A DNA stretch of 64,000 nt, from contig OZ024788.1 of the NCBI GenBank assembly GCA_964017065.1, positions 2,155,021-2,219,020 on the forward strand, given 5' to 3'. The DNA comes from Haliclona indistincta (taxonomy: Eukaryota; Porifera; Demospongiae; Haplosclerida; Chalinidae). Positions 1 through 64,000 of this stretch are shown piece by piece. The notes beneath the pieces are model-generated. The model made no database searches, was not told the DNA's origin, and saw only the letters and a list, made by a program, of their open reading frames with translations. Position numbers and translations under genes: made by a program. The number at the start of each line of letters is the position of its first letter. Positions within the stretch are counted from its first letter, which is position 1.

Positions 1-349
1 CATGAATCAGTGAGGAACGACTTCACCGAACCTCGTGGATGAAAGTATCCATCGAACGTACATCAGCAGTGACGCCGAGCTACTTGCTACGCTGCCATGT
101 AGCTACTTTCCGGTTTCATCCTGTCTTTGAGTAGCTGTAGCGCCCTGGATAAACCTGACGTCACCTACATTGCTAACGGCGTGGCCCTCCTATCTAGCTT
201 TCTTCTGGCCTTTTGATCGCTGTTCAAGACACTGCATAGTCTCTGTTCGACATTGTTGTAGTATTTTATCAAAATGAAAGTTGTTTGTGTTTCATCGCAT
301 GTATTTTGTAATTAAATTCACTGCATATCGGCATGTTAACACCTGGTAG

Positions 350-454
350 ATAGAGCACTGCGGTGGAAAATAGAGCACTGTAGAACAATGGGTTTAGGAA
401 AATAGAGCACTGTTTGAACAATGGGCAGTGCGTACTATGGAATATAGAGCACTG
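350..454. repeat. irregular repeat of ATAGAGCACTG
   Basis: The 11-mer ATAGAGCACTG occurs four times, at 350, 370, 402 and 444, twice followed by a related GAACAATGGG spacer. This is an old, diverged tandem array with no visible function. Confidence 0.7.
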
Positions 455-622
455 TCGGCGCCTTTGATCTTGTATGGTATCATACTCTAAAGTATTATAA
501 TACAACACAAAAGAAATCTAAAATTATTAGCTACAAACAAAACCAGAACACCTTGTTTTGATATGAAGAAAAGTGTTTAGCTGCTCCACAAAGGGTCACA
601 TGAACCTGATTTGAAGCAAATC

Positions 623-812
623 TGTGCACTAAGCAGTGTCTAGCTGCCTCACAGAGGGTCACTGGTAGAGCCAGGACACCTGTGCACTAAGCAGTGTCTA
701 GCTGCCTCACAGAGGGTCACTGGTAGAGCCAGGACACTTGTGCACTAAGCAGTGTCTAGCTGCCCCACAGAGGGTCACTGGTGGAGCCAGGACACCTGTG
801 CACTAACCAGCG
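623..812. repeat. 58-bp tandem repeat, three full units
   Basis: Units starting TGTGCACTAAGCAGTGTC begin at 623, 681 and 739, each exactly 58 bp apart, and a partial unit begins at 797. A degenerate copy (TAGCTGCTCCACAAAGGGTCA) precedes them near 578. Copies differ by only one to three bases, so the expansion is recent. Confidence 0.9.
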
Positions 813-1182
813 CCTGTCTAACTACCTACTGGCAAAGCAAGGAAGGTTGTATTATAACCTTGTAATGTGACTTATGGAACCCGGACAGCTGGGGTTGAGA
901 GACAGGAATCAAACTGCACCTCTCACTGCAGCTGTAGGCAGTCCCACCTGAGCCTCTAGTGGTCAGTGAGACACAGCCAGTGCTCTCCAACACACAGAGA
1001 AACGCACGATGAGATCAGTAAATTGTGATATAATTTCAGGTACATTAAGGTAGTGCCCCAAGCTCTTACAGTACATTTACAGGAAAACACAAACAAGTTG
1101 TTCATTAAGAGCATAATGTGTTATCAAACACACATGTCAACACAGACAACAAGCTAAGTACAAGATCTTGTCTCAGGCTCAC

Positions 1183-2530
1183 CTGTCAGCGTATCCGCCT
1201 GGAATTATTCTGGATATGTAGATGGGACAGCGTTGCTCCCGACCTCCCATTACATTGAATCCAAACCCTTCGCTGGTCTAGAGAACACAAGAACAACAAC
1301 ATAAAACCACATGACACAATCTATGTACACACGCAAGCACACAACAGTTTCAATTTTTAATCTAGAAAGATAACTGCTGAAAATTTGAGTGTGTTATAGA
1401 TGTATTTTGATAGTATAGAGAGTTTTTTTATTTTTTATTTTTAGAGAGTGAACAAAGAAACTATTGTTCTCACCTTTTCAAGCTCTACCACTCGTGGATG
1501 ACCTTGACCTTCGCTGGCAGCAAACGCAGCTACTGTTGCCTGGAGGAAGTAACCATGGTAACCACAGTATAATAACCAACCCCCTAACACACACTATGTC
1601 ACTGAACTGACAACAGTGCAGCTTGTTGTCAAACAGCGTAACCAAGGTGCTGGTATTCTGATGAGAGAACATGCAGGGAGGAATGCTTGTAGACAGGCAA
1701 GGCATGTGGGTGTACAATGTATGCATGAAACACACATCCCAAGTTGTGTTGGATTGATAATGTTATTCACAAAGCTTACGGAACATAAATTTCGCTTGCT
1801 CATGCACTAAATGATTTGGTTTGTGACGCAAAGAAACTAATAAGTGTATTTGCACTGTGCAAGCAATAGTTGACACCCCTCTCTCTCTCTCTCTCTCTCT
1901 CTCTGTGAGTATGAGTCACTCCCTACCTTAGCAGTGGCTGTGGCTCTAATATCAGGACTGCCCATCACATCCACCGTCTGATAAACATGCTCATAGACCT
2001 GTAGAGAAACAAGGCCTTCAGTTAAAACTCAAACTCTCAAAGTGACAGAGACACCATGGGAAGCTTATAAAGCTTTACAATGATAAGCTTGATGTTATCT
2101 AGTTATGATAACGTTACGTACATCCTTGACTTGACTGAAGAATGAGCTAATCAATACTTGTCTCAGCTGCCCCATCTGTTCCTTAGGAAGAACTGTGTCA
2201 TCACCTGGAGCGCGGAGGAGAGAGAGAGATTGTTTACATTAGTACAACGTTTGTTGACGAGTAACAGACAAAGATCAAGTTGTGCGTAGAGTACTTACGG
2301 TCTAATAGCAGTCCGAGTAGCTCTATGATCCTGGTTACGTCTGTAGGAACAAGAGGGGGAGGGATGAACAGTAACAGACTCGAGGAAGCCTAGAGCGCTC
2401 GTTCTACAAGCGCTGCATCTCGTGGATGCGTAGACTACAACTATGACGCCATGTAAAGCTTACCTCTGTCCAGATTGAGAGGAGGGTTGCGATTTTGAGG
2501 CCGGGCGGGTGCTTCTCTCCGCTCAGCCAT
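1183..2530 (-). CDS. lin7: Lin-7 homolog, L27-PDZ scaffold protein (partial, 3' end outside window)
   Basis: Small polarity scaffold of animal cell junctions and synapses. In known members the L27 domain binds CASK or PALS-type MAGUK proteins and the PDZ domain binds receptor C-termini. Six exons are visible on the minus strand: 2464-2530, 2299-2340, 2122-2204, 1927-1998, 1474-1539 and 1183-1277. All have GT-AG borders and matching phases. The product starts [13 protein letters not shown]. The L27 region covers exons 2 to 4 ([13 protein letters not shown], then [19 protein letters not shown]). Exon 5 gives [20 protein letters not shown], highly diagnostic of Lin-7. Exon 6 opens the PDZ domain with [13 protein letters not shown] and [14 protein letters not shown]. 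The rest of the PDZ domain is off the left edge. The start ATG at 2530 is the only in-frame one upstream of the L27 region. No break was seen in the visible part. Confidence 0.95.
1881..1905. repeat. (TC)n microsatellite
   Basis: Uninterrupted TC dinucleotide tract in the lin-7 intron just downstream (plus-strand left) of exon 4; on the gene strand it is a GA tract. Confidence 0.9.
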
Positions 2531-4812
2531 CTTTTCATCAATGGAATGTCAACAATGTACTCCGAATACCTTCGCGCACGACCGTTTTATTCCGTATGAG
2601 AATGAGATGATGAGAATGCTGTCACATTAACATATTTTTATTCCGTATTAGAAATTCCGGACATGCACACTGGGCTGCTATCCTGACGTACACGGAGAGA
2701 AACAGCACAGCTGTCCACCATCTTCGACGTGGTTGCTGAAGAAGATCCCTCCGTGTAACAACGACCTTTGACTGTAAGTTTCAACGCATCAACATATCTG
2801 TGAAACATCTGGATTAATGTAAATCTCTGTCTGTGTGCGAGTTTATTGGAAATCAAGAATCTTGCCTCGAATTCTTAGTGTGTGAATGGCTTCGTGTTTC
2901 AACACGGTGCACATGTGTTTTCGTATTTAGCTGTGGGTGATCCAACCACGCCGTGCACCCTCGTGATAATTGCTCAGCAACTGTTTGTCAAATTAGAGCC
3001 GTGTTTAGAACACAGGCTCCTCGAGCAGTCTCCTAATGGGGGTGTATTGCAACTGTGTGATGTTGTGGTTTTTGTATCTTCCTGGTGTTCTGTTGAAATA
3101 GAAAGGTGATATGAAATAGACATGAAGTGACAACATCAGTTCTCTTATAGAAGTATTATATCAGAAAGAGTTGCCTGTGTTTATGTGTGTGTTGTCCCTA
3201 ATCATATTTTATGTGGTATTTATTAGAGATCTAAGCTCTTTGCTAATTATTTAATAAGGTTACAGCAGCCATGGATTAGCAATGCTGGACAATGTAACAA
3301 AGCTGTGTGCTTGAGTGTTTGGTGACCGCTGGTCTAGAATCCAGTATATTTACATGTGCTGTTCTAATACAAGGTTTGTACAGGGTGTCAATGTCACTGT
3401 ACAGCTGTTTTATCTGTGTGTCTGTTGTATGGCGAACAGCAAATGACAAATCTTAGTATTTTACTGCTTTTGAAATATCTCCATTTACTGAATATGATTT
3501 TAAGGCTGCTTTGGCAACAAACGGTTTGTTACAGGACCATATTTCTGTATAATCCAAAAGTGGGGTTTATGTACATCACTCTTCGTAGAGGAGTGATGGA
3601 AAGATAACCTTGTGTTCAGTTTTGCTTTAAGCTGTTATGATATCTAGCTTCATTTTCAATTCAGCTCTTGATTTTTTTACAGTAAGTTATATTTTATGGT
3701 TAAAAGCTTGATAGATTATAGTGGAGCCCTTTTAAGGCGGACACCATTGGGACCAACGAAATTGTCCATCATATAGAGAGGGTGTCCTCTGGTCAGGGGT
3801 TTACTATACATTATGTGGGTTATATTTGGAATTCAGTATATAAGTGTCCATTATAGAGGGATGAGGGGTGTCCTCTAAGAGGAATTCCACTGTACTCCTT
3901 TATTTGCATAAGCCCGAGTTGTGTGTTGTAGCAGCAATGCGCAGTTTGTGAGCTTGTGTTTATTCAGATATAACCTTCCCTTCTCTTTGCTGTCCTTTGA
4001 TAATCTGAACTGTACCACACTGCATTGCATCAACCACAAGAGTATTTCTTGTCAAATTTACTTCCCCCCACACTGCTTGTAGATGTGGTTATTTGTCTTG
4101 ACATGTTCATGTATTATTGTTACACATTACCCAGAATGCTGTCTAGCAGAGAGCAGTCATCATTTTCACATATCCATCTCCCAATGTTTATTATGTCGAA
4201 TTATAGACCATTTGCTGTTTTTCAAAGTGGGTTACAGAGCACTAATTGTTTGCATTACGGATGGAGCAAATTGACTGTAGATATTTCGAATGTGTTTATT
4301 AGTTTTGTCCAAATCAATGTTATTTTTTAGTAAAGTGTTGATATTTCTAGTTGCCCATCTTTGTAATTCTAATTACCCGTATAGAGTTCGATATTACTGT
4401 CACCTCCCACTTTCTCATGTTACAATATGTGGATTCATTGGCCTATCATCTTTCATGCCCACTTAGCCGTGATATTTTGAATTCAGTTAGCTTTCTTTTG
4501 TGTGTGGTCATGATTCCATTAAGCACAGCTGGAGTTCAGCTATAATGGTGGTTTAGAAGCTATACTGATACATCAAATACCAATCCAGAGTAGCCCTACA
4601 TGGACGTGTGTTTGTATGGGCGACCATAGGCATGTTCATAATAAGCATCTGGGCGCTAGGTGTTCTTGTAGTGTGTAGGTAGCTATGACAACAAAGCTAC
4701 ATTTTCTGCATTCTACTTTACCCCTCTCAATCTCTATCTCTTTACTTTTCGATCCTCTTACTTTTTAGATATTTAATCGTGAAGGTGATAAGTGAAACCA
4801 CACCCATCTAAC
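2531..4812. other. divergent intergenic region between lin-7 and the acidic-protein gene
   Basis: The two genes are transcribed away from each other across this 2.3-kb region, so it should hold both promoters. A TTTTTAG at about 4768 could be the acceptor of a 5'-UTR intron of the plus-strand gene. Short ORFs here (for example 2882-3109) have no recognisable motif. One small transposon lies at 3719-3892. Confidence 0.5.
3719..3892. mobile_element. small TA-flanked MITE
   Basis: The left end reads TAGTGGAGCCCTTTTAAGG-CGGACACC and the reverse complement of the right end reads CAGTGGAATTCCTCTTAGAGGACACC. These are imperfect terminal inverted repeats flanked by TA on both sides. TA duplication and a CAGTGGA terminus fit a pogo or mariner-type non-autonomous element. 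It has no coding capacity (174 bp). Confidence 0.6.
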
Positions 4813-6410
4813 ATGGAAGGGAAAGGTTTATTTGACGATGTTGATGATAGTAAGTAGACCACACCTTTCCTCACTCACTCGCTCGCTTACTCACTCACTC
4901 ACCCACTCCTCTCTCTCTATATAGGCGAAGATATTTTTGCTGAAAAGACCCCTCCCCCAGCTCAGCCTGTAGCAAAGAAGGGAAGCAGGGAGACCACTCC
5001 TGAGATATTTGCCAAGATGCCCTCTGAGAGCCAGATGTCCTTCAGTCCTCTCTCTAAAAATAAACCAGAAAATGTTAGTAGCTAGACATTAATTTTCTTA
5101 ACTCACTCACACACTCACTCACTCGCTCACACACTCACTCAATCACTCACTCACCCACCCACCCACTCACACACTCAATCAATCACTCACCCACCCACTC
5201 GCTCACACACTCACCCACTCACTCACACACTCACTCACTCACCCACTCACACACTCACTCAATCACTCACCCACTCACACACTCACTCAATCACTCACCC
5301 ACCCACCCACTCACTCACCTTACTCACCATCCACTCTCATACTGTTACTCAATTTACTGCTGTTACTCAATTTTTGTTAGTTGTTTGAGGATGACGACGA
5401 AGAAGGACTGTTCTCACCCTCATCCAAGCCCCCAACCACAGGTACCAGTAACTATCCACTATCTTAGAAACAGAGCCTAGAATATTCTGTCTTGTTTAAG
5501 TGTTGAGCGAGTGTCACCTTCATCCACTGATGTTTCTGTACACTAATGTCTAGCCTCGTACCCAGGCCTGCTCTATTGAGCTGAAGGCCTGGTACACACT
5601 GTTCGCGCATGCGTGTAATTAAAAAACACGTGCGTTTCTCACTTGCTCTGAATTCAGCACAATGCTCACTATTTCAGCTCACAACGTCGCGTGCTAGACA
5701 CAAATCAGCTAAACTTACCTTACAAGTAAGCGTCAGCTGCGCGGACGTTCGCTAAGCACTATCTACGTTGTGTTCATCACGTGGCTAGTCAAGTAACAAG
5801 GAGAAATGTACAGTAAGTATCTGCGTTTTAACCGGATGTTGGCTAAATTAAACGCATGCGCGAACAGTGTGTACCAGGCCGTCAGCTCAATAGAGCAGGC
5901 CTGGGTACGAGGCTAACTAATGTCATACACTAATGTGTTCAGTCTTTGTACTCACTGTTGTCTTTTGGAGGATGATCAGACACTGAACACATTAGTGCAC
6001 AAAGGTGACACACTCTGTGCTTCAGCATTGCAGGAAAACAGCAAAAATCTCAAAAATTGCGGCTTTCCATAGCTAAGCCAATTTTAGCTTCCCTATTTTA
6101 GTTTTTACAAGCACCAGTTTCTGTTCTACAAAGAAATACATAACTTGAAGTTACTTTCTCTCAGCTACAGTGCCTGAGGGTGATGAGGGCGCTGCTGCTG
6201 CTACTGATGAGAAGGAAGAAGATGATACGTTTGAGATGATCGATCCAGACGAGGCGCCCAGTGTGGAGGAGGCCGAGCGACAACTGGATGAGATCCAGAA
6301 AGAAGTGGACAGGAGGAAGGAAGAGGAGGAGAGGAAAGCTGGTGAAGATGACCCTGATGGAGCTGGAGGTGTGTTGCTATGAGCACTGTCATATCTCTCT
6401 TTCAATTTCT

Positions 6411-6470
<60 letters not shown>

Positions 6471-7444
6471 CTCCTTCTCTTTCTCCCTCCCTTTCTCTCT
6501 CCCTCTCTTTGGACTCTTCCTCCCTCACTTTGGACTCTTTCTCCCTCTCTTTCTCCCTCCATCCCTTTCTCCCTCAATCCCTTTCTCCCTCTCTCCCTTT
6601 CTCCCTCCCTCTCTCCCTCCCTTCCTCCCTCCCTCTCTTTCTCCCTCCATCCCTTTCTCCCTCCATCCCTTTCTCCCTCTCTCCCTTTCTCCCTCCCTCT
6701 CTCCCCTCCTTCCCTCCCTCCCTCCTTCATATCTATAGGGAGTCGACTTGCCTACACCGCTGCTGGGCTATTTGATGAAGGCAAACCCGGCAAGGAAGGT
6801 TAGTTTTGATGGTCAATATTGGATAGAGCATGTGTTTCAGATTAGTTATGAATTGAGTATGTAAGTTACATGCATACGAATTGTTTTGCACAGGTTCTCC
6901 AGCCGCTGCTTCTGATCCTCATTCCAATACCTCTACTCCGGATTCTGGTTCGTCTCTCTTGCATGGGATTGTCTGCTTGCTAGTTAATTACTTTGCGTGT
7001 TAGTAAAATGTTCTTTACCACACAGTGATTTTTCAAGAACGTGCAATGCCAACTGCCCACCGCGAGTGAGGACTACATGCGCGCGAAGTGATTTCAAGAA
7101 GCTGAGCAGCTCAAACCATGATATTAGAAGGCGGTAGACTTATGACTTTTCTACAGCAGGTGTTCACAGCTGTCGTCTGTGCAAAAGCGATGTTGCAAGA
7201 GCGCATGCGCGCAATGATTTTTTCAAGATCTTAAAAATCGCTGTAGTTGTTTGATGGAATTCCCTTTTATAAAATTCCCTGTTTTAATAGAATTTTCTGC
7301 CCCTCTCTCCATCTCTCTTTCTTTTCTCTCTCAGAAAACCGTCCTCTCCGTCGTTCTGTTGTCACGGTCACGGTCACTCAGAGCTCGTCCAAATCCTCCT
7401 CACGTGAACCCACCCCAGCTCGAGAAGAGACCATTCAACCCGAG
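4813..7444 (+). CDS. acidic multi-exon protein with LF-(D/E)n-LF motifs (3' end not seen)
   Basis: Unrecognised gene. Seven exons join in frame with GT-AG borders: 4813-4849, 4925-5073, 5381-5441, 6165-6368, 6739-6798, 6894-6947 and 7335-7444. The product starts MEGKGLFDDVDDSEDIFAEK. Exon 3 encodes LFEDDDEEGLFS. These two stretches resemble the acidic LFa-type motifs of endosomal WASH-complex tail proteins, or the acidic N-termini of sorting nexins 1 and 2, but nothing else proves either. Exon 4 encodes a charged, probably coiled-coil stretch (EEAERQLDEIQKEVDRRKEE). Exon 7 encodes RRSVVTVTVTQSSSKSS and ends at a consensus donor. No next exon was found before the minus-strand array begins at 8448. 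Reading through the donor gives a stop at 7496-7498, so a short alternative end is possible. Exon phases agree throughout, which makes the structure reliable even though the identity is not. Confidence 0.75.
5101..5335. repeat. (CTCA)n/(CCCA)n tetranucleotide array
   Basis: Intronic (between exons 2 and 3 of the acidic-protein gene). Degenerate CTCA/CACC units run for about 230 bp; a shorter tract of the same motif lies at 4869-4912 in the previous intron. Confidence 0.9.
5551..5915. mobile_element. Mutator-like MITE with 9-bp target duplication
   Basis: Both ends begin TAGCCTCGTACCCAGGCCTG in inverted orientation, and the inverted homology extends about 65 bp (through GTACACACTGTTCGCGCATGCG). 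The element is flanked by a perfect 9-bp direct repeat ACTAATGTC at 5542-5550 and 5916-5924. Long terminal inverted repeats with a 9-bp target duplication are typical of the Mutator superfamily. The 365-bp element has no ORF of note and sits in the intron between exons 3 and 4. Confidence 0.85.
6409..6729. repeat. (TC)n and CCCT polypyrimidine tract
   Basis: A pure TC run (to about 6466) is followed by some 260 bp of CTCC/TTTC units. It fills most of the intron between exons 4 and 5 and generates spurious long ORFs on both strands. Confidence 0.95.
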
Positions 7445-8447
7445 GTTAGTCATACTTCACTTCTCTCTATAGCTACCAGTATAGCTACTAAGGTATAACG
7501 CTATTACTATACACAAGACTTGGGTCGAAGCATTAATTTTACATGTAACTGGTATAATAAAAAATTATACGTGTATAACTGGTATAATATAATATGCATG
7601 TGTAACTGGTATATTGTCTGGTGTAATAATGTGTCATGTGCAACTTGAAACTGGTAAGTGTTAGTGTTTGATTGTAAAATGACGCTCTGTGTGTATGTAT
7701 AATAATGTATATGATTCATTGAAGGTAAGTGTTGTTTTGCTAAAGATACCATCTACTTGTACCTCATTTTGCTAGTCTGGTGTTCAATATACTTTACACA
7801 TGTGTATGTATCATGCGTAAATCAGTGTTGAATTATAGCTAATATTTGATGCACACCGCATAGACAAGAAAACACAACATGGTACATGTATTTCAAACAG
7901 GGAAACTGCCTAGTTTAAATTATTAGCGACATAAATGGATAGAGCAGTATGCTCTGGTATTTGTCTGCTAGTTACGTATGGCTGGCTCTCTGTTGCTCAC
8001 GAATTTTTAATCATCATTCATTACAAGTAGCAGTTTATTATCATTGTTCTCTTTATATTGACCCAGTGTTGTTTAAATATACTAGTACTATAACACATTT
8101 ACTTTGGGGTTAGTATACCAAACTAAAGCTAAATTTCATCTAAACTTGAAGTAAAATTCTCTATTCTAAGGCAACACGGTTTTCTTGCTGGTAATGGTAT
8201 CGGAGTACTCTTAGTCTAAGTTTCATGTGTGGTGATTTTGAAGGGTATTATTTGACGCTTATAGCCTTATACCACCAAATATCGTGCAAGAAAAATTAAC
8301 TTTTAAACGTATGTAAACCTTTAATTTGTTAGTACAAGGGTACACTAGATTTTAGGTATTGTGTAAAAAAGTGTTTTTAGGTAGGTTGCTAAATGAGAAC
8401 TGTCTCATCAACTATAGTAATAACATTGTTTGTTGTCTGCTATATCA
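7445..8447. other. AT-rich gap at array boundary
   Basis: Contains three or four TAACTGGTATAAT-like units (7546-7615) and otherwise no recognised exon, RNA gene or repeat. It separates the last visible exon of the plus-strand gene from the first minus-strand family gene, with the two 3' sides facing each other. Confidence 0.4.
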
Positions 8448-9596
8448 CTAGATGATGCTGTCTGTCTGGCTGTCTTCTGTTAGATCAATATGTACGCTGC
8501 GTTGTCGTGTTGCCCTCCTCTGTCTCTTAGGCATTTGAGTTTCATCGAATGTTACTCCGCGTCTTTTTGACGAACGACTACTCTGTTGCGGTGGGGTTTC
8601 TTTTGGTTTCGTCTTTGTTGGGGTGGCTCCTCTTGTCTGAGGGTGCTTCTTCGAGCTGGGGGTAGTCGCTCCTGTTGTCAGAGGTTGCTTTTGGGGGTAG
8701 AGTCTTGTAGCTGGAGAAGAACCAGCCTTTCCTCTAGTAGGAGTACCTGGTGCTGTATCTTGGTTTATAGTTGGTGATGATAGTTGCACACTTGGTACTC
8801 TTCCAGTTGCTTGTTGCACACTTGGTCCTCTTCCAGTTGCTTGTTGCACATCAGAACGGACAGCGAGAGAAGGAGTTGTATGTGGAGCTGATGAATTTGG
8901 AGTTGGCTGCTTTTGTTGTGTGCTTGCACCTTTCTTCCTCGGAGGAGGAGTGATAGTGGGAGATGAGGGTGGAGGGGTGTGACTTGGACCTGGCTCTGAG
9001 TACTGGCACATGGTTGATGATGATGCTTCTCCCTTGTACCTGAATGCCATGTAAACTGCGTATGCATAGTATTTCTCTTTTGTTGCTTGTCCAGTAGAGA
9101 ATGACTCGTTGATCACTCTTGGGTCAGGATGAGAGAGAAGGTAGTGATGGAGGAGCTTCTGTTCCATAGCTAGTGCAAAGTCTTCTTGATGCACTCTATC
9201 TCTGCATTTCTCTGGCATTGTCTCTCTAGTAATGGCACCCAGTACCACTAACCCATCTCTACCATACTCTTGCTTCTTATGATCCTGCCAGCGACTGCCA
9301 ATACCATTCTTCTTCCATGTGTGGTGCTTGAGTGGATGAAATTTCTGATGTCCTCTTGCCTTTCTCCTTCTTTTAATATAAGTCTTACCAATGTATATCT
9401 TGGCTATTGTTCTATCTGAATGTAGCTCAAGCTCTCTTACAGTGTCCTCTAGTTGTGCTATCAGCTTCTTCTTGATAGCCTTCACTTCTGTCTGTCCTGC
9501 TATGTTAGCTGGATTGGCTGAATAGTTTCTAACAGCTCCTGTACACAACAGTTCAAATTCAGCTCCACCAATGGTTGTCCTGCTTACGGTAGACAT
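8448..9596 (-). CDS. GIY-YIG-like domain protein with Ser/Thr/Pro tail (family member 1)
   Basis: Family reference copy, 382 aa, single exon, ATG start. The head (residues 1-190) is the shared domain: Y25 in NYSAN, a helical segment (IKKKLIAQLEDTVRELEL, 41-58), Y68-I-G-K-T, R102 and H106 in SRWQDHK, strand GLVVLGAIT, E145 in AMEQKLLHHY, and a closing strand AYAVYMAFRY. The order Tyr, Tyr, Arg, His, Glu parallels GIY-YIG nucleases such as the LEM-3/ANKLE1 group. Fold and activity are inferred, not shown. The tail (191-382) is predicted disordered by composition. It has a SEPGPSHTPPP linker, an RRGVTFDE motif of the PP1-docking RVxF type (about 345-352), basic PKRQRRATRQR, and VHIDLTEDS near the C-terminus, which resembles a SUMO-interacting motif. 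A nuclear protein is likely. Confidence 0.85.
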   Translation of the reverse strand: MSTVSRTTIGGAEFELLCTGAVRNYSANPANIAGQTEVKAIKKKLIAQLEDTVRELELHSDRTIAKIYIGKTYIKRRRKARGHQKFHPLKHHTWKKNGIGSRWQDHKKQEYGRDGLVVLGAITRETMPEKCRDRVHQEDFALAMEQKLLHHYLLSHPDPRVINESFSTGQATKEKYYAYAVYMAFRYKGEASSSTMCQYSEPGPSHTPPPSSPTITPPPRKKGASTQQKQPTPNSSAPHTTPSLAVRSDVQQATGRGPSVQQATGRVPSVQLSSPTINQDTAPGTPTRGKAGSSPATRLYPQKQPLTTGATTPSSKKHPQTRGATPTKTKPKETPPQQSSRSSKRRGVTFDETQMPKRQRRATRQRSVHIDLTEDSQTDSII

Positions 9597-10386
9597 AGCA
9601 CAGACTCACTGTATTATGGTTACGAGGCTAGATCCTTCTCGGCTAGATCAACTAAAGGGCGTGTTTTGCTCTACAGTAAAAGCGGTGTAGTGTAAACTAT
9701 GAATAAAGTTATTCTGCTACGCTATTTGTATTGCAGCTGTATGCTAGCCTCATTCCCAAGATTGTTGAGTCTGGGTATCAGACTGAACATTGTACATGTT
9801 TGTGCATGACCATAAGATTATGGTAGAGATTGGTACATGACTTAAGTAACATTGTAACATTCTGTGTACATGGGTTCCTGTACACAGAACAGGAACCCAT
9901 GATTATAAGTGCACTGAGAATCAAGATTCATTTGTGATGATAGTTTGTAACTCAGTTCATGTTATACTTAACACAGAAACTGGTTATCTATGGTTATGGA
10001 ATGCTGCTAGGATCAGTTTCTGATCTCAACTAGTGAGGATCTTACTTTGGTTCTTTAAGAGCGAGTCTAAGAAGCAGGCTTTAGTTTTGAATTTGACTGG
10101 TTGTGTGTGATTAGAAATAGCATTGTTTGATATCTGTGGTACTGTATGCCTCTGCATGCTGACTGTGTTGTCATGCAGAACGGGGATTTTTAATAGTTAG
10201 ATAACGTTAATAAATAATTATTGTGTACAGTATAGCCAGTTGATTGTGATAGTAACATAAAGTTTGATTAGAAAAAGAACCAAAATTAACCAGCCTTAAA
10301 AGTTACAATAACTTATTAATTACGAAAGTAACTGTGAAATGAAAAACATGACATTTAATGTATTTACTGCGGTCTGCTATTGTGTC
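9597..10386. other. intergenic spacer with short hairpin
   Basis: Holds the upstream region of family member 1, including the AACTATGAATA motif at 9695, and the 3' flank of member 2. A 13-bp perfect stem (CATGGGTTCCTGT at 9869-9881, complement at 9889-9901) with a 7-nt loop is the only other structure noticed. Confidence 0.5.
9695..9705 (-). promoter_or_regulatory. conserved upstream motif TATTCATAGTT
   Basis: On the gene strand TATTCATAGTT, 99 nt upstream of the member 1 ATG. The same 11-mer precedes several other family genes, so it is a candidate core-promoter or initiator element. Confidence 0.4.
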
Positions 10387-11382
10387 TCACTCCTCTGTCA
10401 GATCAATAGTGATGCTGCGTGTTTGTGTGGCTCTTCTTAGTCTTTGCGGCATTCGATTTTCATCAAATCTTACAGAGCGTCTATTTGATGATCGAGTACT
10501 CTGTTGTGTCTCATTTGGTTGCGTGCTCCTCGGTCCAGGGTTTGGTGGTTGATGTGGTTCTCTGTAGAGTCTTGTTGCTGGAGCCCGGCCTCTAGTAGGA
10601 GCACCTGATGCTGTACCTTGGTTCATTGATGATGATGCTCGTCGATTACCTGTTTCTCTTCCAGAAGCTTGTCGCCGATTTGTACGAGCAGCAGTTGAAG
10701 GAATAGCATGTTGAACTGACAAATCTGGAGCTTGTATTTGTTGGACACTTGAACTGGAAGGAGGAGGAGAGGGTGTGGGAGACAAAGATGGGGATGGGCT
10801 TGGGTCTGGTTCTGAGTGCTGGCTCATGGTTGATGATGATGCTTCTCCCTCATATCTGAATGCCATGTAGATAGCATATGCATGGCATTTGTCTTTTGTT
10901 GCTTGTCCAGTGGTGAATGTCTCGTTCACCACTCTTGGGTCAGGATGGGAGAGAAGGTAGTGATGGAGGAGCTTCTGTTCCATAGCTAGTGCAAAGTCTT
11001 CTTGGTGCACTCTACCTCTGCATCTCTCTGGCATTGTCTCTCTAGTAATGGCACCCAGTACCACTAACCCATCTCTACCATAGTCCTTGTGTTTGTGTTC
11101 ACCCCAGCGACTGCTAATACCGTTCTTCTTCCATGTGTGGTGCTTGAGTGGGTAAAATCTCTGATAAGTCTTACCAATGTAGATCTTGGCTATTTTTCTT
11201 CCTGATTCTATTTGAAGTGCTTTAATTGTGTCCTCTAGTTGTGCTATTAGCTTCTTCTTGACTGCCTTCACTTCTGTCTGTCCTGATAGGTCAGCTGGAT
11301 TGGCTGAATAGTTTCTAACAGTTCCTCTACACAGCAGTTCAAATTCAGCTCCACCAATGGTTGTCTTGCTTATGCTAGACAT
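10387..11382 (-). CDS. GIY-YIG-like domain protein, family member 2
   Basis: 331 aa, single exon. The start is the ATG at 11382 (MSSISKTTIGGAEFELL), which aligns with MSTVSRTTIGG of member 1; the frame is open for six more codons but only to a TTG. Predicted active-site set complete: Y25, Y68 (IYIGKT), R92, H96 and E135. The loop after YIGKT is about ten residues shorter than in member 1. The tail is Ser/Pro-rich (PSPSPSLSPTPSPPPSSSS) and ends with RRSVRFDENRMPQRLRRA followed by TIDLTEE at the very C-terminus. It therefore keeps the same RVxF-type, basic and SIM-like order as member 1, its closest relative by tail. No break seen. Confidence 0.85.
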   Translation of the reverse strand: MSSISKTTIGGAEFELLCRGTVRNYSANPADLSGQTEVKAVKKKLIAQLEDTIKALQIESGRKIAKIYIGKTYQRFYPLKHHTWKKNGISSRWGEHKHKDYGRDGLVVLGAITRETMPERCRGRVHQEDFALAMEQKLLHHYLLSHPDPRVVNETFTTGQATKDKCHAYAIYMAFRYEGEASSSTMSQHSEPDPSPSPSLSPTPSPPPSSSSVQQIQAPDLSVQHAIPSTAARTNRRQASGRETGNRRASSSMNQGTASGAPTRGRAPATRLYREPHQPPNPGPRSTQPNETQQSTRSSNRRSVRFDENRMPQRLRRATQTRSITIDLTEE

Positions 11383-12117
11383 GATCAAGCTTTCCACCAA
11401 TAGAGCAGTACAATCAGTAGAAGATGTATGTATCCATAGTCAACGGATCAAGAAGGCAGCCATTTTATGTTATACGATTGTATACTATCGTGCACAATCG
11501 TTTTTTAGGAAGTTTTCACTGCAACCATGATTTTCATATGAAGGGTGTGTTATGCTGTGGCTGTGTAAATATTATTGTGTGCTCTGTTTATTCTTCACAC
11601 CAGTGTGTGTGATCAAGTATATACACACCACACAGTAATACTGACAGTCATCAATTGATTGACATAATGGTTTCGATCAGTCATCAAAGCAGTATTGCTG
11701 TTTTTATACTGCCTGGTTACCTACCTAGTCCTAGTCACTTTCTTGTTTTGCTTGCTGTAATAGTGTGTTTAAGCACTTGTGACAGGCGATGTAACTGAAA
11801 CTTACTGTTGACAATATACCTTTCTCTTTGCTTGTGTGATGCAATAGTGTGTTGTTGATCATAGCAGCTCTTAATTATTATCATGGCTTCTGGCATTCTT
11901 TCACATGATACTTGTTATTACTATTACTTGGTAGTACAAAAACTACCAGAATGAGGAGTGTGTGCATATTAATGGATAATGTGTTAGCAGTTTTTACAAC
12001 AATGACGGAATTCATAGAGATCAATTACTGGTTCTAAATTATATTTTGTTTGTTTATTGTATAAGACAGTACTGTCATCTGATGACGAACTTTCTGAGTA
12101 CTAACTACTCACATGGA
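11383..12117. other. intergenic spacer, nothing recognised
   Basis: AT-rich sequence with no family remnant, RNA gene or strong repeat seen. Confidence 0.4.
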
Positions 12118-12786
12118 TCAAGTATGTTTCATTTTCTTCACTGGAGATGATTCTGGGGTCGGGTTTTTACGTGGAGAACTTCTTTTCGTTGGCTGCTCAT
12201 CTAGTTCCATAGATTCATCAGATGTTGGAACTTCGTCATCATATCTGAAGGCCATATAAATTGCGTATGCATGATGGCTATTTTCACAATTAGAGAATGT
12301 GTCCCTGACCACTCTTGGGTCATGATCGAAGAAATAGAAGTGATGATAGAGCATCTCTTCCATAGCTAGTGCGAAGTCTTCTTGTTGCACTCTATCTCTG
12401 AGTTTTCCGGGCACTGTTTGTTTAGTAATGGCACCCAGTACCACTAGTCCATCTTTGCCATAGTCACAGTCTTGCTGTTTATGGTGATCCCAGCAACTGC
12501 TAATGCCACCAATTCTCCATGTGGTTGAATCACAAGGACTAAATCTTACATATTTTTCTCGATTTCCGCTTGATCTTTTCTTTCTCTGAATGTGGGTTTT
12601 GCCGATATAGATTTTGTCTATAGTTCTGCCTGACCCAATCTCAAGATCGTTTACTGTGTCCTCTAGTTGTGTAGCAAGCTTCTGCTTAATGAGATTTATA
12701 TCAGTCTCTCTTACTATGTCAGTGAGGTTGAAGGAGCAGTTCCTAACATCTCCTGTACACAACTGATCGAATCCAATTCCAGCCAT
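12118..12786 (-). CDS. GIY-YIG-like domain protein with short tail, family member 3
   Basis: 222 aa from the ATG at 12786 (MAGIGFDQLC). The open frame continues 21 codons upstream to a GTG, but a CACAG splice-acceptor-like site lies just before that, so an upstream exon cannot be excluded. Two predicted catalytic positions are changed: the first Tyr is Cys (C17 in NCSFN) and the Arg is Cys (C98 in SSCWDHHK). Y60 (IYIGKT), a His at 101-102 and E143 (AMEEML) remain. The tail is only about 35 residues, acidic then basic (SPRKNPTPESSPVKKMKHT), with an NLS-like end but no SIM-like motif. A degenerate or non-catalytic paralog is likely. Confidence 0.8.
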   Translation of the reverse strand: MAGIGFDQLCTGDVRNCSFNLTDIVRETDINLIKQKLATQLEDTVNDLEIGSGRTIDKIYIGKTHIQRKKRSSGNREKYVRFSPCDSTTWRIGGISSCWDHHKQQDCDYGKDGLVVLGAITKQTVPGKLRDRVQQEDFALAMEEMLYHHFYFFDHDPRVVRDTFSNCENSHHAYAIYMAFRYDDEVPTSDESMELDEQPTKRSSPRKNPTPESSPVKKMKHT

Positions 12787-12857
12787 GGGGAGACCAGTCA
12801 AAGCAGCAATCTTGAAGTGTCGATCTTGTCGAAGTGAAGGGTTTGCCACAATCTGTG

Positions 12858-12868
12858 AACTATGAATA
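12858..12868 (-). promoter_or_regulatory. conserved upstream motif TATTCATAGTT
   Basis: Lies 72 nt upstream of the chosen ATG of family member 3, in the same orientation as at the other members. Confidence 0.4.
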
Positions 12869-13451
12869 ATTTTAGTAGCTACTAAAATTTTAGGGTTAAT
12901 TATTTAATGGCGTCTTCAGTCCAAAACTGCCCAAAAACCATGTTTTTCAAGGATTACTCGCTTCTGGTAGTGTTTGATGCCTATCTAAAAGTAAGTGCAC
13001 TACCCCAGATATATACACATGCGATTGTGCAGGTTTGGTAGTGATTCGTTCACTCAGGACAGCGCTAGGTTTACTGAAAGAAGAAGAAAGAAAGAAAGAT
13101 GAACAATTCGCGTGGGCGGCGATTTCAGTTCACCACTTTAGAAACGTCTGCCAGCTTCACCAAAGGTATTTCCATGCTCAGAACAATCGTCTGATTAATC
13201 CTAGACGCCTGGAATCTCGAGAAATGCTAAACACCGAAGATCTGCAACGGCTCCCTGAGAGTCGCCATCTTGATTTTCGTCGTCAAGCAATCAGTCCCGG
13301 CGATTTTCATAGACTTCCTACAAGCGCTTACACTTCAGATTCACTTAGAGATAGTTAAAATGCAGTAGAAATGTATAACAATAGAGATATGCATGAAAAC
13401 TCATTTTCACACATGAGTAGCTGCCATCTTAACTCGAGGTCATCCCTACAT

Positions 13452-13473
13452 ATCATTGCCGATCGGCAATGAT
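13452..13473. repeat. perfect 22-bp palindrome
   Basis: ATCATTGCCGA followed by its own reverse complement, with no loop. It could be a binding site or chance; there is no second copy in the window. Confidence 0.6.
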
Positions 13474-14439
13474 AACATAGTAGGAGCGTATATGGGGAAG
13501 GAGCATTCAACTGCGGATAACAAAATCTAAAGTAGCGCAAGCGGTGGACTGGCCGCACAAGATGGTGATCATCGCTCTGGCTGAACACACGCTAGTTTTA
13601 GCTGGAACAGGTAGGACAAAGCGTGGATGAGTAATAGGTAGGAAATAGTGAGCCAAAACGCATAAAGAAAGGCCCAAGTTCCAAGTAGCAACAGCCCATG
13701 GCAGCGGACTTTAGATTTCGATATTACTAGAGCGAATACGGTAGTTGAACTCTCCTTCCTATTATATGCTCCTGATTTTTTCTAACGTGCATGTATTAAC
13801 AATGATCACTTACTTCGCTGACAGCCTTGAGGTTTCTTCGAATGGCGTTGAGGAATAGACACTGTTTTATATAAATGCTATGTCAGGTTGAGTCATATGA
13901 CACAGGTCACAGGACAATATTTCCTTATATGTCCTTTAACTATATTCATGCATAAACATGCATAAATAATTGTTTATAGGATACTTCTACAACAACGATT
14001 TGTGAGAAAAAGGTCACTTGGCTCCTGCAATTTTCGAACGCACACATGTTTTCAACTTGCTGCCATTCACCCAGATTTAGTGATATTTCTCTAACATTTG
14101 ATATACAGCAAGCAGAATGATAAAATAATTTTATTATACACAAAAATTTCATTGAATTTCAGTTATAATTGACTGAGTGTCAGCCATTTGAAAACAGGTG
14201 TGCTTTCAAAAATTGCAGCGAAGTGACCCTTTTTCTCAGATCCGCTCACATATTATGTTTACTAAACATCAATCTTTTTTTACCATCTCCAATCGTTGAG
14301 TGAGATTCTGTTTATGTGCCTTGTAATAATGTGTGCACTGTTCTTGTAAACTATGCCATGCTGAGCTTAGCACTAAGTGGAGTGAGTTTTACATATTTTG
14401 CTAGCAGCTAAGACCTAGTGCTGCGACCTTTCACCGAGC

Positions 14440-14517
14440 GCTGCTCGTACGCGATATTACAGCTATGTGCTGCCAGACAGCACAGCCTGCATTGCTGTAA
14501 TGTCGCGTACGAGCAGC
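14440..14517. repeat. inverted repeat around CGTACGCGA
   Basis: Left arm 14440-14463 (GCTGCTCGTACGCGATATTACAGC) pairs with 14494-14517 with two mismatches across a 30-nt loop. Weaker complementarity extends outward through CGAG/CTCG. It may be the core of a MITE, but no target duplication was identified. Confidence 0.7.
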
Positions 14518-15182
14518 TCTCGTTGAAATCATCGCATAAATACCTGCACAGATGGCAGATGAGCTAGCTCGAGCAGTTTCAGCTTCATACCTTTCGCACA
14601 ACTAAAGAAAAAGTGTTTACAATCGATCGTGCTCAAACTTCACAGGGCAAGCTCGTCGCTCCACAATGGCTAACATTGTGTTGCTGAAATTTGTTACATT
14701 TGATGCCTATCGACAGGCAACCGAACTGCACGCAGCAAATCTGTCTGCACGAATACTCGTGGCTAGGAAGATACAGCTACTAGCAAATGTCATGAATATC
14801 ATTATTTCTGGTATCCCACAGCCTTGAATCTTGTTCAGTTGTCTTGTGAATTTACTTTAATCACTTTCTAACTACAATTATTTGTCTAACATGGTTTATT
14901 ATTTTCGTAATCACAATTTTAGTTTGTGTTCAACTAAGCCTAGTACCTAGTCGTTAAATTAACACCTAGTATAAAATGCACACGCATGTGCGAATAAAAT
15001 GGGTGGGGACAGCTATAGCATGCGCTTGTTCTCTATTTGCGGAGCTTTTGTTCACACAATCAAGAAAAAAACATAATTAAAACACACTTCTCTTGTTGGA
15101 TGTTCCATCATGTTGTACTTCCCTATCATTATTAGAATCTACTGCATTTTCAATAATACCTCTAGATCATTCATTGTCTAGA

Positions 15183-15706
15183 CTAAATCAATTCATCTAA
15201 AATACCATAAGGGTCTATTACTGATAAGCCGTCGATATGTCCCCGTACCAGTTCTCGATTGGTCGTGCCTGATTCTGTGTCTTGTACGATGGAATCTCTA
15301 CTATCTTCACGGTTTACTGCAAATGTTATTCTGCACCCTGAAGAACGAATTCCAGCTGAATTTTGTTGGTGGCTTGCAAATCCTGGGATGATTCAGTCTG
15401 TTTCTGTCCTCTTCGGTATACTTTTAAGTTTTTTTTGCACGAGCTACCTTGGATTTACTAGAGCTTGTAGGAGGAGACTGTGGTGGAGGGGTGTGGCTTG
15501 GACCTGGCTCTGAGTTATTATACATACTTGATGAAGATGATTCTTCTGTGTAACTAAAGGCTATGTAGATGACGTATGCTATGCAGCGACGTTTTGTTGT
15601 TCTGCCGGTAGTGAATGTCTCGTTGACCACAGGCACTTTTGGGTCTGAACGAGAGAGAAGGTAGTGATGGAGGAGCTTCTGTTCCATAGCTAGTGCAAAG
15701 TCTTCT
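15183..15706 (-). pseudogene. 3' half of a SDIS-type family gene fused to member 4
   Basis: On the minus strand the frame DFALAMEQKLLHHYLLSRSDP to SSSSSMYNNSEPGPSHTPPP matches the gene at 45826-46809 from its predicted catalytic helix onward. Everything upstream (the first three quarters of the domain) is missing, and the sequence joins member 4 at 15706/15707. The tail frame breaks at about 15424 after KVARAKK through a small insertion, yet the remaining tail (RITFAVN-type motif, ending near 15183) is still clearly alignable with 45826-46110. There is no start codon of its own. It is a remnant left by an unequal deletion between two tandem genes. Confidence 0.8.
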
Positions 15707-16357
15707 AGTAATAATGGTTTGGCGGTTGCCAGCATTTCTGGCGATGTTTACAGGACAGAGTTGTTGCAACATACGTGGGCGTGCTGGTGCTTGCAGAGAC
15801 CTACCACTACTGCTGTCATATCCGTCGTCGTAACTAAAAGCCATATAGAGGGCATAGGCTTCTTGGCAGCGCTGAAGATTGTATCCAGAGTTGAAACCAT
15901 CATTGACCACTCTTGGGTCAGGATGGGAGAGAAGGTAGTGATGGAGAAGCTTCTGCTGAAAAGCTACTGCAAAGTCTTCTTGGTGCACTAGATCTCTGCA
16001 GCTCTCTGGCACTGATTCTTCAGTGAAGACACCCAACACCACTAACCCATCCCTACAGTCTCTACGTCTGTGAAAACCCCAGCATTGACCAATGCCGTGA
16101 CTAATCCATGTCTCTGGATCAAGAAGGTCTAATATTTGATGTTCTTTATTTTCTCTGATATAAGTTTTGCCTATGTAGATGTGGGATATTTTTCTGCCTG
16201 TTCCACTCTCAAGAGCTTCAACAGTATCATCCAGTTGTTTGACAAGCTTCATTTCGATGCTTTCTACAGTATTCTCTGAACCCAAGTCAGCTAGATTGAA
16301 CGAGTAGTGTTGAACTGTTCCGCAACACAATGTTTCAAAATCAACTCCACTATACAC
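15554..16357 (-). CDS. chimeric GIY-YIG-like gene, family member 4
   Basis: The frame opens at 16357 directly after a splice acceptor (CTGCAG then GTG TAT AGT), so a short first exon is expected. ATG-GCA-AAA-AAG followed by GT at 16607-16618 is a candidate, giving MAKK before VYSGVDFETLCCG. The domain has Y18 (HYSFN) and Y61 (IYIGKT), but the predicted Arg is Cys (C92 in GQCWGFH) and the predicted Glu is Gln (Q134 in VAFQQKLLHHY), so catalysis looks lost. After the closing strand (ALYMAFSYDDGYDSS) about 40 own residues follow. The frame then crosses into the neighbouring gene remnant out of phase and stops at 15554, adding about 50 residues of nonsense tail. Confidence 0.65.
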   Translation of the reverse strand: MYSGVDFETLCCGTVQHYSFNLADLGSENTVESIEMKLVKQLDDTVEALESGTGRKISHIYIGKTYIRENKEHQILDLLDPETWISHGIGQCWGFHRRRDCRDGLVVLGVFTEESVPESCRDLVHQEDFAVAFQQKLLHHYLLSHPDPRVVNDGFNSGYNLQRCQEAYALYMAFSYDDGYDSSSGRSLQAPARPRMLQQLCPVNIARNAGNRQTIITRRLCTSYGTEAPPSLPSLSFRPKSACGQRDIHYRQNNKTSLHSIRHLHSL

Positions 16358-17082
16358 CTGCAGTTATAAAAATATTATTTACAAGCTACGTACATGCATT
16401 GTGTAAATAATGCTTGTGTACAGACAACTATGGAACAGCAACTCTTTTATCACTGCCTTCTCTCTCTCACTTCTCTCTCATGTACCAATGCCTGAAAGCA
16501 TACACTAACTGGCAGAATAATTGATTGGGCTTTCAGTAAAATAAGTTGGTTCTTGGGAACTATAATACAGCTAGTAACACTCAAGAGTTAGGAGAGAAAT
16601 GATGACCTTTTTTGCCATGGGTGATTGCAATATTGAAAGCAACTGGCTCAGGGACGATTTGTTCACTTGCTTGACTAACTAGCATGTGCTTCTCACATGA
16701 TCATATATTATTCTTGGATTCTGCTTGTTATTATTGGTAGACAATGGTTGGTATTTTAGGACAACCCTGAGTAGTTTCTGCTATAGTATGGGTGTGGCTG
16801 TCCTTTGTACTTGTCGTCAGTGTTAAACTGATACATGTTCCATAATGAGCACACACATTCTGATCATAATGTTGATGACTGCTTGTAGCTGGGTGGAAGA
16901 AGCTGATATGAATGTGTGGTAGAGTCTTGGTTTGCTTCAGATTTTTTGAGCACGTCTGACTTGTATGTGTTTTTATTATTATTATTATGTGTTTTTTCTT
17001 ATAAGTAGCTTTTATACTGAGTTTGGTGTTTGCAATAATAACAATAATAAGCTGTGACAATGACAATAAAAATTTACGGTTT
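16358..17082. other. intergenic spacer with cassette copy 1
   Basis: From about 16681 it carries a copy of a repeated non-coding cassette (CATGATCA..., then TTATTATTGGTAGACAATGG, then GGACAACCCTGAGTAGTTTC). Related copies lie near 20820, 27660, 29890 and 34510. The candidate first exon of member 4 is at 16607-16618. Confidence 0.6.
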
Positions 17083-20000
17083 TTAGTCTACATTTATTAC
17101 ATCAATTTCATCTGGTTCTGGTTCATTCAAAAGAGCTAATAAATATTCATCAACGTTAACATCAAAATTCAAATCTGCATCATCATCTATTGTATCAACA
17201 TCTATTGTAGCAGAAGAAGAGCTTTTGTCTGTGTCAGCATCTGAGTCGTTGCTTGAGTTTTGAGAAGATGAAGATGACGAATGTGTCATCGAAGTTGAAG
17301 CTGATGAGTCATCATCGCTGCTGGAGTCTTGAGAAGATGAAGGCAAGGAGTCGTCATTATTGCTGGAGTCTTGAGAAGATGATGAAAGAAAGATGAAAGG
17401 AGATGATGGGATGATGCGAGAAGACGATGAAGAGTTAATGTCAGTTGTTGAGCTGTTAGTACTTGAAGATGAACGTAATGAGTCGTCATTGGTTGAATCT
17501 TGAGAAGATGAAGATGACGAATGATTCGTTGAAGTTGAAGGTGATGAGTCATCATCGTTGCTTGAGTCTTGAGAATATGAAGATAACGAATGAGTCATCG
17601 AAGTTGGAGGTGATGAGTCATCATCGCTGCTTGAGTCTTGAGAAGATGATGAAAAAAAGATGAAAGGAGATGATTTGACGAAGTGAGAGGACAATAAAGA
17701 GTTAATGTCAGTTTTTGAGCTGTTAGTGCTTGAAGATGAACGTAATGAGTCATCATTGGTTGAATCTTGAGAAGATGATGAAGAGATGATAGGAGATAAT
17801 GGGATGATAGGAGAGGACAATGAAGAGTTAATGTCAGTTGTTGAGCCGTTAGTACTTTCTTCAGAGAGTTCGAATTCCATGTAGCTATCAGTAGGTGCAT
17901 GCGTTATCAATGAATGACAATTTTGAGCGCCTACTCCTAAGTTTTGGCTGTAAGGTGACTCTGGAGCAGTAGTTGAAGAAGAAGGGCGGTTACATTGCCT
18001 TGTTATTTGATTCACAGCATTTGGCTGTATCTGGATATTGAGCTGGTCACTTGTTTGTGTCCTTTGGTCTTCTGATTCATATTTGTCTCTTGTGTCATTT
18101 CTTGCTCTTTTAGCTTGAGGTGGAGAGTCATCGTCTGTTGAGGAGGAGGAAGATGAGCTCTCAGGACTGCACCGTTTAAAGGCAATATTGCCCTGGGCTT
18201 GCTCCTGGTCTGTGGCTCTTGCAATAGGTGAAGAACTTGTTGGATGTGTAGAAAGGTCTACTTCATCTGGTGATGAAGAGTCATCATTGCTGCTTGAGTT
18301 TTGTGAATGTGATGTGGCTTTTGGAGAAGAATTATAATTCATCACGTACAATTTTTCGGGAGTACATGTAGACACTTGAGATCGATAAGGATAAGTAGAT
18401 TTTGAAGTGGCTCCTTCTGATTCCTCAGGTGATTTTGCAGCACTGAAAATAAGAGATTGTTTTGAAGGAGGAAGAAGAGAATGGGAGTAAGTTGATGGTG
18501 TATGGAAGGGATTTGTCAGTTTCAATCTTTTTCTCGGAGGAGTGGGCGGAGTAGGTCGAGAAGGGGTAGTTGGCAATGGGAGGAAATGGCGTAGTTCTGA
18601 TGCTGAATCTTGGTTTGCTGCTAGTGATAACAATTGCTGACCTTCTGCTCTTGTTTTAGAGCAACAAGGCGGAAATATCTCGCTTGTGACTGAAGTTGAA
18701 GGAGCTTGTTGTTGTGTTGATCTTTCATTTTGTTTTGAAATTGCAGAAAGTTGATGGCTTAGCCCTGGTGGGCTTTCAGTAGAGTAACATGTTTCTGCTT
18801 GCGGTGTTTGTCCACTGATTGTTTGAGGAAATTGTTTTTCATTTTTAGATGCTGGAGAAGTGTTTCGAAGTAAAGGACGATTCGATCTTTTCCTGAGTCG
18901 TAATGACAGTCTTTTCTTTCTTAGAGGTAGTGGACAAGTATGGCTAGGCTCTTGCAAGTTTGATATTTGTGTGGTTGGTTGTAGTTCAGCTCCTTCTGAT
19001 TCCCCAGGTGATTTTGCACCACTGAAAAAAAGAGATTTTTTCGGAGGAGGATGAAGAGAAGGGGAGAAAGTTGATGATGGAGTGCGGAAGGGATTTGTCA
19101 GTTTCAATCTTTTTCTTGGAGGAGAGGATGGAGTAGGTCGAGAAGGGGTAGCTGGTGGAGAGTACTGGTTTTGTGCAGAAGAACAGGATGGCGTAGGAGG
19201 TTGGTTTAACTGAGCGAGAGGTTGTTGCTTTTCTGGTGTCTGCTTGAGAATCCCTTTTCTTTGAGGGGTTGATGGAGTAGAGGTGTGGCTTTGCCTAGGA
19301 CTACTAGCTTGGTTTACAGTTTGTGCTCTTGCTTGTCTTGTTTCAGAAGTAGGAGTAGAACTGAAGGTGACTCGAGACCTTCTTGTAGGAGAAGGAGAAC
19401 AAGCAGATGAAAAAGGCCGAGAAAGGGAGAGAGAGGGGCGGTTTTGAATAGGCATGTCTCTGCTAACAGCTGGTGAATATACATTGGTTTCTTGTGCAGC
19501 TAGCTGTCTAGGAAGACACGTGGTAACTGGTATTTGCAGTGGTGCTGCTGGCTCTGATTGTTTTAGACTTGTGGTATGTATTCCACTGCTTGAAGGATAG
19601 TGATGGGCAGGAGTGTGGCTTGGTCCTGGTAGTGTGTGCATATCATCACTTGCTGGTGAAAGATTTTGGTCTTGTTTGCTGTTTAAAACAGTGAGAGGAG
19701 AATGTGGTGGCCGTCTTTGAGTAGAGCTTGAGTCTGAGTCGCTTGCTTCTGTCGGAGAGAATGGAGGAGTGTTTGTGTCTTCTTCCTCTGAAAAGGTTAC
19801 ATCTTCATATCCGAATGCTATGTAGACTGCATATGCAAAATATTTATCTTTGGTTACTTGTCCTGAAGAGAATGTATCATTGATCACTCTTGGGTCAGGA
19901 TGAGGGAGAAGGCAGTGATAAAGGAGCTGCTGTTCCATAGCTAGCGCAAAGTCTTCTTGATGCACTCTACCTCTGCATCTCTCTGGCATTGTCTCTCTAG

Positions 20001-20370
20001 TAATGGCACCCAGTACCACTAACCCATCTCTGCCATAGTCTTCATGTTTGTGAGCATTCCAGCGACTACAAATACCCTTCTTTCTCCATGTGTAACTGTT
20101 GACTGGATCAAACTTCACGTATCCTCCTCCTGGCTTCTTCCTTCGCATAATATAAGTCTTACCAATGTATATGTTGGCTATTGTTCTATCTGATTGGAGC
20201 TCAAGCTCTCTTACAGTGTCCTCTAGTTGTGCTATCAGCTTCTTCTTGATATCCTCTGCTTCTCTCTGTCCTGCTATGTCAGCTGGATTGAAGGAGTAGT
20301 TTCTAATAGTTCCTGTACAAAGTATTTCAAAGTCAGCTCCTCCCTGGGTTGTTTTGCTGACAACAGACAT
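17083..20370 (-). CDS. GIY-YIG-like domain protein with 900-residue Ser-rich tail, family member 5
   Basis: 1095 aa in one exon, ATG start (MSVVSKTTQGGADFEILC). The domain is complete: Y25, Y68, R103, H107, E146. The tail is the longest uninterrupted one in the array. In order it has an LPGPSHTP linker, SRVTFSS (RVxF-type), QRKGILKQTPEKQ (a good match to the [GS]ILK phosphatase-docking motif), two PPRKRLKLTNPF NLS-like motifs, an AKRARNDTRDKYESEDQR segment shared with the gene at 38-41.5 kb, and a Ser/Asp repeat region (SQDSSNDDDSS units). It closes with an acidic end (EPDEIDVINVD). The many S-D/E contexts would suit acidophilic kinases such as CK2. Its 5' end and flank recur as a stub at 29349-29431. 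Confidence 0.85.
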   Translation of the reverse strand: MSVVSKTTQGGADFEILCTGTIRNYSFNPADIAGQREAEDIKKKLIAQLEDTVRELELQSDRTIANIYIGKTYIMRRKKPGGGYVKFDPVNSYTWRKKGICSRWNAHKHEDYGRDGLVVLGAITRETMPERCRGRVHQEDFALAMEQQLLYHCLLPHPDPRVINDTFSSGQVTKDKYFAYAVYIAFGYEDVTFSEEEDTNTPPFSPTEASDSDSSSTQRRPPHSPLTVLNSKQDQNLSPASDDMHTLPGPSHTPAHHYPSSSGIHTTSLKQSEPAAPLQIPVTTCLPRQLAAQETNVYSPAVSRDMPIQNRPSLSLSRPFSSACSPSPTRRSRVTFSSTPTSETRQARAQTVNQASSPRQSHTSTPSTPQRKGILKQTPEKQQPLAQLNQPPTPSCSSAQNQYSPPATPSRPTPSSPPRKRLKLTNPFRTPSSTFSPSLHPPPKKSLFFSGAKSPGESEGAELQPTTQISNLQEPSHTCPLPLRKKRLSLRLRKRSNRPLLRNTSPASKNEKQFPQTISGQTPQAETCYSTESPPGLSHQLSAISKQNERSTQQQAPSTSVTSEIFPPCCSKTRAEGQQLLSLAANQDSASELRHFLPLPTTPSRPTPPTPPRKRLKLTNPFHTPSTYSHSLLPPSKQSLIFSAAKSPEESEGATSKSTYPYRSQVSTCTPEKLYVMNYNSSPKATSHSQNSSSNDDSSSPDEVDLSTHPTSSSPIARATDQEQAQGNIAFKRCSPESSSSSSSTDDDSPPQAKRARNDTRDKYESEDQRTQTSDQLNIQIQPNAVNQITRQCNRPSSSTTAPESPYSQNLGVGAQNCHSLITHAPTDSYMEFELSEESTNGSTTDINSSLSSPIIPLSPIISSSSSQDSTNDDSLRSSSSTNSSKTDINSLLSSHFVKSSPFIFFSSSSQDSSSDDDSSPPTSMTHSLSSYSQDSSNDDDSSPSTSTNHSSSSSSQDSTNDDSLRSSSSTNSSTTDINSSSSSRIIPSSPFIFLSSSSQDSSNNDDSLPSSSQDSSSDDDSSASTSMTHSSSSSSQNSSNDSDADTDKSSSSATIDVDTIDDDADLNFDVNVDEYLLALLNEPEPDEIDVINVD
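17300..17870 (-). repeat. 89-residue tandem repeat in member 5 tail
   Basis: Two strong copies with a 267-bp period: the block NDDSLRSSSSTNSS-TDINS...SSPFIF-SSSSQDSS starts near 17745 and again near 17478 on the minus strand. Partial SQDSSSDDDSS units flank both sides. The period is a multiple of three, so the frame is kept. Confidence 0.75.
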
Positions 20371-21383
20371 CGCACAGTTACACGATCTTGTTCAGCCAAG
20401 GGCTTAACTCTTGAACAAAGTTTAATAATGCTAACTATGAATACTTTCTGGATTTAACCTTTCCATTGTGTAAAGTGTGTTTAGTATTGAGCTTCATGCC
20501 CAGGGGTTGAGTCTGGGTACTGGTTACAGGATGATAATGCTGTTAAACGCTTCAGCAGTAAGCTTGACTGTAAGCTTCAGTTCAATGCTATTTACAGTAG
20601 TATCAAACTGTTTCACTGCACAATAAAAGTCGCCTCAATTTTTATGACAATTCTTGATTTCAATGAACTATGTACACATGATGTGTGGAAAAATTTCTCA
20701 TACCTACACGTAACTGGACAAAATTAAGGATTTTTCTTTCCATAGCTGGTTGTATCTGTGTAGTATAGAGAACTCAATACAGTCATTGACCACATGTAGC
20801 ATGTGCCCCTCACATGATCAGATAGTATTCCTGGATTCTGCTAGCTGTTATTATTGGTAGACAATGGTTGGTATTTTGGGACAACCCTGAGTAGTTTCTA
20901 CTGAAATATGGGGATTGTTCAATGAAGAATATAATAATTATACCAGGAACTTATTATTCCAAGGAGTCTACAACCATGAAACAGCAGAAAATATATGGGC
21001 CACTATTATGTAGGCCACTGAAAATGTATGGGCCACTGTGGCGTACAGCTCGTACAAAAATTGCCTAACAAGGAACTTGTTTTCAATATGCCAAGTGGCG
21101 GATATCTTTTGTGCTATTACCACTGCTCTATTTGAAGTTGTATGCTCCTTGGAATCATAATCACTAGCTCTAGCTGATCATTGTCCTGAGCTAGTGCTTT
21201 AGTAGATGTGCGAGTTATCTTAGGCACCTTGAGTAATAATGGCACCTATGACCTCTCTGGCTTACATTTAAGCTTATCTTTATTCTATTATAATAGGTAT
21301 TTCACAAGTATGTTTTGAAAAAATTATTCGTTAACATGTACATTTACAAGTCACTTAATGATTCACACATGTCAATTCGGAGA
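20371..21383. other. intergenic spacer with cassette copy 2
   Basis: The upstream flank of member 5 (to about 20930) is nearly identical to 29432-29960 and similar to 26154-26430 and 33753-34130. No gene seen in 20930-21383. Confidence 0.6.
20433..20443 (-). promoter_or_regulatory. conserved upstream motif TATTCATAGTT
   Basis: 63 nt upstream of the member 5 ATG; also present in the duplicated flanks at 29494 and 33815. Confidence 0.4.
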
Positions 21384-22059
21384 TCATTGCTTGGTTGGCT
21401 TCTTTGTTTTAGTGTCTTTTTTCTTGTCTTTATCAGCATAGGCAAATGTCATGTAGATAGCGTACGCATGATGACTTGCTCTTTTTCCAGATCTTGCCTT
21501 AGTGCTCTTCAATCTTGGATCATTTCTATAGCGATGTAGAATGCGCTCCTTCATGTCAAGTGTGAACGTTTCTTGGTCAGTAGCTTTCAAGGGCACCGTG
21601 TCACTTGTTATAGCGCATAACACAACCATCCCGTCACCTCCATGATGTTCTTTCTTGTGGACATTCCAGCTTATACTAATGTCATCCTTCCTCCAAGTAT
21701 CGGGATTAAGAGGGTCAAAATCCATGAATCCAGTTTTTGTTTGTTTTTGCAGAACGTATGCCTTGCCAATATAAAACTTGGCTATTTTCCTGTCTTGTCC
21801 AATCTCAAGTGCATTTATAGTGTCTTTCAGTTTCGTTACGATCTTTTCCTCAATGTCATTGGCATTCTTGCTGTTCATTAAGTTTGCTAGATTATACGAG
21901 TAGTATATTCTTCCATTGCATAGCTCATCGAAATCAGCCCCTCCTCTGGTTGATGTGCTTGTGGCCGACACAGAATCACTATCAAGAGCCTAGTTAGAAT
22001 GGATACTGTACATGTAAATGTTTAAAATTGACAAGAATACAAACCTGGCTTGCTGCCAT
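21384..22059 (-). CDS. two-exon GIY-YIG-like paralog with lost catalytic residues, family member 6
   Basis: Exons 22045-22059 (ATG GCA GCA AGC CAG, MAASQ) and 21384-21989, with GT-AG borders and a 55-nt intron in phase 0; 206 aa. Exon 2 begins ALDSDSVSATSTSTRGGADF. The frame alone starts at a GTG, which is why the small first exon is needed. The predicted catalytic Arg is Ser (ISISWNVHK) and the Glu is Lys (LDMKERILHRY). YIG is kept as FYIGKAYV, and YYSYN keeps the first Tyr. The tail is only about 15 residues, very basic (KDKKKDTKTKKPTKQ). It belongs to the MAERQ subfamily with 28166-28860 and 34986-35609. Probably non-catalytic. Confidence 0.75.
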
Positions 22060-22726
22060 TGTCTCTGTCTTGTTTGCTGAAAGCAGAAATTTACTAGATG
22101 AGTCTGGAAATATAATAACAGCTCAGAGCAGTAAGACTTAGACTGAAACTAATCACAACCAGGCACGTGTCTAGGAATGAAGAAAGATAGGTGCGAACGC
22201 GAAGCATGTGCACAAAATATTAATATTCATAAAAATATTTTTAAGTTCGTTGTAATAACAGTTATGATAAATTTATAGCCAAAGCAGACCCACAGTGTAC
22301 TTTAATGCAATGAATAATTTAAAACTTCAATGCTGACTTGCTGAGGGGGGTGATAGAGCACCCTGAGCCCTATCGTGGACACGCCCCTGACAACATCACT
22401 GCTCCAATACAGTGCTGCAGCTGCAAAATGTGCTGCACGTGGCTGTTGATGGTGTAAATGTAAACTGTGCATGCCCATTATGCTGCCAAATTTGTTGTTT
22501 TTTTCTGGGCCCAATAGCCTGATTCCAAGGAACATGTTTTATGTACATGTAACTAGAAATCAGTTGTGAATGGAGTAAAAAGAGCATTGTTTGATATCTG
22601 CATCATCTACATGTTTTTCACTAGTCAACAACAACAAACGTTCAGTGTACACTGGATTGCTAAATATTTTTACGAGAGAAAAGAAACTGCAAGAAACAAA
22701 ACACATGATTCATTACAGACTAAAAT
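22060..22726. other. intergenic spacer, nothing recognised
   Basis: No family remnant or structured repeat was identified. It contains the 3' flank of the following pseudogene. Confidence 0.4.
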
Positions 22727-23759
22727 CTAATCATTTTCATTTAGAATGCCATTAGGGTCTATTTCTGATATGCCGTCAATATAACTCTGCACCAGTTCTC
22801 GTCTAGTCAAACTGGATCCTGTGCCTTGTAAGACTGAATCACTGCTGTCTTCATGAGTCACAGCAAATCTTACTCTGCGTCCTGAGGAGCGGGTTTGTAG
22901 AGGAGCTTGTGATAGGGGATTCTGTGGTCTTTGGTTGGATTCATTTCGTCTATTTCTTCTCAAAGGTCTTCTTGCAAGAGATGCTTCAGTCTGAGTAGAG
23001 TTTGTAGGAGCTGTTGCTGGTTGAGTACTGGTCTGTGATTGTTGCTGAGTAGAAGAGGCAGCTGTGGAAGAAACAGCTTGGGCACGTGAACTGCACTTTC
23101 CTTTCTTTCTAGGAGAAGTTGGTGGTGGAGGGGTGTGGCTTGGACCTGGCTCTGAGTTATAATATATAGATGGTTCTTCCTTACAACTAAAGGCCATGTA
23201 GATGACATGCTATGCAGCGACGTTTCGTTGTTCTGCCGGTAGTGAATGTCTCATTGACCACAGGCACTTTTGGGTCTGAACGAGAGAGAAGGTAGTGATG
23301 GAGGAGCTTCTGTTCCATAGCTAGTGCAAAGTCTTCTTGATGCACTCTACCTCTGCATGTTTTGTTCACTGTCTCTCTAGTAATGGCACCCAGTACGACT
23401 AACCCATCTCTGCCATAGTCCTTATGCTTGTGTTCACCCCAGCGACTGCTAATACCATTCTTCTTCCATGTGTGGTGGTCATCTGGATCGAATGTCCTAA
23501 ATCCTCCTCCTGCCTTTCTCTTTCGTTGCAAATATGTTTTACCAATGTAGACCTTGGCTATAGTTCTATCTGAGAGGAACTCCCCGGACTCAAGATCTGT
23601 AATAGTTTGTTCTAGCTGTGCTATCAGCTTTGTCTTGATTTCCTCCACTTCTGTCTCCAAGGTCAGGTTTTTCACAGGATTGCAGGCATAGTTTTTGGCC
23701 CCTTTAAGTAGATCCTCGTAGTCAGCTCCGCCTACTGTTGTCTTGCTAATATCAGACAT
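22727..23759 (-). pseudogene. SDIS-type family gene broken by a 2-bp deletion
   Basis: Starts at the ATG at 23759 (MSDISKTTVGGADYEDLL), as in the intact copies at 36113, 42098 and 45826. The head is intact through YIGKTYLQRKRK, SSRWGEHK and AMEQKLLHHY. At about 23208 the intact copies read GACATATGCTATG on the plus strand, whereas here it is GACATGCTATG. The missing AT shifts the frame after RRCIA and gives a stop 6 codons later. The rest of the gene continues in the other frame from MAFSCKEEPS through SEPGPSHTPPP, GRRVRFAV (RVxF-type) and the end GILNEND at 22727. The otherwise clean sequence says the break is recent, or a sequencing error. Confidence 0.85.
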
Positions 23760-24126
23760 CTTAAACTGATAGTGTTTCAACGAATGGCTTCCATAGACGC
23801 AGCAGAGTTTAGCTTAGCTGTATAATTCTGTTTGTGGCTTCCAGCTATGCATAGGAGTCCCAGTGAATACTTGCCTTAACTTAAGAGCCTTGAATCTTGT
23901 TTAGTAACCTATGAATTTCACTATAGTCCTTGATGATCGTATTCTAGCATAACACTGAGAAGCTGCTAGGTTTACTCTAAGTTGGCTGCTTGTGTATTAT
24001 AACCACTGTTTAGTGTTTGTCAGTTTATGTTTACATGACAACACCATACAAGTGCTTGAGTTTAGTACACAAGCATTTTTTTTGCATTTTTACATAATAA
24101 TACTGAATCTTGGTACTGTCAACACT
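23760..24126. other. duplicated spacer upstream of SDIS-type genes
   Basis: Closely matches 37196-37547 and 43178-43525 (shared CGAATGGCTTCCAT, GTGAATACTTGCC, CATAACACTGAGAAGCT), marking three copies of one segmental duplication. Confidence 0.75.
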
Positions 24127-24300
24127 AATCTTTTGTTAGATCAATCACATCTGAATTAGTTACAACTGGTTCTTGTACACTAGCTAAATATTTCTGCAAA
24201 ATGTCTGTTTCTGAATATCTTGAAAATCTTCTGAGTCTCGCTTATTCTCGTCAGTACATCAACTTTCTCTGATTTCAAAACAAATCAAAGTAAAAAATCA
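24127..24300 (-). pseudogene. C-terminal tail relic ending VIDLTKD
   Basis: The minus strand encodes QKYLASVQEPVVTNSDVIDL followed by TKD and a stop, matching the last 25 residues of the genes at 43526 and 47208. The frame is closed a few dozen codons upstream, and no head is attached. A 3-bp loss removes one residue of the usual TKED end. Confidence 0.7.
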
Positions 24301-24578
24301 ACTCAACAAGTTCGGTCTGTGAATAGTTAAAAACTTCATCATCTTTTGATGAGAGAACTCAGATTGTCTAAATTTATTCATTATAGTTAAAAACCAAGAA
24401 AACAAGTTATGTCCAGAATGCGAAAAGCTGCTGAAAGAAATCCATCCCTTCTTGTTGGTCTCCACTTTGAATCGAAGGAACTGGTTAGCTCGGGACAAAG
24501 AATATCTGAACAGATAAAGAAAATAGCAGGAGATGTGTACTATAATTTTTATCTAACTAGCTTGTCTCATTGTGTCTG
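24301..24578. other. duplicated non-coding segment
   Basis: Nearly identical to 37720-38001. Both copies hold a plus-strand ORF of 62 codons starting ATGTCCAGAATGCG. The two copies are too similar for its conservation to mean anything. Confidence 0.5.
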
Positions 24579-25640
24579 TCATGGAGGACTGAGGTGACCT
24601 TTGAGCACTGGAGTGTGTCCTGGAGTACTGTAATAGCGAGAGATACTAAATGGCGATTGTTGGGAAAGGAGTATAGCTAATTCATCTGGTGATGAAGATG
24701 ATGAATCAACATCACTGTCTGAATCCTGTGATGATGACGAAGAAGAGTTACTGTCAGTCATCGGAATGTCTTGTGATGATGAATTATTTTCACTCATTGA
24801 AATGTCATCTGCATGTTGAAATTCCTTGCAGCTATCAGCATGTGTTTGCATTATTGGTGAAGGAGAGTTTTGAGAGTCTACTTCTTCTACTTGTTGCTGG
24901 CTGGGAGGTGACTTTGGAGCAGTACTTAATGGAGAAGAAGGGTTGGTTGAGACAGTACTTAATGGAGAAGAAGGGTTGGTCAAGACAGTACTTAACGGAG
25001 AAGAAGGGTTGGTCAAGACAGTACTTAACGGAGAAGAAGGGTTGGTCAAGACAGTACTTAACGGAGAAGAAGGGTTGGTTGAGACATTACTTAATGGAGA
25101 AGAAGGGTTGATTGAGATAGGTTGAGATTGTCTAGTTATTTGTTTTACTACCATGGTATTTGGCATCATCTGGATTTTAACTATTAGACTGCCTTCTTCC
25201 ACTTCTTGATGGTCACTGGCACGTGTTCTTTGATCTGTCAAGTCGTATTCTTCTCTTGTGTCAATTCTTCGTCTTTTTGCACGAGGAGGAGAGTCATCAG
25301 CTGTAATGGAGGAAGATGAGCTTTGAGGACTGTACTTGGGTACAGTGTGACCCATGGTTTGCTCCTGCTCAGCAACAGGAGAAGAATCTGTGATTGATGG
25401 AGGTGGTGTAGAAAGAAGCTCATCTGGTGACGAAGACAATGAATCATCTTCACTGCTTGAATCTTGAGAAGACGGCAAAGAATTACTGTCAGTTGTTGAG
25501 CTGTGAGAAGTGTCGTTTGACAGTTCAGATTCTGTGCAGCTGATTATTGGTGGATTACTGTGTTGCTGGCTGGAAGGTGACTTTGGAGCAGTACTTAATG
25601 GAGAAGAAGGGTTGGTTGAGATAGGTTGAGCTATTTGTTT
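24579..25640 (-). pseudogene. headless Ser/Pro-rich tail (duplicate of the 38-41.5 kb gene tail)
   Basis: The reading frame is open from about 25640 to the stop at 24579 but has no ATG-initiated head; the longest frame only opens at TTG codons. It matches the tail of the 38002-41518 locus: TDSSPVAEQEQT, SPPRAKRRRIDTREEYD, DQRTRASDHQEVEEGSLIVK, then SSPLST repeats, SQQQVEEVDSQNSPSP and the end KGHLSPP. Upstream, homology ends where an unrelated insert (CTTAAGGTGGCACTTC) begins. It is either a relic or a downstream exon of an unrecognised gene. Relic is preferred because the neighbouring head is only a 22-codon stub. Confidence 0.7.
24921..25118 (-). repeat. 33-bp tandem repeat, six units (NPSSPLSTVLT)
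   Basis: Plus-strand units starting AGTACTTAA begin at 24921 and recur every 33 bp, encoding NPSSPLSTVLT or STVST on the minus strand. The sister copy at 38350 has a single unit, so expansion happened after the segmental duplication. Confidence 0.9.
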
Positions 25641-25649
25641 TGCACCTAG

Positions 25650-26086
25650 CTATCTTAAGGTGGCACTTCACCGGAAACAGCAAGTAAATAATAATTTTCA
25701 CAGTTTAGATATCGTCAACTGGCTATGCCCAATAGTCGTAAAACAAGGCGGCTAATGAGGACAGTTTTTAGGTACACAATGTTCCGCTGTTCTTTGACGC
25801 AGGCTGCTGTTGCTAGCTGGATCGAGTCTCTTAGACATCGGGCCAAAGATATTTGCATTGATTTTAACGAAGTAAGCTATATGGTCCGTATAATAGCTGT
25901 ATATCGACATGTGAGTGACAGATCTGGCTAATATTCAAGAAACCAGGCTTTATTTTGGGGATAACGATGCAAATGCATGTGAAGCACAAGAAGGCAAGTG
26001 TGCCAGTAGTATTTATTCTCATCTGTCTTGTGTCGCTGTCGCACATAGTGTACCTAACGCTCGCCAGCAGGTGTCGTCTGTCCCGC
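25650..26086. repeat. repeated insert, copy 1 (CTTAAGGTGGCACTTCACCGG...)
   Basis: A roughly 435-bp segment closely similar to 33238-33685. Both copies begin CTTAAGGTGGCACTTCACCGG and end GTCCCGCTAA next to the same point of a family N-terminal stub. The left flanks differ (tail relic here, unrelated spacer there). It contains short conserved ORF-like stretches on the plus strand (for example LTQAAVASWIESLRHRA), so it may derive from an exon or a mobile element; unidentified. Confidence 0.65.
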
Positions 26087-26153
26087 TAATAGCTCCTGTA
26101 CACAACAGTTCAAAGTCAGCACCTCCCTGGGTTGTTTTGCTGACAAGTGACAT
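26087..26153 (-). pseudogene. N-terminal stub of a member 5-like gene
   Basis: ATG at 26153 begins MSLVSKTTQGGADFELLC, then TGAI, and the homology stops there at the repeated insert. Only 22 codons of the domain survive. The upstream flank is the same cassette as at member 5. Confidence 0.8.
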
Positions 26154-26430
26154 CGCACAGTAACACGATCTTGTTCAGCCAAGAACTTAACTCTTAAACA
26201 AATTTTGTAAGCTTCAGTTCAATACTATTTACAGCAGTATCAAACTGTTTCACTGCACAATAAAAGTCGTCTCAATTTTTATGACAATTCTTGATTTCAA
26301 TGAACTATTACACGTAACTGGACAAAATTAAGGATTTTTCTTTCCATGGCTGGTCGTATCTGTGTAGTATAGAAAGCTCAGTGCAGTCATTGACCACATG
26401 TAGCATGTGCCCCTCACATGATCAGATATT
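26154..26430. other. cassette copy 3, left part
   Basis: Upstream flank of the stub, homologous to 20371-20850 and 29432-29900, interrupted at 26430/26431 by the 1.2-kb insertion and resumed at 27651. Confidence 0.7.
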
Positions 26431-27650
26431 AGGGAGGCACGGTAGTGCCTCCCTATGTAGGGTTGAACGAGAAAACAAGATGGCGGCTACTACAATGTAT
26501 TAGCGTTCAAACGCTGATATTTCGCCTGGTGATGAATTTTATACGTCCAAAGACACTTAAATTTGCTATCTGGCGTTGCCCCATCTTACAGTAGCAAGGA
26601 GATCGCTCGAAAGTGTTACTAAAGTGACGAACCTGAAAACGGTGAAAATCGAGTTTCGTCATCTTCGTTTTCTTCTTTCTTCCACTCGCCTAGCACCTTT
26701 ATGTGAGCAGTGACGAGACCAAAACACCCACGAACAGTCGTGAAATTCTCCTGGCATGTGCCTTTTGAACTTAGTTTTTAGCGAAACGGTGATATAACTT
26801 CCGCGATTTCTCGATCGTGATCCATTGTCAGCTAAGTGTAAGACGCCATTATTGTGATTGCGCAATACGCACGTGACCAAGCAGTGGTTAGCGCACGTGA
26901 CCAAGCACTAGCTTGAGTATAAGGCCACGCCGTATGGATGACGGAGAACACATTATCTGTCTGGAGTCTTCGAAGAACGGAAAGGTATAGGATCACCATT
27001 CTGCACTTGCCAGATAATTATAACCGCCGTACAGGTCTACATGTATGTACAAACTAGTGTGGGCGGGGCTCGTATGCAATTCATGCATGCATGTATGCGT
27101 AGGCGAGCTGATAAGCATAACAATTATTTTTTGCTACAAGTTTAAAATTGTTAATAATAAAGAAAAGCCATCAACAACAGGAAAACTAAACCAATGGTGG
27201 AAACAAAGATGGCTCAGCATGTGCGATGAACTGCACTGCACTAAAAAGGGACACAAACAAGTAAATTAAAAAGATTTCTATCGAAATCAATAGGATGTAG
27301 GGTTGTGAAATCTACCACTGGTCCACAATGTAAACTAACAAGGAACAAGCATGGAATGGTAACACGATTGACTTGCTAACAGACCATAGATCCCTACATC
27401 AGTGGCTGTACATAAGATCAATATTTTGTGACAAGCTGAATGCACATCTGGTGTCAGTCAACAGCAACTATAGCTGTATTAGCTATAGTCAACCACAGCA
27501 GCCACTGATGTAGGGATCTATGGTCTGTTAGCAAGTCAATCGTGTTACCATTCCATGCTTGTTCCTTGTTAGTTTACATTGTGGACCAGTGGTAGATTTC
27601 ACAACCCTACATCCTATTGATTTCGATAGAAATCTTTTTAATTTTCTTTT
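26431..27650. mobile_element. 1.2-kb insertion in the cassette
   Basis: Other cassette copies read CAGATATTATTCCTGGATTCT without interruption (34505-34526). Here CAGATATT ends at 26430 and ATTCCTGG starts at 27651, so removing 1220 bp restores the ancestral sequence exactly. The left end is a hairpin, AGGGAGGCAC-GGTA-GTGCCTCCCT. The right part is the perfect inverted repeat 27264-27643. No transposase-like ORF was seen. It may be one composite element or two nested ones. Confidence 0.7.
27264..27643. repeat. perfect 145-bp inverted repeat
   Basis: Arms 27264-27408 and 27499-27643 are exact reverse complements as far as I can read, separated by a 90-nt loop. The outer ends are AATTAAAAAGATTTC and its complement; the inner ends are CAGTGGCTG and CAGCCACTG. 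Could be a fold-back MITE or an assembly artefact. Confidence 0.9.
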
Positions 27651-28165
27651 ATTCCTGGATTCTGCTTGTTATTATTGGTAGACAATGGTTGGTATTTTAG
27701 GACAACCCTGAGTAGTTTCTGCTATAGTATGGGTGTGGCTGTCCCTTGTACTAGGAGGGTTAAACTGATACATGTCTCATAATGAGCTCACACACTCTGA
27801 TCATAACTGCTTGTAGCTGTGTGGAAGAAGCTGATCTGTATGTGTGGTAGAGTTTCATGCAGAACAAGCTTTCTTTATGCACGTCTGTGAATTCTCTTGG
27901 CTCTCTCTGGTTAGTAGTAGCACCCAGCGTTATTTACTATAGCCCTTTGCTGGATACTGTTAGTACTAGCTGTTAATGTTAATTCCTGTTACTGTTAATA
28001 GCTGTTACCTATTATTAGATCAAAGAAGTCAAAATATATTACTTAAAATTGCACTTTTTATTATTACTTATAAATACAATCATCAATGTTATGATAATGT
28101 TATTGTTCATAAGGTTAATAAGTTTGGGGTTAATATTTTTAGCTTAGTTCTTGTTGATGTACCGG
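27651..28165. other. cassette copy 3, right part, and 3' flank
   Basis: Continues the cassette (GACAATGGTTGGTATTTTAG) and then matches 34530-34985, the 3' flank of the paralog at 34986. It marks one end of a duplicated block, 27.65-29.3 kb versus 34.5-36.05 kb. Confidence 0.7.
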
Positions 28166-28860
28166 CTAGTTGTCTACCTCTGTGTCTTCATCTTCTTCCT
28201 CTTCCTCTTCTGTCTCCTCATCCTCTTCAGCATAGGCAAATGCTATGTAGATGGCGTAAGCTGGATATCTGCTTGCTCGTTGTACATGTCCTGGATTTTC
28301 TGTGATGTGTACCAATCTTGGATCTTCTCTATAGTGACGGATAAGACGTTGTTCCATATTGAGCGTGAAGTCCTCTTGATGCATAGCTCCGAAAGGCACA
28401 GTGTCTTTCGTGATGGCGCACAATACGACCATGCCATCTCGACCATAATCCTTTTTCTTGTGTTCACCCCAACAACTGCTAATGCCATTTTTTCTCCATG
28501 TATTATTATTGAGTGGGTCAAACTTCTGGACTCTTATTCTGCGTGGAACGTATGTCTTTCCAATGTAGAACTTGGCTATTGTTCGTCCTGATCCAATCTG
28601 AAGTGCGGTCACAGTATCCTCCAATTTCGCCGTGATCTTTTTCTCGATGTGATCGGCTGTCCTTACATCTGGAGTCATCAGGTCAGCGAGGTTGAAGGAG
28701 TAATAAGGAGTAGCTCCATGACACAGCATATCAAAATTGATTTCACCTCTGGTTGTTATGGTCGATGTCGACATCCTACTATCTAGGGGCACCTGTTGTA
28801 AAAATAAGTCTGTCATACCGTGGAAATACTTGTAGGAGAACAAACCTGTCTTTCAGCCAT
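28166..28860 (-). CDS. two-exon GIY-YIG-like protein of the MAERQ subfamily
   Basis: Exons 28846-28860 (MAERQ) and 28166-28792, GT-AG, 53-nt intron, phase 0; 213 aa. Exon 2 starts VPLDSRMSTSTITTRGEINF. Predicted catalytic Tyr residues (YYSFN, FYIGKT), His (CWGEHK) and Glu (NMEQRLIRHY) are kept, but the Arg is Cys (SSCW). The C-terminus is a short acidic run (EEDEETEEEEEEDEDTE). The intron itself is in frame and open, so unspliced reading also gives a protein, MFSYKYFHGMTD...; splicing is preferred because the same donor and acceptor recur in three paralogs. Closest copy: 34986-35609. Confidence 0.75.
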
Positions 28861-29348
28861 ATTGCTCAACCTCACTGCTAGACAGCACAGTGCTCAAATA
28901 CAGTACGGCAGCACGGCTCTCAGTAGATATGTGCAGCTGCATAATGTGTGGCTGTTGTTATAAATGTATACTGCGCATGCCCTTGCTGTGCCCGCCCTTG
29001 CTGTGCCCATATTTCTGAGAAAGCAAAATTATGTTATTCATAGCACACAAATAACCTGATTACAAGGATCATGTACTATTGTACATGTACCTAGAATACA
29101 GGTATTTTTGTGTAAATACAGCTAACTGGTACTACTGCAGCTTCTGTTTCATTAACCCTCAGTGCGAGGGTTATGGTACTGGCTCTGCCGCATTGTATTG
29201 ATGAGTATGGGTATCCAATACAAACAGAACTACCTTTATCACTCAATACCTTTATCACATAATCAAGACAATGTTGGTGCTTGTTCAGTGTGTACTGGAT
29301 TGCTAAATATATTTACACTTTTTACGGAGAGATTGCTAAATATATATA
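28861..29348. other. upstream flank of the MAERQ gene, duplicated at 35610-36060
   Basis: Shares CAGTACGGCAGCAC, GAGAAAGCAAAATTATGTTATTC and GGTGCTTGTTCAGTGTGTACT with the flank at 35.6 kb. No gene seen. Confidence 0.65.
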
Positions 29349-29431
29349 TTGAAGGAGTAGTTTCTAATAGTTCCTGTACAAAGTATTTCAAAGTCAGCTC
29401 CTCCCTGGGTTGTTTTGCTGACAACAGACAT
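29349..29431 (-). pseudogene. N-terminal stub identical to member 5
   Basis: ATG at 29431 gives MSVVSKTTQGGADFEILC then TGTIRNYSF, matching member 5 without a visible change, and the homology ends abruptly at ATATATATT. The 27-codon stub keeps the full upstream flank and its promoter-like motif, so it might still be transcribed, but it cannot encode the domain. Confidence 0.85.
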
Positions 29432-30552
29432 CGCACAGTGACACGATCTTGTTCAGCCAAGGGCTTAACTCTTGAACAAAGTTTAATAATGCTAACTATG
29501 AATACTTTCTGGATTTAACCTTTCCATTGTGTAAAATGTGTTTAGTACTGAACTTCATGCCCAGGGGTTGAGTCTGGGTACTGGTTACAGGATGATAATG
29601 CTGTTTAACACTTCAGCAGTAAGCTTGACTGTAAGCTTCAGTTCAGTACTATTTACAGCAGTATCAAACTGTTTCACTGCTCAATAAAAGTCGTCTCAAT
29701 TTTTATGACAATTCTTGATTTCAATGAACTATGTACACATGATGTGTGGAAAATGTTTTTCTCATGCCTACACGTAACTGGAGAAAATTAAGGATTTTTC
29801 TTTCCATGGCTGGTCATATCTGTGTAGTGTAGAGAGCTCAGTGCATTCATTGACTGCATGTAGCATGTGCTCCTCACATGATCAGATAGTATTCCTGGAT
29901 TCTAGTTGTTATTATTGGTAGACAATGGTTGGTATTTTAGGACAACCCTGAGTAGTTTCTGCTATAGTATGGGTGTTGCTGCCCCTTGTACTAGCAGGGT
30001 TAAACTGATACATGTTTTATAATGAGCACACACACTCTGATCATAATTTTGATGACTGCTTGTAGCTGTGTGGAAGAAGCTGATGATTATAAATGTGTGG
30101 TAGAGTTTAGTTTGCTTCATGTAGAACATCTTTTCTCTGTGCACATCTGTGAATTCTCTTGGCTCTCTCTGGTTAGCCTGTTCCTGGTTCTCATACTGTT
30201 AGTATCAGCTGTTACTATTAATCCCTGCTTATTACTAGTAAAATTTGCACTTTTCATAGTACTTATAGATACATGTTACAGTAAGCATGTGTTCATAGGG
30301 TCGATATGTCTAGGATTTGTAGTAATGTGAACAGAGAACCAAGAGCTGGGATTGAAATTCTAATTCTCAAATCACACACACACAGTATTTAAACAGAGAG
30401 AGGACAATGACCTGCAACACTCACATGACAAAATACAAAAGATGACAGACTGACTGACTACAAGACTGACTGGATTACAAGAATAACAAAAGATTACTAT
30501 AAGATTAATTATTATGACTTAGTTCTTCTGGATATACTAATAGTCTTTCACT
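29432..30552. other. cassette copy 4 and 3' flank
   Basis: 29432-29960 repeats the member 5 upstream flank; 29880-30080 repeats the cassette. 30330-30552 is a unique 3' flank of the next gene with no feature noticed. Confidence 0.65.
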
Positions 30553-32892
30553 CTATGTCTTCATCTTCTTCCTCATCTCTTTCTCCTCATCCTCTTTTGG
30601 CTCCTCTTGTTCTTCAGCATAAGCATATGCTATGTAGATGGCGTATGCATGATACTGTCTTGCTCGCTGTCCGGCGTTTGGCTTGATGTTCACCAATCTT
30701 TTATCACCTTCATAGCGCTGGAGAAGACGCCTTTTCATTCGAAGCACAAATTCTTCAAGATTCCCTGGGACATTTTTTCTGGTGATGGCGCAGAGCACTA
30801 CCATACCACCGTGGTATTCTTTCTTGTGGTTTTTCCAGCAATCGCTAATGCCCTTCTTCTTCCATGTGTTGGTATCGAGTGGGTTAAAGCGATCCCATGT
30901 ACTGGGATCGTTCTGGTCAAAGAGTGTGTTATTGCAGGAAATGTATGTTTTTCCGATGCAATAATTGGCTATTTGTTTGCCTGTTCCAATCTGAAGTGCA
31001 GTTATAGTGTCCCCCAGTTTTTTAGCAATCTCCTCCTCAATATTGTTTACTTGGTGGGCCATCAAGTTAGCCAAGTCAGCAAGATTGTAGGAGTAATAGG
31101 CAGTTCCTTCACATAACCGATCAAAACCAGCTCCACCTTGGGTTGTTGTGCTACTGACCGATGTATCAAGAGGCTCCTGTTGTAGATAATGTATAAATAT
31201 AATAATTGCTGAGTAAATTGAAGGTAACAATCATGATAGTATGGTGGGATGGTGTGTCGTGTGTTTCTCGAAAGTGTTAAAGTATTTTTATCCCAGGCGA
31301 CTGTAATATCAAAGGCGCTGCTCTGTGGTTATATCTTGTATACCGTGGGCAATAATTTTACGAGTATTTTCCAGGAAGTTGCGTCACATAGCAACACCGT
31401 AGCAGCAAGATTGCATTGCATCTACTACCTTGAGCGATTCGTTTAGTGACCATAAAAGTGGTATTCTTGAGTATCCTTTGCAACAAAATGTTTATCCTTG
31501 GTACCTCAAGCGATAATATAAACCTCCTAGTTTGTATCTTGTACTGCCTCAGTAGCCAATAGTAGCTAACTGGATAACCTACATTATGTATTTCTTATGT
31601 CAAGCTTAGGAATGCAATTTACACCTCGCAGGGTGGGGCACGTCACGAGGCAATTCCTGTGTATTCAGTTATACTAGAGTGCAGAAGAACAAACCTGTGG
31701 TGGTTGAAACTCTTCTTGTACTATTGGTTCTTTCTCATCCTCATCCTCGTCTGATTCCTCATCCTCATCCTCATCCTCATTCTCGTCTGATTCTTTTGAT
31801 TCCTCGTCTGATTCCTCATCCTCATCCTCATCCTCATTCTCGTCTGATTCTTTTGATTCCTCGTCTGATTCTGATTCTGGTTCCTCATCTGATAAAATAT
31901 TAGTAGCAAAATGTAATTACATGTACTATAATATGCAAAATAACAAGACTTTTGTGTTTGTACTTGTAAATTAGTTTGTGTGTATGAAATAACTTACGCA
32001 ATTCTTCATTTTCTGATGTGTCTTTCTTTTTTCCTGCTTTATTTTGCTGTGCTTGTGCTCTTTGCTGTACTACAGCACAATGTAGCTGTGTTACATGTTC
32101 TCTTGCTCTTTGCTTTGCTTGTTTTTTTTGCTGTGCTTGTTCTCTTTGTGCTGTTTTCTGTTTTTCTCTTAGTGCCTTCCATTCTACCTTCGGTGGTAAA
32201 TAAGTAAAGGTCATGTAGATTACATAGGCGCAATACTTTGGCTTTGGAATGGGTTCTCGCCAAGTGAGATCAAGATCAGCATTTTTATCAAGGGGAATAC
32301 TAATTGATAATTTCTGAGCATCTTTAGTGTGTTCGGTTGTTTTTCCTTGATTGAATGACTCGTTCACCAATACCTTCCTGGTATCGAAGATCTGGAAGTG
32401 ATGGATGAGCCTCTGTTCCATAGCAATTGCGAGATATTCTTGAGACCTTCTTGACCCAGCGGGCAAATGATCTTCAGTAAAGGCACACAGTACCACCATC
32501 CCATCTTTAGCATAGCACTTGACTTTATGATCATTCCAGCGACTAGCAATACCATTCGTTGTCCATGTTCTAGGATCCATATGATTGAAGTGATCTCCAT
32601 TTTTATTGACATTTGCCTTTCCAATATACATCAATTCTATTTCTCTTCCGGATCTTTTCTCCAGTGAAAGTATTGTATTGTTGACATGATTGACAAGATC
32701 CTCTTCCATTCTTACTTTCTGCTGTGATTGGGTGATATCAATAAGATGATGGTAGCAACGTTTTACTCCAGCATATTCTTGTAGGTTTAGCAGTGTAAGA
32801 TTATTGCCTGGTGGTGCTGCTCCTGTTCCTGCCATTAGGATCTTTCTTGGACTAAGACTATACTTGCAACTAACTGGGCGATTGCACTGCAA
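30553..32892 (-). CDS. predicted two-domain GIY-YIG-like fusion gene
   Basis: Three exons join in phase on the minus strand: 31998-32892, 31695-31888 and 30553-31176. The frame opens at a TTG at 32892. The first ATG is at 32835 (MAGTGAAPPGNN) and is the likely start. Exon 1 holds a first domain: YHHLIDI, MYIGKANV, ASRWNDHK, AMEQRLIHHF, then a Lys/Gln-rich coiled-coil-like stretch. Exon 2 is purely acidic, with a 19-residue unit (ESDENEDEDEDEESDEESK) repeated twice, and ends at CCACAG-GTTTGTTC, the same donor as in the MAERQ genes. Exon 3 starts EPLDTSVSSTTTQGGAGF and holds a second domain whose predicted catalytic residues are degenerate: Cys for Tyr (NYCIGKT), Cys for Arg (SDCWKNHK), Lys for Glu (RMKRRLLQRY). 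Exon 3 lacks its own MAERQ exon, hence the fusion model. Two separate genes remain possible. Confidence 0.6.
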
Positions 32893-33237
32893 CTTGTTTG
32901 CTAAATTCTTTTGTACTCTTATCAGTTTAACCAGAGACCAGAGATAATATATACTACGGTTCCAAAGCCAAAATTTTACGCGTATGTAATCTACATTACT
33001 ACGGTTATGTAGTATAATATTATCTCTGGTTTAACTGCCCCTTTTATGGATAGCGCTAAATAAACTGTAGAGGACTTGGCTGCCTTATAGGTAAAAGCTT
33101 TTCTATACGGTCTCGAGTAATGCTAGGACTATCGGGTTTGTGTGATCAGAGAAACTATGTAGTGATTGTCACTTTATGTTCACATGACAACGCCTTATAA
33201 GTACTTGAGCTTTAGTGTGTTAGTGTAAATGCTTTCA
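32893..33237. other. spacer with inverted repeat
   Basis: Upstream flank of the fusion gene. CCAGAGATAATATATACTAC at 32938-32957 pairs with 33009-33029 (one base difference) over a 51-nt loop, and outer AGTTTAACC/GGTTTAACT bases also pair. Confidence 0.6.
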
Positions 33238-33685
33238 CATCTTAAGGTGGCACTTCACCGGAAACAGCAAGTAAATAATAATATACACAGTTTAGATATC
33301 GTCAACCGGCAATTTTTGTGGCGCGCGCTCACCATGCATCATGGCGGCTAATAAGGACAGTTTTTAGGTACACAATGCTCTGCTGTTCCTTGACGCAGGC
33401 TGCTGTTGCTAGCTGGATTGAGTCCCTTAGACATCGGGCCATAGACATTTGCATTGATTTTAACGAAGTAAGCTATATCTTCCGTGTAATAGCTGCATAT
33501 CGACACGTGAGTGGCAGAACTGGCTAATATTCAAGAAACCAGGCTTTATTTCAGGAAAAACGATGCAAATGCATGCATGTGAAGCACAAGAAGGCAAGTG
33601 TGTCTGTAGTATTCATTCTCATCTGTCTTGTGCCTCTGTTGCACATAGTGTACGTAACGCTCGCCAGCAGGCGTCTCCGTCCCGC
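33238..33685. repeat. repeated insert, copy 2
   Basis: Second copy of the segment at 25650-26086, with the same left terminus CTTAAGGTGGCACTTC and the same right junction to a family stub. It differs by a short block near 33310 (GCGCGCGCTCACC). Confidence 0.65.
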
Positions 33686-33752
33686 TAACAGTTCCTGTAC
33701 ACAACTACTCAAAGTCAGCTCCTCCCTGGGTTGTTCTGCTGACAAGTGACAT
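33686..33752 (-). pseudogene. N-terminal stub with in-frame stop
   Basis: MSLVSRTTQGGADFE then TAG, then LCTGTV. The homologous codon in the 26.1-kb stub is a Leu codon, so the stop arose after duplication. Confidence 0.8.
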
Positions 33753-33814
33753 CGAACAGTTACACGATCTTGTTCAGCCAAGGCCTTAACTCTTGAACAA
33801 ATTTTAAGAATGCT

Positions 33815-33825
33815 AACTATGAATA
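33815..33825 (-). promoter_or_regulatory. conserved upstream motif TATTCATAGTT
   Basis: 63 nt upstream of the stub ATG, the same spacing as at member 5 and at the stub at 29431 (motif at 29494-29504). Confidence 0.35.
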
Positions 33826-34131
33826 ATTATGTTCTGGATTTAACTTTTTCATTTGTGTATAGTGTACAGCTTCATGCCCAGGGGTTGAGTCTGGGTACTG
33901 GTTACAGGATAATGCTGTTGAACACTTCAGCAGTAAGCTTGACTGTAAGCTTCAGTTCAATACTATTATCAAACTGTTTCACTGCTCAATAAAGTCGCCT
34001 CAATTTTTATGGGAATTCTTGATTAATTTTCGATGAACTATGTACACTTGAAACTATGTACAAATTTTTCTCATGCCTGCACGTAACTGGACAAATTAAG
34101 GATTTTTCTTTCCATGGCTGGTCGTATCTGT

Positions 34132-34438
34132 TAGGGCTGAAACAAATACTTATACTATTCGACTATTCGATCGTTTTGACAGTATTCGAATGCTATAGCA
34201 GCTATTCGAATATTCGTTTGAAGTCTTTTAGCAGTTGGGAAACTTGGGCTATTTGTAACCAGTCCACAAATCAAGACTGAGCCCTGACTGTATGTTGATA
34301 TACAACTTTCAAACATATTTTGTTCTTGCGCACTGGTTGCTAGAGCTAGTTTTATTCCGGTAATAGAGTATTCGACTATTCGTTCGTTTTAGCTAGTGAC
34401 TATTCGAACATGAAAATGTGTTATTCGTTTCAGCCCTA
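34132..34438. mobile_element. hAT-like MITE with 8-bp target duplication
   Basis: Ends TAGGGCTGAAAC(A/G)AATA in inverted orientation, flanked by a perfect 8-bp duplication GTATCTGT at 34124-34131 and 34439-34446. The intact cassette copy at 26350 reads GTCGTATCTGTGTAGTATAG with a single GTATCTGT, which proves the insertion. TAGGG-type ends and an 8-bp duplication are hallmarks of the hAT superfamily. It contains internal TATTCGA repeats and no ORF (307 bp). Confidence 0.9.
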
Positions 34439-34985
34439 GTATCTGTGTAGTATAGAAAGCTCAATAGAGTCATTGACTACATGCAGCATGTGCTTCTCAC
34501 ATGATCAGATATTATTCCTGGATTCTAGTTGTTATTATTGTTAGACAATGGTTGGTATTTTGGGACAAGTTTCTGCTATAGTATGGGTGTGGCTGTCCCT
34601 TGTACTAGGAGGGTTAAACTGATCTGATCATAAATGTTGATGACTGCAAGTAGCTGGGTGGAAGAAGCTGATATGAATGTGCTGTAGAGTTTGGTTTGCT
34701 TCATGCTGAGCAAGCTTTCTTTGTACACATCTATCTAGTCTTGGCTCTCTCTGGTTAGTAGTGGCACCCAGTATTATCTGCCATAGCCTCTTGCTGGATA
34801 CTGCTAGTACCAGCTGTTACTGTTAATCCCTGCTTATTATTGGATTGAAGAAGTAAAGGCACTTTTCATAGTACTTGTAAATACATGTGAAATAATGAGC
34901 AATGTTATCGTTCATAAGGTTAATAAGTTTCGGGTTAATATTTTGGGCTGAGTTCTTGTTGATGTACCTCTTCTGGATATACTAA

Positions 34986-35609
34986 CTAGTCTTCCTCCTC
35001 TTCTGTCTCCTCATCCTCTTCAGCATAGGCAAATGCCATGTAGATGGCATAAGCTATATCTCTGTTTGCTAGTAGTCCTGGATCTTCTGTGGTGTTGACC
35101 AATCTTGCATCTTCTCTATAGTGACGGATAAGACGTTGTTTCATATCGAGCGTGAAGTCTTCTTGATGCATACATGTAGCTCCGAAAGGCACAGTGTCTT
35201 TCGTGATGGCGCACAATACGACCATGCCATCTTCACCGTAACACTCTTTCTTGTGATTACCCCAGCGACTGCCAATACCATCCTTTTTCCATGTATTATT
35301 ATCGTCTGGGTCGAAGATGAATCCTCTTTTGCGTGTAACGAATGTCTTTCCAATGTAGAACTTGGCTATTGTTCGTCCTGATCCATTCTGAAGTGCAGTC
35401 AAAGTATCCTTCAATTTCGCCATGATCTTTTTCTCGATGTGATCTTCTGTCCTTACATCTGGAGTCATCAAGTTAGCGAGGTTGAAGGAGTAGTAAGGAG
35501 TAGCTCCACGACGACACAGCAGATCTCCACCTAGTTCCACCTGTTGTAAAAATAAGTCTGTCATACCGTGGAAATACTTGTACGAAGAACAAACCTGTCT
35601 TTCAGCCAT
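34986..35609 (-). CDS. two-exon GIY-YIG-like paralog with shortened N-terminus
   Basis: Exons 35595-35609 (MAERQ) and 34986-35540, GT-AG, 54-nt intron; 189 aa. Exon 2 starts VELGGDLLCRRGATPYYSFN: compared with 28166-28860 about 15 residues of the N-terminal motif (STSTITTRGEINF) are gone. YYSFN, FYIGKTFV and SRWGNHK keep the predicted Tyr, Tyr, Arg and His, but the Glu is Lys (LDMKQRLIRHY). This is the reverse of its sister, which lost Arg and kept Glu. The C-terminus is acidic (AEEDEETEEEED). Two different single losses in sister genes suggest relaxed selection on catalysis after duplication. Confidence 0.75.
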   Translation of the reverse strand: MAERQVCSSYKYFHGMTDLFLQQVELGGDLLCRRGATPYYSFNLANLMTPDVRTEDHIEKKIMAKLKDTLTALQNGSGRTIAKFYIGKTFVTRKRGFIFDPDDNNTWKKDGIGSRWGNHKKECYGEDGMVVLCAITKDTVPFGATCMHQEDFTLDMKQRLIRHYREDARLVNTTEDPGLLANRDIAYAIYMAFAYAEEDEETEEEED

Positions 35610-36112
35610 ATTGCCCAACCTGACTGCTAGACAGCACAGTGCTCAATACAGTACGGCAGCACCACGGCTACATGTACAGTAGATATGTGTGCAGCTGCAT
35701 AATGGGGTTTTGTGTGCAGCTGTTAATTGTTATAAATATACTGGGCATGCTCATGCTGAGAAAGCAAAATTATGTTATTCATAGCATGCACATGCACAAA
35801 TAACCTGATTACAAGGATCATGTACTATTGTACATGTACCTAGAATACAGGTATTTTTGTGTAAATACAGCTAACTGGTACTGCTGCAACTTCTGTTTTA
35901 TTAACCCTCAGTGGGAGGGTTATGGTACTTGCTCTGTCGCATTGTATTGGTGAGTATGGGCATCCAATACAAACATGACTACCTTTATCACTCAATACCT
36001 TTATCACATAATCAAGACAATGTTGGTGCTTGTTCAGTGTGTACTAGATTGCTAAATATATTTACAGAGAGAAAAGAAACTATGAGAAACATGTTTTATT
36101 ATAGACTAAAAA
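35610..36112. other. upstream flank of MAERQ copy and 3' flank of the next gene
   Basis: Duplicate of 28861-29330 up to about 36060, followed by 50 bp of 3' flank. No other feature seen. Confidence 0.6.
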
Positions 36113-37195
36113 CTAGTCATTTTCATCTAAAATGCCATTTGGGTCTATTTCTGATATGCCGTCAATATAACTCTGCACCAGCTCTCGTCTAGTCAAACTG
36201 GATCCTGTGCCTTGTAACACTGAGTCACTGCTGTCTTCATGAGTCACAGCAAATCTAACTCTGCGTCCTGAGGAGCGAGTTTGTAGAGGAGCTTGTGATA
36301 GGGGATTCTGTGGTCTTATTTCTTGCATTGTATCTGTTTGCATGTGGTTGGGTTCATTTTGACTATTTCTTCTCAAAGGTCTTCTTGCAAAAGATGCTTC
36401 AGTCTGAGTAGAGTTAGTAGGAGCTGTTGCTTGTTGAGTACCAGTTTGTGACTGTTGTTGATTAGAACAGGCAGCTTGGGGACGTGAACTGCTCTTTCCT
36501 TTCTTTCTAGGAGAAGTTGGTGGTGAAGGGGTGTGGCTTGGACCTGGGTCTGAGTTATTATACATACTTGATGAAGATGATTCTTCTGTGTAACTAAAGG
36601 CCATGTAGATGACATATGCTATGCAGCGACGTTTTGTTGTTCTGCCGGTAGTGAATGTCTCATTGACCACAGGCACTTTTGGGTCTGAACGAGAGAGAAG
36701 GTAGTGATGGAGGAGCTTCTGTTCCATAGCTAGTGCAAAGTCTTCTTGATGCACTCTACCTCTGCATGTATTGAGCACTGTCTCTCTAGTAATGGCACCC
36801 AGTACCACTAACCCATCTCTGCCATCTCTACCATCTTTACCATCTTTACTTGGTTTCTTCTTTTTGTGGTCACCCCAGCGACTGCTAATACCATTCTTCT
36901 TCCATGTATGGTGATCATCTGGATCAAATTTTTGAAATCCTCCACCTTGCTTTCTCTTTCGTTGCAAATATGTTTTACCAATGTAGACCTTGGCTATAGT
37001 TCTATCTGAGAGGAACTCCCCGGACTCAAGATCTTTAATAGTTTGTTCTAGCTGTGCTATCAGCTTTGTCTTGATCTCCTCCACTTCTGTCTCTGAGGTC
37101 AGCTTTTTCACAGGATTGCAGGCATAGTTTTTGGCCCCTTTAAGTAGTTCCTCGTAGTTAGCTCCGCCTACTGTTGTTCTACTAATATCAGACAT
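36113..37195 (-). CDS. SDIS-type GIY-YIG-like protein
   Basis: 360 aa in one exon from the ATG at 37195 (MSDISRTTVGGANYEELL); the frame runs seven codons further only to a TTG. The first Tyr is in NYACN, then IYIGKT-type VYIGKTYL, SRWGDHK, AMEQKLLHHY: all predicted catalytic positions are kept. An insertion KKKPSKDGKDGRDGRDGL, made of repeated KDG/RDG codons, lies just before the GLVVLG strand and is absent from sister copies, so it is a small local repeat expansion. The tail has DPGPSHTPSPPTS, a Gln/Thr-rich stretch, GRRVRFAVTHEDSSDS (RVxF-type) and the end GISEIDPNGILDEND. It is the intact counterpart of the broken gene at 22727-23759. Confidence 0.85.
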   Translation of the reverse strand: MSDISRTTVGGANYEELLKGAKNYACNPVKKLTSETEVEEIKTKLIAQLEQTIKDLESGEFLSDRTIAKVYIGKTYLQRKRKQGGGFQKFDPDDHHTWKKNGISSRWGDHKKKKPSKDGKDGRDGRDGLVVLGAITRETVLNTCRGRVHQEDFALAMEQKLLHHYLLSRSDPKVPVVNETFTTGRTTKRRCIAYVIYMAFSYTEESSSSSMYNNSDPGPSHTPSPPTSPRKKGKSSSRPQAACSNQQQSQTGTQQATAPTNSTQTEASFARRPLRRNSQNEPNHMQTDTMQEIRPQNPLSQAPLQTRSSGRRVRFAVTHEDSSDSVLQGTGSSLTRRELVQSYIDGISEIDPNGILDEND

Positions 37196-37547
37196 CTTAA
37201 ACTGATAGTGTTTCAACGAATGGCTTCCATGGACGCAGCAGAGTTTAGCTTAGCTGTGTGTGGCTTTGCGTGGGAGTGCCCAGTGAATACTTGCCATAGC
37301 TTAAGAGCCTTGAATCTTGTTTAGTATAGCCTATGAATTTACTATAGTCCTTGTTGACCTGTTCTAGCATAACACTGAGAAGCTAATGGGTTTACTCCAA
37401 GTTGGCTGCTTGTGTATTATAATCACAATGTAGTGTTTGTCAGTTTATGTTTACATGACAACACCCTACAAGTCCTTGAGTTTAGTACACAAGCATTTAT
37501 TTGCATTTTTACATAGTAATACTGAACCTTGGTACAGTCAACACTAG
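37196..37547. other. duplicated spacer upstream of an SDIS-type gene
   Basis: Second copy of the spacer at 23760-24126. Confidence 0.75.
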
Positions 37548-37700
37548 TCTTCTTTTGTTAGATCAATCACATCTGAATTAGTTACAACTGGTTCTTGTAA
37601 ACTAGCTAAATATTTCTACATAATGTCTGTATCTGAATATCTTGAAAATCTTCCGAGTCTCGCTTATTCTCGTCAGTACAGCAGCTTTCTCTGATTTCAA
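37548..37700 (-). pseudogene. C-terminal tail relic with nonsense codon, ending VIDLTKED
   Basis: KYLASLQEPVVTNSDVIDLT then KED and stop, as in the intact genes at 43526 and 47208. The codon before KYLAS is TAG where those genes have CAG. No head is attached. Confidence 0.75.
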
Positions 37701-38001
37701 AACAAATCAAAGTGAAAAATCAACTCAACAAGTTGGGTCTGTGAATAGTTAAAAACTTCATCATCTTTTGATGAGAGAACTCCGATTGTCTAAATTTATT
37801 CATTATAGTTAAAAACCAAAAAAAACAAGTTATGTCCAGAATGCGAAAAGCTGCTGAAAGAAATCCATCCCTTCTTGTTGGTCTCCACTTTGAATCGAAG
37901 GAACTGGTTAACTCGGGACAAAGAATATCTGAACAGATAAAGAAAATAGCAGGAGATGTGTACTATAATTTTTATCTAACTAGCTTGTCTCATTGTGTCT
38001 G
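37701..38001. other. duplicated non-coding segment, copy 2
   Basis: Near-identical to 24280-24578, including the 62-codon plus-strand ORF (37832-38020). Confidence 0.5.
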
Positions 38002-40030
38002 TCATGGAGGACTGAGGTGACCTTTGAGCACTGGAGTGTGTCCTGGAGTACTGTAATAACGCGAGATACTAAATGGTGATTGTTGGGAAAGGAGTATAGC
38101 TAATTCATCTGGTGATGAAGATGATGAGTCAACATCACTGTCTGAGTCTTGTGATGATGATGATGAACAAGAGTTACTGTCAGTCTTCGGAATGTCTTGT
38201 GATGATGAAAAATTATTTTCACTCATTGAAATGTCATCTGCATGTTGAAATTCCTTGCAGCTATCAGCATGTGTTTGCATTATTGGTGAAGGAGAGTTTT
38301 GAGAGTCTACTTCTTCTACTTGTTGCTGGCTGGGAGGTGACTTTGGAGCAGTACTTAATGGAGAAGAAGGGTTGATTGAGATAGGTTGAGATCGTATAGC
38401 TATTTGTTGTACTACCATGGTATTCTGGATTTTAACTATTAGACTGTCTTCTTCCACTTCTTGATGGTCACTGGCACGTGTTCTTTGATCTTCCGAGTTG
38501 TATTCTTCTCTTGTGTCAATTCTTGGTCTTTTTGCATGAGGAGAGTCATCAGCTGTAATGGAGGAAGATGAGCTTTGAGGACTGTATTGAGATACAGCCT
38601 GACTCTGGGTTTGCTCTTGCTCAGCAACAGGAGAAGAATCTGTGAGTGCTAGAGGAGGTGGTGTGGAAAGAAGCTCATCTGGTGACGAAGACTATGAATT
38701 ATCTTCACTGCTTGAATCTTGAGAAGACGGCGAAGAAGGGTTGGTTGAGATAGGTTGAGATTGTCTAGTTATTTGTTGTACTACCATGGTATTTGGCATC
38801 ATCTGGATTTTAACTATTAGACTGCTTTCTTCCACTTCTTGATAGTCACTGGCACGTGTTCTTTGATCTTCCAAGTTGTATTCTTCTCTTGTGTCAATTC
38901 TTGGTCTTTTTGCACGAGGAGGATAGTGATCATCTGTTGCGGAGGAAGATGAGCTTTGAGGACTGTATTGAGATACAGCCTGACTCTGGGTTTGCTCTTG
39001 CTCAGCAACAGGAGAAGAATCTGTGAGGGGTAGAGGAGGTGTGGAAAGGTGTTCAGCTGATACATCTGGTGACGAAGACAAAGAATCATCTTCAGTGCTT
39101 GACTCTTGAGAAGACGGCAAAGAATTACTGTCAGTTGTTGAGCTGTGAGAAGTGTCGTCCAACAGTTCAGATTCTGCGCATTTGTGTTGCTGGCTGGAAG
39201 GTGACTTTGGAGCAGTAATTAATGGAGAAGAAGGGTTGGTTGAGACACTATCTATGGTTGAGATAGGTTGAGATTGTATAGCTATTTGTTTTACTACCAT
39301 GGTATTTGGCATTATCTGGATTTTAACTATTAGACTGCCTTCTTCCACTTCTTGATGGTCACTGGCACGTGTTCTTTGATCTTCCAAGTTGTATTCCTCT
39401 CTTGTGTCATTTCTTTGTCTTTTTGCACGAGGAGGATAGTCATCAGCTGTAATGGAGGAAGATGAGCTTTGAGGACTGTATTGAGATACAGTGTGACTCT
39501 GGGTTTGCTCCTGCTCAGCAACAGGAAAAGAATCTGTGAATGCTAGAGGAGGTGTGGAAAGGTGTTCAGCTTGTGATGAAGACGAATCATCTTCACTGCT
39601 TGAATATTGAGAAGAATTACTTGAAAAGTCTTCCGCTTGTTCAAATTCCATACAGCTGTTAGTTTGTGTTTGTATTAGAGAATTTTGATTGCTTACTTCT
39701 TCTACGCGTTGCTGGCTGGAAGGTGACTTTGGAGCAGTAATTATGGGAGAAGGGTTATTTGAGATAGCTTGAGGTTGTCTAGTTATTTGTTTTACAACCA
39801 CGCTATTAGGTCTTTCTTGTGAATACGATGGATGTTTAGAAGAAAAATCATCATAACTGCTTGAGCTTTCTGTTGTTTGGCTAGAAGAATGGTACTGTCC
39901 TATTTTCAGGCTATCATTGGTTTCCTTTTCTGCTTCAGAGTCAGATGAGCTATAGTATTGTTGTACATGTAGTTCTGATTCAGTCAGAGTATTGGGTACG
40001 TTGCTTTGGGTTGATAGCGAATAGTGAAGA
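38002..40030 (-). pseudogene. repetitive tail separated from its head by a frameshift and carrying a nonsense codon
   Basis: Downstream part of the locus whose head is 39980-41518. One open frame covers 38692-40191 and, after a single TAG at 38692-38694, continues in the same frame to 38002. Sister sequence at 25440 has TTG (Leu) at the TAG position. The tail contains about three copies of a roughly 125 to 170-residue unit: SPVAEQEQTQS, SQYSPQSSSSS, PPRAKRPRIDTREEY, EDQRTRASD-QEVEE-SLIVKIQ, QITRQSQPIS. It ends KGHLSPP. The frame does not connect directly with the head frame near 40020; a frameshift or a missed intron is required. No C-terminal SIM-like motif seen. Confidence 0.7.
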
Positions 40031-41518
40031 TGAAGTTGTGTCTCGATGAGACGAGGATGTATCGTTTGAAACATTATTAGTTTCTTGGCTGGACTCGTAC
40101 TCATAGCTTTCTTCAACTTTTTGTTGTTCTCTTGTGTCAAGAGCGGAATCATATTCACTGTTTGATTCTGATGAATCACTGGGGGAATCACTGTCAGTTG
40201 ATTGAGAGGAACAAGAGCTAGAAGAACTCATAGTATCAGATTCTGTGTGACCCTGGTTCTTGGCTAGCTCAACCTGCGTGTGTCTGTCAATGGTTGGTGA
40301 CGATAAATTAGTTTTTTCAACTTGTTCTATTATTACATGTCTCCATGGTTGTACAGAATAAGTGTTTGGTACACTTATTGGGGATGAGCTATTATTGCTT
40401 AAGTCTTGAATAGGTGTATTAGGGGACATTTGGCTTTGTACTGCAAAAGGTTGTGCTGGCGATGTAAATAAAGGTAATGCTGTATGTGACTGACGGTCAG
40501 TCTCGATAGAGCTGTGAGAACTTAGATGTTGTTTTACATGGTCTTGATTTGAGATTACCAGATCATCTGGACTCATGTAGCTTTCTTCTCTCACTTCTTG
40601 GTGCTCAGTTAAAAGCAGCCTTTGATCTTTTTCTGATACATAATTTTGTTCTCTTGTGTCAATTTTTCCACAAAGTAAATCTGGGTGTTGTACATGTATT
40701 GTTGCTGTGCTAAGATGATTAATGGGAGGATCACTATCCGTTGAGGAAGATGAGCTGTTATGGTTGTGTAATATTGGGTCCTCTGCTGTACATGTCAATG
40801 ATGTTTCATCATCATTACTAGGTAAAGACTGAGAATCTGTAAAAGAACTAGGAGATGAAGAGCTGTTGTCAGTTACCGTAATATGGATTTGTTCAGTATC
40901 AGTTGTTGGCGATGTTACGTTTATAGTTGAAAGGAGGTTTTCATGTTGTTCATCTTCTTGTAACACTTTTCCATTTTCAACTACATGTAATTCATCGTAT
41001 GTGAATGTCATATAGACACAGTATGCACAGTATTTAGCACCTGATAATCTACCAGCAGTGAATGTCTTGTTGTGCACTCTTGAGTCAGAGCAATGATAAA
41101 GATAGTACTTGGTAAGTGTCTGTTCCATAGAAAGTGCAAATTGTTCGTGATCCTTTACACTCTCTGGCAGTGTCTCTCTTGTAAAAACTCCCAGTACCAC
41201 TAACCCATCTTTGCAATAGACTTTGTCCTTATGCCATCTCCAGCGACTTCCAATACCTCCCATTTTCCATGTATTTGGATCAACAATACTTAATTGTGCA
41301 CTATCTTCAGTTTTTGAAATATGTGTTTTTCCGAAGTAGTATATTTTAATTGTCTTTTTTGTGCCATCTTGTAGCAATTTCATAGTCTCATCCATGGTTT
41401 CAACAAGTTTGGACTCTATGAGCTCCACAGTCAATGATTTTATATTAGCAGGATTGAAAGAGTAGCCAACTTTTCCATCGCAGAGTTCTTTGAAGTCTAC
41501 TCCACCTCTCTTAGGCAT
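39980..41518 (-). CDS. GIY-YIG-like head with Ser-rich tail, frame ending early
   Basis: 512 aa from the ATG at 41518 (MPKRGGVDFKELCDG). The domain is divergent: first Tyr in VGYSFN, YIG replaced by YYFGKTHI, SRWRWHK, and SMEQTLTKYYLYH. All five predicted catalytic positions are still present. The tail is Ser/Thr-rich and includes DTREQNYVSEKDQR and ALDTREQQKVEESYEYESS, diverged versions of the DTREEY unit repeated downstream. The last residues (about 15 after HRDTTSSS) look like out-of-frame reading, because the neighbouring frame there continues the family-like tail for another 660 codons. The real protein may be much longer if an intron removes the frame difference. Confidence 0.7.
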   Translation of the reverse strand: MPKRGGVDFKELCDGKVGYSFNPANIKSLTVELIESKLVETMDETMKLLQDGTKKTIKIYYFGKTHISKTEDSAQLSIVDPNTWKMGGIGSRWRWHKDKVYCKDGLVVLGVFTRETLPESVKDHEQFALSMEQTLTKYYLYHCSDSRVHNKTFTAGRLSGAKYCAYCVYMTFTYDELHVVENGKVLQEDEQHENLLSTINVTSPTTDTEQIHITVTDNSSSSPSSFTDSQSLPSNDDETSLTCTAEDPILHNHNSSSSSTDSDPPINHLSTATIHVQHPDLLCGKIDTREQNYVSEKDQRLLLTEHQEVREESYMSPDDLVISNQDHVKQHLSSHSSIETDRQSHTALPLFTSPAQPFAVQSQMSPNTPIQDLSNNSSSPISVPNTYSVQPWRHVIIEQVEKTNLSSPTIDRHTQVELAKNQGHTESDTMSSSSSCSSQSTDSDSPSDSSESNSEYDSALDTREQQKVEESYEYESSQETNNVSNDTSSSHRDTTSSSLFAINPKQRTQYSD

Positions 41519-42097
41519 GCTATGGTCACTTTGGTGTGGGATGTGGAGAAGGCTTAAACTCTCAGCTATGGTTGCTGTAAACTAAGTGAAGACACTAGCT
41601 GAATAAACTGTGTGTGGTCTTGAGCTATGAATAGTAGTAGCCAGCAGTGAATGCTGTTATTACTTACCTTAGTTTAGTGCTGATAAATCTGATCTATGGC
41701 TCTTTCTGGTCTTCAGTTGTGCTAATGGTCTCATTCTATAGTTGTTATCGTTGTACTAGTTATGTTTTGTCACATGACAAGTCCTTATTAGTTCTTGAGC
41801 TTGCACATACACAAACATGTTGAGTGTTCATTCATGCATGCATGAATTCACATGCTAGTTCCTGCTATTCGAATCCCAATTCTCGCTATTCAATATTTTC
41901 ATGCAAATGCAACAGTGAAAACGATCATGGACTGATTCAGAAAAGGAGGTGTAGATTGTGTAAGCCGAGTGATTTTCTTTCTTAGCTGTAAATTTGATTA
42001 GCCAAAACACTCTTGTGAGGGTTAAACAATAGATCACATTATCACAGAGTACTACACACTGAGTATAGTGCTCTGACTGCTATAGGTGCTACTAATA
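41519..42097. other. intergenic spacer
   Basis: Includes GAGCTATGAATAGTAG (about 41630), also found upstream of the gene at 53028 (53247), a variant of the motif seen elsewhere. Nothing else recognised. Confidence 0.5.
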
Positions 42098-43177
42098 CTA
42101 TCCATTAAACCTGTATCTCTGCAACATAAGACTTGATTGACTGTCTTGTTGGAATCTTACTCTGCGTCGTCGTGAAGAGCGGCGAGAAGCTGACGTCTGA
42201 TATGATCGAGTTTGTCTGTTATTACCACGGTAAGATCTTGCAGTAGGAGAAGATGCCATTGGTTGTGTAGGAATATCTCGTTCCATTTCTTGGTCCATTG
42301 TTGGTGATGTTTGTAGAATGTCATCTTCTCTTCCAAGTGCTTCTTGCTCGTTAAAATGGGCAAGAGCCTGTTCAGTTAATGGGTGCGTTGTTGGCTGTGT
42401 GCATTCCAGGCTTGAACATTCTCTTGGAGGTGAACTTGGTGGAGGGATGTGGCTTGGACCTGGCTCTGAGTACTGACACATGGTAGGTGAGGTTGTAGGA
42501 GGAGACTGTGGTGGAGGGGTGTGGCTTGGACCTGGCTCTGAGGTACTTGATGAAGATGGTTTTTTCTTACAACTAAAGGCCATGTAGATGACATATGCTA
42601 TGCAGCGACGTTTTGTTGTTCTGCCGGTAGTGAATGTCTCGTTGACCACAGGCACTCTTGGGTCTGAACGAGAGAGAAGGTAGTGATGGAGGAGCTTCTG
42701 TTCCATAGCTAGTGCAAAGTCTTCTTGATGCACTCTACCTCTGCATGTATTGAGGACTGTTTCTCTAGTAATGGCACCCAGTACCACTAACCCATCTCTA
42801 CCATATAAAACTGTACCATCTGTATTTTTTTTCTCCTTCTTGTGGTCCTGCCAGCGACTGCTAATACCATTCTTCTTCCATGTGCGGTGATCATCTGGAT
42901 CAAATTTTTGAAATCCTATTCCTCTGCCTGGCTTTCTCTTTTGTTCCAAATATGTTTTACCAATGTAGACCTTGGCTATAGTTCTGTCTGACAGGAACTC
43001 CCCAGACTCAAGATCTGTAATAGTTTGTTCTAGCTGTGCTATCAGCTTTGTCTTGATCTCTTCCACTTCTGTCTCTGTGGTCAGCTTTATCACAGGATTG
43101 CAGGCATAGTTTCTGCTACCTCTAAGTAGATCGTCGTAGTCAACTCCGCCTACTGTTGTTCTACTAATATCAGACAT
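42098..43177 (-). CDS. SDIS-type GIY-YIG-like protein with doubled linker
   Basis: 359 aa, single exon, ATG at 43177 (MSDISRTTVGGVDYDDLL). Complete predicted active site: NYACN, VYIGKTYL, SRWQDHK, AMEQKLLHHY. A short insertion (KEKKNTDGTVLYGRDG) precedes the GLVVLG strand, at the same place as the KDG expansion of its neighbour. The linker SEPGPSH-PPP occurs twice in tandem (about residues 220 to 255), one copy preceded by MCQYSEPGPSH as in member 1, which suggests a tail exchange between subfamilies. The tail ends RRSSRRRRVRFQQDSQSSLM and LQRYRFNG: the RVxF-type motif is kept but the GILDEND end of sister genes is gone. Confidence 0.85.
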   Translation of the reverse strand: MSDISRTTVGGVDYDDLLRGSRNYACNPVIKLTTETEVEEIKTKLIAQLEQTITDLESGEFLSDRTIAKVYIGKTYLEQKRKPGRGIGFQKFDPDDHRTWKKNGISSRWQDHKKEKKNTDGTVLYGRDGLVVLGAITRETVLNTCRGRVHQEDFALAMEQKLLHHYLLSRSDPRVPVVNETFTTGRTTKRRCIAYVIYMAFSCKKKPSSSSTSEPGPSHTPPPQSPPTTSPTMCQYSEPGPSHIPPPSSPPRECSSLECTQPTTHPLTEQALAHFNEQEALGREDDILQTSPTMDQEMERDIPTQPMASSPTARSYRGNNRQTRSYQTSASRRSSRRRRVRFQQDSQSSLMLQRYRFNG

Positions 43178-43525
43178 CTTAAACTAATAGTGTTTCAACG
43201 AATGGCTTCCATAGACGCAGCAGAGTTTAGCTTAGCTGTGTGTGGCTTTGCGTGGGAGTGCCCAGTGAATACTTGCCATAGCTTAAGAGCCTTGAATCTT
43301 GTTTAGTATAGCCTATGAATTTACTGTAGTCCTTGTTGACCTGTTCTAGCATAACACTGAGAAGCTAATAGGTTTACTCCAAGTTGGCTGCTTGTGTATT
43401 ATAATCACAATGTAGTGTTTGTCAGTTTATGTTTACATGACAACACCCTACAAGTACTTGAGTTTAGTACACAAGCATTTATTTGCATTTTTACATAATA
43501 ATACTGAACCTTGGTACAGTCAACA
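43178..43525. other. duplicated spacer upstream of an SDIS-type gene, copy 3
   Basis: Homologous to 23760-24126 and 37196-37547. Here the following tail belongs to an intact gene. Confidence 0.75.
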
Positions 43526-45214
43526 CTAGTCTTCTTTTGTTAGATCAATCACATCTGAATTAGTTACAACTGGTTCTGGCAAACTAGCTAAATATTTCTG
43601 CATAATGTAACTTTGATGACATTTCTGACTATCTGATTGATTTTGAAAATCCAAATCTTCGTTCAAGTCTTGCTTATTCTGCTCAAAGGACGACAATCTT
43701 TGAATACTTGGTGTGAAATCAGACTCAGTATTATCGATGTTAGTATCATTTGAGTCTTTATTGGTCGTAGTTGGATTTTTGGGAGTTGACATTTGAGATC
43801 GTGAAAGAGGAGTATGATTTGAGCAGGGTGATTTTGTAGGAGACTTTAGAGGGGTGCAGCTTAGCTCCAGTGTTTTCTGTTCATTCGCTGGTAGCGAAGA
43901 AAGTTGTAAACCTTCTCTGGCTTGTGGTGATCTTGTTTTATAGCAAGGCTGAGAAATCTCGTCTGCATCATTTGAAGGGCTACAGGTTGATCTCTGTTCA
44001 AGACTTTTAGACAGTCTTTTCTGTTTTGTAGATAAAGAAAGTTGTTTTCTAACTAACGGTGTGCTTCCTGTCGCGTTCAGACTGCCTATTCCTGCTTGTT
44101 GCCTTTTGTTTGTCGGTGACCTCTGAGTGTTAGGAGAAGATCGCTTATTTCTAGGTGTAGAAGTGGGTGTAGAAGTGCTTGAAGGTGACCGACGTTTAGT
44201 TAACGACAGTTGTTTCTTACACGAAGGAGGAGGCAATGGAGTATAGTCTCTTGTGCTTGAAAATGGTGTGGTTGGCTTTAAAATGGACCTTACAGGAGAA
44301 GGCGAGGTTGTTGAATCACGACAAGGAGAGGTCAGTTTCAATCTTTTTCTCGGAGGAGGAGATGGAGTAGGTCGTGAGGGGGTAGCTGGTGCTGTGTGTT
44401 GGATTCCTGTCGGTGAAGGCAGTGGTGTGTTGTCTTCTCTTGCTTGCTGTGTAGTTCTCTTCAAGATGGATCGTGGTGGTGTTACTTGTTGTCTCTGAGG
44501 AGAACTAGTGCTTGGACCTGACTGTATGGGATGGTCAATAGGTGATGGTGACCTAGGATCACTTGCTTCTCTTAGAGAAAATGGAAAAGTGCTTGTTTCA
44601 ACAGCTAGGTCTTCTGAAGAGGTTTCATCTGTATCTTCATATCTGAAAGCCATGTAGACTGCGTATGCAATGCAATGTTGTCTTGTCGTTTTGCCAGTAT
44701 CAAAAGTTTTGTTGACCACTCTTGGGTCAGGATGTGAGAGCCGGTAGTGATGGAGGAGCCTTTGTTCCATAGCTAGTGCAAGGTCTTCCTGATCTACTTG
44801 TCCAGACTCTCTGCATCTCTCTGGCATTGTCTCTCTAGTAATGGCACCCAGTACGACTAACCCATCTCTACCATAGTCTTCATCTTTGTGGAATTGCCAG
44901 CGACTGCTAATACCTGTCTTTTTCCATGTGCTGTGATCCAGAGGATCGAATGTTTCATATCCTCGTCCTCCTCCTCGCTTTTTCTTTTGCAGAATATAAG
45001 TCTTACCAATGTAGATCTTTGCTATTGTTCGTCCTGATTCTATCTGAAGTGCTTGTATAGTGTCCTCTAGTTTTCTTTTAAGTTTTCGTTTGATATGGCT
45101 CAATTTTTTCGCTGTTGCTAGGTTGGCAGGATTGGCTGAGTAGTCTTGAACAGTTCCTGTACACAGCAGATCAAAATCAGCTCCACCAATAGTTGTTTTG
45201 GTGTAACCAGACAT
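43526..45214 (-). CDS. GIY-YIG-like protein with ILK repeats and C-terminal SIM-like motif
   Basis: 562 aa, single exon, ATG at 45214 (MSGYTKTTIGGADFDLLC). Predicted catalytic set present: DYSAN, IYIGKTYI, SRWQFHK and AMEQRLLHHY. The tail has two good [GS]ILK-type motifs (PRSILKRTTQ and VRSILKPTTP), an NLS-like PPPRKRLKLTSP, repeated KKQLSL(T/S) blocks and a highly conserved C-terminus (SDSQKCHQSYIMQKYLA to TNSDVIDLTKED). VIDLT flanked by acidic residues is the classical form of a SUMO-interacting motif. Paralog of 47208-48905, which is identical over its last 35 or so residues. Confidence 0.88.
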   Translation of the reverse strand: MSGYTKTTIGGADFDLLCTGTVQDYSANPANLATAKKLSHIKRKLKRKLEDTIQALQIESGRTIAKIYIGKTYILQKKKRGGGRGYETFDPLDHSTWKKTGISSRWQFHKDEDYGRDGLVVLGAITRETMPERCRESGQVDQEDLALAMEQRLLHHYRLSHPDPRVVNKTFDTGKTTRQHCIAYAVYMAFRYEDTDETSSEDLAVETSTFPFSLREASDPRSPSPIDHPIQSGPSTSSPQRQQVTPPRSILKRTTQQAREDNTPLPSPTGIQHTAPATPSRPTPSPPPRKRLKLTSPCRDSTTSPSPVRSILKPTTPFSSTRDYTPLPPPSCKKQLSLTKRRSPSSTSTPTSTPRNKRSSPNTQRSPTNKRQQAGIGSLNATGSTPLVRKQLSLSTKQKRLSKSLEQRSTCSPSNDADEISQPCYKTRSPQAREGLQLSSLPANEQKTLELSCTPLKSPTKSPCSNHTPLSRSQMSTPKNPTTTNKDSNDTNIDNTESDFTPSIQRLSSFEQNKQDLNEDLDFQNQSDSQKCHQSYIMQKYLASLPEPVVTNSDVIDLTKED

Positions 45215-45825
45215 AGCTTGCTTAAACTATCGAGAAGACAGTTGCTGTGTGGGCTTGAGTAGGAGTGGTAAGCAGTGAATGCTGTTATCATTTACCTCAG
45301 CTGACAGCCTTGAATCTTGTTTAGTAGTCTGTGAATTTACTTTCTGATTATATTTGTCTTACAAGTTTTATTATCTTAGTAATCACTATTTTTGTTTATG
45401 TTCAACTGTACAAGTTTCTGAGCTTTGTGTAACAGTTAGTATGCTATGCTTACTATTCATCATTTTGAGGCTTCTTACTCATTGAACTAAGTGCATGAGA
45501 GCCCTGTACTAAACTGCTATCTTTAACCTCAGCTGGGAGTCTTGTTTAGTGGGAGTATTGTTTAGTCCGGCCTGTGTATCTTACATCTGTCAGTTCCTTA
45601 TTGATCGTGTTCTTATTGTTGTCTTTAACAACACTCTAAGTCTGCTTCACTGCTGTGATATGTATTTGAAAGTATTATCAATAGAGTTGTTCTCTATTCG
45701 TGGAGCTTTTGTTCACTCAATCAAGAAAAAAAACATAATTAAAAACACACTTCTCTTGTTTGGTGTTCCTCATTTTGTGCTTCACTAGAATCTACTGCAT
45801 TTTTATAATACTTCTATATCATTGT
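45215..45825. other. intergenic spacer
   Basis: 45690-45825 matches 15040-15182 (GTGGAGCTTTTGTTCAC, CATAATTAAAA), the shared 3' flank of the 45826-type genes. Nothing else recognised. Confidence 0.55.
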
Positions 45826-46809
45826 CTAGACTAAATCATGTTCATCTAAAATACCATAAGGGTCTATTTCTGATAACCTGTCATTATATCCCCGTACCAG
45901 TTCTCGATTGGTCGTGCCTGGTTCTGTGTCTTGTACGATGGAATCTCTACTTTCGTCACGGTTTACGGCAAACGTTACTCTGCGCCCTGAAGAGCGAATT
46001 CGAGCTGAATTTTGTTGTTGTGTTCTCTGCATTGAGCCTGTTTGTGAGCGGCTTGAGCTGCCTTGCAAATCCTGGGATGATTCAGTCTGTCTCTGTCTGC
46101 TTCGGTATACTTTTTTGGCACGGGGTACCTTGGATTTACTAGAGCTGGTAGGAGGAGACTGTGGTGGAGGGGTGTGGCTTGGACCTGGCTCTGAGTTATT
46201 ATGCATACTTGATGAAGATGAGTCTTCTGTGTAACTAAAGGCCATGTAGATGACATATGCTATGCAGCGACGTTTTGTTGTTCTGCCGGTAGTGAATGTC
46301 TCATTGACCACAGGCACTTTTGGGTCTGAATGAGAGAGAAGGTAGTGATGGAGGAGCTTCTGTTCCATAGCTAGTGCAAAGTCTTCTTGATGCACTCTAC
46401 CTCTGCATGTTTTGTTCACTGTCTCTCTAGTAATGGCACCCAGTACCACTAACCCATCTCTACCATAGTCCTTGTGTTTGTGTTCACCCCAGCGACTACT
46501 AATACCATTCTTCTTCCATGTGTGGTGATCATCTGGATCAAATGTCCTAAATCCTCCACCTGCCTTTCTCTTTCGTTGCAAATATGTTTTACCAATGTAG
46601 ACCTTGGCTATAGTTCTGTCTGACAGGAACTCCCCGGACTCCAGATCTTCAATAGTTTGTTCTAGCTGTGCTATCAGTTTTGTCTTGATCTCCTCCACTT
46701 CTGGCTCTGTGGTCAGCTTTTTCACAGGATTGCAGGCATAGTTTCTGCTACCTCTAAGTAGATCCTCGTAGTCAACTCCGCCTACTGTTGTTCTACTAAT
46801 ATCAGACAT
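45826..46809 (-). CDS. SDIS-type GIY-YIG-like protein
   Basis: 327 aa, single exon, ATG at 46809 (MSDISRTTVGGVDYEDLL). Catalytic-position set complete (NYACN, VYIGKTYL, SRWGEHK, AMEQKLLHHY). Tail: SEPGPSHTPPPQSPPTSSSK, a Gln/Ser-rich basic stretch, SSGRRVTFAVNRDESRDS (RVxF-type followed by acidic/Ser residues) and the end DPYGILDEHDLV. It is the intact relative of the fragment fused at 15183-15706. Confidence 0.87.
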   Translation of the reverse strand: MSDISRTTVGGVDYEDLLRGSRNYACNPVKKLTTEPEVEEIKTKLIAQLEQTIEDLESGEFLSDRTIAKVYIGKTYLQRKRKAGGGFRTFDPDDHHTWKKNGISSRWGEHKHKDYGRDGLVVLGAITRETVNKTCRGRVHQEDFALAMEQKLLHHYLLSHSDPKVPVVNETFTTGRTTKRRCIAYVIYMAFSYTEDSSSSSMHNNSEPGPSHTPPPQSPPTSSSKSKVPRAKKVYRSRQRQTESSQDLQGSSSRSQTGSMQRTQQQNSARIRSSGRRVTFAVNRDESRDSIVQDTEPGTTNRELVRGYNDRLSEIDPYGILDEHDLV

Positions 46810-47207
46810 CCCCTAGCATCTAATATTCCAACCAGTGGCTTTCACGCAGAGTTTAGCTAAAAGACGCTAACTGTATAAACTACGTGTGGCTTCCAGCTAT
46901 GCGTGGGAGGAGTTACCAGTCAATACTTGCCTTAGCTAAGAGCCTTTAGTCCCTTGTGAATTCACTTTAGTCTCTTTCTGGTCCCTGGTACTTTAGAGTA
47001 TTGTAGTATGCCCATGAGAAGCTGCTTGGTTTACTTTAAATCTATAGATTGTCAGCAAATACTACATTGTGTAATCACTGTGTAGTGTTTGTCACTTTAT
47101 GTTCACATGACAACGCCTTATAAGTCTTCGAGTTTTAGTGTATAAATGGTTCTTCATCTTACATAATATTATAATATATATTATACTGAATCTTGGTACT
47201 GTCAACA
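46810..47207. other. intergenic spacer
   Basis: AT-rich; an ATAATATATATTAT palindrome lies at about 47168. It resembles the spacers of other SDIS-type genes but is more diverged. Confidence 0.5.
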
Positions 47208-48905
47208 CTAATCTTCTTTTGTTAGATCAATCACATCTGAATTAGTTACAACTGGTTCTGGCAAACTAGCTAAATATTTCTGCATAATGTAACTTTGATG
47301 ACATTTCTGACTATCTGATTGATTTTGAAAATCTCTCTCAAAAGACGAAGAACTTTGAATACTTGGCGTGAAAGCAGACTCATTATTATCAACTTCTTTG
47401 TTGAAACGAATGTTAGTATCTTTATCGGCCATTGCTGGATTTTCGGGAGTAGACATTCGAGGTTGCGAAAGAGGATTATGATCTGACTTTGTAGGAGACT
47501 TTAGAGGGGTGCTGCTTAGCTCTGATGCGTTCTCTTCGTTTGCTGCTAGTGAGGAAAGTTGTAAACCTTCTCTTGCTTGTGGTGATCTTGTTTTAGAGTA
47601 AGGCTGGGAAGTCTCGCTTGCGGCTGAATTTGAAGGACTGCAGGTTGATCTCTGTTCAATTGCTTTTGATGGTCTTTTCTGTTTTGTAGATAAAGAAAGT
47701 AGTTTTCTTACTGCTGGTGGAGTGCTTCCTGTCGGGTTCAGATTGCCTATACCAGCTGGCTGTTGCCTTTTGTTGATAGGTGACCTCCGAGTGTTTGGAG
47801 AAGACTGCTTCTTTTTAGATGTAGAAGTGCTTGAAGGGGACCGACGTTTATTTAATGACAATTTTTTCTTACATGAGCGTGGAGGCAATGGAGTGATATA
47901 GTAGGATATACATGTAGTCTCTTCTATGCTTGAAAATGGTGAGGTTGCCTTTAAAATGGGCGTGTTCAGAGGTGACCTTACAAGAGAAGATGAAGTTGAT
48001 GAGTCACGACTAGGAGAGGTCAGTTTCAGCCTTTTTCTCGGAGGAGGAGATGGAGTAGGTCGTGAGGGGGTAGCTGGTGTAGAGTCTTGGCTTCCTGTTG
48101 GTGAAGGCAGTGGTGTGTTGTCTTCTTCTCTTGCTTTCGGTGTAGTTCTCTTCAAGATGGGTTGTGGTGGTGTTACAGCACGTTCTTGTTGTCTCTGAGG
48201 AGAACTAGTGCTTGGATCTAACTGCATGGCTTGGTCAATAGGTGATGGTGACCTAGGCTCACTTTCTTCTCTTAGAGGGAACGGAGGAGTACTTGTTTCA
48301 AAAGCTGTGTCTTCTGAAGTGGTTTTATCATCTTCGTCTTCATATCTGAACGCCATGTAGACTGCGTATGCATAGCTTTTGTCCTTTGTTGCTTGTCCAG
48401 TAGAAAATGACTCATTGATCACTCTTGGGTCAGGATGAGAGAGAAGGTAGTGATGGAGGAGTTTCTGTTCCATAGCTAGTGCAAAGTCTTCTTGATGCAC
48501 TCTACCTCTGCATCTCTCTGGCATTGTCTCTCTAGTAATGGCACCCAGTACCACTAACCCATCTCTACCATAGTCTTCATGTTTGTGGTCCTGCCAACGA
48601 CTGCTAATACCATTCTTCTTCCATGTGTGGTGATCCTCTGGTTTAAATGTTCTGTATCCTCCTCCTGGCTTTCTTCTTTGTCTAATAAAAGTTTTACCAA
48701 TATATATCTTAGCTATTGTTCTCTCTGATCCAATCTGAAGTGCTGTTATTGTATCCTCCAGTTTCCTGACCAGCTTTCTCTTGATGTGTTTCACCTTTTT
48801 CTCATTCTTTATCACAGCTGGATTGAAGGAGTAGTTTTTGACTTCTCCTTCACATAACTCATCAAAGCCAACTCCTCCCTGGGTTGTTTTACTGAAGCCA
48901 GACAT
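47208..48905 (-). CDS. GIY-YIG-like protein, paralog of 43526-45214
   Basis: 565 aa, single exon, ATG at 48905 (MSGFSKTTQGGVGFDELC). Predicted catalytic set complete: NYSFN, IYIGKTFI, SRWQDHK, AMEQKLLHHY. The tail parallels its paralog block by block, but the ILK motifs have Pro before them (PQPILKRTT, NTPILKATS), so they fit the phosphatase-docking consensus less well. The NLS-like PPPRKRLKLTSP and the C-terminal DVIDLTKED are kept. The head resembles member 1 and member 5 types more than its paralog does (VINESFSTGQATKDK), which suggests gene conversion of heads independent of tails. Confidence 0.88.
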   Translation of the reverse strand: MSGFSKTTQGGVGFDELCEGEVKNYSFNPAVIKNEKKVKHIKRKLVRKLEDTITALQIGSERTIAKIYIGKTFIRQRRKPGGGYRTFKPEDHHTWKKNGISSRWQDHKHEDYGRDGLVVLGAITRETMPERCRGRVHQEDFALAMEQKLLHHYLLSHPDPRVINESFSTGQATKDKSYAYAVYMAFRYEDEDDKTTSEDTAFETSTPPFPLREESEPRSPSPIDQAMQLDPSTSSPQRQQERAVTPPQPILKRTTPKAREEDNTPLPSPTGSQDSTPATPSRPTPSPPPRKRLKLTSPSRDSSTSSSLVRSPLNTPILKATSPFSSIEETTCISYYITPLPPRSCKKKLSLNKRRSPSSTSTSKKKQSSPNTRRSPINKRQQPAGIGNLNPTGSTPPAVRKLLSLSTKQKRPSKAIEQRSTCSPSNSAASETSQPYSKTRSPQAREGLQLSSLAANEENASELSSTPLKSPTKSDHNPLSQPRMSTPENPAMADKDTNIRFNKEVDNNESAFTPSIQSSSSFERDFQNQSDSQKCHQSYIMQKYLASLPEPVVTNSDVIDLTKED

Positions 48906-49282
48906 AGCGCAAGCATTGATCGTGCTTGAGCGAAGGGACGGGCTCTTGAGATAATTATACTAACTATGAATAACGGCATACCGATTTGGCTATCTTACTA
49001 TTATACTTGTACTGCAACATACTAAGCCTCATTCCCAGATGTTTAGTCTGGGTATGAAACTGATACTAGGCAGCTGTGATATGCTTGACTGTTTCTAAGC
49101 TTAATCATTTGGAGCAACCTGTGAATTATTGATTGTTAGTGTATTGTACAGACATTTGAAATACAATATGTCCATTTCGAATAATAATGTGTCCATTTCG
49201 AATAATAATGTGTATATTTTCTTGGTCTTTCCTTTCTTCCTATTGTGTCTGTCATGGGACTGCATGACTCTGATGCTGTTAG
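48906..49282. other. intergenic spacer with upstream motif
   Basis: AACTATGAATA at 48962 lies 57 nt upstream of the preceding gene start. A short direct repeat CCATTTCGAATAATAATGTG occurs twice at about 49171-49211. Confidence 0.6.
48962..48972 (-). promoter_or_regulatory. conserved upstream motif TATTCATAGTT
   Basis: 57 nt upstream of the ATG at 48905. Confidence 0.4.
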
Positions 49283-52200
49283 CTATTGATGTTTGGGAAC
49301 ACATTGTTTAAATTTTTCTGGTACAACGATTAATTCACTGTCACTGTCCGAATCACTTTCACTGTCAGATATCGTGACAACCCTACTGTTATCATGTGCC
49401 TTTCCTGAAATTGGAGGGGTTTGGCAAGTACTGTGACTTGGAACGGGATGAAGTGATGTAAACTTGGTGATAGTAGAATGGTGGTTTACAAGTGTTGCTG
49501 GAGCACTAGAGGTGTCACTGGTCCCTGATATCGTAGTTAGATTCACAGTTGTTGTAGTCGATGGTTGTGAACTAGTTTGTGCTCTTGTCTGGTTATTAGG
49601 GAGTGTCCTCCCATTGTTGGTAGCTGTACTATAAGCACATCTGTGACTTTGCTGCATAAGGATGGACATGTTGCTGTGGGTACTTCTTGTAGAGTAAGTA
49701 GTTGGAGCTAAAGGAGCATGCGAAAAAGTGGTTACCATGGAAGAAAATTTTGGCTTCTTTGTCGGAGGTGAAGGTTGAGAAGGAGGAGTGTGGTTTGGTA
49801 CAGAATGTTTTTGTAAGGAAAGACAAGCTATTTGCTGTGGAGGAATAATACTTGATGATGGTCCTATCACAGTTGGTGGTTGTCCTTGAGTCGTCATTCG
49901 AGGATTATTGGGAAGCTTTATTGAAGAAAGAGAAGTGGTAGCTGGGGAAATGCTTGATGGTTGATAGTGTGTTGGTGCCCTAGGAGTTGCTTTTCCTGAG
50001 TGAGATAGGGGAGAAGTATAAGTTATTGGTGCTGCTGTAGAAGGAGACATTGAGGTGGTGACACACGACGGAGAAAGTTGGTTTGAAGCAGTGTGGTTAT
50101 GCTCAAGTACTGTTGGTTGGTCTACTATAGTTGCCATTGGTTGTGAGTTCACTTGACTTGCTACACTGCTAGTCAGATTTGTAGATGAAGAAGGTTGTGT
50201 TGAAGAGCCACGCAGTGATGAGGTAACTAGAGAAAACAGCTTTGTCCTCTTTGCAGGTGGAGGATGAGCAAAATGTTGAGATTGGTTTGAGAGTAGACAC
50301 TGGTTTTTTGTCTGTTCCTGACATGATGGCTGTTGAATATTCTGTCTTGAAGGAGAAATAGTTTGAGAAGATACGTTGCTGTAGCCTAGCGCTATGTTGG
50401 TGCCTGCAGTTGGTTGTAGATCAGGTCTTCCTGGTCGATGGTTATTGTGAGGTGACATCCCAGCGATAGAAGAATGGTTTCCTGTTCCACTCTCAGACAG
50501 GGGAGTGGCTGCGTATGTTGAGGATCGACAAGAGGGTATGCTCTGTGCTGGGGGTAAGGACTGACATAGTGTTGCTCTGTTTTGTGTCTGTTCAAGACCT
50601 CTGTTTCCTAAAGAAGGAGTTATTGAAGTAGCAAATAGACCTGGTGACGTAGCTAAAGTAGAATGGTTACTCTTGTTCAGTAATGTTGCTAACGTCTGAG
50701 GTATGTTGCTAGGTGTGGCTTGATTTGCGGTTGGTTGTAAATTCACTTGTATTCCAAACTGGCTTTTAATATTTGACTTTTTAGAATGGTTTATGCTTCC
50801 AAAAAGAGAAGACAGTCGTGGTACATTAGCAGATGAGTGAGGGGAGGTGTGGCTAGGAACTGAAGCTGTCTTTACGTCGTGTATTAGTGACTGTTTGTGA
50901 TATGGCGGCCCCAGCTGTGGAGAGGTGCTGCCTGTACCAGATGCTGTAGTTGTGTTCACACTTTGTTGCGGATGAGTTCTTCTTGTTTGCTGATCACTGT
51001 TAGACATGTTTACACTCTCAGGAAGAGAAGTGGGTGTGCATGTTGAATATCGCCAAGAAGGAATGCTTGTACAACATGTAGTTGAGGATGATGGTTGAAT
51101 TTGTGTTGGATTATATTGTGTCTGCGAGTTGATATCTCCCTTTCCTGAAGGAGTTGAATGTCTTGGTCCTGTTGATAGTTGTGGATTTGCTCTTTCTGGT
51201 TGCTTCCTTTTGGGAGATGTCTGCGGCTTGGAGGTGTAGCTAGGGTGTGATGCTGTTACAGTAGTTTTTGATGGTTCCGAGATTGTTCTTGATCTTCTAC
51301 AGTCAGCACATTTTGTAGTAGTTGAAGTAGTGTTATGGGGGACAGTGGCTTGAGATGGTTCTGGGCTCCTTGTATAAGAAGCAAGAGAATTGTGTTTAGT
51401 CTCTGAAGCCATTGATGAGCATTTTGGAGTGGTTTGTTTTTGTGTTTGGTCGAGCCAGGAAGCCACACGTTGAGCAGACAGAGCTACACAAGCATCTTCA
51501 TATACACATTGAGAGGCTTCTTCTGCTTGTTGGTTATTGTGAAGCGATCTATCAACATTAAATAAGTTCCTTACAGCTGTAGAACAGGACGATGATGGTT
51601 GATTTTCTGTTGTCTGTCTGAGAATTCCTTTTCGTTGATGTACCGATGAACAAGTGATGTGGCTTTTTCCTAACGCACTGGCTTGGTTTACAGTTTGTAA
51701 GCTTGCTTCGGAGTTAGTCAGTCCAGGCTTCACTAAATGATTTCCACTCATTTCAGGAGGTAAACTGAAGGTGACTCGAGGGGCTCTTGTTGGAGTAGTC
51801 TGTGTATGGTTGTGAATAGGGAGGTCTTGACTAACAGTTGTTGGCAATAGCTGGCTTAGAGTAGCTTCCTCACCTGAAGCAGGAAGAGAAGCAATTACTG
51901 CTGTTGGTTGTCCTTGGCTACCTATCAATTCGTTGTAATCAGGATCGCCATCAGTTTCAACATCTGTATTGAAAGATAGGTCTAAACTTTTAAAAAGCCG
52001 ATTATAATTCTTTTATAAAAGCTGCTTTTAATTCTGATTTACTGACATTGCATTTACCGGGTTCTCAAACTTATACCCATGAAAATCACAGCTCTTCAAT
52101 ACCTCACATCCTAAATATCATATTCTACACATCCTGACTAAAAAATGGAGTACCTACAGCTGATTTGGAACCTAAACCAAATGTAGCTCGAAAAAACAAA

Positions 52201-53028
52201 TCTAGTGATTCATTCAAAAACTGCACAGCAAGAACCCTGTGCAAATGCACTTACCTCCTCTCCTTCTTTTAACTCCAACTAAAGAACTAGCTTGAGCTGT
52301 ATGAGAAGAGATCGAAACATAATTTTAAAGATATTGTTTTACTATGTGGTTAAAGGATACTTACGTTGGTTAGATGAGCTTGCGGAGTCATCAGGCTTAC
52401 CCAGCTCATCATAATATGTGAAGGTCATGTATACTACAAATGTCCTGCAATTTTCTGGTATTTCTGAGTCACTTGATTGACTTGACGATACCGATTGTCC
52501 AGTAGAATCGTTTTGTGGCTTCTTTTTCTTTCTGCGAGTTGTGGATCCACTTGTAAATGTCCTGTTGACAACTCTTTCGTCAGGATGAAATAGAACATAG
52601 TGATGGAGAAGCATCTGTTCTATGGCTAGTGCGAAATGTTCATGGTTTTTCTTTCCTCTAAGCTTGCCACTAATTTGACTTACTGCATCTCGTGTGAATG
52701 CTCCCAATATTACCATCCCATCTCTGCCTCGTTTTTTTTTACTGTGCCTTTTACAGCGTCTGTATATGCCATTTTCAGAACTGTACTTTCTATTTGAATA
52801 GTAAAATGACTTTCCAATATAGAAGTGTTTTATTTTCTTGTTTGAACCATCTTCCAGCTGTTTTATTGTCTCTTCTAATTGATCAATGATTTTGTCTCTG
52901 ATTTGCACTGTAGATGTCAGTGAGCCTATGTCAGCAAGGTTAAATGCATAGCCTTTAACAGAACCTGTGCAAAGATCTTCGAAGGTTACTGGTTTCGACT
53001 TGTCGCTCTTAGCTGTTGGTGAAGCCAT
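49283..53028 (-). CDS. three-exon GIY-YIG-like protein with 890-residue Ser/Thr/Pro tail
   Basis: Exons 52365-53028, 52255-52296 and 49283-51963, GT-AG with phases that agree; 1128 aa. The ATG at 53028 (MASPTAKSDKSKPVTFEDLC) was chosen because the frame upstream has only a TTG. Domain: Y27 (GYAFN), Y70 (FYIGKSFY), an RRCKRHS version of the Arg/His motif, and E137 (AIEQMLLHHY). A Lys-rich insert (RRKKKKPQ) precedes the last strand. Exon 2 is 42 nt and encodes a basic VKRRRG. Exon 3 opens DVETDGDPD, then the tail: PRVTFSLPP (RVxF-type), QRKGILRQTTEN ([GS]ILR-type), NLS-like PPPAKRTKLF and PPTKKPKFSS. The end is VVTISDSESDSDSDSEL followed by VVPEKFKQ, resembling SIMs next to acidic-kinase sites. 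The large ORF has no ATG start of its own. Confidence 0.8.
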
Positions 53029-54028
53029 GGGCTCTGATATAGTTGATATTTTGTAGACAGCAAACAAAAAAACAAGGATTTATTTTGAACTGCTTTGAAC
53101 ACTAGCACATTTATGACAAAGTGCCATGAAGAATCTTCCAAGTACTAATCATTAATCTCAGCTACTCACTTTAGTATATCTACTGCAGAGTCCAAGAGTT
53201 GTGTTTGCCTAGAAGCCGCTAGCTGAATAAACTGTGTGTGGTCTTGAGCTATGAATAGTAGTATCCAGCGGTCTTTAGCAAAGTCTTGAATCTAATTAAG
53301 CTGCTACTCTTTAGTCTTTAGTTATTATGTCAACAATTAACACATTAGAACCAACAAAACAGTAACCAATATTCAGCTGTTGAACAGATTGAAGAAATAG
53401 CTGATACGCATAATCAATCAGACAATCAGAAATATAAATACTAAGTTATGTTGTGCTTAGATATGTTCAGGACCAGTTGTAGCTATATCAGATGCAAAAG
53501 TAATATCAAGTTTATAAAGCTGACTGTTAATTGTTTATTAGCAAATGAGTTGTATTAATTTGCAATGTATTCACAGAGGTGACCATGAAGCTGTACGTAC
53601 GTTAAAAAGAACAATGTATCTTAGTATGTACGAACGTACTTACTGAGTTTTAAAAGAATGCTTTTTAAAGTTCATTGTGCTCATTTAGCTACAACTGGTC
53701 CTAAAAAATATTTAAGCATAACATAACTTAGTATTTATATTTCTTGATTATGCAGAATGAGATCTGCTAATTCTTGTTCAATCTGTTCAACAGGTGAATA
53801 TTTTGTCACTATAGTTGACATCATGTGCTGATGAGTCATGTCTACTGTTTGGCTTCTGATTTGAATTTTAAACAGTTTCCTGTACAATGTATGTAACTCA
53901 ATACCCTATGAATAATACTAGATCAACTTAGCACCGTTTCAAAACATTTATTTGCTAAGCAACTTTTAATTACAACAACTTTAACTGTAAAAATATAAAA
54001 TATAAAATCTACTCGCATACTACAGTTT
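53029..54028. other. 1-kb intergenic spacer
   Basis: Contains GAGCTATGAATAGTAGTA (53247), shared with 41630. No gene or strong repeat seen. Confidence 0.45.
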
Positions 54029-54928
54029 TCATTGTTTTACGTTTGTATCAAATAATATAGCAAGTTCAAGCATTATCTCATCTATTAGCTCATCCATAGT
54101 ATGTGGTAAAAAGGAGAAAGTCATGTAAATTACATATGCACAGTACGTTGGGCTTGGTGGAGTAGTAGGATTACATGTGTGATCTAGATCATTGTAATCG
54201 AAGTGAACACCTGGAGATGCTTGATTATTATCCTTAGTGTGTTTGGTTGTTCCTCCCTCATTGAATGATTTGTTTACCGTCAGCTTCTCGGTATCAAAGA
54301 TTTGAAAATGATGGATGAGTCTCTGTTCCATTGCCACTGCAAGATGTTCTTGTGACCTTCGTGAACCAGCGGGCAAATCCTCTCTAGTAAAGGCACACAG
54401 TACCACCATCCCTTCAGAGTTTTTTTGGTGTTCACTCCAACGATCATTAATACCTTTCATTGTCGTATTAGTACCTGTCATTGTCCATGTTCTATGATCC
54501 AAACGATCAAAGATTTGATCAAAGATTTGTCCGTCTTTAATACCTACGTATGTCTTTCCAATATATATCTGTCCTATTGTCCTTTTCAATCTTGCTTCTA
54601 GTATAAGTATTGTATCCTTCACATGCTCGATAAGATTTTCCTCCATTCTTACTTTGTCTCTTTCTGCATGGGTAATATCTAGGAGGAAAAAGTAGCGACC
54701 TTCTAATCCTTCTCTAAATGTTGCAGTTTTTTCTGGCTTTTCTGATATCGTTGTCTCTGTTACTGTTCTTGTTGTCATTTTGGCTGTTCCTGGTGCTAAG
54801 TTAGCTGCTTCATCTTGTGTTACCTCTCCTTTTGCTGTTGTTCGAGCTATTGTTTTAATTGTCTTGATTGGTTCAGCTGCTTCAGTTGTTTTCAACGTTT
54901 TTGTTGTCACTGTTGTTGTAGTACTCAT
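54029..54928 (-). CDS. divergent GIY-YIG-like protein with Thr-rich N-terminus
   Basis: 299 aa, single exon, ATG at 54928. Unlike most members it has a 70-residue Thr/Lys/Glu-rich leader (MSTTTTVTTKTLKTTEAAEP) before the domain. The first-strand motif is RYFFLLDI rather than NYSFN. Y-I-G-K-T, DRWSEHQ and AMEQRLIHHF keep the predicted catalytic residues, and the closing strand is AYVIYMTFSF. An insert of about 30 residues (HFDYNDLDHTCNPTTPPSP) precedes that strand. Closest relative: exon 1 of the fusion gene at 31998-32892 (shared MVVLCAFTEDHLPAGSRRSQ-type block). No disordered tail. Possibly closest to the ancestral form, but that is a guess. Confidence 0.82.
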   Translation of the reverse strand: MSTTTTVTTKTLKTTEAAEPIKTIKTIARTTAKGEVTQDEAANLAPGTAKMTTRTVTETTISEKPEKTATFREGLEGRYFFLLDITHAERDKVRMEENLIEHVKDTILILEARLKRTIGQIYIGKTYVGIKDGQIFDQIFDRLDHRTWTMTGTNTTMKGINDRWSEHQKNSEGMVVLCAFTREDLPAGSRRSQEHLAVAMEQRLIHHFQIFDTEKLTVNKSFNEGGTTKHTKDNNQASPGVHFDYNDLDHTCNPTTPPSPTYCAYVIYMTFSFLPHTMDELIDEIMLELAILFDTNVKQ

Positions 54929-55752
54929 CTTGATATAGCTTAACTAACTATAAGCTCAGACGTACAGCTGACAAAATTACTTGTAAAACTGACGAGGTGG
55001 CTGTCGCTAATCTCTGTAATCAACTCAAAGTTACTAAATATGGTACTGTTATTAGCTGAGAGAATGTAGTGTACTAGTATCAGTTGAGAGAGTATTAATG
55101 TACAGAATGAATAGTCCAGTATTGTTACTTACTACATACTGTATATCTGCTGTGTCTACATTGTTGTGCAATATGTTCACATGACGTCTCCTTGTAAGAA
55201 CTAGAATGTGTGACATTTAGGATTTCAAAACTGTCTGCAACAGTTTGTGAATTTTCTTTGTTAGTTGCAAAAACAAGCAGGAAAAACGACTGACTTCCTA
55301 CATCCCTACATTATCAGCTACTATGGGGTTAATCTTGGTAGTGATGCACGGTATTATGCAGCTATTCACCCCACTTGTACCTCTATGCTAAATCACACTA
55401 TGTAGCAGTAGTTGATATTGAATAGCTTTTTTGTTAAAATGTTTGTGTCTATGGTTGAGATGTATGAGAGTTGATTTATGTGTCTATTAGACCATGAATA
55501 TACATGACAGTAGTTGATATTGAATAGCTAGCAAATATTACCATTGTAATGTGGATCTGTGTATAACCATGAGTTTATGTAACATTGTATTGAATTATTG
55601 CTGATGGTTGTGTATCTACGATAGTGTTCTGTTTGACTTTAGTACTTCCTCCTCAAGATGGTGCTGTGCTATGGTTGCTGAATTGTTCCTTAGTGTTAGT
55701 GGTTGTCTACAGGTGCTCTCTTACTAACTGCTAATGAAAGACCCCTCAGCCT
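54929..55752. other. intergenic spacer, partly duplicated
   Basis: 55180-55420 resembles 61180-61430 (TTCACATGACGTCTCCTT, AACTGTCTGCAACAGTTTGTG), another duplicated flank. Confidence 0.6.
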
Positions 55753-57018
55753 TCAATGGTTTGGAAAACTTTGTTTAAACTTTTCAGGTCCTATAACTAT
55801 TTCACAGTCACTGTCTGAATCACTGTCAGATATCGTGACAACCTCACAGATGTCTTGTGCATTTGCCTTTCTTGAAGATGAAGGAGATAAACAAATAATG
55901 TCACTTGGTTCTGCTGGTGATGTAGAGTTGATGATGGAAAAATGGCGGCTTTGACTTGTTGCAAGAGAATGGTATTCGCTGTATGTGGCTGAAGTAGACA
56001 GGTTTGGTCTTTTTGAAGGTCGAGGAGATTTTCCAGCATTAGGAGTGAGGTTTTTAGTCTTGGGAAGAGGGAGGTACCCTGGTAAGCTTGTAGTTAATCG
56101 ATCAGAAGGATTGGTTGGAGATGCTTGATGTCGTGTTGACTTAATTTGTGTCTGCTCATGACATCTCTTTCGTGAGTAAGATACAGGTGTTGTGTGGGTG
56201 TGGCTTTGTTCTAGCATCATAAAACGCGATGTGGTAACTGAGGAATTGTGGTTACTCATGTCAGGAAATGTGTCAAGTGTCTGAGGAATGTTTTGAGGTC
56301 TTGATACTGTTGCTTGGTTCAAAGTTGGCTGTAAATTCACTTCTATGCCTATACTTTGTGACCCTTCAGTTGTAAGAGTAATGCTTACACTCTTTATAGT
56401 TGAAGAATGTGGATTTGAAGTGCCACACGAAGGAGAGGTTACTGGCGAAGTTTGTACATTAAGATATGGTGCTGAAGGAGGAGTTGCTGTATGACGTTGA
56501 CAAGAGGTGTTGCTTGAGCCATATGCTGTGCTTGTGCTCACAGTGTGTGGTAGATTAGCTCTTCCTGCTTGTTGATCATCGTGGGGCAATCTTTCACTAT
56601 TGAAGGCGGGGATTAAATTTCGTGCAGAAGTAAAAGGCTGATGCTGGGGTTGCTTTTCTGGTATCTTTTTCAGTATTCCTCTTCCTCGAGGTGTTGACGG
56701 ACAAGAGGTGTTGCTTTTCACCATGGTTCGCTTGCTTGCTAGCTGGCTATTGAGACCAGCGTCGGGTAAAGGAAGAGAACTGAAGGTGACTTGAGGCCTT
56801 CTTGTTGGTGAAGGAGAGGAAAATTGATGAGCAGGAAAGTTACTTGATAGTAACACTACGTCGTCAGTAGCTGTTAGTGATGGCTGCACACTGTTCATGT
56901 TGCTTGTATCGTTGAGGAATAGTGTTGGTCTCTGAGCAGAGCTTGTGCTTTGATCATGCTCATTTGGTTGTATCGGAAAGGATGGAGAAGTGTCCATTGG
57001 TTCTTCCTCTGAAAAGGT
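55753..57018 (-). pseudogene. tail of the 57.0-kb gene, cut off by an in-frame stop
   Basis: Continues the frame of 57019-57594 without a shift after one TAA codon: TFSEEEP, then MDTSPSFPIQPNEHD, down to the stop at 55753. It has full family tail features: RRPQVTFSS (weak RVxF-type), RGRGILKKIPEKQ (good [GS]ILK-type), SKRPNLS, and the end EVVTISDSDSDSDCEIVI followed by GPEKFKQ, the same terminal motif as 49283-53028. An internal ATG at 56997 could start a headless 414-residue product. Confidence 0.75.
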
Positions 57019-57594
57019 TTAATCTTCGTATCTGAATGCCATGTAGACTGCGTATGCATAAGAAACTTGTTTCGTTGTTGCTCCAGTAGAGAATGTCTCA
57101 TTGACCACAGGCACTTTTGGGTCAGGATGAGAGAGAAGGTAGTGATGGAGGAGCTTCTGTTCCATAGCTAGTGCAAAGTGTTCTTGATGTACTTGACTAC
57201 ATCTCTCTGGCATTGTCTCTCTAGTAATGGCACCCAGTACCACTAACCCATCTCTACCGTAGTTGTGTTTCTTATGGTCCTGCCAGCGACTGCTAATACC
57301 CTTCTTTTTCCATGTGTTACTATTGAGTGGATCAAACTTCAAGTATCCTCCTCCTGGCTTCTTTCTTTGCTTAATAAATGTCTTACCAATGTATATCTTG
57401 GCTATTGTTCTATCTGAATGTAGCTCAAGCTCTCTTACAGTGTCCTCTAGTTGTACTATCAGCCTCTGCTTGATGTCCTCTGCTTTTCTCCGTCCTGATA
57501 GGTCAGCTGGATTGAAGGAGTAGTTTCTAACAGCTCCTGTACACAACAGTTCAAAGTCAGCTCCTCCCTGGGTTGTTTTGCTGACAACAGACAT
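57019..57594 (-). CDS. GIY-YIG-like head ending at an in-frame stop
   Basis: 191 aa from the ATG at 57594 (MSVVSKTTQGGADFELLC); ten more open codons upstream lead only to a TTG. The domain is complete with NYSFN, IYIGKTFI, SRWQDHK and AMEQKLLHHY, and ends RYED then TAA (57019-57021). Member 5 has GAT GTA ACC TTT TCA at this point and this gene has GAT TAA ACC TTT TCA, so the length is unchanged and two substitutions created the stop. It may be a genuine domain-only protein, a stop-readthrough site, or a nonsense-disabled gene. Confidence 0.8.
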   Translation of the reverse strand: MSVVSKTTQGGADFELLCTGAVRNYSFNPADLSGRRKAEDIKQRLIVQLEDTVRELELHSDRTIAKIYIGKTFIKQRKKPGGGYLKFDPLNSNTWKKKGISSRWQDHKKHNYGRDGLVVLGAITRETMPERCSQVHQEHFALAMEQKLLHHYLLSHPDPKVPVVNETFSTGATTKQVSYAYAVYMAFRYED

Positions 57595-58218
57595 GGCACA
57601 GCAGTTCAGTAAGAGTCTACACAAACTATGAAACTGACGCTTCCTGGCTCTAGATTCTGTGTACTTGTACTCTTACAAGTATCAATAATATTATTATAGG
57701 GCAGTATACATGACTGTGGTTTGAGTGTGGCTGTGTATTCAATGTCCCTAATGTTATTATAAACTACATCTATAGAACACAAACTACATAAACTACATCT
57801 ATAGCACTTCTATGTGGTTATGTACCTCTGTGACTATACCATTGTATGCTTTCTGTTTGTTAGTCTCATGACTGTAGTAAAGTACATAGTTGACTGAATG
57901 ATTGTTCATGGCTATGTGATGTAGAATAAATATTATATTGGAGAGATAGATTGTTTAGAATAATGTGAGGACATGGCTGTATAAACTGTTTTTTGACTAT
58001 AGCTATGAGTAGAGATACAGCTGACAGTGTATACTGTTTGACTACTGTGAACTACAATTACAAATCTTGATTTACGTTTAACACTAACAATCGTGCTTAA
58101 AACTGGTTAAACTGAAATTTTGTCTACATCTGGTCTTCATAAAAATCTTTCTAATCTTGATAAATTATATCGGGCATTGTTTTAAATATAATTGTAGCTT
58201 GCTCTGGCTCAGAATATC

Positions 58219-58290
58219 TTATTGATTTTGAAAATCGTACTGTTTTTGCTCAACAGATGAAATTCTCGATTCAAATTGTCTGTTTGTTTG
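58219..58290 (-). pseudogene. small tail relic (VEQKQYDFQNQ)
   Basis: Short minus-strand match to the SSFEQNKQD...DFQNQSD region of the 43526 and 47208 tails, with a stop directly after DFQNQ. Confidence 0.5.
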
Positions 58291-58534
58291 TTGAATACGT
58301 ATACCCTTACGAATACCATTTATAATATCACGAATACCCATGGCTAGAAAAATACAGCTGCTTGCAAAAATCATTAATTTGGTCACACACCACCTTAAGG
58401 GTGTTTTACAATAATAATATATGATGCAGGGACTTGCACTTCTTGGTGTTGCAACTGGAAGGAACATGCATGAAATGGGGAACCCTTACACATTGTGTTA
58501 ATTTCTAACTTGGGGATTAACCTTTGAGCTTATT

Positions 58535-58595
58535 ATGCCTCGGTGGGCGGAGCCACGAGGCATACAGTAGTCGTGTTGTGTGTGTGTGTGTGTGT
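58535..58595. repeat. hairpin GCCTCG...CGAGGC followed by (GT)n
   Basis: ATGCCTCG at 58535 pairs with CGAGGCAT ending at 58563, followed by CAGTAGTCGTG and a GT microsatellite (58577-58595). The architecture recalls the hairpin at 26431-26454, suggesting the terminus of a dispersed element; its other end was not found. Confidence 0.5.
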
Positions 58596-59026
58596 ATCTG
58601 TCCGTTGCCGGCATAGCGCATCGCACGCTAAAAACTAAGCGCTGATATCAGCAACACAGGTAGAAATCGCTATTTGCTCAGAACTGAATTGATAAATTGT
58701 TGGTTCTAAAGCCCCGTTCGTGAGTTATGGCGTGAGATGCTTACCTCGACGGCTGTTCCCGGCTATCTGGACTCCTCTAAAGACAAAACAGTTTACAGCT
58801 GACTGCCTTACAGCTAGTGAGTTCGTTTGTACTACAAAACAGCTTGGTAGGTCCAGCGAAATTCTCTCGAAGGCCTACAGCTCGAGCTTGAGCTCGCCGG
58901 CTTGAGCTACAGTAGTTGCTGATGATCTAGAGTTCTCTGTAGACAAAACTATCCACAGTTGACTGCCTAGAAACTGATAAGTCACAGGATAGCAGCGTAG
59001 GACGCTACTAGTATCTCGCTCGTGTA

Positions 59027-59060
59027 TGTGCTGTGCTGTGCTGTGCTGTGCTGTGCCGTG
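59027..59060. repeat. (CTGTG)n pentanucleotide repeat
   Basis: About six CTGTG units with one variant (CCGTG). Confidence 0.85.
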
Positions 59061-59588
59061 CTCTGCACTCGAATTGAACTTTATAGACACGCCCAGTTGA
59101 ATTAGTGGTCAGCACTGATTGGCTTCTGATTGCATAGTTGCAACCCACTAGCTTATTCTGCAAACAGTGCTGTACTGCAGCTTGTTGCAGTGCTCTTCAG
59201 CTTTAATTTCATCATACAGGAATTGCATTGCATAACTATTATACTGCTGTACAGAATGGTATAACAGCTGCAGTTTGTTGCTGTGTATGTGAAATGGTTG
59301 CATTCCACCGAGGCATCTGCACCTTTGGTGCTTCATTTACATCAGGATTTGATTGCTTACATTGCATTAGAGCGAACGTCAACACTTCAAGGTATTCGCA
59401 TAGCTTACACTAACCAGACACCGAAGACCTACACGTAATATTTCGTGTCTGAGGATTTATGTAATTGTTATCTCAAATAGATTGTATGCACAAAGAATGA
59501 GAGTACTTACTCTTATTGTCTAAAATTTTTGATCACAGTCAAGAGTCATTTACTTATTTTAACTGATTTGTCCAATGGGTGTGGTTGG

Positions 59589-60563
59589 CTATGAACTTGC
59601 TGAATCAAGTAGGGAATTATCTGGTGGTGAATCACCTTGTGGAGGACTATCTCCTAGCATTGAGCCGTTCTCTATTTCATCTTCAGCTCTTGGAGGATCG
59701 TTTTGAGCTTCATGTTCACGTTGCGTACTTTCTGATGCTGAATCACATAGTGTAGCAAATAGTGACTCCAACTGGAAACTATCTAGCGATGAATCTCTTA
59801 GTAGTAACGAGTCGTTTTCTACTTCGTCTTCTGCTCTTAGGGTGTTGCTTGGTTCATTTTGAGCTTCTTGTGTACTTTCTGGTGATGAATCCAGTAGTGA
59901 ATCATCTGGTGGTGAATTGCCTTGTGGAGGACTATCTCCTAGCAATGAGCTGTTTTCTATTTTATCTTCTGCTTTTGAAGTAGAATTTCGAGCATTGAAA
60001 TCACTAGCTTCTTCACATCTAAAGACTATGTAGATAGCATATGCATGGTGGTTGACTTCAGTAAGATGCTCAGTAGTGAATGTCTCATTTGCTACTCTTG
60101 AATCATGAATAAAGAAGGAGTGTTGAAGCAGTCTTTGTTCCATAGCAAGGGCAAGATCTGCTGGTGACATTCGAGATCTTCTGGGCAATGTCTCCCCTGT
60201 AATGGTACACAAAACCACTAGCCCGTCTCGCCCATGATCCTGTCTGTGATGTTGACGCCAGCAACTGCTAATACCAGTCATCTCCCAAGTACTGGGATTG
60301 AGATGATCAAAAGCCACATATCCTTCACCTTGTGCCTGTGGAATGTAAGTCTTCCCGATATACATCTTGGCTATTCTTCTTCTTCTTGCTAGTTCTCTTA
60401 CTGTCCTCTCCATTTGACCTTTCAGTTTCTGCTCCATACTACTGATGGGTGTGTCTGTTCCTAAGTCCACTAGATTGAAGGAGTAGCCTCTGACACTTCC
60501 TGTACATAGTTGACTGAATTCAACTTTATTGATGTCCATGGTGGAGTCTGGTAGGCTTGCCAT
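59589..60563 (-). CDS. GIY-YIG-like protein with acidic SPPQGDSPP repeat tail
   Basis: 324 aa, single exon, ATG at 60563 (MASLPDSTMDINKVEFSQLC). Domain: GYSFN, MYIGKTYI, then SSCWRQHH with Cys for the predicted Arg, and AMEQRLLQHS with Glu kept. The tail is acidic rather than basic. It consists of three imperfect units of about 35 to 55 residues (AEDKIENSSLLGDSPPQGNS, AEDEVENDSLLLRDSS, AEDEIENGSMLGDSPPQGDS) separated by ESTQEAQNEPSN-like linkers. It has no RVxF, ILK or SIM-like motif. The upstream motif AACTATGAATA sits only 13 nt from the ATG. Confidence 0.85.
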   Translation of the reverse strand: MASLPDSTMDINKVEFSQLCTGSVRGYSFNLVDLGTDTPISSMEQKLKGQMERTVRELARRRRIAKMYIGKTYIPQAQGEGYVAFDHLNPSTWEMTGISSCWRQHHRQDHGRDGLVVLCTITGETLPRRSRMSPADLALAMEQRLLQHSFFIHDSRVANETFTTEHLTEVNHHAYAIYIVFRCEEASDFNARNSTSKAEDKIENSSLLGDSPPQGNSPPDDSLLDSSPESTQEAQNEPSNTLRAEDEVENDSLLLRDSSLDSFQLESLFATLCDSASESTQREHEAQNDPPRAEDEIENGSMLGDSPPQGDSPPDNSLLDSASS

Positions 60564-60575
60564 GTAAACGATTTA

Positions 60576-60586
60576 AACTATGAATA
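60576..60586 (-). promoter_or_regulatory. conserved upstream motif TATTCATAGTT
   Basis: 13 nt upstream of the ATG at 60563. If the motif marks the transcription start region, the 5' leader here would be extremely short or the start codon lies further in. Confidence 0.35.
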
Positions 60587-61710
60587 GAAAATTAGTGATT
60601 GTTGAACAATATTATAATTGCAGGAATATTTTTGTGGTGAAAATAAGCAGCACAGACTGTTGTGTTGAACATTTTCTTGCTGTATGTAAGCAAGATAATT
60701 ATAGTACTATAATCATTTTTGATGATTGCCTAGGGATGAAGTACTCTTATGTGATAAGCAACAGCTACCAGACATCTTTGCTGTGTGTCAGGTAGCATGA
60801 TAGTTATACTATTGCACGAACTATACTTTTAGCAATAAAACACACTAAAATTGTTAAATTATAATTATCTCAAATCAATGTAACAAGCTTACAACTTACT
60901 TTGACCTTGAGATTGTGTGTGGAGCCACGAAAGTTTGATTCTCAGCTTGATGCTTGCTGTAGAACTAAGGAAAAGGCAGTATCTGTAATATTAATACACC
61001 ATCAGCTATGAGTAGGAGTACTATCATCACCTGAGAATGATTACTTTAATGCCTATGAATCCTGCTAAAGTCCATTTTTGGATTATCTTACGCGGCTGCT
61101 ACGAAGAATTCCTATTGTGCAATATGTAGTGTTTGCTTCTTTATACTGTGTGTCTGCTGTGTTATCTAGTAGTACTGTGCAATAGGTTCACATGACGTCT
61201 CCTTATAAGAACTAGAATGTGTGACATTAGGATTTTCAAAACTGTCTGCAACAGTTTGTGAATTTTCTTTGTTGGTTGCAATAACAAGCAAAAAAATACA
61301 ATGCAATACAACTGACTGCTTACGTCCCTACTCTACTAGCTACTAAGGGGTTAATCTTGGTAGTGATGCACAGTACTAGCAGCTGTTGACCTCACTTGTA
61401 CCTCTATGCTAAATTACACAATGTAGCAAATTTTACCATTGTAATGTTATTCACAAAGTTATTTATAAATCTGTGCTATAATAGTATGATCATGAGTGCT
61501 GTTGGTGATCATACTGCTGTTGGTCAATCAATTGTTGCTGTTACTTCTATACTTCCTCTTCTTGTCCTCATTGAGCCGGTGCTGTGCTATGACATGACTG
61601 CTGAGCATTATTGATTTGTTTACACGTGCTCTTGTACTACTATTGGTATAATGAATCTTGTTGGTCAGCTTTCATTATTCATAATTTTGAATTTTGAACT
61701 ATGCTGTTGG

Positions 61711-61756
61711 TTTCCTGTATGTAACTCAACATGGGTGTTGAGTTACATACAGGAAA
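61711..61756. repeat. perfect 21-bp stem, 4-nt loop hairpin
   Basis: TTTCCTGTATGTAACTCAACA at 61711-61731 and its exact complement at 61736-61756 around TGGG. An outer pair TTTGAACTATGCTG (61691) and CAGCATAGTTCAAA (61810) also matches. Confidence 0.85.
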
Positions 61757-61849
61757 GGCAGCAGCTTTTGCTCTCTAGTAGTGTTAGTACGAGTACTGTT
61801 CTCAAACCATCAGCATAGTTCAAAAATGCTTTTCTAAAACCATCAGCCT

Positions 61850-62030
61850 TTCTAAATTGTGAAACTGAAAGGAAACTGCACTCCTCCTTGGAATAGTGAC
61901 ATTTTGTCAAGTCTTCTATAAGAAAGACGTTCAAGCTCTCTTACAGTACTATTCAGTTCTTTATCCGCCTTCTCTCCATTCTGGTGGTGGATGCATTTAA
62001 AGAATAGCATCTGAAAGTTGCTCTACGCGA
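61850..62030 (-). pseudogene. decayed fragment of the family domain
   Basis: The minus strand reads LNSTVRELERLSYRRLDKM, matching the LEDTVRELELHSDRTIAKI helix region, preceded in another frame by FRCYSLNAS (compare RNYSFNPAD). Frames are broken; only a relic remains. Confidence 0.55.
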
Positions 62031-62280
62031 ATTCACCTCGATGATACAGTAGTTCATGGCTGTGATTTAGAGTTATCTTGAAGAGATCGAATGAGCTTAC
62101 TTTGAAGTCACTAGTGTTTGTGGGCTACAGCTGTGAGTTTGAACCAGTCACTACAGTTGTTTTCAGTGTGTCTACTTTGATTGATTTTGCACACAATTAT
62201 TATTACACTAACAAAAATTAATGATTAATTACTACATCATGTATAGAAAAAACTACGATTGATGGTCTTTTGCGAACATC

Positions 62281-63824
62281 TTATTGTGCATCATTTTTGT
62301 CATTTTCTTCACTAGATTCTTCACTTGTCATTTCTTCTATAGTAGACATATATTCAGATTCCATATCTTCATCTTCATCACTTGACGTATCTTCATCACT
62401 TGACATATCTTCATCTTCATCATTTGACATATCTTCGTCTTCATCTTCATCATTTGACATATCTTTGTCTTCATCACTTGTCATATCTTCATCACTTGAT
62501 GGTTCTTCATCAGTTGGCATTTCTTGTTTGCTTTCTTCATCAGACATTTCTTGATCAAAAGTTTCTTTAGAGTCAGCTATCAAATCGTTATAATGAAGTT
62601 AGTTAACAATATCAGTCATATGATAAAAAAGCTAACCTTCTGCTGGGGAAGAAGCTTGTGTAGTTCCGCCATCAGGATCGCCATCAGTTTCAACATCTAT
62701 AAGAATAGAATTGAAAGATAGGTCTAAATTTTTAACGCTGCTTATAATTCTGATTTACTGACATAGCATTTACAGGGTTCTCGAAGAACCAAACTTATAC
62801 CCATTAAAAATTGAGCACTTAAATACCTGTCTTAGTATGATTTCTTATATGCATATCCTCACATCCTAAATATCATATTTTACTTATCCTGACTAAACAA
62901 ATGGATTACCGACAGCTGATTTGAACCGTAAACCAAATGGAGCTTGAAAAAACCAAATCGAGTGATTCATTCAAAAACTGCCCAGCAAGAACCCTGTGCA
63001 AATGCACTTACCTATTCTATCAGGGCTTTTAGCTGTAACAACTGAAGAACTAGCTTGAGCTGTATGAGAAGAGATTGAAACATAATTTTAAAGATATTGT
63101 TTTACTATGTGGTTAAAGGATACTTACGTTGGTTAGAGCTTGACGAGTCATCAGGATTACCCATCGTAACAAGCTCATCATCATAATATGTGAAGGTCAT
63201 GTATACTACAAATGTCCTGCTGTTGTTATTTCCTGGTATTTCTGAGTCACTTGATTGACTTGACGATACCGATTGACTTGACGATAATGATTGTCCAGTA
63301 GAATCGCTTTGTGGCTTCTTTTTCTTTTTGCGAGTTGTGGATCCACTTGTAAATGTTCTGTTGACAACTCTTGGGTCAGGATGAAATAGAACATAGTGAT
63401 GGAGAAGCATTTGCTCTATGGCTAGTGCGAAATGTTCATGTCTTTTCCTTCCTTTAAGCTTGCCACGAATTTTACTCACTGCATCTCTTGTGAATGCTCC
63501 CAATACTACCATCCCATCTCTGCCTCGTTTTTTTTTACTGTGCCTTTTCCAGCGTGAGTATGTGCCATCTTCAGAACTGTACTTTCTATTTGAATAGTAG
63601 AATGACTTTCCAATATAGATGTGTTTTATTTTCTTCTTTGAACCATCTTCCAGCCGTTTTATTGTCTCTTCTAATTGATCAATGAGTTTGTCTCTGATTT
63701 GCTCTGTAGATGTCAGTGAGCCTATGTCAGCAAGGTTAAATGCATAGCCTTTAACAGAACTTGTGCAAAGATTTTCGAAGGTTACTGGTTTCGACTTGTC
63801 GCTCTTAGCTATTGGTGAAGCCAT
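62281..63824 (-). CDS. four-exon GIY-YIG-like protein with acidic tail
   Basis: Exons 63128-63824, 63012-63059, 62637-62696 and 62281-62576; all GT-AG, phases agree and total length is a multiple of three; 366 aa. Start MASPIAKSDKSKPVTFENLC. Head closely matches 52365-53028, with GYAFN, IYIGKSFY, SRWKRHS (the canonical Arg context that its sister has changed) and AIEQMLLHHY. The Ser-rich insert before the last strand has an extra SSSQSV unit. Exon 3 gives DVETDGDPDGGTTQAS, homologous to the start of the sister's giant last exon. Exon 4 is instead almost pure Asp/Glu/Ser/Met (SDEDEDMSNDEDEDEDMSN) ending NDKNDAQ. Same gene skeleton, different tail. Confidence 0.82.
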
Positions 63825-63885
63825 GGGCTCTGGTATAGTTGATATTTTCTAGACAGCAAACACAAAAACAGAAATTTATTTTGAA

Positions 63886-64000
63886 TGTATATGTTGGCTA
63901 TTGTTCTAACTGATTGTAGCTCAAGCTCTCTTACAGTGTCCTCTAGTTGTGCTATCAGCCTCTTCTTGATAGCCTTCACTTCTGTCTGCCCTGATATGGT
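63886..64000 (-). pseudogene. partial family domain at right edge
   Basis: The minus strand from the edge reads ISGQTEVKAIKKRLIAQLED, then TVRELELQSVRTIANIYI, after which homology stops at the YIG motif and runs into the unrelated flank of the preceding gene. It continues beyond the window upstream, so it is the 5' part of a gene truncated inside the presumed active site. Confidence 0.75.

Follow-up and report, generated by a model that had tools for sequence, protein, structure and literature searches.

Organization of the locus

The window analysed here, a 64,000-nucleotide stretch of the Haliclona indistincta genome, contains 22 complete or near-complete copies of a domain of approximately 180 aa, which we refer to as the head, in ORFs lying between positions 8,451 and 63,848 and all on the minus strand. 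These were identified, together with three partial heads on the same strand, by iterating an HMM search over the window ORFs of at least 30 aa; the same search gave no plus-strand head match in the window, and no head match was found in 20 first-order Markov shuffles of it. The single-strand arrangement of 22 heads over 55 kb recorded in the first-pass annotation is thus borne out, as is the fixed order of the motifs it named, which align in order across the heads. The features are as follows.

Gene 1: 8451..9596, minus; head 9006-9596 with 187-aa tail, end VHIDLTEDSQTDSII
Gene 2: 10390..11382, minus; head 10822-11382 with tail, end ITIDLTEE
Gene 3: 12121..12810, minus; short-tailed head, Arg position occupied by Cys
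Partial head relic: 15520..15735, minus (15427..15747 in the HMM search); C-terminal third of head
Gene 4: 15557..16363, minus; head, Arg102 to Cys and Glu145 to Gln, no in-frame Met at head start
Gene 5: 17086..20373, minus; head 19777-20373 with 899-aa Ser-rich tail
Gene 6: 21387..21989, minus; head without long tail, Ser at the Arg and Lys at the Glu position
Gene 7: 22730..23759, minus; head 23190-23759, tail in another frame from 23209 downwards
Gene 8: 28169..28774, minus; head with acidic short end, Arg102 to Cys
Truncated 5' copy: 29339..29434, minus (29339..29452 in the HMM search); approximately the first 29 head codons
Gene 9: 30556..31167, minus; head with short end, Cys at the Arg and Lys at the Glu position
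Gene 10: 31903..32892, minus; diverged head 32170-32796, insertion before last strand
Gene 11: 34989..35552, minus; head with short end, Glu145 to Lys
Gene 12: 36116..37195, minus; head 36560-37195 with tail
Gene 13: 39983..41533, minus; head 40967-41533 with 330-aa tail
Gene 14: 42101..43177, minus; head 42542-43177, 91% identical to the gene 12 head
Gene 15: 43529..45214, minus; head 44609-45214 with tail, end SDVIDLTKED
Gene 16: 45829..46809, minus; head 46201-46809 with tail
Gene 17: 47211..48908, minus; head 48312-48908 with tail, end SDVIDLTKED
Tail-like ORF of 909 aa: 49286..52012, minus; no recognised head
Gene 18: 52345..53067, minus; diverged head 52384-53019, insertion before last strand
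Gene 19: 54032..54928, minus; diverged head 54080-54724
Gene 20: 55756..57597, minus; head 57022-57597, one TAA, then same-frame tail 55756-57018
Gene 21: 59592..60563, minus; head 59988-60557 with tail, Arg102 to Cys
Gene 22: 63108..63824, minus; diverged head 63156-63815
Partial further copy: 63839..64000, minus (63812..64000 in the HMM search); crosses the window edge

The truncated 5' copies in the array have upstream DNA in common with the full genes and are thus interpreted as relics of tandem duplication. An in-frame Met is present at or before the head start in 19 of the 22 window ORFs, and six of the 22 stop no more than 25 aa past the head, without a long tail; among these six, gene 20 has a stop directly after the head with the tail continuing in the same frame, and in gene 7 the tail is shifted to another frame. 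The GC content of 4-kb blocks of the window ranges from 36 to 43%.

Genome-wide, 38 of the 41 head matches, partial copies included, lie on contig 6 between 2,164,026 and 2,254,302, all on the minus strand, such that the array spans approximately 90 kb and reaches approximately 35 kb beyond the window. A single diverged copy is located on contig 9, and isolated short head pieces of approximately 70 and 100 bases are present on contigs 4 and 2. The median dN/dS for the heads is 0.41 (62 of 231 head pairs, those with dS below 1), indicating that they are coding and maintained, though changing fast. The locus is an array of uninterrupted, conserved ORFs.

Such an array could be the graveyard and survivors of domesticated or still mobile selfish nucleases of the homing-endonuclease or Penelope-like kind, as the relics and truncated copies, the lone pieces on contigs 4 and 2 and the presence of Penelope-looking GIY-YIG domains in the genome would fit; we regard this as quite improbable, given that the array copies occupy one strand of one 90-kb block with only a single diverged copy elsewhere, that dN/dS is about 0.4, and that none of the 10 window proteins scanned with Pfam matched a reverse transcriptase or an integrase, lack of the former also setting them apart from Penelope-like elements.

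The head domain and its possible relationship to GIY-YIG nucleases

Among the 22 window heads, Y25 is present in 19, Y68 in 21, G70 in 22, R102 in 16, H106 in 22, E145 in 18 and N163 in 19; the corresponding counts in a set of 125 head rows, which repeats some window copies, are 98, 108, 125, 111, 123, 116 and 103, with K71 in 124. Y25 lies in a predicted strand (24-27) and Y68-I-G-K in a second (64-76), and the helical insertion that had been proposed between these strands is matched by a long predicted helix at residues 38-60. As expected of a GIY-YIG domain, an arginine lies in the first helix (R102, with H106, in predicted helix 97-106) and a glutamate in a later one (E145, in helix 137-155), followed by N163; literal G-I-Y letters were not found in the first motif of the heads. 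In 98 array-type heads, from which repeats of window copies were excluded, R102 and E145 tend to be lost together (six shared losses, of 10 and 7), ranking fourth of 519 column pairs, and R102 and N163 rank ninth, with Y25-D158 and other conserved pairs showing stronger co-loss than R102-E145. Two AlphaFold models are confident over the head.

The diverged branch represented on contig 9 has Ser at the place of the YIG tyrosine (Y68) in 16 of 16 rows of alignment A5. By analogy, the GIY-YIG enzyme R.Hpy188I may be a precedent, since its YIG Tyr is replaced by Lys and its Asn by Gln, and the Arg is off its usual place in some homologues, as described in PMC2630997; it differs in being a bacterial restriction enzyme with a reported HHSEARCH probability for GIY-YIG of 0.946, as against non-significant values for the heads.

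Searches of Pfam and of PDB sequences gave no match at useful scores for the heads. With the 22 heads and E values up to 1, Pfam returned 13 weak families, among which neither GIY-YIG nor PF22945 appears, and genome searches with PF22945 and PF01541 gave three and five matches respectively, none of them in the array. Untrimmed hhalign comparison with LEM-3 gave probabilities of 0.3 for the array heads and 0.2 for the contig-9 branch. A local match over 12 columns, placing YIGK on the YVGK of LEM-3, scored 19.9, where 150 column-permuted nulls reached at most 17.6, both profiles having been hand-trimmed; the global trimmed score, 2.6, fell within its null, whose mean was 3.3. As raw scores without a null, the heads gave 16.2 and 19.5 against the SLX1 of the same genome and 15.5 and 14.3 against its Penelope domain, and SLX1, Penelope and LEM-3 gave 10 to 14 against each other. 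The profile silence therefore says little, because known GIY-YIG families also miss each other in the same test.

Structure searches were similarly quiet. No GIY-YIG structure is present among the Foldseek PDB matches (all 19 for one model, the best 50 of 93 for the other) nor among the VIA matches listed for two models, the input to VIA being limited to 107 and 422 Foldseek candidates; in a BFVD search two of 31 matches were named GIY-YIG (39 columns at an E value of 6.7 and 51 columns at 7.6). Recurring weak matches to OmpA/MotB-, FakB/DegV- and Rid-type folds are mutually inconsistent, and these folds are thus not taken as kin. A close known counterpart is the 'Unc-1' pseudo-GIY-YIG domain of ANKLE2, likewise an animal domain compared to GIY-YIG, which PMC13179284 describes as GIY-YIG-like by structure, without clear GIY/YIG motifs or detected nuclease activity. 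Its likeness was found by Foldseek, whereas for the present heads, which keep the motif residues, none of the PDB matches listed by Foldseek is to a GIY-YIG structure.

The leading alternative is a head unrelated to GIY-YIG: a novel alpha/beta domain, not a nuclease, that would use K71, R102, H106 and E145 to bind a ligand, a mark on chromatin or another protein and would belong to a nuclear recognition or transcription-related family; its elements would be ordered strand-helix-strand-helix-strand-helix-helix-strand. We consider this a serious contender, if somewhat short of an even chance. Against it are the six GIY-YIG-type residues in order and place, with R-x3-H spacing, and the loss of R102 together with E145 and N163; the profile silence weighs little for the reason given, and a fold that goes unmatched in the Foldseek and VIA lists need not be new. 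The GIY-YIG-like assignment made at first pass is favoured by residue order, secondary-structure placement and co-loss, while the lack of a profile link, the PDB matches listed and the Ser of the diverged branch tell against it. Membership is neither shown nor excluded, and kinship may be suspected.

LEM-3/ANKLE1 and SLX1 are animal GIY-YIG nucleases, and a local expansion of either would make the array a set of ordinary DNA-repair paralogues. By eye, LEM-3/ANKLE1 (COG3680, PF22945) shares with the heads a Y-[IV]-G-K strand (YVGK in LEM-3), R-x3-H, A-x3-E-x3-[IL] and a later Asn in most rows, with extra residues inserted between motifs one and two in its longer rows. However, the YIG Tyr and Arg are 34 residues apart in the heads and 8 in LEM-3 row P0102, and the profiles place the heads significantly in neither family. 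Moreover, both are already represented elsewhere in the genome, LEM-3/ANKLE1 by a contig-10 locus that is the only one PF22945 matches, in three pieces, and SLX1 by an SLX1-like locus on contig 9; the Pfam models that recognise these two loci recognise no array copy. The array proteins differ further in their C-terminal tails, in being encoded dozens of times over, each copy in a single ORF, where LEM-3/ANKLE1 is one gene matched in pieces, and in showing neither ankyrin, LEM or zinc-finger matches nor the C-terminal RING/PHD-type finger of SLX1 in the 10 window proteins scanned with Pfam. We consider this origin very improbable.

C-terminal tails

The long tails are diverse and rich in Ser, Thr and Pro, and the tail of the second AlphaFold model is mostly below pLDDT 50, which strongly suggests disorder. 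We searched the tails for patterns of SUMO-interacting motifs (SIMs), which we take to be a hydrophobic core with flanking acidic or Ser residues, and part of the tails carry this hallmark. Among the 66 long tails in the recovered proteins, a set that includes copies of the genes here, 20 have SIM-like ends against a shuffle mean of 0.8, and among 17 own tails four do, against 0.2; both counts exceed every one of 1000 shuffles, although tail rows are related by descent and the four own ends are two distinct ends, each present twice. The other 13 of the 17 own long tails do not match the patterns used. Of the 'nuclear-type disordered tails' originally described, the disorder is supported, and nuclear-type signals extend to a share of tails only, six of the 22 ORFs having no long tail. 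SUMO binding by the SIM-like ends would be consistent with their sequence. The SLX1-SLX4 nuclease complex is reported in PMC4726241 to bind SUMO, and here head and SIM-like motif would share one chain.

Heads and tails have separate histories. The heads of genes 12 and 14 are 91% identical with only 11% of the tail aligned, those of genes 1 and 5 are 84% identical with no match between tails, and genes 15 and 17 are similar in both (head 76%, tail 79%). Head and tail dS values are discordant between gene pairs, and in most of the 40 pairs listed the heads can be aligned and the tails cannot. This last observation argues against a further alternative, in which these are structural or germline chromatin proteins whose tails are the working part and whose head is a degenerate ex-enzyme. 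The absence of Arg from six of 22 window heads and of Glu from four would agree with it, as would the composition and diversity of the tails and the C end of relative P0060, which passes the Pfam PHD cut-off (with weaker PHD/RING-like matches in P0058 and P0061, and an end in P0062 that resembles P0061 by eye); but Arg is kept in 111 and Glu in 116 of 125 head rows, and we judge the proposal improbable.

Relatives and database searches

No useful head match was obtained with Pfam from 10 window proteins, the 22 heads, the 16 rows of A5 or seven further proteins, nor, among 25 of 52 weak families listed, from the 59 rows of alignment A2; the same is true of NCBIfam and PHROGs with five proteins, and of viral contigs, prokaryote genomes, phages and plasmids. 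The own-genome SLX1 and Penelope fragments likewise gave no match to viral contigs. The best PDB match by sequence with a full protein was COP1 (E value 0.01, across head and tail); by profile the best E values were 0.7 and 0.77 for two profiles, with no match for a third. No such array is described among the paper titles and abstract openings listed. The earlier statement that no described family has this build agrees with the lack of a name from Pfam, NCBIfam, PHROGs and PDB sequences. In the sponge genus Ircinia, balancing selection on a GIY-YIG gene not further specified is reported in PMC7990798.

A large protein set contains 101 head-bearing proteins, all without a name, of which 15 are own genes of the H. 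indistincta genome. A 270,534-base contig of another assembly has 16 listed proteins, of which four are 99-100%, three 91-97% and nine 57-87% identical to genes here; this strongly suggests a different gene content in that assembly. Large tandem expansion is upheld, and the 'lineage-specific' part of the original claim only partly so, several subfamilies holding relatives from other assemblies.

Discussion

The reading we favour, tentatively and at a little under an even chance, is that of a tandemly arrayed, fast-evolving nuclear conflict family whose site is perhaps GIY-YIG-like. The presumed active site (Y68, K71, R102, H106, E145 and N163) would resemble the GIY-YIG constellation within a strongly remodelled alpha/beta fold, and the heads may cleave nucleic acid. 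The disordered tail would bring the head into the nucleus, where the SIM near the C end of a share of the long-tailed members may dock the protein on SUMO-rich sites such as repair foci, nuclear bodies or foreign DNA. Copies would multiply through tandem duplication, with heads recombining with different tails so that head-tail combinations keep changing; such a changing repertoire can be likened to families of genome conflict and intrinsic immunity, and a defence role would follow that likeness. New observations here are the SIM-like ends of some long tails, the head/tail discordance and a seemingly different gene set in another assembly.

A bolder proposal, which we think unlikely, is that of a new enzyme or recognition domain, confined to animals and with an alpha/beta fold not recorded before, whose SUMO-targeted tails make it a diversifying nuclear repertoire against foreign or selfish DNA. 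Recombination of heads with such tails in one array would lead individuals to carry different sets, and the family would then be an intranuclear counterpart to diversified immune-receptor arrays.

The array takes up 90 kb of a single chromosome for a family that has no name in the libraries searched, and long contigs of other assemblies seem to carry it in many copies too. A GIY-YIG head would add a further animal branch beside SLX1 and LEM-3/ANKLE1, and we know of no other that is multi-copy and fast-evolving; a head of another kind would be a domain modelled with confidence for which the searches made here gave no fold match. In both cases, the SIM-like ends of tails, the recombination of heads with tails and the apparent variation in copy content point to an arms race inside the nucleus, an aspect of invertebrate immunity and genome defence that has been little explored.

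Array extent and gene copies

The 22-copy, one-strand array of the first-pass annotation was borne out by an iterated HMM search of the window ORFs, which recovered 22 complete or near-complete heads (the conserved domain of about 180 aa) and three partial ones; all 22 lie on the minus strand, with no head match on the plus strand of the window or in any of 20 shuffled windows. Every window head is an ORF without interruption, with a Met at the start of the head or upstream of it in 19 of the 22 ORFs, and in six the head ends within 25 aa of the ORF end, leaving little or no disordered C-terminal tail. Across the genome (144.03 Mb, 46 contigs; the window is contig 6, 2,155,021-2,219,020), the head of gene 1, the first by rising coordinate, has at least 41 matches, of which 38, partial copies counted, fall in a single 90-kb block of contig 6, all on the minus strand. 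Of the remaining three, one is a diverged copy, on contig 9; the other two are short pieces, on contigs 2 and 4. With the contig-9 head as query, the genome gave at least 30 places on contig 6 besides the query's own, and no further ones, such counts being lower bounds. Features in and beside the array are as follows (window coordinates).

8,451-63,848, minus strand: genes 1-22
24579-25649, 38002-40227 and 49286-52012: tail-like ORFs in which no head is recognised, resembling the tails of adjacent genes and perhaps, in some cases, remaining from the ends of broken ones
26424-27650: repeat with 82-95% matches to several places in L040, a contig 2 locus
5082-6803, beside the array end: low-complexity DNA giving Ser/Leu- and Thr/His-repeat ORFs

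In a diverged array copy at L042:6153-7037, a long run of QQQQAG-like repeats makes up the insertion that precedes the last strand; it is missing from a similar copy, L043:3798-4448.

Nature of the head

AlphaFold2 modelled the head with a mean pLDDT of 88.9 and a pTM of 0.86 from 59 rows, and a second model (35 rows; query P0070, the contig-9 protein) reached 92-98 in the head blocks, residues 11-170. The two models agree in their order of elements: strand, long helix, strand, helix, strand, short helix, long helix, strand. The first places Y25 in strand 1, Y68 in strand 2, R102 and H106 in helix 97-106 and E145 in helix 137-155. GIY-YIG nucleases, as an excerpt of PMC1564403 describes them, have two motifs, then Arg, then Glu, and in the model the order of the head residues is that of these nucleases.

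Among 98 array-type heads, loss of R102 accompanies loss of E145 (R102 is lost in 10 heads, E145 in 7 and both in six; rank 4 among 519 conserved-column pairs) and of N163 (rank 9), as would be expected from a shared site, although Y25-D158 and other pairs stand above R102-E145, E145-N163 ranks just 37, and all co-loss p-values are inflated by the relatedness of the heads. We consider a nuclease reading of the head plausible. In the libraries searched, the family has no entry.

The genome retains one locus of LEM-3/ANKLE1 type and another that is SLX1-like, and thus the array is an addition to these and not a replacement. Within the ANKLE1-like gene on contig 10, L048:1674-2749 holds overlapping ORFs repeating AIIDAIGMCLTVICHVMPPL and similar sequences, which suggests a tandem array in which the end of an exon, the one encoding AIIDAIG of the GIY-YIG domain, recurs. 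Four places on contigs 3, 5 and 7 (L052, L053, L054 and L055) have equal scores with the Pfam model of GIY-YIG; of these, L052 was read and resembles a Penelope-type element.

Selection and head-tail mosaicism

Synonymous divergence is below 1 in 62 of the 231 window head pairs, where the median dN/dS is 0.41 (range 0.27-1.08), with 0.66-1.08 in the four youngest pairs; the heads are therefore under retention yet changing fast. In a ten-member core group, variation is highest at residues 31-40 and near zero at 111-120 and 141-150. Of the presumed enzymatic residues, the Arg is lost in 6 and the Glu in 4 of the 22 window heads.

Heads and tails have separate histories, seen alike in the identities of the parts and in their synonymous divergence. 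Genes 12 and 14 are 98% identical in the aligned upstream DNA (86% covered) and 91% in the head, but an alignment of their tails takes in just 11% of the shorter one. The head of gene 1 is 84% identical to those of genes 5 and 20, whose tails do not match its own. In genes 15 and 17 the tails are 79% identical over their full length and the heads 76%, while genes 7 and 12 have upstream DNA, head and tail all in common. Tail dS is rough owing to low complexity; dS for genes 12 and 16 is 0.08 in the head and 0.76 in the tail, and for genes 15 and 17 it is 0.68 and 0.26. Recombination or gene conversion among copies is the simplest cause of this discordance.

Tails and SIM-like ends

Ser, Thr and Pro are abundant in the three tails examined, and the tail of the second AlphaFold2 model mostly falls below pLDDT 50. 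We scanned the last 60 residues of tails of at least 100 aa for SUMO-interacting motifs (SIMs); with three of four patterns, matches occur in 4 of 17 own tails and, among the relatives from the protein searches, in 20 of 66, against means of 0.2 and 0.8 (maxima 2 and 5) in shuffled tails. The form [PILVM][ILVM]DLT alone occurs in 13 of the 66 against a shuffle mean of 0.05. These counts are not independent, since the four own matches are two distinct ends, each present twice, and copies of own genes are among the 66. No pattern matched in 13 of the 17 own tails; the ends of gene 1 (HIDLTED) and gene 2 (TIDLTEE) both escape the patterns used. Three of the proteins found (P0058, P0060 and P0061) instead have PHD/RING-like matches at the C-terminal end, P0060 above the Pfam cut-off.

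Relatives and copies outside the array

A set of 5.8 billion proteins yielded 68 proteins by single-sequence search and 34 by profile search, one being common to both. None has a source-given name, and their only precomputed Pfam domain is one PHD finger. Fifteen are the genome's own genes (99.6-100% identity) and were left out of a tree of 111 heads. A separate 13-row clade contains the contig-9 copy (support 100/100), and profile comparison joins this branch to the array branch (probability 99.9). In many array subfamilies the genome's genes are interspersed with relatives from other assemblies. The longest contig given is 1,366,213 bases for 14 relatives and 431,213 bases for 13, which suggests that arrays exist in those assemblies too, the value being that of the longest contig only. 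Sixteen relatives are given with a 270,534-base contig; compared with their best matches in the window and the fetched remainder of the array, four are 99-100% identical, three 91-97% and nine 57-87%, and on this spread of identities the gene set seems to differ in a second assembly, of the same species or one very close to it. Another relative, P0003 (654 aa), has two heads in one chain, with tail sequence after each.

The contig-9 copy (L039:4564-5505; contig 9, 4,388,063-4,389,004) is a lone diverged head relative with a tail that by eye is rich in Gln, Tyr and Arg. Its relatives among the proteins found, at 46-67% identity, suggest a conserved gene from which the family may stem. An ORF that by eye is gag-pol-like lies about 2 kb downstream. 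The isolated pieces of head DNA (L040:4895-4996 on contig 2, about 100 bases; L041:4925-4994 on contig 4, about 70 bases) differ in their nearest paralogues, and both start at about residue 86 of the head; the 9.9-kb loci around them yielded no additional head part.

Proposed role

We propose that the heads would act on nucleic acid inside the nucleus, where SUMO on a substrate or body would guide them. A parallel is SLX1-SLX4, a GIY-YIG nuclease complex reported to bind SUMO (excerpt of PMC4726241); ANKLE2, for which an excerpt of PMC13179284 describes a GIY-YIG-like domain without detected activity, is a parallel for an animal domain of this kind. The array may be under conflict, with fast change, copy turnover, tail exchange and loss of presumed enzymatic residues in some copies. 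Three things are added here to the first reading, namely the SIM-like ends, the mosaicism of heads and tails and the apparently variable content, and in these lies the chief interest of the locus.
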